Part shown: one piece after another, positions 1 to 64,000 of the stretch
How positions within the stretch are numbered: position 1 is the first letter of the stretch
Layout of the letters: each line of letters begins with the position of its first letter
From: Branchiostoma floridae
Taxonomy: Eukaryota; Chordata; Leptocardii; Amphioxiformes; Branchiostomatidae
Reading direction: 5' to 3'
Length of the DNA: 64,000 nucleotides
NCBI RefSeq assembly: GCF_000003815.2
Contig: NC_049988.1
Span: forward strand, 23,602,842 to 23,666,841
Made by a program: the position numbers and the translations under genes
The notes under the pieces: generated by a model
Seen by the model: only the letters and a program-made list of their open reading frames with translations
What the model was told of the DNA's origin: nothing
The model's database searches: none

Positions 1-920
1 CAGATGAAAGCTCAATTGTTTTGCTTTGTAGTGTATTGTCTATGTTCCGTATGGTGAATCTTGAGAACAGTGCTGTGTTGTTGAAGCCAATGCAATTTCC
101 CAACACTGCCTATGGAATATAGTTGATGATAGCTCCTTGCATATAGCTGTAGATTATCATCTCCTTTTCTTTCTCGAGGATTGTTTCCAAAGCTTTAATT
201 TCAATGACTGTAAGCTATGCATAATTTTGTAGTTGTTGTGTCGGCCATACTGAAGACATTGTTTAGCTTCTGTCATGTTTTATCAAAATTCGAGAGCCTA
301 TCTTTACATTAACCCTATTCAGACCGGGCTTTTTTGGTCATCCCTGGACCGGGGGGGGCTTTTGAGGCCCTCCACTTCTAAGTCCTATAACTCTAAAACG
401 ACGTGCCGTAGGGCCACCAAATTTTCAGGATATGATAGCGACATAATATCTGACAAGTATATGACGTTTGACGTTACGTTGACGTAAGATGACGTAATTA
501 TGACGTCTTCAATTTAATTACATTGGCCAAACCCATGAAAAATGGGTATTCTCAGAAAACTTCAAGTTATGCTGCAAAAATGTAACAACAAGTGCAGATA
601 ACAGAATAATAATGTTTATTACGACTTGCGTTACCAATAGCGACGTCAATGACGTCAATATGACGTCATAAAATGACGTCATGCACATCTAAGATACGAG
701 TTGGGCTCCGCCATATTATATCCACCACCTTGAATTTTTGAAAATACTTTTTTTGCAACAAATAATCACAAAGGGCAATGGAAATAGACTAAATTCATCC
801 ATTTAGATGGTTTTTGATGAAAAAATACCAGGTAGTTACAAATTTTAAGGGATAATTAGCTTGTTATTCTTGATCTGGCCATTCGGTCCGCCATCTTGGA
901 TTTTACGAGTGCACGTTTAA
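1..920. repeat. Repeat-derived sequence left of the first gap
   Basis: No coding exon is visible here. From about 310 to 915 the sequence reads like a dispersed element: a G-rich start near 340-360, a central stretch with many TGACGT/GACGTCA motifs (about 465-510 and 640-685), and a GCCATCTTGGATTTT motif near 890-905 that also occurs in the arms of the long-TIR element at 59.4-62.6 kb. It probably lies in an intron downstream of exon 21 of the giant gene. A short ORF at 275-487 lies inside it and I do not regard it as a gene. Confidence 0.45.
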
Positions 921-1020
921 NNNNNNNNNNNNNNNNNNNNNNNNNNNNNNNNNNNNNNNNNNNNNNNNNNNNNNNNNNNNNNNNNNNNNNNNNNNNNNNN
1001 NNNNNNNNNNNNNNNNNNNN
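921..1020. other. Assembly gap (100 N)
   Basis: A run of exactly 100 N, the usual size for a gap of unknown length. It lies just downstream of exon 21 of the minus-strand adhesin gene, so further exons may be hidden in it. Confidence 0.99.
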
Positions 1021-1061
1021 GGTCCACGATGTTCTGTAAGATAAACGTAACTCTAACCTAC

Positions 1062-1256
1062 CTTGACCATGGCTTGTTCCATGGCCGAACGTCTCCATGG
1101 TGACGATGTTCTGTGGTTCCTGCTGACAGAACATCTGCAGCTGCTGGTAGGACAGGGCGGGCTGCAGACTCAGCACCAGCTCGGAGCCCCGCCCGAAGTA
1201 CGCCGGCTGGTCCCGCAGTACCGAGATGTCCACTTGGTCGTTACGCACCACGATGG
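1062..1256 (-). CDS. Adhesin exon 21: last visible exon
   Basis: It joins exon 20 in phase (TIVVRNDQVDISVLRDQPAY) and continues FGRGSELVLSLQPALSYQQL, ending with ETFGHGTSHGQ. The fold is not recognised. The acceptor is ATCCTCAG and the donor GTAGGT, so the gene continues beyond 1062 into the gap or out of the window. Confidence 0.78.
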
Positions 1257-4200
1257 CTGAGGATACAGAGGTTTCATTCGTAAGGCGAAGATTAGAAACA
1301 AAATTAGAGAGGACAAAGGTTTAATACAGATGGACTTCCATTTTTCTTGCCCCCCTAACACTGCATCCCCAAAATACCCCCCAAACTACCACCACCTCAC
1401 TTACCCTCCTTTCCTTCTTACTCTCCCATATCTATAGACATTCATTCATATATTCAATCAGCTACTCCAACAACAGAACCGTCTTATTTGTGAGAGGATA
1501 TTCGTAGGCTCCCAATGCCCGTCACTCATGCAGTCGCCGCCATTCCAACTCACACGTACTCGCTCACTCACTCACACAATCACTTGATCATTAGTTGGGA
1601 CATTAATTCATGAATTAATTCATCTACCCAAGCGACAGAAAAGCCGTACTTGTAAGAGATACCCTCAGTTCCGGACAAGCGGTGGTGACGTGCCGTTAGC
1701 GTGAGCCGAGTCCTTCACGGCGCTTACAACGACAACTTTTCTTACTAATACCAACTAATCCCAATAATAAAAAGCCCGTACTTGTAAGAGAGGGTATCCG
1801 TAGCCCCCAGTTCCCCACCAGTGGCGGTGACGTGTCGTTAGCGTGAGCAGAGTCCTTCACGGCGTTCAGCAGGCAGTACGGCGACCACTGGTCCTCCGGT
1901 AACGGCGCATGCGTCAACTCGTCAAACCCGCCACACGGAGCAACCGGGTTAACGCTGACAGTCCATTCCCCAACCTGGTGATGGTTGTTGTTAATTTGCA
2001 CATAAAAATAAGGAAATAAGTAACAGCATGGGAAAGGAAACATGCAGGAGAGACCAGAAACGCATTAAGTCTGCCCACAAAGTGAGATTATAAATACGAT
2101 CATAACAATTACTGTTGTGTGTTAATTACAACATACACATATGAGCAAAAGAAAAGAAGAAAAAAGCGGAAAACAAACTAAACGGTAATAGTACAATCAA
2201 ATAAAATCTAACAAAATACACCAAATGAAAGAGGAACGTTTGTGAATAATCAGTACAAATTAGAAGCACAAAGGGTAAATAGCAAAGTACAAGTGAACAA
2301 ACCTTAGGCTCTATCTGCGGGTACCCTACGTCAGCGATAGTGATGTCCAACACTCGCGGGCTCACCCAAGTGCCGGTAAAGGCGTCGGCATTGCTGGCCA
2401 CGGTTAGATTCGTGCTGAAAGTGAACATCTTATGCAGATCGTTTGCTGTGATCACAGACCCCGCTTGTCCAAAGGGTGGCATATTGGTGTCCTCGTTAAA
2501 AACAATGCGGAGAGAGTCCCCGGAAGAATATTTCGAGTCAGCCTGAATGTCTTTGTTTCCCGTTCCGGATATGGCCGTGACGTTGACCATATAAGGGCTT
2601 GGGGCGGTTATCATGACTCTCACGACGTTGCCGCTACACCGGGATGACTTGTACTGCGTGTTCTTGTCGCAGACCTGGATGTAGAAACTGTCGTAACCGC
2701 TCTCGTTCTGTCTCGGTGTGAAGGTTATGGCGGGTACGGCTGAAGACGTGTCTACTGCTGCGGTGCCTTTAGCAGGTTGGGAGGTTATGGCTAGTGTTGT
2801 CGCGTTGAGGTCGGTTGTGTCTATCATTTGGTAGAAGGTCAAGTTCATTCCGTTGTTTAGGAGTCCCTGCGCTTGTACGTCATCGGGGTCATGTACGGAC
2901 ATATCCGCTGTGGTGTACGCGTCATTTAGGAGGGTGTCTATGGGGTTTATGGTCACTACTTCATACCTGCTGGTGACGATGTGGAATGCTGACACATCCG
3001 GGGCATCGTTCGTGTTCATGACGTATATCGTTACCGTGGCAACCGAACAGGCGATGTGGGTGCCCGTGACGTCATACTCGTGACCTTGGTTCATTTCCAG
3101 CTGTCTCTGGCAGCTGGGAATCCCCGATACATACCCTCCAGTCAGCCTGGCCTCCCGTTGGTCGCACGGGTCGCAGACGGCGTAGGCAAAGCTGTCGTCA
3201 CCCACGTATCCAGGCAACGGTTTGTATTGCACCAATCCCGCGCTGCTGATGGCCTCCAGCTCCCCGCCTCTCTCTGACGTCACTTCCGTTTGGTAGGCAC
3301 CGGAAATGGGGTCCACCAGCCGAAGAGTTAAGGATGAAAGCTCGCTGGTCTCCAAGTCGCTGTAATGATCGCCGACGTTTATGACACTCGTGACGTCTTC
3401 GGACGCGTAGACGTCGAAGGGGTTGACGACCGGCGGGTCGTTGACCTCTAGGATGGTGACGATGATCATACCGTCCAAGTTACATAGTCCGGAGGAGTCG
3501 CAGGCCTGTGGAGGGATTCCATGTAGAAAAAGGTGTTAATGAATTAATATATTATCATTGTGTTCTACTCTGTGGGTGTCTTGCCCGAAAGACATCAGCC
3601 GAGGTCACATTTCCAAACCGGGGCCCGATCGGGCTGTTTGTGAAATGAGAAAAGAAAATATATACGTAAAAATACACACAAATAATGGCCAAGAATATTC
3701 TCTTGACGTCTTGTGTAGTTTGGTATATTCTATTCCCGAAAGCTGCCCGGTCAGATCCCAGCTTGGGAATATGACGCTAGCCTGGCTACACGTTATAAAA
3801 GTGGGTAACTGCATTCGTCAACAAACATTATTGGAGATCTAGATAAAACAAACAAAATTTCCGTAGACCCCACCAGGTAGTGTATGAGGTCCTTAGAGAG
3901 GAGGGTACTCTAAAGCATGTAGATGACATGGGATGATAAGAGTGTAGAACCCACCTGGTAGTGTATGAGGTCCTTCCCGCTCCTGTCCGTCCCGGCCGCG
4001 ATGTGCACCAGGCCGGTCCGGTTATCGTACCGCGCCGTGAGAAGGCTCGGGGACGGCTCGGTCAGGCTCACCGAGTCCACCGTGCCGTTAGCATCCTCCG
4101 TATCGGTCAGCACGGCGCCCAGGTGTAACGTGTAGTTAGTCTCTTCGTACATGTCTATGTACTGGGGCGGGGCGACAGGGGCGTCGTTCACCGAGATCAC

Positions 4201-7200
4201 TGAGATCTGGATCTGCGCCTAAAATAGAATACAATAGATACATAAATTCCACGCACTGCACTACGTGAGTGAAGTTACTGGGGGATCGTTCAGTACATGA
4301 CCGAATGAACACTCCTTGGCCGGCTACACCTCTTTACCAGCTTATATCACCGTAGGATCTGCTTGTGTTAAAAAATGCACCTTCCGAAAAAACAGTTGAA
4401 AACATACATGTAGAAGTTTGAATTGAGAACATATTGACATCAATATTTGTCATGCTGCTGTCTGTGAAGTCGTTCATCTTTTAATCACAACTTTCTCTAT
4501 TGCTGATTGTACAATCAGAATTTTCTTTAGAAATATCAAGTCATGTTGTATACTCTTAGGAGTATCTGGCTTAACAAGAAAGTTCACTTGTTCCTTACCT
4601 CCGTGCAGAGCTGCATCGCGTCCCTGTCGCACACGCGGATGTCGAACGTAACGTCATCAGGGTTGGTGCTGTAGAAGTGAGCGGGCGGCGTGTACGTCAG
4701 GTCGCCGGCGTCATCGTACGTCAGCAGCCCCAGTGAGACGTTCCGCGTCACGTCAACGTCAGACGCGTCGATGACGTCTTCTGCGTCAGAGATGTTCAAC
4801 CCGCCGGGTAACCTTATAAGGAGCGGGGTGTCCTCCTCTGTGTAGACAGTCGTAGAACCGACTCGCGGGGGGTCGTTTTCAGAGGAGACCTGGGGATACA
4901 TTTACCTATTTATTCAATGTATTCACAATATGTTCATTATAAAACAACAAAGCGCTTATGATACCAAATTGCACATGAAATAGCAATGTAAGAACAGTAT
5001 CAAAGTGATAACCAGAAAGGTGACATACAAATCATGAAAATACATTCACATCTTTTAGACTTATCGTGTTCCGATGTATGCAACTCAAACGCTCCCTGTA
5101 GTTCCAAAGACAATGCTAGGGGCAAAACGTCTTTTCGACCAAAAGGGCAATCTACAAACCAATCAAAGAATGTACAGAGCAGAAGATAACAGATTTCTTC
5201 TGCAGTACTATAGGAAGCCGCTGGGAGCCCATAGTTCTTACTCGGCCCTTTTTGGCCAACCCTTACCAACATGCCAAATATCATGAAGATACATCCATTG
5301 CTTCTCGAGTTCTGGTATTCACCAACAGGTAGAGATAACTTCTTAACGAAGGTAATAAAGTGAATTAACATAATAACATGTCACCCACCTGGATATTTAT
5401 GACTCCCTGTGCGCACTCTCCTTCACTGTCACACGCATAGAACACAACACGGTCCTCCCCCACATAATCCACGTCAGGGGAGTAAGTTATATGGGTGGAA
5501 ACCGTGTAGAGAGTGTTGAACGGGTTGTCTGCATCTTCTATGAGGGTTTCTACCATCGCCGTGGTGTTGTGGACAGCTGCGCCATGCGTTGTGTCGTTTG
5601 TGATGATGGCAAATGGCGTGCGCTGTTCCACATCTGATACAACCACTCCTACAGTAATGGGAACGTCCTCATTTGTTTGTATAGCGTTAGCCTGATCCTG
5701 TCCGCTGGTTACAGTAAGTGTTGGTGGGTCGTTCACTGCAGCTACTGTTATAGTGATGGTGTTTTCTATACAGGCGCCTTCGCTGTCACAGAAGCGTACT
5801 CCGATTTGCTCCTCGCCGTAATAGTTAGCAGCTGGCGTGAAGTTCATCACCCTAAAGTCTGCTGAGAACTCTGTGTTACCAGTGGTTGGGTAACTGGTCA
5901 CTGCGACGCTTGGATAGCTCGAATCTTCGCTCGTGTCGTCTTCAACGTCTTGGACGAACGTCTTCAGATTTGTAGACACGGGCGTGTCTTCTTGGGTGGC
6001 GATGATCAAAGGTAAGACCGGTTCTGGTGGATCGTTTACTGAGATGACGTCGATTGTTAGGGTGTATGTTTCGGTACAGGCGTGCTCTGAGTCGCAAACA
6101 CGGTAGGATAGATCGTATTGCCCGAAGTCGTGTAAGACAGGGGTGTAGTGGAGATCGCCTTCGCTGGTAACAGTCAAGTCGCCGCTGGTTGGGTAAGACA
6201 TCACGCTAACCGAAGACGTTGTCAAGTTTTCTTCGGGGTCGTAGAAGAGGCTGAAGGCGGTGATCGTCAGGTCGTTGTCTTCGAGAGTCGTGAAGGAGGT
6301 CGTGAGAGTGTCGCTAACCGGTCGTGGTGGGTCGTTCACACGTACGACTGTTATGAGAGAGTTGATGAGGGAGCTGGTTTCGCCTTGGTCGTCTGTTACG
6401 ATGATGTTGATCATGCGCTCGCCTTCGGTAGGGTTATCGTGTGCAGTACAGTATCTGGCCACTAGGAGGAGCTCCTTGGCTTGTACCGGAGTGAACGCAC
6501 CGCGAAGCTGTATTGATGAGTGCACGGAGTCTGCTGTACAAAGCGTTGAGTTATACACCAGAATCTGGCTGTACTGTGTCTGGTCAAATAGCTCACTGTC
6601 AGACAAGAACGACAAATCGAAGAAAACGCCTTCGAAACCCTCTTCTGTAACGTTAGTAACGTTGATGAAAACCTCCGAAAGAAACGTACTGTCTTCGTCG
6701 GAGACAGTTACGTTGGAGTCAACAATTGGAGACGGGAGAAAATCTTCGATAAACACCCCAGTATGTGTAGAACTCCCGTTGGTGAGGACAATAGAAGGTG
6801 GATCATTCACCGAGACAATGCTGACTGTGATGTTCATAGCGATGCTTTCTGTTATCCCATCGCTAGAAGTAAAGGCGAGAACTCTATCTACAGTGGCGGG
6901 TTCGTCTTTAGTGTTCTGATAGGTCACAGTTTGTAACGTGGTCTGATACTCCTCCACGCTTGCTACGCCAGAGATGTGGAGAATGCCTGAGGTCGCGTTG
7001 AAGACGGAAAACAGAGCTTCTGGGGTTGACACGTTCAGAATCTCCCATCCTTGGTCCATCAGGTTGGTGATAGCTACAGAGGCTGACGCGAGGATCGTAC
7101 TGTCAACATCTGATACTGTTACACCTGGCGAAACTGGCACAGGTGAGCCCTCTTCTGTAAAGGAGACGTCAGTGGATGCCGAAGACAACGTTGGCGCGTC

Positions 7201-10200
7201 GTTTTGCGTCTCGAAGATGATGTAAGCTGTGCCTACATCAGATTGAAGGTTTCCGTCAGACACGGTGAACTCCACAACGCGCTGTTGCGGGTCCGGGTCG
7301 CCGTGTGTGTTGGAATAAGACACTGTTCTAAGCACAGCGGCATAGTTTTCTACAGTATCCTCACCAGAAATATAGACTAAAGATTGATTTGCGTTTACGT
7401 ACGTAGCCATCAGCGATGTACCCAAAGTGTCCACTGTAATCGTTTCATACCCATAGTCAGGGTTGTTTACCAGCGTTACGTTAGCGTACGCCAATAGGCT
7501 GTTGTCGTTGTCTGTTAGACTCAAACTGTCAGCGACGGTCATGTCGCCACTTCCTTCCGTGTACACGGCGATGACGTCAGATCCGGCGGTGACGTCACCG
7601 TTGAGGTCGATGACCGGAGGGTCGTTGACCAGGCTGATGTTGATGGTGAGGTGGGCGAGAGAACTGTTGTGCAGTCCGTCCGATGCGTACATGTACACGT
7701 GTCTGGTTGTGGGTTTGGGTTCTTCAGCGGCGTTTGCATAGGTGAGTGTCTCCAAGGCGGATTGAAACATACTTAAAGAGACTGGCCCACTAAGACGCAA
7801 GGTAGCGTCGTCTGGTTGATACGAAGACGTGATACCTTCTGTAGACGTCACGGATAATGATTCTGACGCCCCATCGTAGGCAGGCTCGATCCAAACCACT
7901 ACAAACTCCATTGGGAAGTCACCACTGTCGCAGTCAGTAAGTGAGACATTCCGTCCGATGGGGGTTGGTAAGTCCTGCCCTTCTGTGAATACAAACACAC
8001 CGCTTGCTTCTAACACTGGAGCACAGTCGTTTATGACTTCCACATCGACACTCGCGACGACAACGTTACTCTGCAGTCCTTCCGTGTCGGTGACGTAGTA
8101 GGTGAGGGTTCTGGAGCCTGGTTGTGGTTCCGAGCCGTTGTGTTTGTACGTTACGGTACGTAGAACATCTTGGTAGGCTTGCACACTTGCTTGACCTGTT
8201 ATAGTGAGTGTACCGCTCGGAGAATCAAAGTCAGACGACATAGAAGTGTTGCTGGTATCGACTGCTAGTGTCTCCAAGTCTGGCGACAAGGACTGGACAG
8301 TCACGACTGCTTCAGCCATGAAGAAGTACTCATTGTTGTCGGCGTCAGACAGGGTGAGATTCTCAGGATCCACCACGAAGACTTCATCACCGTCTTCGGT
8401 GAAAGTGAAGTTGAAGGAGCTGACGGTAAGAACTGGCGCGTTGTCGCCAAGGAGTTGGACGGAGATACTGAAGTCTTCACAAGTCGTGTTGTGTCCATCG
8501 TCTGCACAGATCCGGACCTCCCGAGTGAAGTTGTCAGGTTCAGGTTCATTATTGTAGTACATAACGGACCGAAGCAGAGTTACATAGGACGTGATACTGA
8601 CTGCGGATTGGTTGAAGGGAGCTTGCAGTGTCATTTCACTTGTTCCGTTAAAGGCTATGTGTTCTACGGTGGCTCCTCCTATGAAAGCAACGCTGCTACT
8701 GTCACTTATGGTCAAGTTTTCGACACTCGTTCCGTTGAGAAGAAACCCTTCGTCACCTGTAGAGTTCTGCAAGGAGATGGTCATTTTCTTGAGATCTACT
8801 CCGTCTCTGTCTAAGACGTTAAAGCTGTCCGGAAGCAAGGAGATGGGATCCCCGTCCTCTACGAAGTCTAACGAATATTCTGAAGAAAGTGTGAGCTCTG
8901 GAGGGTCGTTGACGGACAGAACGTCTATGGTAGCGTTGACGGCTTCCGCGCTAAACTCACAGGTGTACACGTTGGAGCAAACGGTGGTGTCGACCCCGAA
9001 CTGAGCGACCATGCCGGCCGTTGTGCCCGTGTTGTCCCATGCTTTGATGGACACGTACGGGCGGTCTCTGGGATCGCGTGGAGAACCCTGCGCGTCTATC
9101 TCCGTGTTAAAATCCGCTTCTGGAAGAAACCGGATTCTGCAGCTCGCCGAGAGGAGGGTCGCCTTTTCCGGCAACGGGTCGGGAGGGACGACGAAGCCGT
9201 AATACATTCCGCCAATCATGTCTTGCCACGTGGCGTTGTCGCATTCGCAGCACGACTGCCACGCCCCGTATCGGGTGTCCGCACCCACCACAGCGACCCC
9301 CACGTCACTGCCCACGTCACTGTCTACGTAGATGTCCTCGACTAGTGTCAACACAGTTGTTCCGTTGTTGTCAACGTCTTGTACATCTTCTGCGATAGAT
9401 TCTAACTTGGTGACGTTGGTCAAAACTGGCGCGTCATTGGTTACCACGATGGTCACGTGGGCGCTCGCAGTTTCGCTGAAGTCATTACCATCGAACACAG
9501 TGACGCTGACCGTCCGACTGAGCAGGTTTGGGTTGGTGTAAGAGTTTGCGTAGGAGAGCGTGCTGAGCACAGATCTGAAATCTTCCAGGGGAGCGGAATC
9601 AGCGATAGTATCGTTAGGAGCGATCGTCATCTGGAACGGGCACACGGATATAATGTTTTTCGTGAGGTTTGTTCCGTCTAGATTGACTGTCACCTCTTCA
9701 ATTGAAGATGACGACTCCGAGCAGTTGTTTAAAGCTTCGCCATCAATACTCACTGTGGCGCGAACAAGATTATTGTTGTCTACATCGGTAAGGCTATACC
9801 CGTCTCCGACAAGAGTGACAGGGCTGCCGTGTTCTGAGAAAAACACTTCTACATCGCTGCTGGCGAACTGTAGCTCCGGTGGGTCGTTTACGGCAGTGAC
9901 TTGGATCGTGACGTTGATGAGTTCCGAGCCGAACTCGTTCTGATCGCTGTCGGCGTACCCCGTGACTTCAACGCCGTAGCTGGAGGAGGATGCCAGTCCG
10001 GTCTCCGTGTTGTCCCAGCCCAGGATGGTAACGTAAGGCCTGGGCGCCATGTTTTCTGCGTTCACGTTTGGTTGCGGTAGAAACCTTACGCGGCAAGTCG
10101 ATTTCAGTAAGGTCGCACTGGCTAGAGTAGGGAGTGGAGGAACCACGTAACCAAGGTGATACCCGCCAACGAAATCCAACCAATCGTACGGCTGGACACT

Positions 10201-13200
10201 GTCGCACGTGTACTGCCAATCGCCGTGCGTCTCGTCCACCGTAACCACGGCAACACCCGCGTCATTTCCGGTGTCCCTGTCCGTGTAGTGTCCGGCCAAC
10301 ATGGCGGACACGGAGGTGCCCAGGTTGTCGTCTGACGCGATGTCTTCTGTGATGGTTGCCATGGTGACGCCGTCAGTGACCAATGGGGAGTCGTTGGACG
10401 GCAGCACGGTGATGGAGGCGATGGCTTCTGATTGGCTGAACGCGCCCGTTGGGCTCGTGTAGGTGACTGACACCTAGCAACGAAAAACAACACAGTTTTC
10501 TTTAGATTACCTCAAAGCCTTTGTGTGTTTGTGTACATGTAAGATCCACAGTTATGCTCTGAATATGTAGCCTCCCCAAAAGGGGTGGGTACGGATTCAG
10601 AAAATTCAGGTCCAGGTCCAGAAATCCTATCTTCATATAAACAACACTAAGGTCGACTACGTTTGACTCAAGAAACTTGGTAAAACATGCAAAATAAGAC
10701 AGAACAAAATCCTTTAACATAGCACATCCCTTTTGTAGTTTCTCCTTGGCTAATTAAAAATGACCAACAGATACACGCCGTACCCCTGTGTTCCCAGCCG
10801 TTCCCGTGGTAAAGTCCCAGGCCCGGTAGTACAGGAAGGCTGTGCCGGAGAAGTCAGGCTCGGGCCGGAAGCGAAGTCGGTACCGTCCGCCGTCCCCGTC
10901 CTCTCCCAGCAGCACGGCCGAGCTGCCCGACACCGCCCCGAGCTGGGACCACGTGGTGCCGTTATCCGTGCTGTACTCCCACAACCCGTTAGAGCTGTCA
11001 GCGCCTGTGGAAATAGATCAACATATCAATCCATCTGTAAGTGCTTTAATTTATCACTCAATCAATCACATTCAAATTTGGTCCCATTATCCGTGCTCTC
11101 AAACGCCGTTACAGCTGTCAGCGCCTATGGCATATCACTCAATAAATCAACCCATAGATCAATTAATTGATCTACCAATCAGTCCATTGATTAATCGATA
11201 ATCAATAAATCCATATATCTATACTGTAGTTCAGATTTTTAAAAAAGCCAGAACAAAAACCAACAGTCGCTGCGTGATCGATGAGATTAAGTGAGAAAGA
11301 GAGACGCGTTGTGTGATTGAACGGCAATCAGTGATAATTCCAAAGTGAGGATGATTCAAAGCGATTGTGGAAATTAGGCTGGCGTATTGAAATGAAAGAG
11401 ACAGATGCCTGAGATGCATAGAATGGGTGAGTGAAAAAATCAAGTGTGTGAAAGACCTACTAACCAGTCACTGCGATGCCGATGTTCTGCTGCGTGCCGG
11501 GCCACGTCAGGTCCACGTCATCACAGTTGGACAGTAGGACGGTGATGGCGTCACCAGCAGGATCCGTGACGTCTTCGTCAATGGGGGTAAACGTCACCAC
11601 TTGTGAGGTGTCGACGGTCGGTGCGTCATTGGAGGACTGCACGGTCAACGTCACTGTCACGTGCTCCTCACTGTGATAGAAGTTCGGTCAGTCTTTCAAC
11701 CTTTCTTACACTTATTAGACATATGTATGGCTTTCTGCTTGCCCCTTGATTGATTGCTATGATGAAAGCTGTAAATGCTATATCTGTACGGAAAGTAAAG
11801 GTTTTAACAACAAACTTTCGGTCAGTCGCCGGACATATTTTAACTGTTTTCTATGTTTTGCCAGAGAAATTATGAAGGCACGTTTTGTATTCCCGTACCT
11901 GAATGGACCGGTGTTGTCCGTGTACGTCGCGTTCACAAAGTCACCGTTGTTGAGGGATGATGTAGAGCCTAGATGAGGAAAACATCTTTTACTGAGTCTA
12001 TGAGCAGGTTTTGGACTTATATCAGCACAAACCAAAATGTACAAATATTACATGAAATGACATTCAATTGAAACAAAACAGCAACAAAAATTCAACACGG
12101 TGCCCGACCGGGCCAAAAACATATCCCGAGGGACGAAAGGTGCCCCACAGGGCCACGTCCAAAAGTGCAGAATTAGAAAAATATCGCGTAATCTGCCCTG
12201 CGGGGACCCTTCTTCCACTTGGGACTTCTAAGCAAGAGGTTAAGATATCAGGCTACAAGTTTGCCTCACCTGAGAGGTCCCAGGCCACGAAGCTGATGGT
12301 GGACTCGCCGCTGAAGTTGGGGTCCGGGATGAACCGGAGGAAGTTGAAGTATTCCGCTTTAAGTACCACGGACAGCGCCGACAGCGTGCTGTTTCTGAAG
12401 ACTGTCCCGTCCGGCTGTCTCACCCCGTCAGCTATCTCTGTAACAACATCAACAACAACCTTCAGTTAACCTGCAGTACCACGGACAGCGCCGACAGCGT
12501 GCTGTTCCTGTAGACTGTCCCGTCCGGCTGTCTCACCCCGTCAGCTATCTCTGTAACAACATCAACAACAACCTTCAGTTAACCTGCAGTACCACGGACA
12601 GCGCCGACAGCGTGCTGTTCCTGTAGACTGTCCCGTCTGGCTGTCTCTCGCCGTCAGCTATCTCTGTAATAGTAATAGCAACTAGTAGTTAGACTTGAGC
12701 AAATAGGACAGCGCCGACGGCGTGCTGTTTTTGTAGCCTGTTCTGTCTGCCTGCCTGTCTCACGCTGTCTGAAATAGCATTTCTGAAATAGTAACAGCAA
12801 ATGGAGGTCAGCATTCAGCACCAAAGACAGGACCTTAAACATGCTGGTCTTGGTAAAATAACTTTCAGGATTCAACTAGTATTCAACTTTCAGCAACATT
12901 GACAGCGCCGACAGCGTGCTGTCTCTGTAGACTGTCCCGTCCAGCTGTCTCATGCCGTCAGCTATCTCTGTAACAACATCAACAGCAGCCTTTAGTACCA
13001 CGGACAGCGCCGACAGCGTGCTGTTCCAGTAGACTATCCCGTCCGGTTGTCTCATGCCGTCAGCAATCTCTGTAATAACACCAGGAACTATCTCTGGAAT
13101 AGTAACAGCAACTGCTAGTTAGACTTGAGCAAATAGGACAGCGCCGACAGCGTGCTGTTTTTGTAGACTATTCCGTTTGCCTGCCTGTCTCACGCTGTCT

Positions 13201-16200
13201 GAAATAGCAATTTCTGAAATAGTAACAGCACCTGGAGGTCAGCCGTCAGCACCAACGACAGGATCTGAAGCAATCTCTGAAATCTCACGAACGTGTGGTA
13301 GTTACACTTCAGTACAAAGGGCAGCGTCATTTGAATGCTGTTCCTGTACAACAACGTTTATTTAACATTCAGGAAAAGGACAGCGCCGACAGCGTGCTAT
13401 TTCTGTAGATCGTGCCGTCTGGCTGTCTCATGACTCACGCCGTCAACTATCTCTGAGACAGTAATAAGAACCACGACATTAACTTAAGTGCCATGGTTAC
13501 ATACAACGGGACTTAAGGACATTAATTCTATCACCCTGGATTCACAGTACATGTTTTGAGTGCTTGTCATCAAGGAAAGCACCATTGTTTCTCTACCTGT
13601 ATAAGCCCCAGGCCAGGTAGTCCCACTGCCCGTACGCCTACCACATAATAACACTTACATATATACACACATACCGCACAAAAAAACACAAACCCGCTAT
13701 AGGGTAAAAAATCTAATGACGTTGACACGTATTTCGAAGAAGAACATTTCCCCTACCTGTATACGCCCCGGGCCAGGCCAGGTAGTCCCACTGCCCGTTC
13801 GTGTTGTCGGCTCCGATAATCGCGATGCCCTGGGTCGCTCCCGCGTCGTTATCGCTGATGATGGAGTCAAAACCTGGAAATACAAGTCGGTATTAGTTTC
13901 GTTTTTCTCACATTATCAGAAGTATCAAAGTTTGACACTTGCGGAATCAGAAAAAGTGAGCATAAGCAAATTTGCGTTGGTTAGTCCACGCGCACGCACA
14001 CGCACGGACACAGCAAGCACACATGCATGCACACACGCACACACAACACACACGACAAACCACCAAAAACACCCACACTCACACACAGACAAACACACAC
14101 CACAATGCAAAAAAAAAGGTTGGAAATGCCGTACAGAGCTTGTCCTTAAGTGTTAAGTCCTGCACAGAGTGAGGAGAAGCAAAGTAGTCATGCACTCTTG
14201 CTGCAACATAGAGGCTATATGCAAGAAGTGTTAATCAAACACAACTTAGCACCTATGTAACATCTTTGCAATTTTTGTTGCAAGATCTACCACGACACGA
14301 AAATCCGGGAAAATTCGTCGATATCAACACAACCTGCGTACGTTTCATCAGGGTTATGGTCTATCTAGGGGATCTCCGATATTTTAATGTTGACGTCATG
14401 TTTTATCCACGATTTTCCAAGATCTTACCGTTGTAATAGATCGTGCCAAAAACACACAAAGGTCTTACCAAAGTAGAAAAGTTAAAAATAAAAACTTCAC
14501 CCCACGCGGGTATAAGGTATTACCTATACCTATGAACTGCAGCACCGTTATGGGAACTTGCGTAAACTTATTGGCGTCTTCCTGGGTGGTGAGAGACGGG
14601 AGCGGGTTGGTGTTGAAGTGCGGCGCGTCATTGACACGTGTGACGCTGACGGTGACGGTGGTGACGTCACTCTGTCGCGCCCCGTCATTGGCTGTGACGT
14701 GGATGACGCGTTGTGACGAGGAAGGCTCCTCGGCCGCGTTGTTGTAGGTCATGGTCAAAAGAACCTGAGGGTAAAAAGTTTGTTAGTCAAATACAGAGGA
14801 ATGAACGAAACCATCAAAATTATAACAAATCATAACACATCTCTCTAAATATATTTTCTTTATTATAAATGAAAGTGGGGTATTATTTGAAAGTGTAAAG
14901 CTAATGTAAGTTTCCTATATCAAAGGCTTTTTCGATGATCATGGAAGCTCATCTGTGTGGGTAGTACAATGTTAAACTTTCTTCCAACACAAAGGTATAC
15001 GCGGATCAAGTTTTCAACGACCACTCAATAAAGGTTATGCGTCCGGGTAACACAAAAGGTTCTTAAGCAATTAGATTAGTGTTTGAAAACGGTCAGATTT
15101 TTTAGAAAGCATCCGCTGTCTTTCTCTGTATCTAAGTGACTTAAAGATTGAAAAACAAATATATATGCAAAAGCCTTTTTTTTTTATTTTGGGGACAATA
15201 TTGATATAATTTTTGTCACCTGTAGATATTCGTCGTTGGAGCTGAGACCGGAGATGTTGAGTTGCCCGGATGTGAAGTGCACCACGGGAGCGATGATGAC
15301 GTCAACACTGATGACCTGTCCCAGGACGGTCACGTGTTCCACCCTCGTGATGTTCTGAACGCTGAGAACCTCCAGGTCCCCGTCAGCCTACAACAGAACA
15401 AACAAATGCTCAAATAGGAGTACAGATACAACAGATACAAAAGAGTACGGATACACAACTATCTTCTTCCTTTCCAATTGTTAACCCATTTTGACTCAAA
15501 GGTCGATGAAGGTTAGACATCCAGGTAATAAGATAACCCTAACAGCAGTTACTCAAGCCGCTGGATCTTGAGTAACTCAGATCTTGAATAGATCTTGTTG
15601 GAGAGCAGGTTTTATATCCTAACTATAAATTGATATCCAAAGAAGATAAGACTATTTTAGCAGTCCAATAGGAAACTAGTGCAAGAAAAGTTAAGACGAA
15701 GCAATTGTTCCAATCCTTTCAAACACACTTCACCAGTCCTAACAGCTTCCTCTCTAGCACACAAACAAACACACTCACCGGGTTGGTTATCTCCGCCAGG
15801 ATGTACACAATGTCGCTGCTGGTGTCCGAACCCGACAATGTCGCGCCCTCCCTCACGATCGACACCGGGCCGCCATCTTCCGTGAAGGTCACAGCAAGGT
15901 CAGTCCCGGGGTCAGCTCCGTTCAGGTCAACCACGGGCTTGTGCCTGACCTCCACACACGTGACGTCACTGCCATGGAGACCGTCTGCGTTGGTGACGTC
16001 AACTGTGACGTACCTTAAGGCGGTGGCGTCGGGAGACGCGGCGGAGTTGTCGTACGTCACTGCGTTTAGAACCTCTGCGTACCGCTCGGCCGTATCTGTT
16101 CCCGTAACCGTTAGCTGATTGGTCGCCGCATCGTACGACCAATCAACGTTCGGCTCGGCCGCGACGTGTACCGACCACGAGAACATCTCCATGTCAACGG

Positions 16201-19200
16201 TAACGTTGGCGTCGACGACCAATCGCCATTCTCCGTTCACTGCTTTTCCCGCCAAAGTTGAGAGTGGCGTGGCTGGCTTCAGGACGCTTGCCAGGTCGTT
16301 GCCGTTCGCACAGCTGTCGGTAGGCGGCGTGCCGCTATCGTGGAAGACGAAGTAGGCGACTGAACTAAAGTTACAGCCTGCAGTTTCCTCCATAAGTACT
16401 ACTGCGGTTCCGTCCGGATGGTAAAGTATGAGGGACGGAGTGACGTCAGAGTCGTTTTCGGCAGTTACGACCATTTGTACCGCCAAAGACACTTCCCTCA
16501 CACGGCCTCCTTGTTCTAGCAGCATCTCATTCTGTATCGGCGTTGCTGATTGGTCAAACGACGCTGCCAGAGGAGGAAGTAAACCATCCAGCGCCACCGT
16601 ACTATCCGAGTCCGGGTGTATGACCAGCGCCCATCGCACGAGTCGACCATCGCCGCTTTCAGAGACCAGATCTGTGACGTGGAGAGTCCAGTCCCCGCTA
16701 GGATCCGTCCCGACAAACTTGGAAAAGTCTCCGTCAGGTGTGAATGACCCTCGCGACTCGTACCGGCAAACTCCGGAGAGGCTGGGCAGCTCCCCGTCCG
16801 TAGAGTCGATGTCAGCATACCCTGCGGTACCGATGAACACCGCAGGGGACATGTGGTATTGTGAGCAAGCATACCCGCCTGGACGAAGGGTAAGAGTCTC
16901 GGTTACCCCTTCGTGTTCTAACTCCAGCTTCAAGTCCCCGATCCACGAGTGTTTGATGTCCACGATAACAACGACTTGTCCTACAGTTTGGTTGGTCTGA
17001 CCCACTGTTAAGGTATGGGACACCTTCTGTACGCCGTTCGCGCCAACGGGCGTGTTGAGTTCTGCAGATTCTACAAGGATCGGCAGGGGGAGCTGTTCTG
17101 TGTATGTGTACGCGACCGCTAGGGACTCGGCCGTCTCGTCGGTTGCGTTGTGGAGGGCGACGGTCATGCTTGATATCAACCCACCACTGTTCGTAGTAGA
17201 CGCTCCGCCGTTTGCAATGATATTTGCCGCACCTATCTCAGTGTCAAACGTTACCGGACACGATCCACTCCCCGAGACGCCCACCGAGACGCTTGGGGGA
17301 GAACCTTCGGGGGCGACGGCGATGTCCACCCGATGAAACTCGCAGCTGTTATCGGTGCACACCCGAACGGTGACCGAGCGTATCCCCTCCGTCGGACGAT
17401 CAGCGCTGTTGGTGTAGCTGATGCCGTTCAGAACGGTCTCGTACGTTGTACTTGTTGCCGCGCCGGTCACATAGACCATTGCGTTGTCAGAATAGTAAGA
17501 AACGCTTACTGATGAAGCAGATGTGGAGGAATATGTGAGTCTTTCTTGTGCGGTGTCTAAGACATACATTAGACTGACTGTCATAGACTGTACAGAAGAG
17601 GATGTTGTTATACTGCATCCTGTGGTAGCTAGAGAGGTGGTCTGTGCAGAGCTGTCTGTTAGGTTGAGAGTGGTGTTGACTGCGGACAACGTGAGCTGAA
17701 AAATAAGCATATTCTAGGTTAAAGATTAAAACGAATAGGAATCGTTCTTTTAGTCTTCGTTTAATCACGATAAACCCAAAATGATTAAGCCTTTTATGAG
17801 GTCATGAGGGAAGAGGTAGGCGTTGGGCAATCTATAGCAAAAATACAGATTAACTGGTTAATGTGCTAAATTTCTATTAAAAGTATGTTTAGAATGCATC
17901 GATGCAAAAAGCTCTTTCACATAGTTCACTGCGCATATTGACATACTACCCAGAATTCATGTCGCCTGCACATGCACATGCAGTCAAAGAGAATACTCGT
18001 GAATATTATCTGGGAATAGTTGGAATTCGAAACAGACAAACAAAACACACCTGGCTGAGTGTTCCAGACGAGACGACCACCTGTAGACATTGCGGGACGG
18101 ACATGAGTAAGTCGCTATCCACCGCCTCTAGACACACCACGTGACTGCCTACGTCATCAGCTCCGGGAGTCCACTGCAGCAGACCACTCCGGGAGTTCTC
18201 AGCTGTAAAAGAAGAAACATTCACTTTTCACCATATGATTGTCTATCTGTATCTGTATCTGTATAGCCGGTATACATACTGTTCTCCGGCGTAACACACC
18301 AGCTTCTGTGGTTTAGTTTACCATATGATTACTTTGGCTCACCCCACATTTCCAAACCGAGACTCGGTCGGACTGTTTTTAGGATTTATACGTAAATATA
18401 TACAAAAATTATGTCTACGACTATTCTCTTTACGTCTTATGTAGTTTGGTGTCTTTCAGTTTGATGTATGATAATACTTCTCGCTCCCGAAAGCTGCCCA
18501 ACCGGGTCTTGGTTTGGAAATGTGCCGTACAACTTACCTGTAACAGAGTCCACTGCCGAAGTTTCAATCAGACTCCACCCATCCGGCAGACTCCCCGCTG
18601 TACCGCGGATACTCAGACTGTTCCCGCTGTCCATGTCCGTCACGGTGACGACATGAGAGAACACCTGACCGACGCTCAGGTAGCGCACTGTGCCGGGTAC
18701 GGCGTCATACGGCTGTACGGCGGGCGGGTGGTAGGCTGGGGCGCTGTCGTGGAGGTGCAGGACCAGCTCTTGCATCGCCTAAGTAGATATACATGATAAT
18801 TATATACATGATAATTAGCAAAAGTATCATATGCTTTTTCATAGAACTATACTTGTAGAGTGGAAGTCATTTTACAAATGTCCCTGGAAAAAATAGTAAA
18901 ACTTACTTAACATTGGTAAAAATTGGGCAAATATGGACACTTAGTTTGACAGATGAGTTAGCTGTCCGGGAAGTATGGTGTGTGACCAGGTAACTTCTCT
19001 GGCATATGATGTGTCTATATAATATGTGTCCAATTTCTATTATTTTTTAGGTGAAACGTGGAACCTGGTAAAGGCTAAGAATTCCATACGGACCTAAATA
19101 TATACGCACTTGTGAACCAACAAACAATATTAATAACTTTGTACATCTTTTAAAAGACATCTGGAGCCTGATAGAGTTTAAGTCTTCTATACGGACCTCA

Positions 19201-22200
19201 TACAGACTTGACTAAATACAAACGTGGAACCTTGATTAAGCTTATATATATATATATATATATATATAAGAGATGTACCCGTGTTTCTTTGAAGTGTGCT
19301 TGAGTTGCGGCTCAATTCGAACATGCATACAACGAATAGTGAAAGTCCTACGCACTAAACCATTGCTTGGTGCAGCGAGAGCCGAAAATATGGACGGCGA
19401 CGTACCTTGACTCCCGTGACAGCGTCCTGTACGACCACCAGCGCGGACCAGAGCCCGCTCTGCAGCCCGTCGGCGCCCCACGCCACCCTGCCCGCCGCCG
19501 GGTCCAGCTGCAGCCCGGGGGGCGGACCGGCCTGGCCAGAGCCGTAGTCGGAGGGAGACGCCAGGCTGAAAACCACTGGGGTACCTAAAGAGCACATAAA
19601 CGGTATTTAAACATAAGCCATCTACATCAGACCTTTACAACCATCCCTTGAGACGGAGGCTAGGGCGCCATAGATTTTCTGCAGCTAAGGATTCACTTTG
19701 TCAATGTTACAACTCGATAAGAGTATGGCTATGTATGTATGTGTATATACAATCTTTATTGACACGACAAAAGTACAGCGACTTTCGTAAGGTCTACATG
19801 TATAACAACTACTTACAGTACAACTAAACACATATATATGGATATCTATAGGTATGGATACATCAACATAAAGGGTCTAGCATGTCATTTACACTATTGG
19901 TTCTACGGTATAAACAATCGTGGATATATTTGCCTACTTGTACACAATGTGGATTATCGCCTCCCAGAATATATGTAATGTGCATTGGACAGGCATTCAA
20001 GTTGGATGCGATCAGAGGAGTGTGCTTAAAGTAGAATAGGATGGGTTCCAGGCTACTCCCAATCCAGCGAAATAAAATAAAGCGCCTAGCTTACTTGGGG
20101 ATTAGTCGGGAGAAAATTCGGGGTGCGATGTAGTATACGGGCTTAACAGTGTACGTGCTTTGCTGAACATTTTACCAATGGGCAAAAGGTAACGTCCCTT
20201 ACCTGACGCAGTCGTCGCAGGTATGTAGAGCTCGGAGGTATGTTGTTTGTACCAGTGTACGACAGGGAACGTCGCCAGGTGTGGTCCCGAACCCACCGAG
20301 AAGTCCACCTTCGTCTGCAGGGTCATGCTGGGATCCGGTAAAGTTAATAATTAAGTGGTTATGATTTACTGTCTCCAGTTTGTTCATTCAGCCATCCCAT
20401 CCGTTCATTCACTCCATCCGTCCATTATTTAAATCACATTTACTAACCATCCATCCTTCCATTTACCTTACCTTGCCACAAGTCATTCATTCATTTAGTA
20501 ATATTCACACATTATTCCATTCCTTCATGTAGTTATCTACCCATGTCTATTTGCATGTATCAATGATATTAAATATGGACACACGCATAGATCAGATTGC
20601 GCATAGATATACATGTAGATATATATAGAGACAAAAAATGTTAGTCTTACGTTTATAAGTTGTTGGCTTTCGACTATACAAGGAACATCCTATGAAAAAC
20701 GTAAAAAAACACCATCACTACTCACGTGGTGCCTCCGTTGTTATGCAAGGCGTTGCTACGGCAACACTGCGACAACGAGACTTCCCATGATGCAGCGGAG
20801 GATGACCCGAAGTCGTGCGTCACTTCCGCTGACGTCAGGATGTACCCTTCACTGGACACCTCGACAACCTGGTTGGAACACACGTTCGGAAGTCAACAAA
20901 TATCGAGAAATGAAGATAAGTTGAATCGAAGGACTGGACTGTCGTTGCAGTGTCATCTATTTTGTTTACAATCATTAACGTCGCAACGAAAGAACCATCT
21001 TTGAGTAGATACGGGGGGCGTCACAAACTGACTGGCACAGTTGCGCCGTTGAGACGGTATCCGGTATCCATCGTTAAAAATCACGTGTGAGTGAATTATT
21101 TCTATCTTGTAAAGGCGAGAGTTGTACAAACAAAACAGATCCAAAAATCCAGACTTTTTGCCCTCAACACACAAAACAATATGTTATATGGAGGCAAACA
21201 TGGATTGGTCCACGTTTAGTGTTCCATCTACAGGGAAATTCATTTCACAATCATCATAATCACCGTAACGTCCAAGGTGTTGGTCCACTGGCTGCCATCG
21301 TTGAAGTTCAGGGTGGCCGGCACACTGATGACGTCACCGGAAGTGACGTCGGGCCGGAGTGACGTGTGGTAAGACATGCTGATGTGGAAGACCGCCACGC
21401 TCCGGCCGAATGTGACGTCACGGGTCCAGCTGATGGCGCCATGACGTAGATACTGGTCTGGATTGGTAAACCATACCATTTATGGGAATTAGCAGTCATG
21501 TGACCATGATGCATTTCAGTGCGGTCATGATGGTGGATTAAATAAGCATGCGAAATTATGGTGGAAATCTTGTATTCTATACAACAAAAATGCGGTGACT
21601 GTCCATGCCAGTATTCTGAAAAAAACAAAAAATCAGAAGATCCCCCGTTGATGTTCGAACGAACTAGAGTTATCATCATAAAATACACCAGAGTCCTTTT
21701 TACTACACATGGATTTAACCAACACTTGGACTTTGAAAAGCAGTGTTTAGTTACATGTATGTGACAGTTGTTTATATTTAACATCGTATACATAACCACT
21801 TGCTGCGAAGCTGGTATGTTACACTGTATGTCACACTAATACCATTCCCTGAAGCGTAAGAAATACCAGGTCCCTTACTTGGTGCACACCTGCCGATATT
21901 GTTTATGAAAACTCAGCAAAACTGTAAGATTGTTTTAAGACACGCCAGCAGCAACACTTATGACATTCTCGACCCTGAGATTGGTACACGTTGTGTAATA
22001 TTCCTCACGAGGTCTGACGGGGGATCAGGTTCGGTCCGTTAATACCGAGTCTAATCAATCAACCTCCTGCGACTGTCGGGACAAAAACAACTCACCGAAG
22101 TAGGGGGTTCAGAATAGACTCTACCAGGCTCTGTGTATCAATGGTCAAATAGTAGCTATTCGACAAATCCACGGAGCCTGATAGAGGCAAGGTTAAGACG

Positions 22201-24105
22201 TAGGCCTAGGGATGTTACTTCGTCTTGTATACCCTCTAAAAACCCCTGCTGGGGTGTCGCTGAGGGGGGTTGCAGTTGCTATAACATGAGCAAATAAACC
22301 GCTAGGGGGTTCGAATTCTATCAATTTCAAGGTCTCATCACGATTTACCCACATAACAAATATCAGTACAATCCATCAAGGCCTTGTAAGTTATGTTGTC
22401 CATCCACCAACATACAGAACTACACACACAAACACTACCGAAAACGTAGTACTACTCTTCTTGCCGAAGGTTATTCTTTCAGAAAATTTCATATGAAAAC
22501 AGGGAAAAAATAGAAAGACAACCTGCTACCAAATTTCGCACCAAATTTCACGTCATGTCACCTTAATTAAAAAGTGCGATCTCTGGAATTCAACAAGAAA
22601 TGGATATTTTTGGCAATGTGGTCCTACTAATTAACATATTGACATTAATCTTAATATTGACATTCAAATTCCAAAGGTGAAATGTATGTTGCCCGCGGGC
22701 TTTAAAAGTTTGAAACTGTGTTTTTAATACCGAATCAAGTCAATTAACCATCTGTAACGATGAAGAGGAAAAAACAAAGTGGGGGGTTCCGTTCTATCAG
22801 TAATAACGTTACAATCACAACAAGGATAGCAAACAACTGCGACAAAACGATACAAAAGACAACAGCGCTCCAGAATGTATCCCGCTCGCCTTAAGATAAA
22901 AGGAAATTGATCTTCTTTCTTCCCTCGGCTAAAATTATCCTTGCGTATCTATTTTTAGCACTGTAATCTATGGGATTAGGATACCGAAATCAAGGTTAAA
23001 CGCTTTGGGGGTGTTTTGATAAAGAGAATAACAAACAAGATGTGAATTTCATTCAGAAAATGATACACAGTGAGAAAATTCCATTGAACACAAGAACCTC
23101 TACATCACTGAGCAACTGAAAAAAGTGCTCCGAAGTATCCGTTAGTCTATGTTGATTTGATTACATTCTCTGAATCATGGAAACCCAAATACTGGAGCGA
23201 GCGTGCAAATGAAAACTTTGGCCAAACAAAAGTAGTCTTCATTATTGAGATATAAGTGGTCAGGAAGTTTGAACAACCACAGAGTATGGTGTACCGTGTA
23301 CCGAACAATAGATTATTCAATTTTGTTCTTCTTTTTTTCTTATTTGACCTTGGAATTACCGCTGGAATTCTATGGCATTCGTATGTTTTTCGATTTATAT
23401 ATTTTTTAATGTACGGCATATATTTGCGCATTTTACAACTGCGTTGTACGATATAGTGTGTCTGAAAACCTTTCCTTTTTGTAAACGGCGGAAAACTGAT
23501 GCGCGCGCGGATGTCATCCATATAATAAAATGAAAGTGGCGTACGCGTTAGCTAGTGGATGCTATCTGAAACTCTGAAACGCCTGACTGTGTTCATAATC
23601 TATCCGAAGGTCTGATTTCTCGCTGCTGTATTATTCAAATGATTCAGTATTGAAATAAGAGTTTATCAATGTAGAAAGTACACAACTCACCATAATCGTT
23701 GTCCTGTACCACTATATCCAGTGAAGCAGCAAGTGTAGCAGCATTGCCTCCCTCCTGGTACCAAACCTCCACGGGGTTCGTCTCCGTCCCCACCGAGGGC
23801 TCCACCACCCCGTCCTCGGGCGCTGCGAGCTCCACCCGCCAAGGAACATCCCAGTCCGCCCCGGTGAAGTCCACCTCCGCCGGTGACGCGATTATCCTCG
23901 TGGTGTTCGTCACCAGGAACGTGATTTTTGCCGTTGAACTTGGCGCCGCAGACAGCTGGACATCGTAGAACACACTTTCTCCCTCCAGTAGGGTGTCTGG
24001 ATTTGGGTAGACGCTGCTTTTGGTGAGGACCACCACTTGTGCAGCGACGTCGTAAGGAAAAAGACCCACGAAACAGCAAAGCAATATCCGTGTAGTCCAC
24101 CACAT
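1062..24105 (-). CDS. Giant modular secreted adhesin gene, 21 exons, 3' end missing
   Basis: I do not recognise a named gene. Coding exons in transcript order are 24105-23691, 21457-21264, 20868-20726, 20327-20203, 19584-19406, 18778-18538, 18202-18051, 17695-15779, 15387-15220, 14764-14530, 13873-13757, 12437-12270, 11968-11899, 11670-11465, 11004-10784, 10473-5389, 4889-4599, 4218-3955, 3505-2303, 1974-1782 and 1256-1062. All have AG/GT borders, and codon phase agrees at all 20 junctions, giving about 3,927 codons without a stop. The product starts with a signal peptide and carries Calx-beta-like, Ig-like, P-domain and about 18 cadherin-like modules ending in VNDPP, VNDAP or TNDAP. Such modules bind calcium and build long extracellular adhesins; this is family knowledge. 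Many NxS/T sequons fit secretion. No membrane anchor is seen, but the C-terminus is missing. Exon edges come from motif reading, not transcripts. Confidence 0.85.
1480..1730 (-). repeat. Decayed partial copies of adhesin exon 20
   Basis: The stretch 1637-1727 repeats the donor-side half of exon 20 (CGTACTTGTAAGAGA and GAGTCCTTCACGGCG are shared), and 1482-1540 is an older copy (TTTGTGAGAGGATATTCGTAG). Both lie in the intron downstream of the real exon and have no intact frame. Confidence 0.65.
1782..1974 (-). CDS. Adhesin exon 20: end of 'GDSL..VF' module
   Basis: It encodes VGEWTVSVNPVAPCGGFDEL, DQWSPYCLLNAVKDSAHAND and PPLVGNWGLRIPSLT. The final G.WG is the typical end of the module begun in exon 19. 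The acceptor is ATCACCAG and the donor GTACGG, phase 0 to 1. Two decayed partial copies lie just downstream (see the repeat at 1480-1730). Confidence 0.78.
2303..3505 (-). CDS. Adhesin exon 19 (1,203 bp): two repeats and 'GDSLRIVF' module
   Basis: This is 401 codons in phase 0. It starts ACDSSGLCNLDGMIIVTILE and VNDPPVVNPFDVYASEDVTS, includes YAVCDPCDQREARLTGGYVS, and has a second repeat after VMNTNDAPDVSAFHIV. The last part has YSSGDSLRIVFNEDTNMPPF, MFTFSTNLT and FTGTWVSPRVLDITIADVG. This is the 'GD...I.F...TN.P ... F.GTW.....L.I.I' module that I know from prokaryotic and algal repeat proteins. The donor is GTTTGT. Confidence 0.85.
3605..3774. mobile_element. MITE family B, copy 1
   Basis: An inverted-repeat element of about 170 bp. 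The left end is TCACATTTCCAAACCGGG and the right end is the complement of CGTCATATTCCCAAGCTGGG. The middle contains CTATTC/TATTCTC, GACGTCTTGTGTAGTTTGG and CCCGAAAGCTGCCC, shared with copies at 18345-18524 and 27995-28151. It lies in the intron between exons 18 and 19. A superfamily cannot be assigned. Confidence 0.75.
3866..3905 (-). repeat. Partial copy of the adhesin exon 18 donor end
   Basis: The stretch GGTAGTGTATGAGGTCCTT occurs at about 3874-3892 and again at 3957-3975, the end of exon 18. The copy keeps the donor region (CCACCAGG against CCACCTGG) and lies in the downstream intron. Confidence 0.6.
3955..4218 (-). CDS. Adhesin exon 18: type B repeat (VNDAP)
   Basis: This is 88 codons in phase 0. 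It begins AQIQISVISVNDAPVAPPQY, continues TNYTLHLGAVLTDTEDANG and ends AAGTDRSGKDLIHYQ. It splices to exon 19 (ACDSSGLCN), completing the Y.ACDS.G.C phrase. The acceptor is TTTTAG and the donor GTGGGT. A partial copy of its donor end lies at 3868-3900. Confidence 0.85.
4599..4889 (-). CDS. Adhesin exon 17: type B repeat (ENDPP)
   Basis: This is 97 codons in phase 0, starting VSSENDPPRVGSTTVYTEED, then TPLLIRLPGGLNISDAEDV and ending FDIRVCDRDAMQLCTE. It is one complete tandem-95-like repeat with the CD paired-cysteine ending. The acceptor is ATCCCCAG and the donor GTAAGG. Confidence 0.85.
5389..10473 (-). CDS. Adhesin exon 16: giant 5,085-bp exon with 12 cadherin-like modules
   Basis: It is 1,695 codons in a single frame, phase 0 to 0. 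Twelve module ends are readable: PSNDSP, AVNDPP, VTNDAP, SVNDPP, LGDNAP, INDCAP, LVNDPP, TQNDAP, SVNDPP, RVNDPP, SVNDPP and AVNDPP. Three module types mix. Type A has FTEDG...PV, D.D and YQ..LRTV.Y.N. Type B has EDN....F..DPE, YTP...FG and YRVCDSE. Type C has DAGVAVV..D...G.WQ, CR(V/I)RFLP and WDNT. Type C occurs twice near the exon start. The acceptor is TTGCTAG and the donor GTGGGT. Ordinary codon use and intact splice sites argue against contamination. Confidence 0.92.
10784..11004 (-). CDS. Adhesin exon 15: 'WEYSTDNGTTW ... RFRPEPDFSG ... RAWD' module
   Basis: It encodes GADSSNGLWEYSTDNGTTW, SGSSAVLLGEDGDGGRYRLR, FRPEPDFSGTAFLYYRAWDF and TTGTAGNTG. This phrase set is common in bacterial tandem-repeat adhesins, which is known to me from memory. 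The acceptor is TTCCACAG and the donor GTACGG. The end joins exon 16 in phase 0 (NTG|VSVTYTSP). Confidence 0.82.
11075..11140 (-). repeat. Partial copy of the adhesin exon 15 acceptor end
   Basis: The stretch CCATTATCCGTGCTCTCAAA followed by GTTACAGCTGTCAGCGCCTA matches the first part of exon 15 at about 10959-11006 (TTATCCGTGCT, AGCTGTCAGCGCCT). It lies in the upstream intron and its frame is broken. Confidence 0.6.
11465..11670 (-). CDS. Adhesin exon 14: SNDAP repeat end and next module start
   Basis: It encodes SEEHVTVTLTVQSSNDAPTV, then IDEDVTDPAGDAITVLLSNC and QQNIGIAVTG. The glycine codon of GIAVTG is split with exon 15, which continues ADSSNGLWEYS. The acceptor is TATCACAG and the donor GTTAGT. 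Confidence 0.8.
11899..11968 (-). CDS. Adhesin exon 13 (70 bp)
   Basis: This is a small exon encoding GSTSSLNNGDFVNATYTDNT plus GPF, linking the AWD phrase of exon 12 to the next beta-strand in exon 14. The acceptor is ATCTAG and the donor GTACGG. Phase 1 in and phase 2 out agree with both neighbours. The call rests on phase and splice sites as well as the weak domain context. Confidence 0.68.
12270..12437 (-). CDS. Adhesin exon 12: 'LRFIPDPNFSG ... AWD' half-module
   Basis: It encodes EIADGVRQPDGTVFRNSTLS, then NFLRFIPDPNFSGESTISF and VAWDLS. It continues exon 11: the RF.P...F.G.....AWD phrase closes the module. The acceptor is TTACAG|AGATAG and the donor GTGAGG. The upstream intron holds at least seven decayed copies of the first part of this exon (see the repeat at 12470-13440). 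Confidence 0.82.
12470..13440 (-). repeat. Array of decayed copies of the adhesin exon 12 start
   Basis: The core ACAGCGCCGAC(A/G)GCGTGCT of exon 12 (near 12371) recurs at about 12485, 12598, 12708, 12902, 13004, 13138 and 13380. The first copies repeat every about 113 bases. They keep the acceptor (TTACAG) plus about 26 codons (IADGxRQPDGTVYRNSTLSA) and end CTGCAG|GTTAAC. The blocks around 12690-12830 and 13120-13260 are also similar to each other, so the array grew in more than one step. Later copies have lost the frame. Confidence 0.8.
13590..13640 (-). repeat. Partial copy of the adhesin exon 11 donor end
   Basis: The stretch TCTACCTGTATAAGCCCCAG then GCCAGGTAGTCCCACTGCCC matches the donor half of exon 11 at 13752-13800. 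It lies in the downstream intron, 160 bases away, and is cut before the exon start. Confidence 0.65.
13757..13873 (-). CDS. Adhesin exon 11: 'GIAIxGADxxNGxW' half-module
   Basis: It encodes GFDSIISDNDAGATQGIAII, then GADNTNGQWDYLAWPGAYT. This is the first half of the 'D.D.G...GIAV.GAD..NG.W.Y' module that recurs in exons 14-15 and twice in exon 16. The acceptor is TTTCCAG and the donor GTAGGG. The true frame has no ATG. A longer ORF in another frame here is a shadow. Confidence 0.78.
13985..14105. repeat. CA-rich microsatellite
   Basis: An imperfect (CA)n tract in the intron between exons 10 and 11. The ORFs that cross it on both strands are low-complexity artefacts. Confidence 0.9.
14530..14764 (-). 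CDS. Adhesin exon 10: end of one repeat, VNDAP, start of the next
   Basis: It encodes VLLTMTYNNAAEEPSSSQR, then TVTVSVTRVNDAPHFNTNPL and TQEDANKFTQVPITVLQFIG. Two overlapping donors lie 6 bases apart (GTATAG after 14530, GTAATA after 14524). Both keep phase 1 and differ by two residues (FIG or FIGIG). The acceptor is TACCCTCAG. Confidence 0.78.
15220..15387 (-). CDS. Adhesin exon 9: cadherin-like repeat fragment
   Basis: This is 56 codons in phase 0. It encodes ADGDLEVLSVQNITRVEHVT and QLNISGLSSNDEYLQ. The L.ISG..S...YL phrase is the conserved middle of the cadherin-like repeat, whose next strand (VLLTMTYNNAAEEP) is in exon 10. The acceptor is TTGTAG and the donor GTGACA. It has no internal ATG and was found only by translation. 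Confidence 0.75.
15490..15600. repeat. Dispersed repeat with GTTAGACATCCAGGTAAT
   Basis: The phrase TCGATGAAGGTTAGACATCC, followed by GTTACTCAA and an inverted CTGGAT/ATCCAG pair, recurs at 25484-25580. Both look like copies of one short palindromic element. This copy lies in the intron between exons 8 and 9. Confidence 0.6.
15779..17695 (-). CDS. Adhesin exon 8 (1,917 bp): cadherin-like repeats with two P domains
   Basis: It encodes 639 residues. The first repeat contains TSTTYETVLNGISYTNSADR. A second repeat begins with SMTVALHNATDETAESLAV and is interrupted by two domains. P domain 1 (about 17035-16613) has VSHTLTVGQTNQTVGQVVVI, DIKHSWIGDLKLELEHEG and SGDWTLHVTDLVSESGDGRL. P domain 2 (about 16534-16151) has SLILYHPDGTAVVLM and VNGEWRLVVDANVTVD. 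The repeat then resumes (NQLTVTGTDTAERYAEVLNA). The P or Homo-B domain is a beta-barrel that stabilises subtilisin-like convertases and also occurs alone in bacterial secreted proteins. No catalytic protease domain is visible. The acceptor is TTTTTCAG and the donor GTGAGT. Confidence 0.85.
18051..18202 (-). CDS. Adhesin exon 7: WTPxxxDVGxHxVC repeat end
   Basis: It encodes AENSRSGLLQWTPGADDVGS, then HVVCLEAVDSDLLMSVPQCL. This is the last part of a repeat of the 'L.WTP...D.G.H.VC..A.DS' type found in many metazoan surface proteins. The acceptor is TTTACAG and the donor GTGTGT. The phase is 1 to 0. Confidence 0.78.
18240..18300 (-). mobile_element. LINE 3' tail remnant (CR1-like)
   Basis: On the minus strand the sequence reads CGCCGGAGAACAG, then TATACCGGCTATACAGATAC with repeats of ATACAG. 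The same tail occurs on the plus strand at 52970-53010, right after a LINE C-terminal remnant. CR1-type LINEs end in short microsatellite tails of this kind. Confidence 0.5.
18345..18524. mobile_element. MITE family B, copy 2
   Basis: Ends are CACATTTCCAAACCGAG and its complement TTGGTTTGGAAATGTG, with the same interior as 3605-3774 (CTATTCTCTTTACGTCTTAT, CCCGAAAGCTGCCC). It lies about 13 bases inside the intron after adhesin exon 6. Confidence 0.8.
18538..18778 (-). CDS. Adhesin exon 6: extracellular repeat with DMDSG motif
   Basis: It encodes AMQELVLHLHDSAPAYHPP, then YLSVGQVFSHVVTVTDMDSG and LSIRGTAGSLPDGWSL. The VGQ.....V.V.D.D.G...S pattern is that of a bacterial-type Ig or cadherin-like sandwich repeat, with D-x-D-x-G as a likely calcium site. 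The donor is GTAAGT. A MITE (18345-18524) lies only about 13 bases from this donor. Confidence 0.8.
18882..19230. mobile_element. MITE family A, diverged copy
   Basis: It shares GGACACTTAG-type and GAGTTAGCTGTCCGGGAAGT phrases, GTCCAATTTCTAT, and the end TATATACGCACTTGTGAACC with the copies at 24491-24795 and 29222-29515. A second terminal fragment (ATCTGGAGCCTGATAGAG to AAACGTGGAACC) follows to 19230. It lies in the intron between exons 5 and 6. Confidence 0.65.
19241..19268. repeat. (TA)n microsatellite
   Basis: A run of alternating TA in the intron upstream of exon 6. Confidence 0.95.
19406..19584 (-). CDS. Adhesin exon 5: Ig-like repeat (PPGLxLDPxxG)
   Basis: It encodes GTPVVFSLASPSDYGS, PPPGLQLDPAAGRVAWGADG and ALVVVQDAVTGVK. 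The PPGL.LDP..G.V.W pattern followed by a V.V.D strand is typical of putative Ig-like (He_PIG type) extracellular repeats. The acceptor is CTTTAG and the donor GTACGT. It ends in phase 0. It is GC-rich compared with the surrounding introns. Confidence 0.8.
20203..20327 (-). CDS. Adhesin exon 4: 'CCR..NN' module, end
   Basis: It encodes TMTLQTKVDFSVGSG, then LATFPVVHWYKQHTSELYIP and ATTASG. This corresponds to the '..P.V.....FTIPATDPDG' part of the module. The donor is GTAAGG and the acceptor ATCCCAG. The phase (2 to 1) fits exons 3 and 5. Confidence 0.75.
20726..20868 (-). CDS. Adhesin exon 3: 'CCR..NN' module, middle part
   Basis: It encodes VVEVSSEGYILTSAEVTHDF, then WEVSLSQCCRSNALHNNGG. 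The paired cysteines followed by R and an NN pair are the core of the module begun in exon 2. The donor is GTGAGT. It starts in phase 0 and ends in phase 2, matching both neighbours. It was found by translating through the splice sites. Confidence 0.75.
21264..21457 (-). CDS. Adhesin exon 2: start of the 'CCR..NN' extracellular module
   Basis: The reading frame continues exactly from exon 1 (phase 1). It carries HGAISWTRDVTF near its start and GDVISVPATLNFNDGSQWTN near its end, closing on LDVTV. This matches the first part of a module I know from bacterial and protist surface proteins (ITW..F ... GDVI...TLNFGDG....TLDVTV). That resemblance is from memory. The acceptor is ATCCAG and the donor GTGATT, a weak site. 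Confidence 0.7.
21458..23690 (-). other. First intron of the adhesin gene, no exon seen
   Basis: This is 2.2 kb between exons 1 and 2. I see no conserved coding stretch. AGGGGGTTC...TCTA-type motifs at about 22091, 22294 and 22783 may be ends of a small dispersed element. The rest is AT-rich with nothing recognisable. The frame runs directly from exon 1 to exon 2, so no exon is required here. Confidence 0.6.
23691..24105 (-). CDS. Adhesin exon 1: signal peptide and Calx-beta-like segment
   Basis: The ATG at 24105 opens with a hydrophobic leader (MWWTTRILLCCFVGLFPY, cleavage likely after DVAA). An EGESVFYDVQLSAAPSS strand pattern, the phrase VDFTGADWDVPWRVEL and a closing VQDNDYG follow, resembling Calx-beta-related repeats (EGxSxxYxVxLxxxP ... 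FTxxNWxxPxxVxV). The donor is GTGAGT at 23690. A strong acceptor (TTTCTTTCCAG) at about 24155 implies a non-coding exon further upstream. A four-codon upstream ORF lies in the short leader before the start. Confidence 0.85.
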
Positions 24106-24154
24106 AACTCCTCAATTTCTCACGCGCACATGATCCAGATCCTAAACCGAAATC
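24106..24154 (-). other. 5' UTR part of adhesin exon 1
   Basis: Between the acceptor (TTTCTTTCCAG) and the ATG at 24105 lies a short leader with an ATG-initiated four-codon upstream ORF (ATGTGCGCGTGA). It implies at least one non-coding exon further upstream, which I could not place. Confidence 0.5.
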
Positions 24155-24490
24155 CTGGAAAGAAACAGAGATAAACACGATTTTTTTTACCTTAAAAGAA
24201 GGGATTTCCAACCAACCCAGCCAGTGTGTTTTGAAGGGTTCGTTACAGAATGTGCAGTGGAGGTCCCGATGCAGGTGGTAGCAGAGCGGGGCATGAAAAC
24301 GTAGCGGAAAATCGACTTGCTATTTCAGCGCGCGAACCAACAAATTCCAATATCCGTCGGAATGTGTCAACAAACTGTGCAGATATCATGATTCAGTGAT
24401 CACGGCTTTGGGCCCGAGCACGTACCTAGAACGTAATGAGCAGACTGTACGGTATATAAGTAGTCTCTACAAGACTAACTGCAATAGCTA

Positions 24491-24795
24491 AAGGTGGGTT
24501 TACACGTAGGTATATGTTCAAGTCCGTATATGTCCGTATAGTCTTAGCCTCTAACAGGCTCCACAGGTCGCTGGAAAAATGATAGAAATTGGACAAATGC
24601 AGACATGTCAGAGGAGTTAACTGTCCGAAGAGTATGGTTTGTGACCAGCTAACTGCGCTGGTATGCATCTTGCTACATTTGTCCAATTTCTATAATTTTC
24701 CCAGCGACCTGTGGAGCCTGGAAGAAGCTAAGACTTCCAGATATACGGACTTCATACGGACATGATTATATACGCACGTGTGAACTTACCTTAAC
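24491..24795. mobile_element. MITE family A, copy 1
   Basis: An element of about 300 bp with inverted ends: AAGGTGGGTTTACACGTAGG on the left, and TATATACGCACGTGTGAACT followed by TACCTT on the right. Internal inverted pairs include TAGAAATTGGACAAATG with CATTTGTCCAATTTCTA, and CCACAGGTCGCTGG with CCAGCGACCTGTGG. It therefore folds on itself almost end to end. It lies just upstream of the adhesin gene. Confidence 0.85.
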
Positions 24796-27660
24796 TACAA
24801 TGGCTATACTATAGGGAAAATAGTTTGCCAGGGGAGTTTGGCCACCATAGGGTTTCATTTTCCCGCTCTATGGAAGATGCGATGGACCTCACAGAACTTA
24901 TGACATTTACATGTTTTTTTTAACTACAACAAACATTAACAACGGCTAGGATAAAACAGTTTAAACGGCTGTAAAAAAAATAACCAAAGACCAACGGGAG
25001 AGGAACATGCACAGGCTAACTTGAATTCAAGCTTAGAGAACATTTGAGTAGAAAAACGAGCAGGTAAAAGTACACAAACGGGAACAAATTGTTTAAAGTG
25101 GCTGAAAAGCTGAACAAGACTGAGAAACGCAAAGAACCACTACAGTACCTTCGCGTGCGTTCTCTTCCAAAAACTGCTGTACCAAGTTTTCATACGCAGT
25201 ATTTATAGAGTAACTTTTGTCCAAAGTCAAGTCATTTTAACACAGTACCCTTTTTTGCTGTGATCTTTCGAACAAAAGGTTCACGGAAATATCACTTTGT
25301 TTTTGCAAACTACTCCTTCCCTTCCTATCCCAGCACTTAAAAATGGCCGTTTTGTTAAGTCGTAACACGTGTACCGTTTAATCAACATGTTTATGACAAA
25401 TTCTTGGCCAAAGGCTAAATGTAATTATAAGGTACAGGATATGACTAACAAAGCATGACTTAGTGTACGGCAAAATGTACACCGATGAAGGTTAGACATC
25501 CAGATAATGAGATACGACAAAAAGCAGTTACTCAACTGGATAGCATTTTGGAAAACCATATCCAGTTGCTTGAGTAACATACAAAATATTACAATGTGTG
25601 ACTGAAAAGACAACAAAAACACACAAAGCGTATAAAGATTCCTTTTTTTTTTTACAAACTTCGTTGAGAGATCTGTCAAAATTTGGGTCGCAGAAAGTGC
25701 GGAGCGAGAGCGCCGTCCTATAGAGGACATAACTTGTGCGTTTTGCGTGTGATCTTATTTAACAAAGGCACCGACCGGAAAAGGCACTTTGTTTTTGCAA
25801 AGTGGCCGTTCCTTCCGGAACACAGGTGTTTTACAAAGGACCGCACAGCGCTAGTGTATCTATCTGTGAACGATTGTTACCTCACAGGTGAGCCATGACG
25901 TACAGGTAAGATTGTTGACGTACCTGACGGAAATACCTGACGCACGCAACGTTACATTATCCGCTGTTTAGCGTTAAATAAGGCAACAATGCCGGCAAAC
26001 GTCAACGCCTGTATTGTAAACAGCTCGAATTTTCCATAATATTTTGTTATGAAAAGCCGCGAGCTGCAAAAACAAGTTCCAATGTCATTTACATGGAGGT
26101 GAGAAGTTATGGGAGGAGACTGGCACGTTTTCATAACTCATAGAGGTCATTGGAGTACATGAACAAATGATATACGCAAAAAAATAACATGTTTAAACCA
26201 TGCAAAATACAATTATTGTTGCAACTAGTTCGAAAGTATTTCAACACAACAAAACCAGCCATGTTTTTTTTTATTGTCCATTCTCGCGATTCACGTTAAA
26301 AAGATGAATTAGAAAGGCAAAACGGATTCTAATCTACATTTGGGAACTTTGAACGAGACTTACAGACAAACCATGAGAAACTTATATAAGCGTCACCACT
26401 ACATATAAAAAATCGCCATCTCCATTAATTTGTAATTTTTTGGGAGAAGAAAAATTGTAAAACGGGTATTTAAAAAAAGGATTCAAAACGTTGAGTCTAG
26501 TACGGGTAAAACAAGTTGAACGAAAACCAACAAACTGGCGAACTAACAACTGAACATTACCTTTGGACAGCCGAGTTCTTGGTTCAAGTCGACGACGTTT
26601 GGCGCAGCTATTTAACGTGGCTACAAACTGGTTGGTGTAAACTTATCAAAACCAAGACAAAAGACGTAGAGCAGCGTCTTATGCCACTAAGGAGTCTCCG
26701 ACTGATCTTAGACTTTATCCAGCTGTTGGTCTGTCTGGGCGCGTGTCTGGAGTATTGCGTAACACCCAATAAAGCCTTCGTCAAGGTTTCTACAAGAAAA
26801 GTTATTAAAATCGCCCGTAGGAAAGTGGTGTCTGTGTCGTATCTAGTTTCTCCCATTGTCCGCTCGGCTGTATCAACTTTAACCACATGTGCGCCGGTAC
26901 CGGTGTGTGGCTGGTAGCAAGAGTGAGTCAGCTTCTGTCCTCTGGATAGGTGAATTTGAAGACAATTGGCACTCTGACAAGTTAGTTTTTGTGGACAATG
27001 TCTTTGTGTAATAAATTGCCACAATGCTGACCATTTTGGTTACATTTTCGTCGCAGCATCTCAAATAATTTCTTCGCTACAAAGCTTTTTACTTACATGT
27101 ACTTTTTATAATTCTTTTATTTTATGCTGTGTTTTTTTTAAACTTGCCTTTCGGCTTATTACTCTCTAACCCCTGCTAGTTCGTGTCTTTACGTATATTT
27201 ACGTGGCTGGGAGACTGTTGCAGTTGCACATCCTTGCAATAAGAAAGTCGGACGATATCCTGAAACATGTAGAGATAAATGGGGAGAAAGTGTAAACGTG
27301 TTTCAATAAACAAGGCTGTACACACATTGACAGGAAGCCAACAGTGTTGGCATAAGTCTGCATGAGCCTGGAGTCAAAGCTAGGCATAGCCATCGAAACG
27401 AACACATCTTTGCTTCTAACCAATCTTCTTTTTATTACTGTCACATATGAAAATCACCAGAAAACTGACTTAGAAACGTTAACAATCAGGAAAAAAAATG
27501 CGAATTCAACAAAATTAACCACAAATACGACAGTAACACTGGAATACAGACACAAGATTGTTACGAGATCAGATCTTTTCATTCGGAGCGGGCGATCTCA
27601 TGTTTGTGGTAGCCCCATGTGTTACGTTATACTGGTATTATAATCTCTGCACGATTTAAA
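24796..27660. other. Intergenic, no supported gene
   Basis: AT-rich sequence. A copy of the GTTAGACATCC repeat lies at 25484-25580. An ORF with a TTG start on the plus strand at 26516-26917 and one on the minus strand at 26608-27024 overlap. Neither shows a recognisable motif or splice context, so I leave them uncalled. Confidence 0.5.
25484..25580. repeat. Dispersed palindromic repeat, second copy
   Basis: CGATGAAGGTTAGACATCCA, GATAATGAGATA and AGCAGTTACTCAA match 15498-15560. The inverted phrases GTTACTCAACTGGATA and ATCCAGTTGCTTGAGTAAC can pair as a hairpin. Confidence 0.65.
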
Positions 27661-27679
27661 AAAAAAAGGAACCCATCAC

Positions 27680-27735
27680 TCCTGAGTGTTCGCCTTGCAG
27701 TCGGTTGGTTCTGAGTTCGATCCCCGGCCGAATTA
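27680..27735 (+). mobile_element. tRNA-derived SINE remnant (B box)
   Basis: The phrase GGTTCTGAGTTCGATCCCCG is close to a Pol III B box (GGTTCGANNCC). No acceptor stem or full cloverleaf is present, so this is not a tRNA gene but more likely a truncated tRNA-type SINE. Confidence 0.45.
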
Positions 27736-27994
27736 TACTTAATAATTTAACATGGTACATGCTGCTTTCTCTGCTTAGCACTCAGCATTTGGAAAAAGGT
27801 ATGGTAGTTTAACACACACAAACGAAAGGAGTGTACTGCCCCCTGGTTGTTTATGAAAGAGATTGTATAAAAGTTGTTTATGAAGAGATTGTACAAAAGT
27901 TATGTGGCCCGGGGCTACAGAAGCGGAGATGGGCGCCGCTCTATGCACCATCTGGTGCATAACTCCAACATGCCGTCCCTCCCGTTAGGCTAAC

Positions 27995-28151
27995 ATCACA
28001 TTTCCAAACCGGGGTCCGGCCGGCCGAAATATACAATACGTACAAATATACACAAATAATGCACACGACTATTCTCCTTACGTCTTGTGTACTTAAGTGT
28101 CTTTTCTATCATACTTTTCGATCCCGAAATCTTCCCGGCTTGGAAATGTGA
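27995..28151. mobile_element. MITE family B, copy 3
   Basis: Ends are TCACATTTCCAAACCGGG and the complement of GTCACATTTCCAAGCCGGG. The interior (ACGACTATTCTCCTTACGTC, TTGTGTACTTAAGTGTCTTT) matches the copies at 3605 and 18345. Confidence 0.85.
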
Positions 28152-28719
28152 CGAAGGCCTTACACCGTATGGCGTGGTATGCAGGCTATGCTAGACAGTT
28201 AGACCAACACCAGCTCCAGTTCGGTATTTACTATTTACAGTTTAAACACCTCGGAACGTGCAGCCGGATCGGGACACACGTGGGGCCCACCGTACCTGTA
28301 ACGTGTCACCTGTGCACAGGTAAGGTGTACCTGCCGCACGTTCACACCTGTCAACGCTTCATAATTAACTCACAGGTAAAGGGAGATCACACCTCAAGGA
28401 CTCGTCCTTCGGGTTGCATGGCAACGAAAGGTGTCTACGCGAAGATTATTTTTTTAAACTGAGTCTGGAACTTTAAAAATCGCGTTTAGATGAGGCTGTT
28501 TCTGGTAAGGTCCCTAAAATCAGGATTCATCAGAGGTATTTCCATTTAAAAATTCCTTTTGCAATTGAAATAGCGTTAAAACTTAAAGAAACACTTTCGT
28601 GTCGAAGTGACTGTAGGCATACGTCAGTATGTACGGATATAAAAGAAAGGGAACCAATGAGACTAACAGCAAGAAAGTTACATGTTAAGAAGAATCGTTG
28701 AACCCAACAAGTTCCTCTG

Positions 28720-28860
28720 GTAGTACGTTAACCGGAGGCCCCGTGTTTGAGGAGAGCCACACCTCAAGCACGTTAAAGAACCCGCGACACTTATCAAAAA
28801 GAGCAGGGGTCCTTTCCGGTGTTAGTTGATCAAACCTTACAGTCTACGGGTTGACATCCT
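28720..28860 (+). mobile_element. SINE fragment with conserved core
   Basis: It contains TACGTTAACCGGAGGCCCCG, TTTGAGGAGAGCCACACCTC and AAGCACGTTAAAGAACCCGC, a core phrase I associate with SINEs of many marine invertebrates. Related fragments lie at 36366-36400 (reverse) and 43375-43410. The family name is uncertain. Confidence 0.55.
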
Positions 28861-28964
28861 TCCACACTATTGGTAAAACTAGATAGAATAACACGATATT
28901 AGTCAGTACAGGTTTATACAGCGAAAGCTTTATCTAGGCACATCTCTCTACATTGGAACCACCT

Positions 28965-29060
28965 AATTCCTCCAAGCATTGGCACACTCCTAGGCCGGTT
29001 GCACTCTTTTGTCAGCTTTAAATACTATCTTATGCTACCGGAGGATCTGCTTGGAGATTA
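28965..29060 (+). repeat. Dispersed repeat 'CTTATGCTACCGTAGGATCTGCTTG' family
   Basis: It carries CTTATGCTACCGGAGGATCT and GCTTGGAGATTAG. Related phrases occur at about 4316-4362, 53370-53432 (reverse) and 53615-53672. Confidence 0.6.
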
Positions 29061-29221
29061 GTGACCACCTGTTACAAATCGGAACACCCGATGTCACCAC
29101 GACCCTACCCTACAAAAGACCCTCCTTAATTAGTTGACACGGCATATTTGCAAAGTAAACATGCGGTGTGCGGAGGCGCATTGTGCGGGGAGGTCACTGT
29201 GGGCTGGGCCCAGGGTTTATT

Positions 29222-29515
29222 AAAGGTGAGTTCACACGTGCGTGTATATACAAGTCCGTATGGAAGTCTTAGCCTCTACCAGTCTCCACAGGTAGCTGGA
29301 GAAAAAGTAGAAATTGGAAAAATATAGACACATAAAGACAGCCTACGAGTTAACTGTAGCTTGCCGAGGAGTATGGATTGCGACGCAGCTAAATTGTTTA
29401 GCATGCAAATATTTGTCCAATCTATACTATTTTTCTAGCGACCTGTGTAGCCTTGTAGAGGCCATAATTACATACAGACTTGAATATATACGCACGTGTG
29501 AACCCACCATAACTT
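29222..29515. mobile_element. MITE family A, copy 2
   Basis: The left end AAAGGTGAGTTCACACGTGC and right end ATACGCACGTGTGAACCCAC are inverted. The middle shares GTAGAAATTGG, GAGTTAACTGTAG, TTTGTCCAAT and AGCGACCTGTG with 24491-24795. Confidence 0.85.
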
Positions 29516-30545
29516 TGTATGTCTTTTAAAAGACGGTCCAAGGCCCTGTCCACTGTGTCATTCTATGGCGTAGCTACAGCTGACGATTTCACGACAATCG
29601 ACAAGCAAGTGGTTGTCTGTAGCTTTTGCTCAAATTAATGATATTTCTCCGTGAAGAGTATCATCAGGCTTATAAACCATTGGGGAACAAAGTTACTAGT
29701 ATGGCAGGCTTTTCCAACTATAGGGAAGGCGACAGTCACCGAATATTTCTAGCCAAACATATTCTAAAGCAGCTTCTCGTCGAAAAGGTAACGTATTGAT
29801 TGTAAGAAGTCCGTGCTAACATCGGTGTTAAGTGTGCCTGTCTTCTATCAACGTTGAAAAGTATTCGCTCGTAGGATCTTAAATTCTAAAGACAAGGAGA
29901 CAATCCGTACAAAAGTTTTGGATTACGATCTGGAAACCACTGAATCATCAGATATGACGAAAACGTGAAGGGGTCACTGTCGGTCATTCGGTCTACTTGA
30001 ACCGCGGCACTGGAACACATTCCATTTTGGAATTGATCCCGCTCCTTTGTTACGATCTACAGATTACAATAAGAAAAACGGAATAAAATGAAAAATGGTT
30101 TTCGAAAGCGTTCTAAATTTTGAGTGTGACTGAAAGTTTGAAGGAAAAACGATTTTGAGTTCCAATTTGGTAAATTAGAAATTACACTAAGTTCAGAGTG
30201 TCAAGTTTGGCATTCCTCCAATAGCTTTGGTAAATACCAGTGCGGTTGCCGTTACCGTTTCAAAAGAAACTCCACAGAAAAACGTCTCAAAGGCGCCTGA
30301 AAGAGAGGACTGACAAACGGCAAAGTGGCTGCCACAAAACAGAGAAAATAAACTGGGCAGCAACACGAGGACTGTTTACTTCTGTTCCACCTTGCCAAAT
30401 GGCTCGGGTATCACTCTTCTCGGGGTGTTCAGATGAAGCACCCATTGAAACGTCTGTCAACGACCTAGCACCCCGTTTTGTTCGCTCTCTCTCTGCCGTG
30501 AAAAAGGGATTAGAGCGGCGAATGGAGGTCTGAAGGAAGGGAACG
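29516..30545. other. Intergenic, nothing recognised
   Basis: AT-rich single-copy-looking sequence. The open frame at 30240-30533 begins with a non-ATG codon and shows no family motif, so I do not call it. Confidence 0.5.
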
Positions 30546-30868
30546 GATACCGCTGGGCTAAAGAGCGGTACCGCGTTTGGTTACTTTTATTGAGGTTTGA
30601 CCTGCTACAGTAGAACTTCAAGTTTAAAGTTAAAGTCTCTGAGATCCATATTTCTGATTGCAAATTTTACTAATTTTGTATTCAGAAAGTTTCTATACAC
30701 GGATAGTGCTGGGTTGAAGGGCGGTGCTGGATTTGGTTTCTTTTATTGAGGTGTGAACTGTAGAACTTCAAGTTAAAAGTCTCAGAGATAATATTCATAA
30801 CTCTGATTCCAACTGGCGTTTTAAGACATTTTACTGATTTTACATCAGAGAGTTTCTATACAGGGATA
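30546..30868. repeat. Tandem duplication, two units of about 160 bp
   Basis: Units at about 30548-30706 and 30707-30868 share TTTTATTGAGGT, GTAGAACTTCAAGTT, GTCTC(T/A)GAGAT and GAGTTTCTATACAGGGAT-like phrases. They diverge by roughly a fifth and have no coding potential. Confidence 0.75.
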
Positions 30869-31449
30869 TAAACTTGATACTGAAACCACAACGAACCAAT
30901 GAACGGCAGCAGTTTTGCAACCACTGATTTAACTTTACGATAATAAAGACATTTATGTTCACATTTTGTCAAATGTTGAAGTGTCTAATGTTGAATTTAA
31001 GGCAACCCTATAGTCTCTATACTTGTTCTAAATAGTATACAATAGAGTTTCTATCTTCAATATCAACACTACGTATACCCTAGACAGAGTACAGTCTGGA
31101 AACTGTAACTTAAAACCTTAACTATATTATACAGGATGAAGCAGCTTTGTAACAGTTCATAAAAAGCAACAGTCGCTCAAGTGTACAATAAATATTATAC
31201 ATCTACATGAATAAATACATACCCCTAAGAACAGTTTAGAGTCATGACACATTTCAGATCTCTAGAGGAGTAAAAACCTGTTCATGAAAACATGTACAGT
31301 TTCAAATTAGAAAGAAGCATGAAGATAGACAACAGAATTTGGTGGTAAAATCATTTCAGATACTTCCAGCATGTAGAACTATGTCAAATGTCAAGGTGGC
31401 TACTCAGTTAATCTACTAGTAGCCTAGCAATGTTACACATATTTTACTT

Positions 31450-32030
31450 CTCTCTCCTACCTTAAGAAAACAGCCCTAAAAAATGCTCTGAATATTTCCA
31501 ACACTGTTCAAAATGATGAACCCTAAATCTGATGCAAAGGTGCTACCTACAAGGGTATAACTATAAATCTCTTCTAACGGAATAAGAAGGTAGAGGTAAA
31601 AGTTTGTGCCTCAGAAAAAGAAAAGTTGCTGATGACATAAAAGCTTCTAGACTTTTACAGTAAAAATCTGTGCCTCAAAAAACAGGAGAAGAAAAATTGA
31701 TGACAGCAAGTTTCTACACAGGATTTCTTAAAAAAGTATCATATATCATACATCTCACTTCACTCTCCTACCTTTCAAGGTGACACTCCTGAAATGATGT
31801 CCTGAGTATTTCCAACAACAACGTTCAAAATGTTGAACCCTTTTAATGCAGCAAAGTTACTGAAGGGGTTTGTGACATAAGTATCTTCTAATGGAAGGGT
31901 AAGGTGGAGGCAAAATTTGTGAAAGAAAAATTGTTGACAGCATGTAAGAAAGATTCTGAACAGTTGAAATTTTCAGAAGAAATTTTCTACATTTCTTACA
32001 TACATATCTCACTCCACTCTCATACCTTTT
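31450..32030 (-). repeat. Two decayed copies of the ankyrin gene's last exon end and 3' UTR
   Basis: Segments 31450-31645 and 31762-31945 each repeat the order seen at 32018-32160: CTCTCCTACCTT, CTGAATATTTCCAACA, GTTCAAAATGATGAACCC, then TCTTCTAA.GGAA against CTCTTCTGGCTGAAGGAGGA of the exon. They lie downstream of the real stop codon on the minus strand. Confidence 0.65.
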
Positions 32031-32102
32031 GAAGTGACAGCGTCAAATGATGTTCTGAATATTCCAACAACAATGTGCAAAATGATGAACCCCTTTGCGT
32101 AT

Positions 32103-32278
32103 TCAGCAGGAGTGGAACATGAGTCTCTTCTGGCTGAAGGAGGAGTCGGCCAGGTGGTGCTTGCTGGGCGTCATGAACCCAAGGGTCACCTTGAGGGGGG
32201 TATGGGGCTCCACCACATCCCACACCTGGTGAGGGGCGCTGATGTTGATACGCAGGAGCTTCGCTGCGACAAGGTGGC
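32103..32278 (-). CDS. Ankyrin gene last exon
   Basis: It encodes GHLVAAKLLRINISAPHQVW, then DVVEPHTPLKVTLGFMTPSK and a C-terminus ending QKRLMFHSC with TGA at 32105-32103. The acceptor is TTGTTTAG, and phase 1 matches the ankyrin exon at 35554. The C-terminal segment is not recognised. Confidence 0.72.
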
Positions 32279-35200
32279 CTAAACAACAACAACAAACAAC
32301 AACAAAATGTTTAATTGTGCGGCTCCACCACATCCCACACCTGGTGAGGAGCGCTGATGTTGATACGTAGGAGCTTCGCTGCAACAATGTGGCCTAAACA
32401 ACAACAAACAACAACAAAATGTTTCATTTCTGAAAAATTTGCCAGTGCATCTGAAACAGAGTGAGTGAGTGAGTGAGTGAGTGAGTGAGTGAGTGAGTGA
32501 GTGAGTGAGTGAGTGAGAGTAAAATAGTGAGTGTGAGTGAGAGTTAGTGAGTGAGTTCTGAAGCACTGTGTGATTTCAGACATCAATGAATCATGTAAAC
32601 TCACTGTATGAACTTAAAATGCACATGTAAAGTAGTTTGGCTGCAATAAGGGAGCTTAGCTGCAACAAGGTGGCCTAAGACAACAACAACTTTATCAAGC
32701 TAAGTACATGTATACAGATACAAAATTCGTAATACACATGGCGACATTGAGATGACTTCTAACACTAATCTAAAACATGGGTTCTACTCTAATCCATCTA
32801 TTCGGCTTCTTCTGATCACTTCATGAAAAATTGACAATGCCGCTTGACATGTGTATTGTCCATATACAGTAAAACAGAGTTTGATACAACTTGAAAGTTG
32901 CAAGCCTCTGTGCATTTTCCCCATGTTGAAACTTTCCTTCCTCTGCTCTGCTCTAATTCTTTTCAGACACAAGTTGTCAAACAAGTTGACCTGGATTGAT
33001 GTCTGGGACCACCCATGTAATTCACAAAGTCTTTAGCACAAAACACTCTTTCAATTAATTTCTTCACTCTGTCGACACAAAACATAATAAATAACATTTT
33101 TTTCTAAAGATGATGGTGATAGTAATTGTACAATATATGCCAGTCCCAATATTATCATCTGACCAATCTTATACCTTATTTTGTTCACCCTTGCTTTCGA
33201 GTACAACTCAAGCTATCATTTTCCGTTTTACACCTAAAACTGAATCAGTGTTCGTTCTTTGAACTGCTCTTTAGATAAGTATGACAAATTACTAAATTAA
33301 GAGAATAAAACTACTTTGTCATGCAGAGATACTTTTCTTTCAGCAAACCAAAGTGAATATAAATTTGACTCTAACTTTTTCCAGACAAATTAAGTCGTTT
33401 AAAATGTTTAAGATCCAAGAATCCAAACTTAAGACATCACACGCTCTGTGCAAGCACACCAAGCTTGCTACATTATTTGTGTGACCTACTTTTGAGCTAC
33501 CTCTTAGAGTGAAAATATTAGCTTACTCTCAACTTTCCATCATCCCAGATGTTGTTTACTACATTCGTACACATAAACAAAGATAAAAACCCATCGACAA
33601 TTTCGCTTCAACATAAAAAAAATCATCTTTAACAAACAAGGAAGAAACGACAAGGTTTTAAATGATGTGGCTGTGGTATTAGTTCTTGTATATGCGGTAG
33701 GTGTTATATAAGAACAATTGAAAAGCTGACCTGTGTTTGTGGCGCAGTCGATCGGAAGTATGTTGGCGCTGTTCGCGATGTAAGGGTCTGCCCCTGAAAA
33801 CGTGAGATAGCGATGCTGGTCAGTAGTGGCACGGACGTCGCCCTTCCACCACCAAATAGGTGGCCAAGCGTCGATGTGGGGTTGGAATAACATGATCTAA
33901 AACCAACACGCAAATGAAAGGACAGGAACTCGAGTAAGATAAACAGCAACACCCCGAGAAAAGTTGGCAACAGACGTGCTGCCCGTAACGCGATAGCCGC
34001 AATTGTAATCGCCACATTCAATCGACCGGGCTGCCGGTAACACCCCGCGTGTTGCGTAAATTGGAGGCCCCTCTAAAGTACAGGGAGGGATAAATAGAGG
34101 TGCTTTGTCCGGGCGCGGTTACAAAGTGGACGACTATTTTGTAGAACGGTACCGGATGCATATAGTCTGTTCCTTTACGTGATGATGCCAGCCTCCGTAA
34201 ACATGCAGGATTATTTTGAAAATAAGTTATGGATAAGTCTGACGCAATGATCGTGGTATTTGTATGGCAAACTAAAGGCTTTGATTCGGAGCTTTCAAAC
34301 GATGGACTAGACAACGGATATTTTCAAACTCCTCAGCAGGAAACTTTACTCTTACAATTTCATATCCCTAACACCATTAACAACTTTGATTATTTTGGAA
34401 ATAAGACTTTGCTAAGTCTGACGCAATGATCATGGTATTTGTATGGCAAGCCTTAAGCTTTGATTCTGAGGTTTTAAACGATCGACTAGACAGCAGATAT
34501 TTTCAAATTCCCCAGCAAGAAACGTTACTCTCACGGTTTGAGATCCCCCAACCCATTAACAACTTTGATTATTTTGGAAATAAGTCATCGATTTAGTCAG
34601 ACTATTGATGGTAGCTGAACTGCATCCTTCTCAGGCTTTAGTCCATATTTATTATAAGAGATTTCAAACAGATATTCCTTAGCTAAGATGGAGATATCTA
34701 ACCCTTTGATTATTGTGAAAATAAGTCAAAATGATTAAAGAGTAATGGCAAAGGTCTAATTTTTGGGAAGGTATTACTGAATCAGACCTTGAAACATGGC
34801 ATGGTGTTTCTATAGGTTTTGTCTGCCCATGTTGCACAATGCAACTACATATACAGACATTTGCAAATTCCTGATCAATGCCTGCTTAGATTAAACATCT
34901 CAACAAACAATCTTCGAAGACAATTTAAGCTCTGGATTTAACTGGATAAGTAAGAATCTGAGATTACCTAAGGATGTTTTGAGTCACATCCATCAGACTT
35001 TTTCAATCTGTTATTCTAGTGACGCTGAAGAAGAGTGATGGATGTCACTCTAAAAGAGACAATATAATCTCCATACAGTAGAAGCCGTTTAATTGCACAC
35101 CCCATTTGCCAGCATTTTTCCTGCAATTATGTGGAGAGTTATTCGGCTGGACCACACTGGTTTGGGATTTTTTGATTCCGTGCAATTAACAGAAGTGTGT

Positions 35201-38200
35201 GATTATCCATTGTGCAATTAAGTGGCTTCTACTGTATTTGAATATCTTTAAACAAAGTGACTGAAACCTTGAACCTGTGGAAAACTTACCATGGACCATA
35301 GTCCTCTTTCCACCCACAGTAAGTCCAATGGTCTGAAAATGACCTTACTCGGGAAGGACTGAAGATGGACTTACTCTCTTAATTAGTGTGAAGGACTTTC
35401 TCTGGATAAGAATTCTAGCTGGAAAGTATTAGTGGCTCCACTGCCCAGCCAAACAAAAGGCTAGGGTCTGCAGGTTTTTCAAGGGTAGGGAGGGAAACAG
35501 GAAACACATTTTTTCCCTTAGGGCACCAGACCTAAAACCTGACCATACATTACCATGCTTGAGGAGCAGTTTGATCAGAGGGATGTTGCCACTCATGGCA
35601 GCCTGGTGCAGAGGGGTGTTCCCTCGGTCATTAGCAGCATTCACATCACAACCTGCAGGACGAAATAAGTTATCATAAGTTAATCTTGGAAAGGAAAGCA
35701 ATCTCAATAATCCATTTTAGTTCACTGAAGAGCCATTCTTCCACTGGTCGTGACAGAGAAGAAAGGTATGAGGGATGTTCCCACTCATGGCTGCCTGGTG
35801 CAGGGGGGTGTTCCCTCGGTCATTAGCAGCATTCACGTCACAGCCTGCAATAGAAAATAAGTTTATTGCAAAGGAAAGTCATCTCAATCCAGTTTTAGCT
35901 AACTGAAGAGCCATTCTTCCACTGGTTGTGGCAGAGAGGACAGACAATATTTACAGGTTTATTGTACCGGGGAATTTAGCCTTTCTCTTTTTGATAACAG
36001 TGTTCCACAGCATTCAAATCACAGCCTAGAGGGGAAAACATCAGAATGAGGAATATACTTGCAGTCAGGGACGGATCTAAAATGGCATATTTCAAATGCA
36101 TCAAATGTGTAGGATTCAATCACAAACAGTGGTATTCAGCTGACACAGAGAGTGGTGGGGAGATTTTATTGCTTGGCCAAGCAGGTTCGGAAGGCAGGGA
36201 GAGCAACAGTCTGGCCAGGCCAGCCAGGAAAAAAGGTCAGACGGACAAAAACTGCGACTCTGAAGGGAAAAACAGCACCATTGTGCAGATTTCTTGTACT
36301 GGTTTCTGTATTTTTTAAGTGTCGTGAGTTCTGGAAAGTGGTTGAGGTGTGACTCTCTTCAGACACAGCACCTCTGTTTAACATCCTATCCAAGAGATGG
36401 TCTTAGCAGAAGCTAGATTACTCAAATTCTCCTGAATGAAGTGAGGAAAGTCGTGTTAAGTGTCTCTCCAAAGGGCCCTACATTGGTAACAGTGTGACAC
36501 TGGGGTTCAAGCACCACCAAATTAACCATGTCAAATGCGACTGACTCTTTGAGCATAAAAGTTTAACGTGTTGGGTTTGTGATCTGGTGGCCCGGGTTTG
36601 GCGCGGGTTCGAATCCTGAAGCCAGGAGACTCGCTCCTTACAGCAGTACATTTCTCATTAGAAGAAAAATTTAAGAAAGTCTTTTTCAGGACGTTGTCAA
36701 AAACAAAGCATTCTTTCCGGAAAGAAATACACAAGGACTCAAAAGAGGAAGGCAATTAAGTTCAGAACAAGAGGCTTTGCAAAGTTACGGCTTTCTCCTA
36801 AGATTGACATAGTGGAAATAAAAGCTGTAGTATTGTCCCACTGCACACCACTCTCTACCCAGTGGGGGTTTAGATAAACTCGCCTCTTTGAGTCCTGGCC
36901 ATTTCAAACCCTCTACACAGTAGTATCGCAATACTCCATCCTCTATACAACACTCTCTTCTCTTATCCACAAAATCAGCAAAAGCTGAGCTTAATTTGAA
37001 GCCACCAACCCTTTAAGATTTGCAGGTATATGTCTTGGATTACACCTAAGGAGTGGTTATGCCTCTCTTATCTTATCAGCCTAAGGAAACGACTTGTCAA
37101 GGAGATTAAAAGGATAAAACTGAATCCACCCTCCTCACAAAGCATTTTAGTGTTTGAGATCGCTTTCTGGATTCACACTTAAGTGGTTTAAGTAAGATAA
37201 AATCTAAGATAGCATCTACTCTTTGGGGGGCCCTCTAACAAGGAGGGTACTATATTGTTACATGTGTAAGTAGGGCGTAAGTATTCTAGGAATGACTTCC
37301 CAACAACCTCCCCTTACTTCTAGGGCTCTTAAGGAGAAGATAGACGCGCCCAAGGTCAAATTTCTTCTTGGCAAGGGCGCAGGAAATTGGGGTAAACACA
37401 AGAGCTGGGTGGGAGCAAACAAGGGCGGAAGACGGAGAGATAGCGGACGGTCGCAGCGCGCGGCGATCGGAACGGAGCCGCTTCTAATCATTCGTGCACA
37501 CATCGGCCGCATGTGGCCGGGTTCTTACCGCGGTGACGGATATGCAGTCGATATTTTGATCTGTTTGTAGTAAGTGGATATCAGGCAATTAGGCGCCTGT
37601 TGACAATAGGAGGGGGCTGGATCAAGGGTGGTCTGATGCGGACCGAGGACCGGGGCATTGTTTCAGGTGTTTAGTCGGCCGTTTGTAGTGTCTAACTTGT
37701 GAGATCAAGGGGCAAGTGTGCCCATTTCAAGAGAGACCTTAGGATTTTGTAATGTCTAAGTTGTGAGTTTAGGGGGCCAGTGTAACCGTCTCAAGAGAGG
37801 CTTTGGGTGTTTTGATATAAAGTTCACTCCTTTCGTTTATTGAAGAAAACATGTAGATGGTGCAATCATTATGCATTATTTGAGTATTGTTAAGGTCTCT
37901 AGTGAGCTTGTGAGTTTGTAGTGTCTAAACTGTGATATCAAGGGGCAAGTGTACCTTTCTCTCTTGCAAGAGAGACCTTTTTGAGGTAAAGTTTATTCCT
38001 TTCGTTCATCGAAGTATATAATGATTATTGAAATGCAATGTTTGAGTATTGTTCAGGTCTTTAGTGGGTCATTTGTAGTGTCTAAAATGTGAGATCAATA
38101 ATTATTAATATTAGCTGGCAGAAGAGTAGGCATTTAATGAACATCTTAATATTCAGTTTGTAGATAGTTATAGAAAGGGATAAACATCTTTCATTCAACT

Positions 38201-41200
38201 GTTAACAGAGTTACAGTTTTTTTTTGTCATTTACATTCTTGACCAGCCATTTTATCATAGCTATAAATGATGTGAGAGTTTCCTTCCATTCTCCATTGCA
38301 ATTCTTCCTATTCCAAATTCCTACATGAAGACAGAATTTTACGCTAAGTTACAGGTGGTTTTAAACTGTAGGTTTGTCACTGAAGGTGGTGAGGTCTACT
38401 TTAAGTCTAACTGTTCCTTTAAATTAGAACTTAGAGATGTCAAAAACTGTGAGCAAAGCCAATACAGAACTTTACGTTAATGGATAATGGTTTTCAATAA
38501 CATAAACCATATCCAAAAGATACTCTTGATAAATTGTGCCAAAGAGTGCTTTTTGTACGAAACACTCTTTGCAAGACTTTTTAAAAATTTCTGTCTCTCA
38601 TTAAACAATTTTCATTCTGACTGGGCCAAATAGTGTGTCTTCAAAAATCAACTTGTATAACTGTTTTGTCTGACAAAAATTCTTGACAGTCACATAGCCC
38701 TGCCCTCCAAAGCATGGAGGTATTGAATGTAACATCGTGTACAACATTACTCAAAATATTAAGAAAATACCCATAGAAAAACAAAACAAGCAGATCGCGA
38801 CCCGAGGTTCCGAGTTACTTTCTAATGGCATTATTCAATTTCTAAATTGTAGACTTTCTTGGTAACAGAAGCGGTGCTGTTGTAAGGGTATATCCGGATT
38901 AAACTGGTAATATATCGACACAACTCAACCCTCCCATGACGGGACAACTTCCTATGTGTCAGATGATACATCCTTAATGACTGGACATCTAATTAATTAC
39001 TCATTCTCTTTGATTAACGAATTAATAACTTACAGAACAGAAAAATGTTGTATTCGTTGAGCAGCTTTAAGAATAAAGATGCCACTGCTTTTGTATTGTT
39101 TCTTTTTGTGCGTCAGCAGCTTATTTTGCTTCGCTTGCGTAGAACCAGGAGTGTTTTCTTTGTAACCGCATCTATAGGCAAGGGTATCGGTGGTTTATGT
39201 TTCTATCGCCGGGCCCTTTCACAAAGCTGATACAGTAATCGCCGAGGGCGCTGCCTACAAAGTCGGGCTTTTCTGTGGCGACCTTTTGGCCCTAAACAAC
39301 GCGGCCACTTAATCAGGTTTGCGGAGAACTGGGGCTTTCCGTAACCCCATCTGAACCCCTTTCAGCGCACAAAGGCGTTTGCTGGCCGCCACTTTGTAGA
39401 CATTGTTCGACACTTTGTTAGAGGAATCGAAGCTTCCCTTACAAAACAAACATTGCACGTGCCTCACTTAGCCACACAGGGGGAGAGGGAAACAGCCACA
39501 ATCTTAAAGAAACACCTAGGATATCCTTAGATTTCTTGAGATTTTGGTACAGAAACTCGAGGAAACAGGTACTTCATAGAGAAATATCTAGGAAGATTTT
39601 TTAAGCTTAAAATTCATCTACTACACAAAGAAACGCAGGGAGAGAGGGTCACAGCCAATCACGCAGAGAAATACTGAGGATATCTTGAGATTTCTTAATC
39701 TTAAGTAGTACCTACAAGTATCAAAACGTTGTCATTATCTTGCTTGATAAGTAATATGTAGACTGTTTCGCATAACAGTGGAAGATGGCCCAGGCATTCT
39801 GCAACACACTGACTACAAATGACACACTGATACAACTTTAGTTAGCTCTACAGCAACAATGTTATATTTTATACATGTACCGACAGATTTGTGTGCCCAA
39901 AGCCTTGCACATACAATATAACTACCCTGGGGAAGAAGAGGAAAATACATGGCCTGGGTAGCACTTTTTTCCAGCTTTATTCAGTACCCTTTCTGTGAAC
40001 TTTGACACAGCATATAAAGGAATTATATTTGACATTAAACTAAAGTCTTAAATTAAAACTGTTAGTGTCAGAAGCTTTTAAGTTATCCAGATTTTAATTT
40101 CTATCAAGAATAAGCTGTACCTCAATACATGAAATTTTGTTTCTTCAAATTAAACATGTCAAAGAAGTAGAATTGTTTTAGATTTGATCAAACAATGTAT
40201 TCCAATATGCTATCCATCAACATCCTTCATGCTAACTCATGTATTTTTCTCACAAATGCAATAACCTTTGCGTATTGAAAAATTGGTAGTATAATAGTAT
40301 GCAGTTTTGTCTACATGGATTTTGCATATAAGCTTTATGAAAATATTACTTCACTGTTATGTCAGACTCTGCTTCTCACAAAAGTGTTGGAATCCTGCCA
40401 TCAAAATTTCAAAACACGCCAGTCACCCATGTAGCTATTAATGTCAACAAAAATGGATACAAGAAAACTTCAGCGACGAAGTATCGACACAAAAAAAATA
40501 TTATCACGGCTGTTGCACCTGGGTTCATGTCAATGGGGCATATGAAAAACGATCGCGTCACTAAAACCGCCGGTCCGCCGCAAGCGAGCTCCAAGAGAAA
40601 GTTTACTTTAGACGGTTCAGTGAGGCTAGTCACAGTCAGGATGCGTGTCAGGGACCAACAATACCACCACGAACAAAACTCGGACAATTCTCCTGCTTTT
40701 TTATAAACAACCTTTTGAAATCGCACGGTGGATTGACGTCAATGACGACCCAGAAACAATGAGGGCGAAGTTTGTTCAAGTCTGGTTGGATCTGGTGAGG
40801 AAACGGCACCTGAGTGTTGCAAGGATCTTGTCATAAGGCCACGTCATCTTAATTTATTGGTTCTCCAATTGAAAAACTTGGCCTCTTTTTTTTATACAAC
40901 CTTTTGAAATGGCACGTCACTCACAGCCCAGAAACAATGAGGGTGAACTAAAAGTATTGTAGTCAGGAAACGGCACATGAGTGATGCAACGTTTTTGTCA
41001 TAAGGCCACGTCATCTTAATTTATTGGTTCTCCAATTGAAAAACTTTGGCCTATTTTTTTGTACAACCTTTAGAAGTAGCATGATGTACTGACGTCAATG
41101 ACAACTGAGAAACAATGATGGTGAAGTTTGTTTGGATCTTAGTCACGAAATGGTACTTGATTGAGGAGAGGTTTTGTCATAAGGCCACATAAATCTAATT

Positions 41201-44200
41201 CATTGATTCACGGATTGAAAACTTGGGAAATTTACCTACTTCTTTTAAAAAAACAACCATTTGAAATGGCCAGTTGGACTGACATCACTGACAGCTGTGA
41301 AACAATGACGGGGAAGTTTGTTAGGCTCTGTTTAGGAAATGGCACTGTCTTGATTTATGAGAAGTGTTGTCATAAGGCCAAATCAATTTAATTATTGGTC
41401 CTTGGATTAAAAAACTTGGGAAATTTACCTACCTCTTTTAATAAACAACCTTTTGAAATAGCCAGATGAATTGATGTCACTGACAGTGCAGAAACAATGA
41501 CAGGGTAGTTTGTTATATTCTTTTAGTCAAGAAACGACACTTGACTAAGTTGACTGATGAGAGGCCACGTCAATTTTAATCGATTTGTTAAAAAACTGGG
41601 CCTATTTTTTTCTTATACAACCTTTTGAAATGGCATGGTGTACTGATGTCAGCAACAGAAGGAAAAAAAGGAATTCCAACACCATATGTTGAAAGGTGCA
41701 TTTTGTGGTAGAGGTGAGGGGAGCAAGCCGTTAAAAATCCCAGCCACTACTACATGTATTTCCGCAACCTAACCTCTGCTTGAAGAATAATCAAGGATAC
41801 AAACAAGACATTGTAACTGTCCGCACGTAGCTCACGTAAGGGTGGGTGTAGGGGTTTCTTCTGTTGCTCTGACCGTGACAAGGGGGATCTGTTTACAAGT
41901 TGATTAAAAATGTTAAGGACCGTGAACAAGACTGGATACGTGGCTTCATTAAATCGCTGCACCTGTGAGAAATATGTACTGTAAAGCGCTTAATTTTAGC
42001 AGTGACAGATTCAAAAGTGCATACCAAAAAAAAATAAAATAAAAGAGTAAAAGTTTTAGACAACTACGTTTCAAATACTACTTTGTGATTTATCAAACTT
42101 ATTATCACTTACAACATTAGATGTTAGCTATAAAAGAAACAGCCAACTTAGCAAAAGTTGGAAGACTTTTCAATGTAAACTGTACTTCTGTTATATACTT
42201 TGTCTGACACTTGCCACTTCCCTCATACCTCAATGAAAAGTGGTATGTGGGCCAATTTGAGCTTTCATGCATAAACATTCAAATATTTAAACAAAGTAGT
42301 TGTACAGTATGTTACAAGGACACAGATTGTCTCCTGCCTTCTTTATTAGATACATGCCCTCTGTGGTAGATCTGAATTTCCAATGACGGCAGTCTTTGTG
42401 TATGGAAACTAAAACAATTCTACAATTACACCCCTTGCAAGACAAATGTTATTGTCACACAGAAAAACCTCTCCACATTCAATGCATACTCAACTCCATA
42501 TTCAAGTCACCTTACTTCAATGTGCTTTAAATTACCCTCAATAAAGTTCAGTAGCAACAACAGAGAAAGTTATTAATTTCTTTGTTCTGATCCTAAACTA
42601 AACCCTGACTTTGTCACCCTGACATAGTAATAAATAAGCACCATCTTTGATGTTCAAAGTGAGATGCAACTGTGAATGTGTTACCTATGAAACAAATCAA
42701 AGAGCAATGATTGGTCTGCATGTCATGTGATACTGATCATGATACTATTGTGAAACTTCAATGTCACTCAAGATAACCATGGCAACAAAAAACACAGCTA
42801 AACATGTATTTATTATCACAGAGCAACATCACAACACCAATGTCCTTGTGGGGGGTTACCAGGGGTTATAACATCACCAAAGTTGTTTTTCCCAAACCGG
42901 ACCGACCGTACACACAGGTGAAGAGATACAAACAGGAAGAAAAGATAACAAATAAGGAAATGTTACGCCGTCGCTATTTTTGTGCCCGCCCTTTGTCAGC
43001 GCATCTGTCGTCCGCTCAAACACGCAAAAATAGATACAGGAGCGTTTTGGGCCATAAAAGATGACCTAGTTTAGCCAAGTGGGCATTGACGGGTTGCACA
43101 AAGATAGAGGATGGAGTTTACAATGGGGAGAATGAAGGTATTTAAGTCGGACAGGAGTGCAAAGTTTCCGGACAATGCAGAGGCATTTTATTTGTTCACA
43201 CCTGTTGTGATACCGCTGTTAATAGGTGTACTGTTAATCGTTTGAGGCAATGTCTTCTCTGACTGTTGGTCCTGATATGCTCCAACTTTCTGCCCTTGCG
43301 GCAAGCACTTGAAATAAACTTCCAAACTTCAATCAGGTGAAAATGTGTACCTTAAGCTTCTGTCAGGGCTATCCCTTGGATAGGATGTTAAATGGAGGTC
43401 CACTGTTTGCAATACTGCCTAAGGGACTGTCTCATGGCTCCGTCCCTTCCTCCATCCCTAGATGATGATTTGCTTGTTGGGACGGAGAAAAATCTCACCC
43501 TGTCCATCCAAAAAATCTGCGCTTCATGACATAAAATGTATGATACTATATTTTCATCACCTCAAAATGACAGATTTTAAAAAAGAAAATAAAAAAAACG
43601 GTGTCCTGAAGAACAAGCAGACATAAACAAATTCTAAATTGGAGACAGAAGTGCTAAGATAACAGGTTTACCTGCATCTATGAGGATCCGTACTAGAGAC
43701 AGGTCTGTCTGGTGGGAACAGGTACAGCCGTACACTGCCAGGTACAGGGCACTGTCACCTGCTGCTGAGCGCACCTGCATGTCTGCACCTGTACAGGTGT
43801 GAATAAACAGGTGTGAGCAGGTACAACAGTACACTGTCAGGTACAGGGCACTGTCACCTGCTGATGATCGCACCTTCGTGTCTGCACCTGGAACATAATC
43901 AACAGGTGAGCTTGAACAGGTGGGAACAGGTACAGCCGTACACTGCCAGGTACAGGGCGCTGTCACCTGCCGCTGATCGCACCTTCATGTCTGCACCTGG
44001 AACACAGTCAACAGGTGAACAGGTACAGGTGTCAACAGGTACAGGTGTGATCAGGTACAGCTGTACACAGCCAGGTACAGGGCACTGTCACCTGCTGCTG
44101 ATCGCAACCTCATGTCTGCACCTGGAAAACAATCAACAGGTGAGCTCGTACAGGTGTGAACTGATACAGGTGTAAACAAGTACAGGTGCGAACAAGTACA

Positions 44201-44524
44201 GGTGTCATCGAGTGACTGGTCTACAAATCAGTTTGAAGGGCTTACCTTTTTTGATGAGTTTTCGCACAAGTTCGTGAGAGCCACTCAGGCAAGCACACTG
44301 GGAGGAAAGAAAAAATTAATAAGGAGGATTTTACTTTATATATTTCAGCTGTGATTCTACAGGACTAGACTATGGTTATACTCAAGGTTCAGACCAACAA
44401 GACCTGCATGATCATGCTATCCAAGCTTCCTGCATTATCTCAACCGAACCGTATTTTGTTGGAAGAAATGTACGTATTGCACTGGAAGCGGCCTTTGTTA
44501 ATGCTTCAACTCAATAGAGTATGA

Positions 44525-44558
<34 letters not shown>

Positions 44559-46940
44559 GCTTGCACATGTACTTGTACTTACCAGGAAGAGAGACATGCC
44601 GGTACTGGGCAGGGTCTGGTTGATGTCCAGTTGTCGCCTTTCCACCTCCTCTGCTACTCTCGTCGCATAGCCAGGCCGGTACGCAGTCTGGAAGATATTG
44701 TTGTGTTACTATCATGAATACCATCAAAAAGGAAGCATCATTCATCCCACATTTAAGCTTTAACCCAATCTATAGACAGGGCTCGAAATACTTCTGCATA
44801 CCTGCACAGGTGCAGGTAACATTGGAAATTACCTGCACCAGACAAATTTTACCTGCTGCACCACTCAGAATTTAGGAAGTATGAATCATACTAAAATTGT
44901 TCAGGAACCATTGCATTATTGCTTTTTATACTTCATAGGTGGTAACAATAGGCGGTTAGCCAGTTCAAGTCCACATCATGAAACATACATACATGTAGGT
45001 GTAGGTAGACACCAGAAATACCTGTAGTTTTACTTTTACCTGCCCTATCCTGCATATGCAGGTGGTATTTTGTGCCCTGATAGATGAACAGCTACAGATA
45101 GAATGAGATTTTTTAACCTCTGTTTTAAGTAATTGTACCAACCTTTGCTAAATCAAACAGGTCCAGGTCTCCTAGGCCTGGTGTGTGAAGACTTTTGGGT
45201 TTGAAGTGGAGCTTTCTGCCCCTCTGCTTCTTGGTACTAACACCTCTAACTGGGGATATGGACAGAAAACAAGAATTATCATAAGTTTTTACTACTTTCC
45301 AGAATAATCATAATTGAATTTTAAGTTCATTTCATACATGGTATCAATATAATACTGAGAGATTGATGCAGATGGTATTTATACATTTATAATCTGCATC
45401 TTAATGTACCTTGCCAATGCCATTGAATATCTTATAATGTTGTTAGTAAGGTATCCTCTATATCTAAAGACTCTTTATTCCTGAATGAAAAGGGACAGCT
45501 ATACTAGATAGTTGGCTGTACAAATCTGACACACTTTACAAATTATACTGCAAACAGTTTCAATAGGTTTAACAGATGTTCAACAGATATAGAAAAAAAA
45601 TTAAATAGAAGAGGCCTCGTGAAAGATGCTATAACTCTTGTTGTGTCAATAAAGATTACCTTAAGTTTTCATTTCTACTGCTGTTCAAAACTCACCCTCC
45701 TGTGAAACATGAAAGACTATCCTAAACATCATGGCCATCAGCAGTACCACTGCAAAACCTACAGCAAGCCTCAGTCCCCAGACATTGTCTCTTGTAGAGT
45801 GTGCCTCAGCCACCTGCAATAGGACTGAATGGGAAGGACGGTTTCACATTTTAATATCTAGAATTAGTATAAAGAAGAGGGCACTTGTGTGTGTGTGTGT
45901 GTGTGTCTGTTTGTGTGTGCCTGTGTGCGTTTGTTTGTTTGTTTGTCTGTGTGTGCGTGTGTCTGTGTGTATGTGTGTGTGTGTGAGAGAGTGTGTGTTT
46001 GTGTGATTGTGTGCGTGCATGTGTGTGAGAGAGTGTGTCTGTGTGATTGTGTGTGTGTGTGTTTCTCTGTGTTAGTGTACAGAAATGCTATATGCTTTTT
46101 GTGTGTGAACTTATCCAAACAGACCAGTGGGAGTAACAAGCATTAATTCTAACCTTATATCAACACCCGCACCAAGAAATTGAAATAGATACTCATTCTT
46201 TCCCTGTTCAGTCCATCAGTCAATGCGCTGACTGGCACTGAGGAAAGAGACACTTAATTTACACTTGAACATTTTACACAACCACAGCTTTATTTTTACT
46301 GACTATCTGTCAACTTCCTTTGCCCTGAGGAAGGTGACAGACGGTCACCAAAACGTAAAAATAAAGCTGTGGTAATGTAAAAAGAGTGGCATGCCAACCT
46401 GATGAAACTGTTCACAGATTTCTGACTGGCTCTCTGGCATTTGCCCCTTCAGTAGGGTTATTCAAAGCCAGACTCAGAGGCTGGCCTCCACCCTATATTT
46501 AACCATGTGTGTATGTGAGTGTGTATGTGTGTGTGTTCGTGTGTGTGTATGTGTGTGTGTTCATGTGCATGTGCGTGTGTGTGCGTGTGCGTGCGTGCGT
46601 TCAGTAAAAACCTGTACAAGTTGCCAGCTCTACATAAAGACCCCCTGGCTGTGACCAATTTTACTGCTGCCATAGACACAAGAATCCTGTGCACAATGAT
46701 AACCTGTCTAAACAGACCAGTTGCCATCAGTCCTCTTAGTGGTCTTGTTGTGCAGGTTTGACTGTAGATGATTTAACAACATGTTGAAATGAGACCTACC
46801 ACCCAACATAGCAACCACTGACTGCTGTACCAAGTCCCACACCCTCCACAGCTCTGTGATGACATCATGACTTTGTGTGCACAGTTTTGCCATGACATCA
46901 TGACTGTGTGTGGTCCAGAGCTGCCACATCTCCTCCATAT
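32103..46940 (-). CDS. Ankyrin-repeat protein with one membrane helix, about 8 exons
   Basis: Exons in transcript order are 46940-46800, possibly 46433-46399, 45813-45696, 45249-45143, 44687-44583, 44297-44246, 43788-43672, 35652-35554 and 32278-32103. From 45813 onward all phases agree. The product, about 310 residues, has an N-terminal region (MEEMWQLWTTHSHDVMAKLC), a membrane helix (LRLAVGFAVVLLMAMMFRIV), a basic loop, and three ankyrin repeats: MSLFLCACLSGSHELVRKLI, SALYLAVYGC, and DVNAANDRGNTPLHQAAMSG. It ends MFHSC. Ankyrin repeats bind proteins. The partner is unknown and I do not recognise the family. The gene is spread over nearly 15 kb by repeat-rich introns. The start at 46938 is the first in-frame ATG. 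A possible non-coding first exon ends at 47894. Confidence 0.72.
32320..32405 (-). repeat. Copy of the ankyrin last exon's acceptor end
   Basis: GGCTCCACCACATCCCACAC, CTGGTGAGGAGCGCTGATGT and GGCCTAAACAACAACAAA repeat 32209-32296 almost exactly. A shorter trace (AGCTGCAACAAGGTGGCCTA) lies at 32656-32682. Both keep the acceptor region and lie upstream of the real exon. Confidence 0.8.
32458..32556. repeat. (GAGT)n microsatellite
   Basis: About 13 perfect GAGT units followed by imperfect ones, inside the last intron of the ankyrin gene. ORFs over it encode only simple repeats. Confidence 0.95.
33731..34021 (-). other. Unassigned open stretch with hydrophobic segment
   Basis: One frame is open over about 105 codons and has a hydrophobic run (LLPTFLGVLLFILLEFLSFH) followed by a Ser/Thr-rich part (TLTSRTAPTYFRSTAPQTQ), ending at a possible donor GTCAGC. 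It could be the first exon of a type II membrane protein, but it lacks an ATG. Other frames are open too. It does not fit the ankyrin gene's phase. Confidence 0.25.
34209..34745. repeat. Tandem repeat, about 180-bp unit, 3 copies
   Basis: Units start near 34209, 34392 and 34575 with AAATAAG. The first two share AGTCTGACGCAATGATC, GGTATTTGTATGGCAA, TTTTCAAA.TCC and CATTAACAACTTTGATTATT. The third is strongly decayed (TTTCAAACAGATATTCC, CCTTTGATTATTGTG). It is intronic. Confidence 0.8.
35076..35234. mobile_element. Short Tc1/mariner-superfamily (pogo/Tigger-like) MITE
   Basis: Ends are CAGTAGAAGCCGTTTAATTG and the complement of CAGTAGAAGCCACTTAATTG, flanked on both sides by TA (35074-35075 and 35235-35236), the target duplication of Tc1/mariner elements. 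The CAGT.GAA.CC start is typical of pogo/Tigger-type elements. At 159 bp it is non-autonomous. Confidence 0.88.
35554..35652 (-). CDS. Ankyrin gene exon encoding exactly one 33-residue repeat
   Basis: It is 99 bp, phase 1 to 1, encoding CDVNAANDRGNTPLHQAAMS then GNIPLIKLLLKHG: a canonical ankyrin repeat (G.TPLH.AA..G....V..LL..G). The acceptor is CCTGCAG and the donor GTAATG. A phase-symmetric one-repeat exon can be duplicated or skipped without shifting the frame. Confidence 0.88.
35765..35855 (-). pseudogene. Broken duplicate of the ankyrin exon
   Basis: It has an acceptor (TATTGCAG) and then codons for CDVNAANDRGNTPLHQAAMS and GNIP, after which the end with the helix and donor is lost. 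It lies 110 bases upstream of the intact exon. A further trace (TTCAAATCACAGCCTAGAGG) lies near 36014-36033. Confidence 0.8.
36366..36400 (-). mobile_element. SINE fragment (reverse)
   Basis: On the minus strand it reads CTTGGATAGGATGTTAAACA then GAGGTG, matching the phrase at 43376-43402. It is a short remnant. Confidence 0.4.
36565..36625 (+). mobile_element. tRNA-derived SINE head (B box)
   Basis: GTGTTGGGTTTGTGATCTGG, then GCGGGTTCGAATCCTG. The GGTTCGAATCC string is a perfect Pol III B box, and the upstream phrase looks like an anticodon-stem remnant. There is no full cloverleaf, so it is a SINE rather than a tRNA gene. Confidence 0.55.
37665..38105. repeat. Degenerate tandem repeat (TGTAGTGTCTAA)
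   Basis: The phrase TTTGTAGTGTCTAA recurs at about 37681, 37916 and 38071 (GTAATGTCTAA near 37750). It is accompanied by TGAGATCAAGGGGCAAGTGT, AAGAGAGACCTT and TTTGAGTATTGTTAAGGTCT, giving a nested pattern with units of about 75-235 bases. Intronic. Confidence 0.7.
38106..39470. other. Intronic, nothing recognised
   Basis: AT-rich sequence up to about 39030. A more GC-rich stretch at 39200-39420 has imperfect inverted phrases (TGCCTACAAAGTCGGG and GCCGCCACTTTGTAGAC) and may be another foldback element. No exon is supported. Confidence 0.4.
39475..39705. repeat. Diverged tandem duplication
   Basis: 39475-39542 and 39635-39700 share GGGAGAG, CACAGCCA, AGAAA.AC, AGGATATC and TTGAGATTTCTT in the same order at a spacing of about 160 bases. 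Confidence 0.6.
40690..41660. repeat. Tandem array, about 185-bp unit, 6 copies
   Basis: The phrase ACAACCTTTTGAAATGGCA (with variants) occurs near 40707, 40899, 41063, 41253, 41445 and 41618. Each is followed by GACGTCAATGAC-like, GAAACAATGA and GTCATAAGGCCAC phrases and a TTGGCCT.TTTTTT end. No protein reading is conserved across units. It is a minisatellite-like intronic array. Confidence 0.85.
41661..43365. other. Intronic, nothing recognised
   Basis: No exon, RNA gene or clear element is seen. AACCTCTGCTTGAAGA at about 41768 resembles the end of the hairpin element at 48737. Confidence 0.4.
43375..43410 (+). mobile_element. SINE fragment
   Basis: TTGGATAGGATGTTAAATGG then AGGTCC matches the SINE phrase at 28730 and its reverse at 36366. 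Confidence 0.4.
43672..43788 (-). CDS. Ankyrin gene exon (second ankyrin repeat)
   Basis: Phase 1 to 1, encoding GADMQVRSAAGDSALYLAVY, GCTCSHQTDLSLVRILIDAG. The G(D)SALYLAV...(S)L..VRILIDAG pattern is an ankyrin repeat with an extended loop. The acceptor is TGTACAG and the donor GTAAAC. Confidence 0.8.
43810..44125 (-). repeat. Three decayed copies of the ankyrin exon start
   Basis: Copies at about 43815-43890, 43918-44000 and 44050-44120 keep AGGTGCAGACA, GCGATCAGC and GGTGACAG.GCCCTGTACCTG of the exon at 43672-43788, spaced by about 115-130 bases. All lose the second half. The sequence between them is rich in ACAGGTGTGAACAGGT units. Confidence 0.85.
44246..44297 (-). CDS. Ankyrin gene small exon
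   Basis: 52 bp encoding CACLSGSHELVRKLIKKG. It joins 44583 (MSLFL) in phase 0 and 43788 (GADMQV) in phase 1 to form a complete ankyrin repeat. The acceptor is CCTCCCAG and the donor GTAAGC. Confidence 0.8.
44528..44555. repeat. (GTAT)n microsatellite
   Basis: About seven ATGT units directly downstream of the exon at 44583 in the ankyrin gene. Confidence 0.9.
44583..44687 (-). CDS. Ankyrin gene exon
   Basis: 35 codons in phase 0: TAYRPGYATRVAEEVERRQL, DINQTLPSTGMSLFL. It is a charged helix followed by the start of the first ankyrin repeat. The acceptor is TCTTCCAG and the donor GTAAGT. Confidence 0.78.
45143..45249 (-). CDS. Ankyrin gene exon (basic juxtamembrane region)
   Basis: It encodes VRGVSTKKQRGRKLHFKPKS, then LHTPGLGDLDLFDLAK. 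The cluster of K and R right after the membrane helix suggests that this side is cytosolic (positive-inside rule), placing the ankyrin repeats in the cytosol. The acceptor is ATCCCCAG and the donor GTTGGT. Confidence 0.75.
45696..45813 (-). CDS. Ankyrin gene exon with the membrane helix
   Basis: It encodes VAEAHSTRDNVWG, then LRLAVGFAVVLLMAMMFRIV and FHVSQE. The helix is about 20 residues with no charge in its core. The acceptor is CTATTGCAG and the donor GTGAGT. Phase is 0 in, 1 out. Confidence 0.75.
45885..46080. repeat. (GT)n-rich microsatellite
   Basis: Long imperfect GT, TGTG and GTTT tract. Open frames on both strands over it are low-complexity artefacts. Confidence 0.95.
46279..46373 (+). 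mobile_element. Small foldback element with hammerhead-like core
   Basis: ACCACAGCTTTATTTTTAC at 46279-46297 is the exact complement of the stretch at 46355-46373. Between them, 46325-46355 reads CTGAGGA, a stem (AGGTGAC agac GGTCACC), then AAAACG. This is similar to the CUGANGA-stem II-GAAA core carried by Penelope-like elements. The GAAA block is changed to AAAA, so activity is doubtful. Confidence 0.45.
46399..46433 (-). CDS. Possible 35-bp exon of the ankyrin gene
   Basis: It would encode ESQSEICEQFHQ and convert phase 1 (from 46800) to phase 0 (at 45813), exactly what the chain needs. The acceptor (AATGCCAG) has a poor pyrimidine tract and the donor is GTTGGC, so this is a guess driven by phase. 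Confidence 0.3.
46505..46605. repeat. (GT)n microsatellite
   Basis: A second GT/GC-alternating tract in the same intron as the one at 45885. Confidence 0.95.
46800..46940 (-). CDS. Ankyrin gene first coding exon
   Basis: The ATG at 46938 opens MEEMWQLWTTHSHDVMAKLC, then TQSHDVITELWRVWDLVQQS and VVAMLG. The phrase SHDV(M/I)xxL occurs twice. The donor is GTAGGT. The upstream acceptor (TTGCAG) shows that a further 5' exon exists. The candidate ending at 47894 would put its own ATG out of frame. Confidence 0.55.
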
Positions 46941-47211
46941 CTGCAACTGCAAGTCAAATCGCAACATCAAAAATGTAGCTTATCAAGAATTTGGTCCAAC
47001 TTTTGCATTATCGCAAGCTGCATGTGCAGCATAACAGTGGGGACACCTGGTGACTGGCAGTAGTACTGCATATCTTATATGAAAGACTGACAGTGGATAC
47101 TATCTGAAACACCTGACTCTTGATGCAATTCATCAATTGACCTGATTGTATATGTTACTAATAGTAATACTTAATTTCGTGCTTGCCTTTCATTTCTAAC
47201 CTTGATTTGAA

Positions 47212-47413
47212 TACTGTAAATGCAGAAATGTTCGCGGTGGATTAATGTTCGTGGTTTTTGCGGTGACCACTTTACTGCGAACTTAAGTTAAAACCACCGC
47301 AAACATTTTTCTATTGTGGTATAAGACTGCAGTCTATGGTGTTACCGCGAACTTAAATCCACCGCGAAAAGTCCTTTTACCCGCTACCGCGAACTTAAAT
47401 GCATTTACAGTAC
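47212..47413. mobile_element. MITE family C, copy 1
   Basis: Ends are TACTGTAAATGCAGAAATGT and the complement of TACTGTAAATGCATTTAAGT. The interior is dominated by CCGCGAAC/GTTCGCGG phrases in both orientations, so it folds as a long hairpin. I know this type of element as very abundant in lancelet DNA. Confidence 0.88.
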
Positions 47414-47893
47414 TTAGTGTAACTTGCTACATTTAGCCATTTGGGGGCATGTAGTACATGTGTATATGTAATAAACTTCACAAACAGTGAGCTATAACAT
47501 GTGATAGCAATCAGCTCACCTTGCATATTTCTCACCAGATTTAGGAATATTTTAGTGTGACGTCATCTGTCTGACGACCCTGTAAAAAATGACGTCATGC
47601 TTTGATGAAGTCCAGATATCAGTACATGTACACCTCCCCCAATTCAAAAACAACAACTATTTTAACCCTAAGCTTTGTCGATCTATGTAGTCATAATGTG
47701 GACTAGATATAGATTGTCAAGGTTTGAAACACGTGACATGACAGCCCTGTTTCTACTCGAATTTGTCCAGGCCGGCCAGGAAGGCACTAAACATCCCAAG
47801 TGTCAAATAATTTATCGTCTGCGCATATTCTGGAGACCAATTGCAAATTTCGTCAACATTTTCCGTCAAAACTTTTACAATACGGTGCCTTAC

Positions 47894-48258
47894 CTGACTA
47901 ACTGCAACTCCATAGAACTCTTGACAACGTTTGGGATTGAAGAAACTTGAAGTAAGTCTGAAAATGAGCTAAATAAAGGAGGAATTCAAACTCCCGCTCA
48001 AGTTGACTATTTCTGCAAGCAGCGCTTAGAACCTGAACGCATGTACACGATAGCCATTTGTAAAAAAAAAATACTCATGATAATAGTTCTTGTTTCCAGA
48101 ATTTTTATCTAAAATTTTACAAAAATGTATTATAATTTACCAATATGTAAAAAGGATGTGATTGTGTGTTTTGACCGTGCATTATATTTGTAAGGAGACT
48201 AGTGTTCCCGGTAATATTATTTGTTTGGATGCGGTGTTATGATCGCTACATCATCAAC
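47894..48258. promoter_or_regulatory. Shared head-to-head promoter region
   Basis: The Kelch gene starts at 48259 (plus). A possible first exon of the ankyrin gene ends with a GTAAGG donor at 47893 (minus). At most about 350 bases would separate the two transcription units. No TATA box or clear CpG island is visible, so only the geometry supports the call. Confidence 0.35.
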
Positions 48259-51200
48259 ATGGCTGCCGCAGACCCAGATCGCCACGTGAACGCAGTCCGT
48301 TCACGTTCCTACCAAGACGAGAGCTATCCTCACTGGCTTCTCAGGGTACAGGGTGACTTACAGAATGATGGAGCATATCAGGATGTTATTCTTGAAGTCG
48401 AGGACCGGCAGTTTCCCTGCCATCGGCTTGTTCTGTCCGCGGCCAGTCGCTACTTCAGGGCTCTGTTTAGAAGTGACATGGCGGAAAGTCGTCAGAAGAC
48501 GGTTGTTTTAAAGGTAAGGTTGGCATGACGTTCACAGAGTCGAAATAGAGCAAACCGATCAGTTTACATAGTTTTTACGTATCATATTGTACATGAAAAT
48601 CAGGGGCATATTGTTTCCCAGAATCTAAATGTTATCAATTTGAAATTTATGACCGCTCGACTTGCTGCCCCCCCCCCCCCCCCACTGAGTGCTAATTGAA
48701 GGCAGATTTGCCGGATTCACTGATCCTTTTTGAAAGTACTCTCCAAGCAGAGGTTGAGTCGCGTAGATATAGTAGTAGTCGGAAAAATTACAAGGAGCGC
48801 CGGGGTAATTTTTCCAACTACTACTATATCTAGCTACGCGACTCAACCTCTGTTTGGAGAGTATTTTGAAAGCCTTTAACTTAAGTTTAAGCCCTGTTTT
48901 AAGTAGAATTAATACTTAACTACATTTATGAGATTAAGATCAGAAATGGAATGTAAATTGTACTGTAAATGCATTTAATTTTGCGGTGCGATAAAAGGGA
49001 CTTTACGCGTAGTTTTAAGTTTGCTGTAGCACCATGCACTGTAATCTCTTACTGCCATGGAAAAATGGTCGCGGTGGTTTTAAATTCGCGGTGAAGCGGC
49101 TACCGCAAAAACCGCAAACATTAAACCACTGCGAAGTTTCTACATTTACAGTACTTATTTTCCAATAGTCCCATTACAACATATAACGAGCAGACAAAGC
49201 AATCAAGTTGGAAGTTTGAACATAATATTTGTCATGATATATGATGGGCATGATAATGTTCACGGTTCCGAGTACGCATGTGCAGCAACAGGAACTGTGG
49301 GTAATATGTGAAAAGTAAAGACCCCTTGTACAAGTTGTAGAACTACTTTGTGATATGATGGAGTCATATAGTCATTTTTTATCTTGTAGGGTTTGGATGC
49401 AGGCATGTTTGAGGAGATCCTGAGTTACATCTACTCGGGAACCCTCCATGTGTCCCTGGACAGATTGCATTCCCTGTACCAGGCAGCCGACTATCTCCAA
49501 CTGGACTCTGTAAAAGACATCTGCAGCAGCTACATGGCCATGAACGTGGAGCGCTCCACCTGTGTGAACCTGTACAAGATTGCTGATGCCTTCTCTGTGG
49601 ACAGTGTTGTGGAAACTTGTCTGATGTGTATCGATAAAAACTTTTCCGAGGTTTGTCTTCTTTCCCAATGTTTATTTACAGCTCTGTCAAATTGATATTC
49701 AGAATTATAGCCTCTGTGAATGCCTAGCTATAGAATGATATGAATTAAGCACAGTAGATTGAAATAGAGCCTTCTTCAGGTCCAAGTGACCAACCGCTTA
49801 AAGCATGTGATGTGGCTTGTGAACATTTAAGATAAGCTTTTGTACACAGGATAAATGATTAAGGTACATCTTTACTGTATTATACTAATTTTATAGTACT
49901 AGTATATGTACTCTGTCTGCACCTCCACAGGTTGCCTCCAGCGAGGAGTTCTGCAGCCTGAGTGTAAATCAGCTGACTGAGATCATCAGCCACGATGAGC
50001 TGGAAGTTAAAGAGGAGACAACAGTGTGGGAGGCTGTGGTGAGATGGGTGCAGCACAGCAGGGGGGACAGGTGGGTGGCAGTTTTTTGTTTGTCAGTGTC
50101 CCCCATTTATTTTAATGAGCCGGTAATTGTATAATTACTGCATATTGATGAATGAAAGCATGAATAGATAAATGAATTAGTAACATGAGTGTTAATTTTG
50201 GCCTGATCGGCCAACTTCCCAGTATTTTCTGTAATGAAAATGACTCTTAACCCACCCCTGCTCTGTACCCAACAGACTGCACCACCTACCCAGCATCCTC
50301 CCTCACATCCGCTTCAACCTGCTGACCTCAGATGACACGGCAGCCATCTTGGAACACCCCCTGGTCAAGGAGGATCCTGGGAGCCTTGAGATCATCAGGA
50401 ATGTGGTACAGAAAGGCAACTCTGGCCTGAAGCCAAGATTTGGGGCTGGTGCAGAGGAGATGGCCCTATTTTTTGTGGACGTCAGGTCTGAATTTACTAT
50501 CTAGTTACCTGTGTGAAGGCCATTATATTTCTTGTTGCATTTCTTGTTGACACAGGGTTCTAGTCAGTGCATTTCTAGCTTGATAATTTTTGACCAACGC
50601 ATTAAATGAGAACCGCTATGCTTATTTCAAACTAGTGTAGTGGTACAAACAAACTTCTCTAGTATGTACTTATGGAACAATGTCTGATCAAACAGGAAAA
50701 ATGTGAGAACCCTCAAAGTCAAAGTCAAACTGACTAACGACTGCATCACTTGCCACATGTATTTGCCACGCTAAGGTGCTCCCGGCCTACACTGTAAATG
50801 TTTTTTTGGTGGCGTCTATCTGCCCTGGAAGACAATGGTTGGCAGACAGTCACTCGCAGGCTTTTAGCCAGGCATGCGTCAACGAGTCATCTGGACGCAC
50901 TTTTCTTTGAATAACAAGAAATTTGATGCCCCTGGACGCCCTATGCTGGGGAGTAAATCCTCTGACAAGCATGAAATTCTGATTGACCAGGGATGCTACC
51001 AGGTCATCTGTGGTCACAGTCTTCTTCTGTGACATCTGTAACAGTATTTTTGCCTCTTGGGATACATTAGGCTTAGAATGCACTGTTTTAACTCAAAATC
51101 ATCAAAAACTCTGCACCATGGAAGGTGGATGCCCCCAGACCCCTTTACAATAGTCACTTACCGCGACTCACCAATAAATTTATTATAAAATCCTAGCTAA

Positions 51201-52275
51201 AAGCCTGGTCACTCGCCATCATAGGTTTGGCGACCTGTTAGCCTGGCCTGCACATAAGGTGAAGGAGGGGTGTAAAAACATCCTGTTGAAAACCCAGCCC
51301 TCCCTTTCCTTGTCCTAAAGAACAGATATACATTTTTCTATTATACTTTCTTAAACTATGTTTGTGTGTTTCCTTTCCAGCAAGATGCAGGGCATTAACC
51401 CCAGATCAGGGAAGTTTGTCAGCTGCAGTTTCACTGAGTTCCACTCTGTCGTCGGGGCAACCGTCACCGGTGACGAGCAGATCTACATCCTGGCTGCTAG
51501 GGAGGGTGAGGAACAGCTGTCCCTGCTCTTGTACAACCAACTGGAGGGTGTCTGGGAACAGAAGTCAACCGTGGAGAGGCTTCCTGAGATCGATGGAGAT
51601 ACATTCCTTTTGTACATTGATGGACATCTTTATTACCTTGCTTCTACCATTAGCACTATCGAAAAGACCGTTCGGCTCAAGAAGTATGACATCGACACAA
51701 ATGAATGGCAGGACTGCGCACCGCTCAGGGTAAAGATGATGATGTCTATGCCAAAGGCCGTGTCATGCGGTTTCCTCTACCTGTGTACCGGAGCAGAAAT
51801 GTACTGTTACAACCCCAGGGAGAACCAATGGTCCGAGCTTACCCGACCGATAATCGATGCAGAGTTCTGGACCAGTGCTGTCATAGGTACTGAGATCTTC
51901 TACTCAAACATGGACTTCACGTTTATGTTAGTGTACGATACTGTTGCTGCACGGTGGAAGGAGCTTCGACTGGAAGCTCCGTCTTTACAAAGTCCTCCTG
52001 GTGCAGAGGACGCAGATCGCCACGCTTGCAGTCCGACTCTCTTTGTGCATGAGAACGAGCTGCACGCTTACATGGGCTGTGATCAGTATGAACAGTCGAA
52101 ATGTCAGCATGTGCTCGTGTATGACAGGCCTGCAGGGGTTTGTAGAGAGGTGGATGTCACCCTGCCTGATGACCTGGACTGGCAGTCATGTCATCACGTC
52201 GTGGCGCGTGTCTACCTGCCAGGTGTGCAGGACAGGTGTGCTGACACACCTAGCACTGCAGGCGCAGGTGTGTGA
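48259..52275 (+). CDS. BTB-BACK-Kelch (KLHL-family) protein, 5 exons
   Basis: Exons are 48259-48513, 49390-49650, 49931-50070, 50276-50485 and 51381-52275, with phases that all agree, giving about 587 residues, usual for the family. The BTB domain spans exons 1-2 (YQDVILEVEDRQFPCHRLVL, SAASRYFRALF, EEILSYIYSG), the BACK domain exons 2-4 (CSSYMAMNVERSTCVNLYKI, LTEIISHDELEVKEETTVWE), and a diverged Kelch propeller exon 5 (LYNQLEGVWEQKS, YDIDTNEWQDCAPL, YNPRENQWSEL, YDTVAARWKEL). KLHL proteins are substrate adaptors of Cullin-3 ubiquitin ligases. The double-glycine signature of Kelch blades is mostly lost. The start ATG at 48259 has a good context (AACATGG). An in-frame ATG at 48229 is possible. 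The paralogue is not assigned. Confidence 0.92.
48737..48863. mobile_element. Near-perfect hairpin MITE with 9-bp target duplication
   Basis: It is 127 bp with arms starting TACTCTCCAAGCAGAGGTTG and ending in the complement (GAGGTT pairs with AACCTC, through TATAGTAGTAGT/ACTACTACTATA). It is flanked directly by TTTTGAAAG at 48728-48736 and 48864-48872. It lies in intron 1 of the Kelch gene. The few arm mismatches suggest recent insertion. Confidence 0.9.
48961..49155. mobile_element. MITE family C, copy 2
   Basis: It begins TACTGTAAATGCATTTAATT and ends with the complement of TACTGTAAATGTAGAAACTT. The interior has GGTCGCGGTGG and ACCGCAAAAACCGCAAAC phrases as at 47212. It lies in intron 1 of the Kelch gene. 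Confidence 0.88.
50845..51225. mobile_element. Possible foldback element in Kelch intron 4
   Basis: GTCACTCGCAGGCTTTTAGC at about 50849 and GCTAAAAGCCTGGTCACTCG at about 51195 form inverted ends. Nothing coding is visible inside. The ends are imperfect and no target duplication was confirmed. Confidence 0.45.
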
Positions 52276-54339
52276 TTGTACATCACTAGTGCTGCTGTTA
52301 GTCTTTGCTGTATGCCCTCGCCAAGGCTTAGATATACATGTACATGTGTTGTTCATTTGATGATAGCGTTCCTAGTATTCTTAGTATTAAGCATTCTTAG
52401 TATTTTATTATAGCGTTCCTAGTATTCTGAGTACTTAACGTTCTTAGTAGTGTTACTAAATTAGACAATATGTGGCGCACATGGCTTTATTTGATATAAC
52501 ATCTGGTTACATGTGTGTGTTGCACTGATAGCCATTTGGTGTGGTGTCATTCAAAAGAAATAGTCCTTTATGTGTTCTATACACATACTTTGTATTTCAT
52601 GTACAATTCAGGTTGTATGTGTTGGTCATTTGATTATAGCGTTCCTAGTATTCTTAGTACTTAATGTTCTTAGTATTGTTACTAGATGAGATAAAATTCA
52701 ACTGCTGAAATTGAAAGTAGAGTACTTAGAACAGTTTGTTCCTCAAGCCACAACAAGATTGCACAAAGAGTGCTATACAAATACCAGAGTTACCAACCCA
52801 GGATTGATGTGTTCAAAGATTCGTACTTTTCCAGAACTAACGTAGGGTGGAATTTGTTATCACCAAGTACAGTAGGGGCATCTTCTCTGGGTAGTTTTAA
52901 AGAATGCTTGCAGATAGATGTGCAAAATTTAGGTGTAATGAGTCGTTCGGTGTAATATAACTAGCTGCTGCCGCCGGTTATACCAGCTATATAGATACAG
53001 ATACAGTGTTATCTTTCAATGAGATCAGGTACTTGGTTTATGTTGCTAATAGTAGTTTCTACGACAGGTATATGTAGTTTTTGTCACAAAATATTGTTAT
53101 TCCATCCCATAGTTTCACTGTAGCTTTGCTTGTTTACTTGTTCATCAACCTTGACCATTACAATGGAGAGGGGTGCAAAACAGCTTATTTCTCCCCTGTA
53201 TGTTGCCTCCCCCAAACGTTATCTGCATTTGTGAAGCCTTTGTTTTGTGTCAGCGTGGTTGGTACATTTTCACCAAGACAGAAGTCACTTATACCATGCA
53301 CAATTCCACAGTGGAACACCCGGAAAGGTACTGCCCTGATGGCTCCCACAGTTGAGTCTTTCCCTGCCAGGCAGGAGGCCTGTAATCTCCAAGCAAATCC
53401 TACAACGGCATAAGATAGTACCAAACTAGCCAGGACATAGTTAGCCAAGAGGTGTACATTTGCCATGTAGAATCTGCCGCCAGTCGGCTAGAACAAAGGC
53501 TATTAACATCCAATTGTTATCCCATGCAAACTGTGCTTGCAGTGTAGGTGCTAATTGCCCTCCTTCCTGTTTGGTGCTAACCTCCCCGGTAGCAAAACAG
53601 ACTCATAAGCCGGCTTCACTCCTCTGGCAGCATTTGATACTGTCTTATGCTACCGTAGGATCTGCTTGACATCCAATTGGCCTGCCCGCCCTAACCCGGG
53701 AGCCTCAGCTCCCCCCCCTACTTTTGCCCCACGCGGGGTCATTTGGGGGTATCCTATGCAGATGCAGATGCAGATGCTTGGAGATTAGAGGCCTGTCCAC
53801 CTTAGCCCAGACATCCCCCTCCCTAACGCTGCCCCAGAAGGGGCTATTATATCTCTATATAGATAGGGAGATACAATATATTGTCAAAAACATGTTAACT
53901 GCAACAAGAGTCCTAAGTAGCTAGTGATGTTTTAATACGTAGGATTTCAGCATTTCCTCATTGATGAGGCAAATTTAGCCAGTACATGTAGTTGTATGAC
54001 AGGTTAATATTTATAACAATGTAAGTAGTAAGGTAACGAATGAGTGAAATAGGTGGCCATTGGTGTCCTCAAAATTTAAAATGGCATCGCCCACTTGGGT
54101 CGAGGAAAACAAAACAGGTTTAATAGTCTATTTGACGTTTAATAATCTATTTTTTTCTAAAACCACAGCCAAATTGTGGCCCTATAGCTATGGTAGTATC
54201 GAATTATCAACCCTGTTTAAATACAAAGGCATACAACAGGACACATTGTACCATGTGTAAGGTGCCCAATCTAGAGAATAAATAAAGGCTCAAACAAAAC
54301 CCAACAATAGTGTAGGCCATATACAACACAATATTGGGT
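52276..54339 (+). other. Downstream of the Kelch stop: 3' UTR and repeats
   Basis: It contains a partial duplication (GATAGCGTTCCTAGTATTCT at about 52361 and again at 52636), a LINE C-terminal remnant and its tail (52730-53010), and inverted copies of the CTTATGCTACCG repeat (53370-53432 and 53615-53672). AATAAATAAAGG at 54278 is one candidate polyadenylation signal. Confidence 0.5.
52730..53010 (+). mobile_element. LINE (CR1/L2-like) C-terminal remnant and 3' tail
   Basis: The frame at 52770-52955 reads YFSRTNVGWNLLSPSTVGAS then SLGSFKECL, the usual C-terminal phrase of CR1/L2-type reverse transcriptases (FF.RT...WN.LP...V.A.S...FK..L). It is followed by CCGGTTATACCAGCTATATA and GATACAGATACAG, a typical microsatellite tail. 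It is 5'-truncated. Confidence 0.65.
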
Positions 54340-54439
54340 NNNNNNNNNNNNNNNNNNNNNNNNNNNNNNNNNNNNNNNNNNNNNNNNNNNNNNNNNNNNN
54401 NNNNNNNNNNNNNNNNNNNNNNNNNNNNNNNNNNNNNNN
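54340..54439. other. Assembly gap (100 N)
   Basis: A run of 100 N between the Kelch gene and the downstream region. Confidence 0.99.
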
Positions 54440-55800
54440 CAGATGATTATTATTATTATTCGTCTCAATTCTATGCTTTTCTCCTGTTGGGTTCAGCTAT
54501 TTGAAGTTAACATGAATATGAATCAGCTGGCACTTTTTTTCTGTTCAGACATGTATTCCTGAATCTTTGAATAGCGATTTCTGTATGTATTCAGCTGCTG
54601 CAAAATTCTGTTTTTCCTTTGTGAGTGCAATGTATTGGGCTAATATGCTTTGCACTGCAAGTTAGGCCTATAATCATGTACCCTTTTTCAACGTGGTCCT
54701 GGGGTGCTTTGAAGGATACTGTCAAAGGTTCAGTTGTCACAAAGAAAGCCCCCACATGCAAGACAATAGATGATTCCTACTTGGGTGCTTGTTGTTGAAT
54801 GTAGGGCCAAACTATCATTAGATTAGGGGTGCAACTTTTTTTAATCTTCACCTCTTTGCAGTGAATTTTTTTTCCAGTCAAACTGTTGCCACAAGGAGAT
54901 TTATTGAACGTAGAAATAGTCTAGTAGTGTTATATTGTGTGTGAACTTGTATTCCAGTGGTGAAATATGTACATTATTATGCGACAAGCCACCCAGTGGA
55001 GAGCATATATATTTGAACTCCTCGGTTTATGGGTAAGCACTTAAAAAGTTGTGTTCTGTTTGCAATGTATGGTAGTAGTCAAGTTAAAAGATAATGTCAG
55101 ACTAAGCCAATCCAGCTAGTATTTGCGCCATTGGTGCCAATATGTACTTTTTTTTTTTTACTGTTCCATATTAAAATGTTATATTTTGTATACTGTAAGT
55201 AGCACAGTGTTGCAGAGAGAGAGAAAGTAGATGTTTTATCACACTTGCCAAGTTTGTGATTTGTTAACTATAAATATATTTGTTGGAGGCAAATATTCAG
55301 GATTGTATCAAAACCTTTTGCCTCATATGGAATAAATATGATTAAAATGTGCTGTATACATTTGCCTTCTTTTGCCTTGTGTTGCAAGTTTCATCTGTGT
55401 ATGAAAAGCATCCCTTTTATCATCCCAATGTATAAAGAGACAGCTGAAGAAATTTAACATCTTTCTTTATTACATAATACAAATCATATATAACTTAACA
55501 TATTCACGGAGGCACTGCCGTGTCTTGCCCTGAATTGATGTACAGTTTTGTTACAAAAAAACAACTGAAACACAAGCGCATTACATACACCAAGGAGAAC
55601 GTGTCCTTGCATACACTTCATTGACAAGGCGAGATAAGCAAACGTGTGGCACACTGACTCATCATAACGTCTAATAGCACAGTCCAGGAAAGTTTTCTTC
55701 AGTGTTTTAGTCCTTGCATTGGGTACAATAATACTACAATTCAAAGCAATCCATTTTCTACTAAGGCCACGCAGAGTAAAAAAGTGCATGATATATATGA
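54440..55800. terminator. Convergent 3' ends of the Kelch and Fuseless-like genes
   Basis: AATAAA at about 55331 on the plus strand and AATAAA on the minus strand (TTTATT at about 55465) lie some 135 bases apart. The first may end a long Kelch 3' UTR, and the second fits the Fuseless-like gene, whose stop is at 55801. No coding sequence is seen in between. Confidence 0.45.
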
Positions 55801-55866
55801 TTACAGGCGAGTTTCTTCGTATTGGACATTTTCCGGACTTGCTGATCCAGAGATGAGCTTTTGTAT
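55801..55866 (-). CDS. Last exon of the Fuseless-like gene
   Basis: 21 codons plus TAA: IQKLISGSASPENVQYEETR then L. The acceptor is CTTCCGTAG. It was too short to stand out as an ORF and was found by following the GTAAGG donor at 56283. Confidence 0.72.
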   Translation of the reverse strand: MQKLISGSASPENVQYEETRL

Positions 55867-57137
55867 CTACGGAAGAGGAAAAAAACACAGTACATTGTGA
55901 TAGTCATTCGACGCCAGTACATAGAGCCTGGAAAAGTGATCATGAAATTGAAATTTCCCTTTGACGCCATATACGAGAGTTGCACATTTGGGGTATTGTG
56001 AAACACTCAATTACTGATCCTGTTTTACCACCAAAAACAGTCATTTGTCATGGAAACCAGAACTCAACATATGGCATGCGTGAGAAATAACGGCGCACTA
56101 CACGACTGGTGACAATATGTAAAGTTGCATACTGAACAAAGGGAAATGTTCGCAGTGGTTTTATGTTCGAGATTTTCGTAGTGACTAACACCACGAACAC
56201 TCCATCGTCTTTTTCTGTGAAATAGAATTTCCGCGAACATGTCCCCTTTCACAGTAGCTGACCATAAAGAAGAGTCTCCTTACCAGTTTGGGACAGATCT
56301 GCTCGAGGTATCGGCCCAGTCTCACTCCGCTGCCGTCCTCCTTCCCATCCACCCCACACCCGGTGACCAGCGCGCTCCGTCCCGCCAGTATGATGAACAG
56401 ACCTACGATACCGACCCCGTGAGTGACCCAGTAACTTACGACAGGCTGGTCGGGTAACACGTAAACGTCGTACATCAGCCACAGCCCGCGCCACACCGCT
56501 ACACTCCCTACTCCACTGACGAAGGTGAAAACCATCTCTACCGCCAGGCCAACGTAAAAACCCTTTATTTTTCTTACAAGGCACGACGTCGGTGATTCTA
56601 AAACAACAACAGTTATGAAGATAGCGTATCCGATGCCTAAACAAGTCCATGTAGAACGAGTCTGATCTGATGGGAAGATGGTGAAGTCCAACAGTTGCCA
56701 AATCCCTCGCCAAGCGAGTACGACTAAGGATATAATCAGCACCACGGTCAGGACTACGTCACCGACGAACAGCCACGTCTTGGCCGGTTGGACTCCAAAA
56801 CGAGTGGTTACCCGAAAGGGTTGTTGGGGAATGTCTACGTTAGTGATGAACGGGGAGGCGGCGATGTTATTCACTGCACGGAGAGGGACGAAGACCAAGA
56901 GGGAAGCTCCGAGGCAAACAGCCGCGCTGAGGATGTTCACTCCTGTGAGGTGGTCTATCAAATACCATAGGCCCCTGAAGTGGTTTACCATCGCGAAGCC
57001 GTAGATGTATATATACAGCCTGTAAAGAATGTTGAATGTAACCCTTTGTTCAGCGAATAAGGATCCCACTACGCCCTGTAATAAGTTGATAGGAAGCGTC
57101 ATGACAAGCCCGATCACAAGCGACACGACCGAGCTCA
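55801..57137 (-). CDS. Fuseless-like multipass membrane protein, 3' part
   Basis: Two exons are visible: 57137-56284 (open into the gap) and 55866-55801 (last). About 305 residues with some seven hydrophobic helices. The three-fold phrase RG(L/I)W.L.D (HFRGLWYLIDHLTG, AWRGIWQLLDFTIFP, VWRGLWLMYDVYVLP) is what I recall from the Fuseless family. In Drosophila, Fuseless is a presynaptic membrane protein needed for calcium-channel clustering and transmitter release. The junction CPKL|IQKLISG is in phase 0. The protein ends YEETRL, a class I PDZ-ligand pattern (T-x-L). The 5' part is in the gap. The family call is from memory of the motif. Confidence 0.72.
56131..56252. mobile_element. MITE family C, partial copy
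   Basis: AATGTTCGCAGTGGTTTTAT and TTCCGCGAACATGTCCCCTT resemble the interior of the copies at 47212 and 48961. It lies in the last intron of the Fuseless-like gene. The terminal phrases have decayed. Confidence 0.65.
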
Positions 57138-58013
57138 NNNNNNNNNNNNNNNNNNNNNNNNNNNNNNNNNNNNNNNNNNNNNNNNNNNNNNNNNNNNNNN
57201 NNNNNNNNNNNNNNNNNNNNNNNNNNNNNNNNNNNNNNNNNNNNNNNNNNNNNNNNNNNNNNNNNNNNNNNNNNNNNNNNNNNNNNNNNNNNNNNNNNNN
57301 NNNNNNNNNNNNNNNNNNNNNNNNNNNNNNNNNNNNNNNNNNNNNNNNNNNNNNNNNNNNNNNNNNNNNNNNNNNNNNNNNNNNNNNNNNNNNNNNNNNN
57401 NNNNNNNNNNNNNNNNNNNNNNNNNNNNNNNNNNNNNNNNNNNNNNNNNNNNNNNNNNNNNNNNNNNNNNNNNNNNNNNNNNNNNNNNNNNNNNNNNNNN
57501 NNNNNNNNNNNNNNNNNNNNNNNNNNNNNNNNNNNNNNNNNNNNNNNNNNNNNNNNNNNNNNNNNNNNNNNNNNNNNNNNNNNNNNNNNNNNNNNNNNNN
57601 NNNNNNNNNNNNNNNNNNNNNNNNNNNNNNNNNNNNNNNNNNNNNNNNNNNNNNNNNNNNNNNNNNNNNNNNNNNNNNNNNNNNNNNNNNNNNNNNNNNN
57701 NNNNNNNNNNNNNNNNNNNNNNNNNNNNNNNNNNNNNNNNNNNNNNNNNNNNNNNNNNNNNNNNNNNNNNNNNNNNNNNNNNNNNNNNNNNNNNNNNNNN
57801 NNNNNNNNNNNNNNNNNNNNNNNNNNNNNNNNNNNNNNNNNNNNNNNNNNNNNNNNNNNNNNNNNNNNNNNNNNNNNNNNNNNNNNNNNNNNNNNNNNNN
57901 NNNNNNNNNNNNNNNNNNNNNNNNNNNNNNNNNNNNNNNNNNNNNNNNNNNNNNNNNNNNNNNNNNNNNNNNNNNNNNNNNNNNNNNNNNNNNNNNNNNN
58001 NNNNNNNNNNNNN
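57138..58013. other. Assembly gap (876 N)
   Basis: It removes the 5' part of the Fuseless-like gene on the left and the start of a LINE fragment on the right. The open frames running through it are meaningless. Confidence 0.99.
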
Positions 58014-58868
58014 GCCACAGTAGAACCCGACTCAGGTATTGTGACTCACCCCAGAGCGTCCAGTCGATACCCGGCTAAGCGGATAAATGATTTGGATTTT
58101 GCCGATGATATTGCTCTATTAGAGTCATCGGGTCCAAGAGCACAAGAACAACTCACTAAAACTGCTACTGCAGCATCCGACTTAGGTCTTGTTGTTAGTG
58201 TCCTTAAGACGGAATACATGTGTTATAATGACAATCCAATTCCCCCACTTCTTGTGTATGACAAACCGATTAAGCATGTACAGGATTTTAAATACCTTGG
58301 CTCTATGATGGCCTCAACAAGTAGTGACCTTAAGAAGCGTAGAGCTTTAGCATGGGTAGCTTTCTGGGACTTAGAACATCTATGGAGAAGTAATAGTATC
58401 CCTATTGCTGTTAAAGTAAGACTGTTTAAGGCCTCGTGTGTTTCAGTACTTACTTATGGATGTGAATCCTGGGTTACTACTAAGGTGATGGAGTGCAGAA
58501 TTAACTCGTTTGCAACATCTTGTTACCGTGTCATGTTAAACATCAAGAGGCTTGACCGGGTGCCTAATTCTGTAATCTACAAACTGACCAACACAAAACC
58601 CTTGATTGAGCATGTAAGGTCAAGACAGTTGGACTACCTGGGTCACGTACTGCGAATGCCTGAGGACGAGCCCGCCTGTCTCTATTCGCTGTACTTACCA
58701 TCACATGGCAAACGCAGGCGAGGTCGCCAACCCATGTCCTACCTGCAGTACATACAGCAGCTGCTGGGGGACGAAAGCGGCCTACTTACACCGGGGCAGA
58801 TCAAAACCCTGGCTGCCGACAAGAAACAGTGGAGACTTGCAGTCGCCCGCCTCGCGGCCGACCGATAG
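58014..58868 (+). mobile_element. Non-LTR retrotransposon reverse transcriptase, C-terminal part
   Basis: One open frame from the gap to TAG at 58868. It contains the RT catalytic box (INDLDFADDIALLES), the KTE.M phrase, FKYLGSMM, SVLTYGCESWVTT and LDYLGHVLRMPEDEP, then GKRRRGRQP. These are the palm end and C-terminal region of LINE reverse transcriptases of the RTE/CR1 type. The clade is not fixed. The intact frame suggests fairly recent insertion. The upstream part is in the gap. Confidence 0.9.
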
Positions 58869-58916
58869 ATAGACGTAACATACTAGTTCGATGTTCGCAA
58901 TCCTACGCGAAGTTTA

Positions 58917-59016
58917 NNNNNNNNNNNNNNNNNNNNNNNNNNNNNNNNNNNNNNNNNNNNNNNNNNNNNNNNNNNNNNNNNNNNNNNNNNNNNNNNNNNN
59001 NNNNNNNNNNNNNNNN
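58917..59016. other. Assembly gap (100 N)
   Basis: A run of 100 N right after the LINE fragment. Confidence 0.99.
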
Positions 59017-59428
59017 CTGCCACTAGAATGTCTGACATTCTTGTCATCGCTTTCACACATCACAGAGCAGTCATTCATATCTCTTTGCAGAACATTTCTA
59101 CCATCTCTAGATACAAAAAAAAATGAAGGAAAAATTGACAAATCATAATAAATAAACAAATCGTTGAGAATGCAACGCTGTTATTATAATGCATTACACA
59201 GAACTGGGATCGTATTTAGTTGCACATTTCCTAGCTATTCTACTCAGAGCACATGAAGGGCCGGTACAGTATAGAGTTTTACATTTTCCCGCCACTTCAT
59301 ACCAGTGAGTGACGGTCCGGGTATAGTGAGTGCTGCTATCAAGTTTCACGTTTTCCCGCCGATTCATACCAGTTGGCAACTACTAATATATACCAGCGGT
59401 GTTCGGTATTACATAGTAGTAATAGCGG

Positions 59429-62400
59429 TAGGGGGGGTCTTTAAATGGGTCAAAAATCGAAATTTTGAAATATGATCACGCCCACTTCAGGGGTGATTTA
59501 TTGGGTCATTTGACAGACATTGTGCACAAAAATTGGGATCTAGCATGAAATAAACTCCCCACCCCACCCAAAAAACTATTTTGCATTATGTGCAATAGGG
59601 TACAGCCATATGGTGATTTAGAGGAATGCTTGCCGTCACATAACTGCCGAACGACGTGTGCTAGGACTACCAAACTTGTTAACTTTTGCTAAAATTTACT
59701 TGGCAACAAGTTTAAGAGAATGAATTAAATTTATGATATTTTTTGTTGCCATGGCAACCGGTTGATGACAGGCATATTTTACGAAATTCTCTACTTTCCG
59801 CTTGAACGTTGCGGTTTAATAATTTTCTTGGAAAACACTTTTGTTTCCTATAGCATTAACATCTTATATAACATAATGTAGCATTCATGATTAAATATTC
59901 ATAATTTATGCTAATTTGATGACGTAACTGGTCAAAATCCAAGATGGCAGCCCATGTCATAAGCGAAAATGGTAAAATAGGTTATTATCACTCGAATTTT
60001 GCCACTACTTTGTAGTTTTTACCAAATACATTCCAATGGTAATTTGTAGTCCGTTCTTATTGTATTTTTGGGTTACATGTCGAAAATAATGTATTTTAAA
60101 ACATTTAAGTTTGACGATCCAAGATGAGGGTTCTCAAAGGATAGCTAAAATAGATTTGACTTCATTTTCTGACAAGGCATTAATATCAATTCGGATGCCA
60201 TTGACAACAAAAGTCTTACCTACCTTAGCAGACGTATAAGTTAGACACCCATATTTGCTAACTTTTTGTTTGATACCTTTAGGATACCATAATATAATGG
60301 GAAGTACCGGTTTAGATGGTTATCGCCCATAACATCATCTTAATGGCGTCATAATTACCCCATATTACTTCATAGAAGTAGAGACAGACGGTGTTGTCAA
60401 GACACCAGAATTAAAGAAGTGATTAAGACTTATAAATACATAATCCCTGCAAATTTGGTGATCGTAGACCAAGCCGTTCGGATTTAGTGAGGGGAGGGTG
60501 CAAAATGTGTGTTTTGTTGTCTTTTCAGTAACACTTTTACATTCTGTATGATATACCCAGTATGAAATCGATGGAAACAAATCCGTTAGGACGCAGTGAG
60601 AGCTCAGCGCAATCGCCGTCTAGTGGAAAGGGGGCTTATTAGCAAAGTTATTTTTTTTCTCCCTGAAAAATAACAACGGGGCACTAGGGCATTAGCTACA
60701 TTACCATTGCAGCAGATTGATAACATACATTTTAAATGAATAGGGAGAGTGACAGTGGTAGAGAAATCAAAGAGTGTACGTAATAATTACTTTCAGTTAC
60801 AACATAGAAGTAAATCTGAATCACAACTAATGACAAAAAGATCTAACTCTAAATTGTTTGATGTCGGTAAGGTATTTCCTCCATCTAAATACTTCCAACT
60901 ACCTACAAAACTGCAGACAGTATATATATAGGTTGTGATATCAATGATCTAGTACCATTTGAGGCTGAGGTAGTGGGCCTTGGGAAAGTGACCACTGACA
61001 TGGATGTACGAGAGGCGTCACAGCAGATGTACCTTTTATGCCAAGTATTACCATGATACAGTATCTACATCTCTGAGCACAATCAATAGAGGGTAGAAGA
61101 CGTTCCTGAGGAAATGGTTTACTGAAAGCAGAAAGAGGCATGGACAGACAGAGAAGGAAAACCCAAAGACAGAATACAATGAGTTGTTTTAAAAAGAAAA
61201 GTGAACTCGTATATACGCAGAGGACCCAGAGTAAAGGCAAACCCTGGAGAAACGAACAGAAGGTGGGGGTGACTAGGATATAAGACAAAGTAGAGACCCT
61301 GGACTATACATGACAAATTCCAGCAAAGCTTGGGCAAGCTGGGCTCTATTACTTTCCTTTCAAATTGGAAATGTACAAACATTTTCCAAGTAAGACCTTT
61401 CATCCACTGTTACTAGTACACAACAAGAGTTAGGGCACACAAATGACAGTGAGAGTAGCATAAAAGGCAGTACAGTAACGGCAGGGATGTAATTTATATA
61501 TTTACATAAATAACTATCTTACTAGCAATTTTACTGCGGATTTAATTGTTCAAAGTAAAAAAAAACTTTTGATGCAACTAACATGTACACCTTTCCAGGA
61601 AAAGTTATATTCAGATTTTGGCTCAATGTGAAATTTGAGTGCAAAAGTGTCGTTTGAGGCTGTTTTGAAAGCAGAAAAAGTAAATTATACACATGTATTG
61701 GAAACATAACATTTTACATGGCAACTAGATCTATTGTATACTACCAGGAAAAGGTGTAGGCAATGGCAAAGACTTCTAGATTTAAAAAAAAAATGACCAC
61801 ATGTAATGTGCCATATTTCACAAATGTGCATAGTACAGGCACTACTAGTGTCAAATTTGAAATCTATCTTCAAGTTAGCTATTCTTTGAGAAACCTCATC
61901 TTGGATCGTCAAACTTAAATGTTTTAAATTGCATTATTTTTGACATATAACCACAAAATGCAATACGATCGGACTACAAATATCCCTAGGAATGTATATA
62001 GTAAAAACTACAATATAATGGCAAAATTCGAGTGATAATAACCTATTTTACGATTTCGCTTATGACATGGGCTGCCATCTTGGATTTTGACCAATTACGT
62101 CATCAAATTAGCATAAATTATTAATATTTAATCGTGAATGCTTAATGATATTTTATAAGATGTTGATGCTATATATATGAAACAAGAGTGTTTACCAAGA
62201 AAACCATAAAACCGCAATGTTTAAGCCGAAATTAGATAATTTTGTAAACTATGCCTGTCATCAACCCGTTGCCATGGCAACAAAAATATCACAAACTTAT
62301 TTTATTCTCTTAAACTTGTTGCCAAGTAAATTTTAGGAGAATTCAACAAGTTTGGAGGTCCTCGCACACGTCGTTAAGCAGTTACATGACGGCAAGCATT

Positions 62401-62585
62401 CCTCTAAATCACCATATGGCTGTTCCCTATTGCATATAATGCAAATTAGTTTTTCGGGTGAGGTGGGGGGTTTATTTTGAGATACGACTTTACTTTTTGT
62501 ATCCAAAGTTTTGTATTGATGGTGTTAACCATTTCCCAAGTGGGTGTCCAAAAATTTTGACTTTGCCATTTATCGACCCCCCCTA
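59429..62585. mobile_element. 3.16-kb DNA transposon with long inverted arms and 7-bp target duplication
   Basis: Ends are TAGGGGGGGTC and its exact complement, flanked by ATAGCGG at 59422-59428 and 62586-62592. The two arms (about 59429-60165 and 61855-62585) are inverted copies: for example GATTTAGAGGAATGCTTGCC pairs with GGCAAGCATTCCTCTAAATC, and AATCCAAGATGGCAGCCCAT with ATGGGCTGCCATCTTGGATT. The arms have diverged in places. The interior (60166-61850) has short protein-like pieces but no full transposase, so it is probably non-autonomous. A 7-bp duplication would fit P or Dada elements. The superfamily is undecided. Confidence 0.85.
60750..61055 (+). pseudogene. Protein-like fragments inside the transposon
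   Basis: 60749-60931 encodes RSKSESQLMTKRSNSKLFDV then PPSKYFQLPTKLQ. After a possible acceptor (TATATATATAG), 60935-61055 encodes GCDINDLVPFEAEVVGLGKV then TTDMDVREASQQMYLLCQVL and a stop. Neither is recognised. They could be a decayed transposase or a captured host gene piece. Confidence 0.3.
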
Positions 62586-62592
62586 ATAGCGG

Positions 62593-62950
62593 GACGGAAA
62601 ATGAATACAAATGATGTGGATCGTTGTTCTAATGAATGAGTAAAATGTTTGTTTTCAAACTAAACCAAGAAGGTTGAAAAAGGAATAAAAATCCTTAGAC
62701 CCAATTTCTCGACTCGTATGACGTCTAAGACATCAACATTCAGATTATCACACAACCAAAGACTTCTTACAATCTAGAACAAGCGTACCTGATTAACAAG
62801 TTATTAAAGGTTTATACCGTACTGTCTTTGTGATATTGATTTATTATTCTATGCACTTACCGCCGTTGGAAATTAATTCGACATAATTGAATGGGCTACC
62901 CAGTTGTCACAAAATCTAATAGATAAATCAACAATCAGAATTTTTTAAAA
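62593..62950. other. Flanking DNA, nothing recognised
   Basis: AT-rich sequence between the long-TIR transposon and the LINE remnant. Confidence 0.5.
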
Positions 62951-62956
62951 ACCTTT

Positions 62957-63125
62957 AATGCGAGGTGGAGGAGTTGCGGCGTACGTCAAGCATACCACAT
63001 TATTAATCATGTCATTACCAGACAGCCTATTTCTGTTACGACGGAACTGGAGTGTCTTTGGGTACAACTGCGGTCACACTGGGTGCCTTTTAATTCTCGA
63101 CACAATTTCTCAAAAGATGAATGGG
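62957..63125 (+). mobile_element. Decayed LINE endonuclease remnant
   Basis: One frame reads MRGGGVAAYVKHTT. After a frame change the next reads TRQPISVTTELECLWVQLRS. These are the RGGGVA.Y and ..LECLWV.. phrases of the APE-type endonuclease in LINE ORF2. The frame is broken between them. Confidence 0.65.
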
Positions 63126-64000
63126 TAAAGATCAGTGGCAAAAGAACTGTCCAGTTGAATCCAGATCAGAAGCAACTTGGGGGCTTTTTATGCCACCCTA
63201 TATCCCTCTCGACAATCTAAATAAAACCCAACAAGAATATTCAAGTAGCGAATCAGACCATAGGCCCCGAACCTAAGGCGCCTACAAAAGAGTTGGGTGG
63301 CGCGCACACAATAAACATCCTCAGCCCCTCGCAAGCTGGGACTGTCTCCGACGAAGAAGGGGCAGGTCCATACCAAACCAAATGCAAGTAAAGCTATACC
63401 AACCCCAAGCAGAATAACAAAAAATCAGGTCAAACCCAATTGAGACTCAGTGCCCCCTGATCAAGACCTAGAGCAGGTCTCCAATCCAAAAGACAATACC
63501 CCAGAGAAGGCACGGTCTTCAACAGTCAACCCCTCCAAAGGCTTAGATCCTCTGACTCCTCATCAGATTCGAAACCTCTGTCCAATAAAGCACAGGTCAA
63601 CGGGACAGAACTCAAAAAGAGAGTCGTGGCTAAAAAAAAAAGGCATACCAGGAGTCTAACATCATGAAAAATTCCGGCTTTCCTATATCTTGTTCTCACT
63701 TTGGATACAAGTTCACGAGGGAAGAAATGGTCCGGGAAATCATGGTAACATCTAAAAAACTTCCACGGATACAAATATATGTCCGGTGGGGGACTGCGAA
63801 ACACGCACCCCCTCACCATTCAAGTGGCTGACGCACACATGTATAATATGTGGAAAACACACCACAGAAGAATTTGGAACGCTTGTTTGTAAAAAAAAAA
63901 AAAAACAATGCCTAGCTGTGGAGACTTATAACGTTCCCCCATCTTATAAGCCTTCTTTACAAGCTCCCTTGTTCTTATGTCTTTCACAATTTACTTCCTT
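63126..64000. other. End of window, possible LINE-derived sequence
   Basis: 63540-63655 can be read as a basic, serine-rich stretch (RLRSSDSSSDSKPLSNKAQV, TELKKRVVAKKKRHTRSLTS), as in LINE ORF1 or a disordered host protein. The rest shows no motif. No gene is called. Confidence 0.35.

Follow-up and report, generated by a model that had tools for sequence, protein, structure and literature searches.

Gene organization at the locus

The window (the whole 64,000-nt stretch of Branchiostoma floridae DNA that was analysed, C10:23602842-23666841) contains on its minus strand a giant gene whose exons run from 24105 down to 1062. The 21 exons are joined by 20 in-phase GT-AG junctions into a stop-free reading of 11,788 nt and 3,929 amino acids. 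The labels A, B, GDSL, CCR and Calx-like, used below for modules of the predicted protein, were coined in the present analysis; the basis of each feature is given in brackets.

23691-24105, minus strand: exon 1, predicted signal peptide and Calx-like module (chain; second copy with the same start and signal peptide)
21264-21457, minus strand: exon 2, corrected acceptor (second-copy comparison)
20726-20868, minus strand: exon 3, CCR..NN motif, region of the weak SIBA-E_N match (chain, Pfam)
20203-20327, minus strand: exon 4 (chain)
19406-19584, minus strand: exon 5 (chain)
18538-18778, minus strand: exon 6, He_PIG-like (21.7 bits, under the cut-off of 24)
18051-18202, minus strand: exon 7, He_PIG-like (chain, Pfam)
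15779-17695, minus strand: exon 8, 1917 nt, a partial A module, an A module interrupted by two tandem P-domains, and the start of A1 (Pfam, A model)
15220-15387, minus strand: exon 9, module A1 (chain, A model)
14524-14764, minus strand: exon 10, A1/B1 (chain)
13757-13873, minus strand: exon 11, B1 (chain)
12270-12437, minus strand: exon 12, B1, with a tandem array extending into its 5' part (chain)
11899-11968, minus strand: exon 13, B1 (chain)
11465-11670, minus strand: exon 14, B1/B2 (chain)
10784-11004, minus strand: exon 15, B2 with the WEYSTDNG motif (chain)
5389-10473, minus strand: exon 16, 5085 nt without an intron, end of B2, B3, A2, B4, A3-A8 and tandem-95/Big_9 repeats (Pfam, NCBIfam)
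4599-4889, minus strand: exon 17, one Big_9-like repeat (31.8 bits, cut-off 23.6)
3955-4218, minus strand: exon 18, one Cadherin_4-like repeat (30.3 bits, cut-off 25.1)
2303-3505, minus strand: exon 19, 1203 nt, two further repeats and the first GDSL.IVF..TN module (Pfam, NCBIfam)
1782-1974, minus strand: exon 20 (chain)
1062-1256, minus strand: exon 21, 195 nt, 194 in the second copy (chain)
921-1020, no strand: 100-N assembly gap ending the window copy (sequence)

The exon-chaining script, run on the minus strand, returned 22 exons over the same span, and a second copy of the gene, described below, was then used for correction: comparison with it ruled out the exon at 22177-22096 of the first automatic chain as spurious and shifted the start of exon 2 from 21429 to 21457. 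The longest open frame reaches 1,702 codons, and none exceeds 262 in a set of 20 order-1 Markov controls; the chain score of 1362 compares with a maximum of 31 in the same 20 controls and with 252 for the plus strand. The codon model behind the score was trained on three exons of the giant gene and makes the score circular in part; the open-frame length is free of this circularity. Since both values lie far above the controls, the chain is not due to chance. Its N-terminus, MWWTTRILLCC..., reads as a signal peptide by eye and by hydropathy rather than by a trained predictor, and the same start is found in the second copy. The gene is incomplete in the window, where the chain ends at gap 921-1020, ahead of the 3' exons for a membrane helix and tail.

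The neighbouring genes are animal-type genes, comprising a plus-strand BTB-Kelch gene (48184-52275), a stretch that also lies beside the second copy, and a partial Fuseless-family gene (minus strand, 56188-57129; PF15993, E 3.4e-59), adjoining an 876-base N run.

A second copy and the missing 3' end

Searching the genome (513.4 Mb, 431 contigs; only the best candidates scored) with 723 residues of exon 16 gave four matches, namely the window, a second copy 1.1 Mb off on the opposite strand (91% identical) and, within each of the two, a weaker internal repeat. With exon 8 as the query, only the window and the second copy matched among the best candidates scored. Exon lengths are identical in 19 of the 21 exons as built; exon 8 was built 9 nt longer in the second copy, where a donor is also present at the window's position and would bring the count to 20, and exon 21 differs by one base, so that the frames of the two copies differ just ahead of gap 921-1020. 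Splice sites and exon lengths are kept between the copies, and the introns have diverged and carry large indels. Over 3,661 codons, the copies differ at 448 synonymous and 260 non-synonymous sites (dS 0.19, dN 0.032, dN/dS 0.168), with dN/dS of at most 0.53 in all 12 segments of 300 codons and dS ranging from 0.02 to 0.28 across those segments. This conservation is strong evidence that the exons would be translated as predicted, yet not that they form one single transcript. As judged from these sequence comparisons, the chain is one real, constrained animal gene. The preliminary description had likewise read an animal gene in one long chain of 21 exons between 1062 and 24105 (about 11.8 kb, 3.9 thousand residues), with an N-terminal signal peptide and 20 junctions all in phase, and these claims stand, the signal peptide and the splice sites being found again in the second copy.

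Homology between the copies exceeds the giant gene. The window from about 1026 to 54303 is collinear in pieces with inverted C10:22438885-22496008, a block of about 53 kb in which the whole neighbourhood is doubled, the BTB-Kelch gene included, and which ends at 100-N gaps (921-1020 and 54340-54439). Because the block is bounded by such gaps on both sides, the two copies probably represent two haplotypes of the same locus, the second having been placed elsewhere in the assembly unmerged, and the giant gene probably occupies a single locus. The published account of the B. floridae assembly describes two "highly divergent haplotypes" of one animal that were first assembled apart and later merged (PMC7269912), and a lancelet pangenome report names high heterozygosity as a cause of overestimated duplication (PMC12373286). 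A true inverted segmental duplication, with the window copy as a 3'-truncated and perhaps decaying paralogue, would account for a dS of 0.19 accompanied by large intron indels, for the truncation and for the one-base difference in exon 21, and the uneven dS along the gene counts against simple alleles; set against the gaps at both ends of the block, the doubled neighbourhood and the divergent haplotypes of the published assembly, such a duplication is considered unlikely.

The second copy continues for eight more exons to a stop, for a total of 4,689 residues as built or 4,686 if exon 8 takes the window-type donor. Its strongest hydropathy peak (2.23, residues 4214-4232) marks a putative transmembrane helix at about 4212-4235, followed in rank by the signal peptide (1.93) and by a peak at residue 1144 inside an A module (1.83), so that the second copy has the signal peptide and one transmembrane helix of a type I protein, as assessed by hydropathy and by eye, not by a trained predictor. 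The tail of about 454 residues is basic at its start, lacks an NPxY motif and any other recognised adaptor motif, and lies in a C-terminal piece for which Pfam has no tail match at E 1. The second copy also carries 65 N-glycosylation sequons and an RGRR site at residue 3957, ahead of the last module. Since this copy supplies the missing 3' end, helix and tail, the giant protein is most likely a type I single-pass membrane protein of about 4,690 residues. The chain in the window would then be the extracellular part of a giant type I single-pass cell-surface protein, with the copies most likely being haplotypes, a combined reading held with reasonable confidence. The earlier description of a giant adhesin holds for the long chain; the window does not contain the whole gene, the anchor and tail lying beyond its gap. 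Haplotype placement in an assembly can in this way conceal a gene's membrane anchor.

The later exons of the second copy are absent from the 40 kb past gap 921-1020, a stretch with many N runs. A predicted continuation of the window copy past the gap resembles a seven-helix receptor and was judged by eye to be another gene. Two further candidates were discarded as artefacts: a 63-nt exon of the second copy at 22495014-22495076, and the run of the second-copy chain into a C-type lectin lying downstream.

Module architecture of the ectodomain

The ectodomain of about 4.2 thousand residues comprises about 28 modules by count: one Calx-like module, the CCR region, one He_PIG-like module, ten A modules (one partial, one split), four B modules, seven tandem repeats starting with ND[AP]P, two P-domains and two GDSL modules, the second of these in the second copy only. 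Big_9, Cadherin_4, Cadherin_5 and P_proprotein match above their Pfam cut-offs, and SIBA-E_N and He_PIG below theirs. In exon 16, the scores are 54.8 bits for Big_9 (cut-off 23.6), 54 for Cadherin_4 (25.1) and 31.9 for Cadherin_5 (26.5), and the tandem-95 model NF012211 of NCBIfam reaches 109.1 bits, past its curated cut-off of 90; exon 19 alone gives 46.6 bits with this model and exon 8 gives no match. The module of exon 1, which we take to be Calx-like, has no Pfam Calx-beta match. The two GDSL.IVF..TN modules, one in exon 19 of the window and the other in the 3' part of the second copy, are 26.7% identical (E 1.8e-7).

Modules A (about 135-155 residues, profile built from eight) and B (about 155-175 residues, from four) were scanned singly, and among the matches listed all 8 A modules and all 4 B modules stay below the Pfam cut-offs; for B, the table examined is that of the first member, and the remaining members list nothing at E 0.01. 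The A profile also finds a partial module at residues 508-599 and two module halves that flank the two tandem P-domains of exon 8 (616-697, E 0.0055, or 0.11 in the second copy; 990-1066, E 8e-8). Of 20 shuffled sequences, the profile lists none. One P-domain is matched by PF01483 at 44.8 bits (cut-off 21) and the second is backed by matches to bacterial P-domains. The P-domains are accordingly read as inserted within an A module, of which the first half is weak.

Among solved structures, exons 16 and 8 have no match at E 0.01, and the A and B profiles retrieve nothing convincing at E 1. Two structure predictions gave mean pLDDT values of 35.9 and 39.8, too poor for use, and since both models are unusable, the fold of the modules is only inferred.

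Relatives in bacteria

Among 294 Planctomycetota genomes, module A is matched in 29, module B in 12, exon 8 in 28 and the N-terminal part in 9, and the Calx-like part of exon 1 has weak matches in planctomycete giant frames. Module B is also matched in 8 of 288 Verrucomicrobiota genomes, and A and B modules are present in at least three bacterial phyla. Matching plasmid records, which include Azospirillum, Escherichia and Citrobacter, number 52 for the A-B-B-B segment and 8 for a 657-residue exon 16 query; the N-terminal piece gave 1 record and the C-terminal piece none. The 19 bacterial loci examined hold 22 frames with a match, and 5 of these carry A and B together, such joint giant frames occurring in Planctomycetota. 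No relative was found in the phage collection, the viral contigs gave no relative of B or of the last module of the second copy, and one A module had no match in 2 bacterial genomes. A survey of huge proteins reports that Big_9, Cadherin_4 and Cadherin_5 are frequent in bacterial giants, with Planctomycetota as the largest contributor (PMC11573180).

The earlier impression of bacterial-looking modules is upheld, since A, B and tandem-95 modules are all matched in bacterial giant frames. The amphioxus protein has these three kinds of module in common with bacterial giants of the tandem-95 or DUF4347 type (Planctomycetota, Verrucomicrobiota, Azospirillum, Variovorax), and differs from them in its introns, signal peptide, membrane helix and long inner tail; neither DUF4347 nor the haemolysin-type repeat is listed for it by Pfam.

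Residues 1070-1714 (A-B-B-B) align in one blastp stretch to the A-B-B-B of a 3,615-residue planctomycete frame (genome G115, locus L068) with 32% identity and 197 bits (E 2e-52, in a small sequence set). By identity, B1, B2 and B3 each pair best in register with that frame, by a margin of 1 to 3 points; alignment scores place the in-register pairing third of 6, make B2 the best fit to the first bacterial B, and put A1 only fifth of 8 A modules. The best tblastn piece for A-B-B-B lies one module out of register, and a tblastn search of 23 genomes from the same planctomycete order matched 7 of them, another genome giving longer single pieces. The in-register reading, in which all three B modules were best on the diagonal by identity, was dropped as contradicted by the alignment scores and the tblastn pieces. 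The A-B-B-B order is common to amphioxus and the bacterial frame, but without a module-for-module match.

Comparison with known receptor families

Calsyntenins are membrane-anchored type I receptors of animals. Two of the eight amphioxus A modules match the calsyntenin model PF19699 (CLSTN_C) at positions 152-218 and 156-218 (12.5 and 17.7 bits), and four of nine bacterial A modules, chosen from the best matches, do so at about 149-228 (12.4 to 22.4 bits, best E 6.7e-5), a fifth matching another part. The modules involved include A modules within 9438-5389 and those of bacterial loci L071 and L075. The model's cut-off of 27 bits is reached by no A module (best amphioxus 17.7, best bacterial 22.4), and PF19699 is unlisted for the C-terminal piece of the second copy. 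That amphioxus and bacterial A modules should point to one and the same calsyntenin stretch by chance seems unlikely, and the match is best treated as a lead and not as family membership, the giant protein differing from calsyntenins in having ten A modules plus B, tandem-95 and P-domains. The link makes it testable whether bacterial adhesins have a module in common with a family of animal receptors.

The Sib proteins of Dictyostelium are described as adhesion receptors of the membrane whose repeats are known elsewhere from bacteria (PMC9453864). SibA-E and the giant protein have in common bacterial-type repeats and the weak N-terminal match to SIBA-E_N (21.7 bits, under the cut-off of 28.1), which was obtained at 186-277 of a scanned N-terminal piece that still included residues of the spurious exon 22177-22096, the match lying outside these. 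The VWA domain, a Sib feature, is not listed by Pfam for the giant protein, nor does the tail carry the NPxY of Sib proteins. Classical cadherins and protocadherins resemble it in their long stack of cadherin-like repeats and type I anchor; its repeats match Cadherin_4, Cadherin_5 and Big_9 instead of PF00028, which is unlisted at E 0.01 in all 7 pieces scanned and at E 1 in the C-terminal piece. The domain content would place the giant protein in neither the Sib family nor the classical cadherins. With proprotein convertases it has the P-domain PF01483 in common, differing in that two P-domains stand in tandem inside an A module; the Pfam listing of exon 8 holds P_proprotein alone, without a subtilisin-type peptidase domain. 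A literature search found no description of the giant gene, which is weak evidence, and the preliminary description's proposal of an undescribed lineage of metazoan giant adhesins is not established.

Descent or transfer

Amphioxus modules are as close to bacterial ones as to one another: mean identity is 26.9% among amphioxus A modules and 27.8% between amphioxus and bacterial ones (best 40.0%), with 33.2% and 32.8% (best 48.9%) as the corresponding values for B. In trees of amphioxus and bacterial A and B modules, the amphioxus modules interleave with the bacterial ones with low supports, B3 and B4 alone grouping at 100, and AU tests do not reject a single amphioxus clade (p 0.363 for A, 0.215 for B). 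Interleaving was therefore rejected after the AU tests as proof of transfer. Eight introns interrupt the A-B-B-B part, and exons 8 and 16 are long stretches with no intron in them.

The reading that fares best, and that is judged somewhat probable, is an ancient and inherited eukaryotic surface protein, common to other animals or protists, whose bacterial likeness reflects very old mobile modules. It agrees with the animal-type introns and single-pass topology and with a divergence among modules that is near saturation, and the calsyntenin matches suggest that A-like modules may pre-exist in another animal receptor family. The weak SIBA-E_N match points the same way, given that Sib proteins carry bacterial-type repeats on a membrane anchor (PMC9453864). 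The matches to SIBA-E_N and CLSTN_C are, however, both under their cut-offs, and CLSTN_C is unlisted at E 1 for 6 of the 8 amphioxus A modules.

An A/B core that came from bacteria within a giant adhesin, was linked to a signal peptide, a membrane helix and a tail, and gained introns in places is improbable. The single-stretch alignment of A-B-B-B to the planctomycete frame, the equal likeness of amphioxus modules to bacterial ones and to each other, and the 5,085 nt of exon 16 without an intron would all fit such an event, but A-B-B-B lacks a module-for-module match, a single amphioxus clade survives the AU tests, the relatives are spread over several bacterial phyla, and eight introns lie within the stretch that aligns. 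The fuller scenario of an animal receptor rod descended from a bacterial giant adhesin, given introns, an anchor and a signalling tail, and held under strong purifying selection, is rated a shade lower still, its odds, small before, having been reduced further because the A-B-B-B order does not match module for module. The horizontally acquired core proposed in the preliminary description is thus not established, given the A and B modules in at least three phyla, the AU results and the weak calsyntenin match. The bacterial searches which that description had called for did yield relatives; the single-module trees that it also proposed are of low support and leave an amphioxus clade unrejected.

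Proposed function

The best reading of the protein's role is that of a long adhesion or recognition receptor. The modules would be beta-sandwiches stacked into a long rod that holds the N-terminal part outermost, away from the cell, where it may bind another cell, matrix or microbes. The basic, probably disordered tail may couple to the cytoskeleton or to signalling, and furin may cleave at the RGRR site that precedes the last module, which would give two chains. The gene, which is under constraint, is viewed as encoding a putative animal receptor whose giant ectodomain consists of modules known above all from bacterial adhesins. Its presence in other animals and protists would reveal an overlooked family of adhesion receptors; its absence there would point to a chordate that recruited bacterial surface architecture on a large scale.

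Minor features of the locus

A 113-bp tandem repeat at 12362-12669 (2.7 copies, 97% identity) spans the 5' part of exon 12, its splice acceptor and the preceding intron, and more worn copies extend by eye to about 13450; this intron measures 1,319 bp in the window and 522 bp in the second copy. The intron after exon 20 contains at 1680-1740 a slightly altered duplicate of the 3' part of that exon, recognised by eye. A frame at 58017-58865 resembles by eye the end of a retroelement polyprotein and has no Pfam match at E 0.001. Beside the second copy, a C-type-lectin-like exon (L011:1278-1664, by eye) lies about 4.8 kb downstream of the stop codon.
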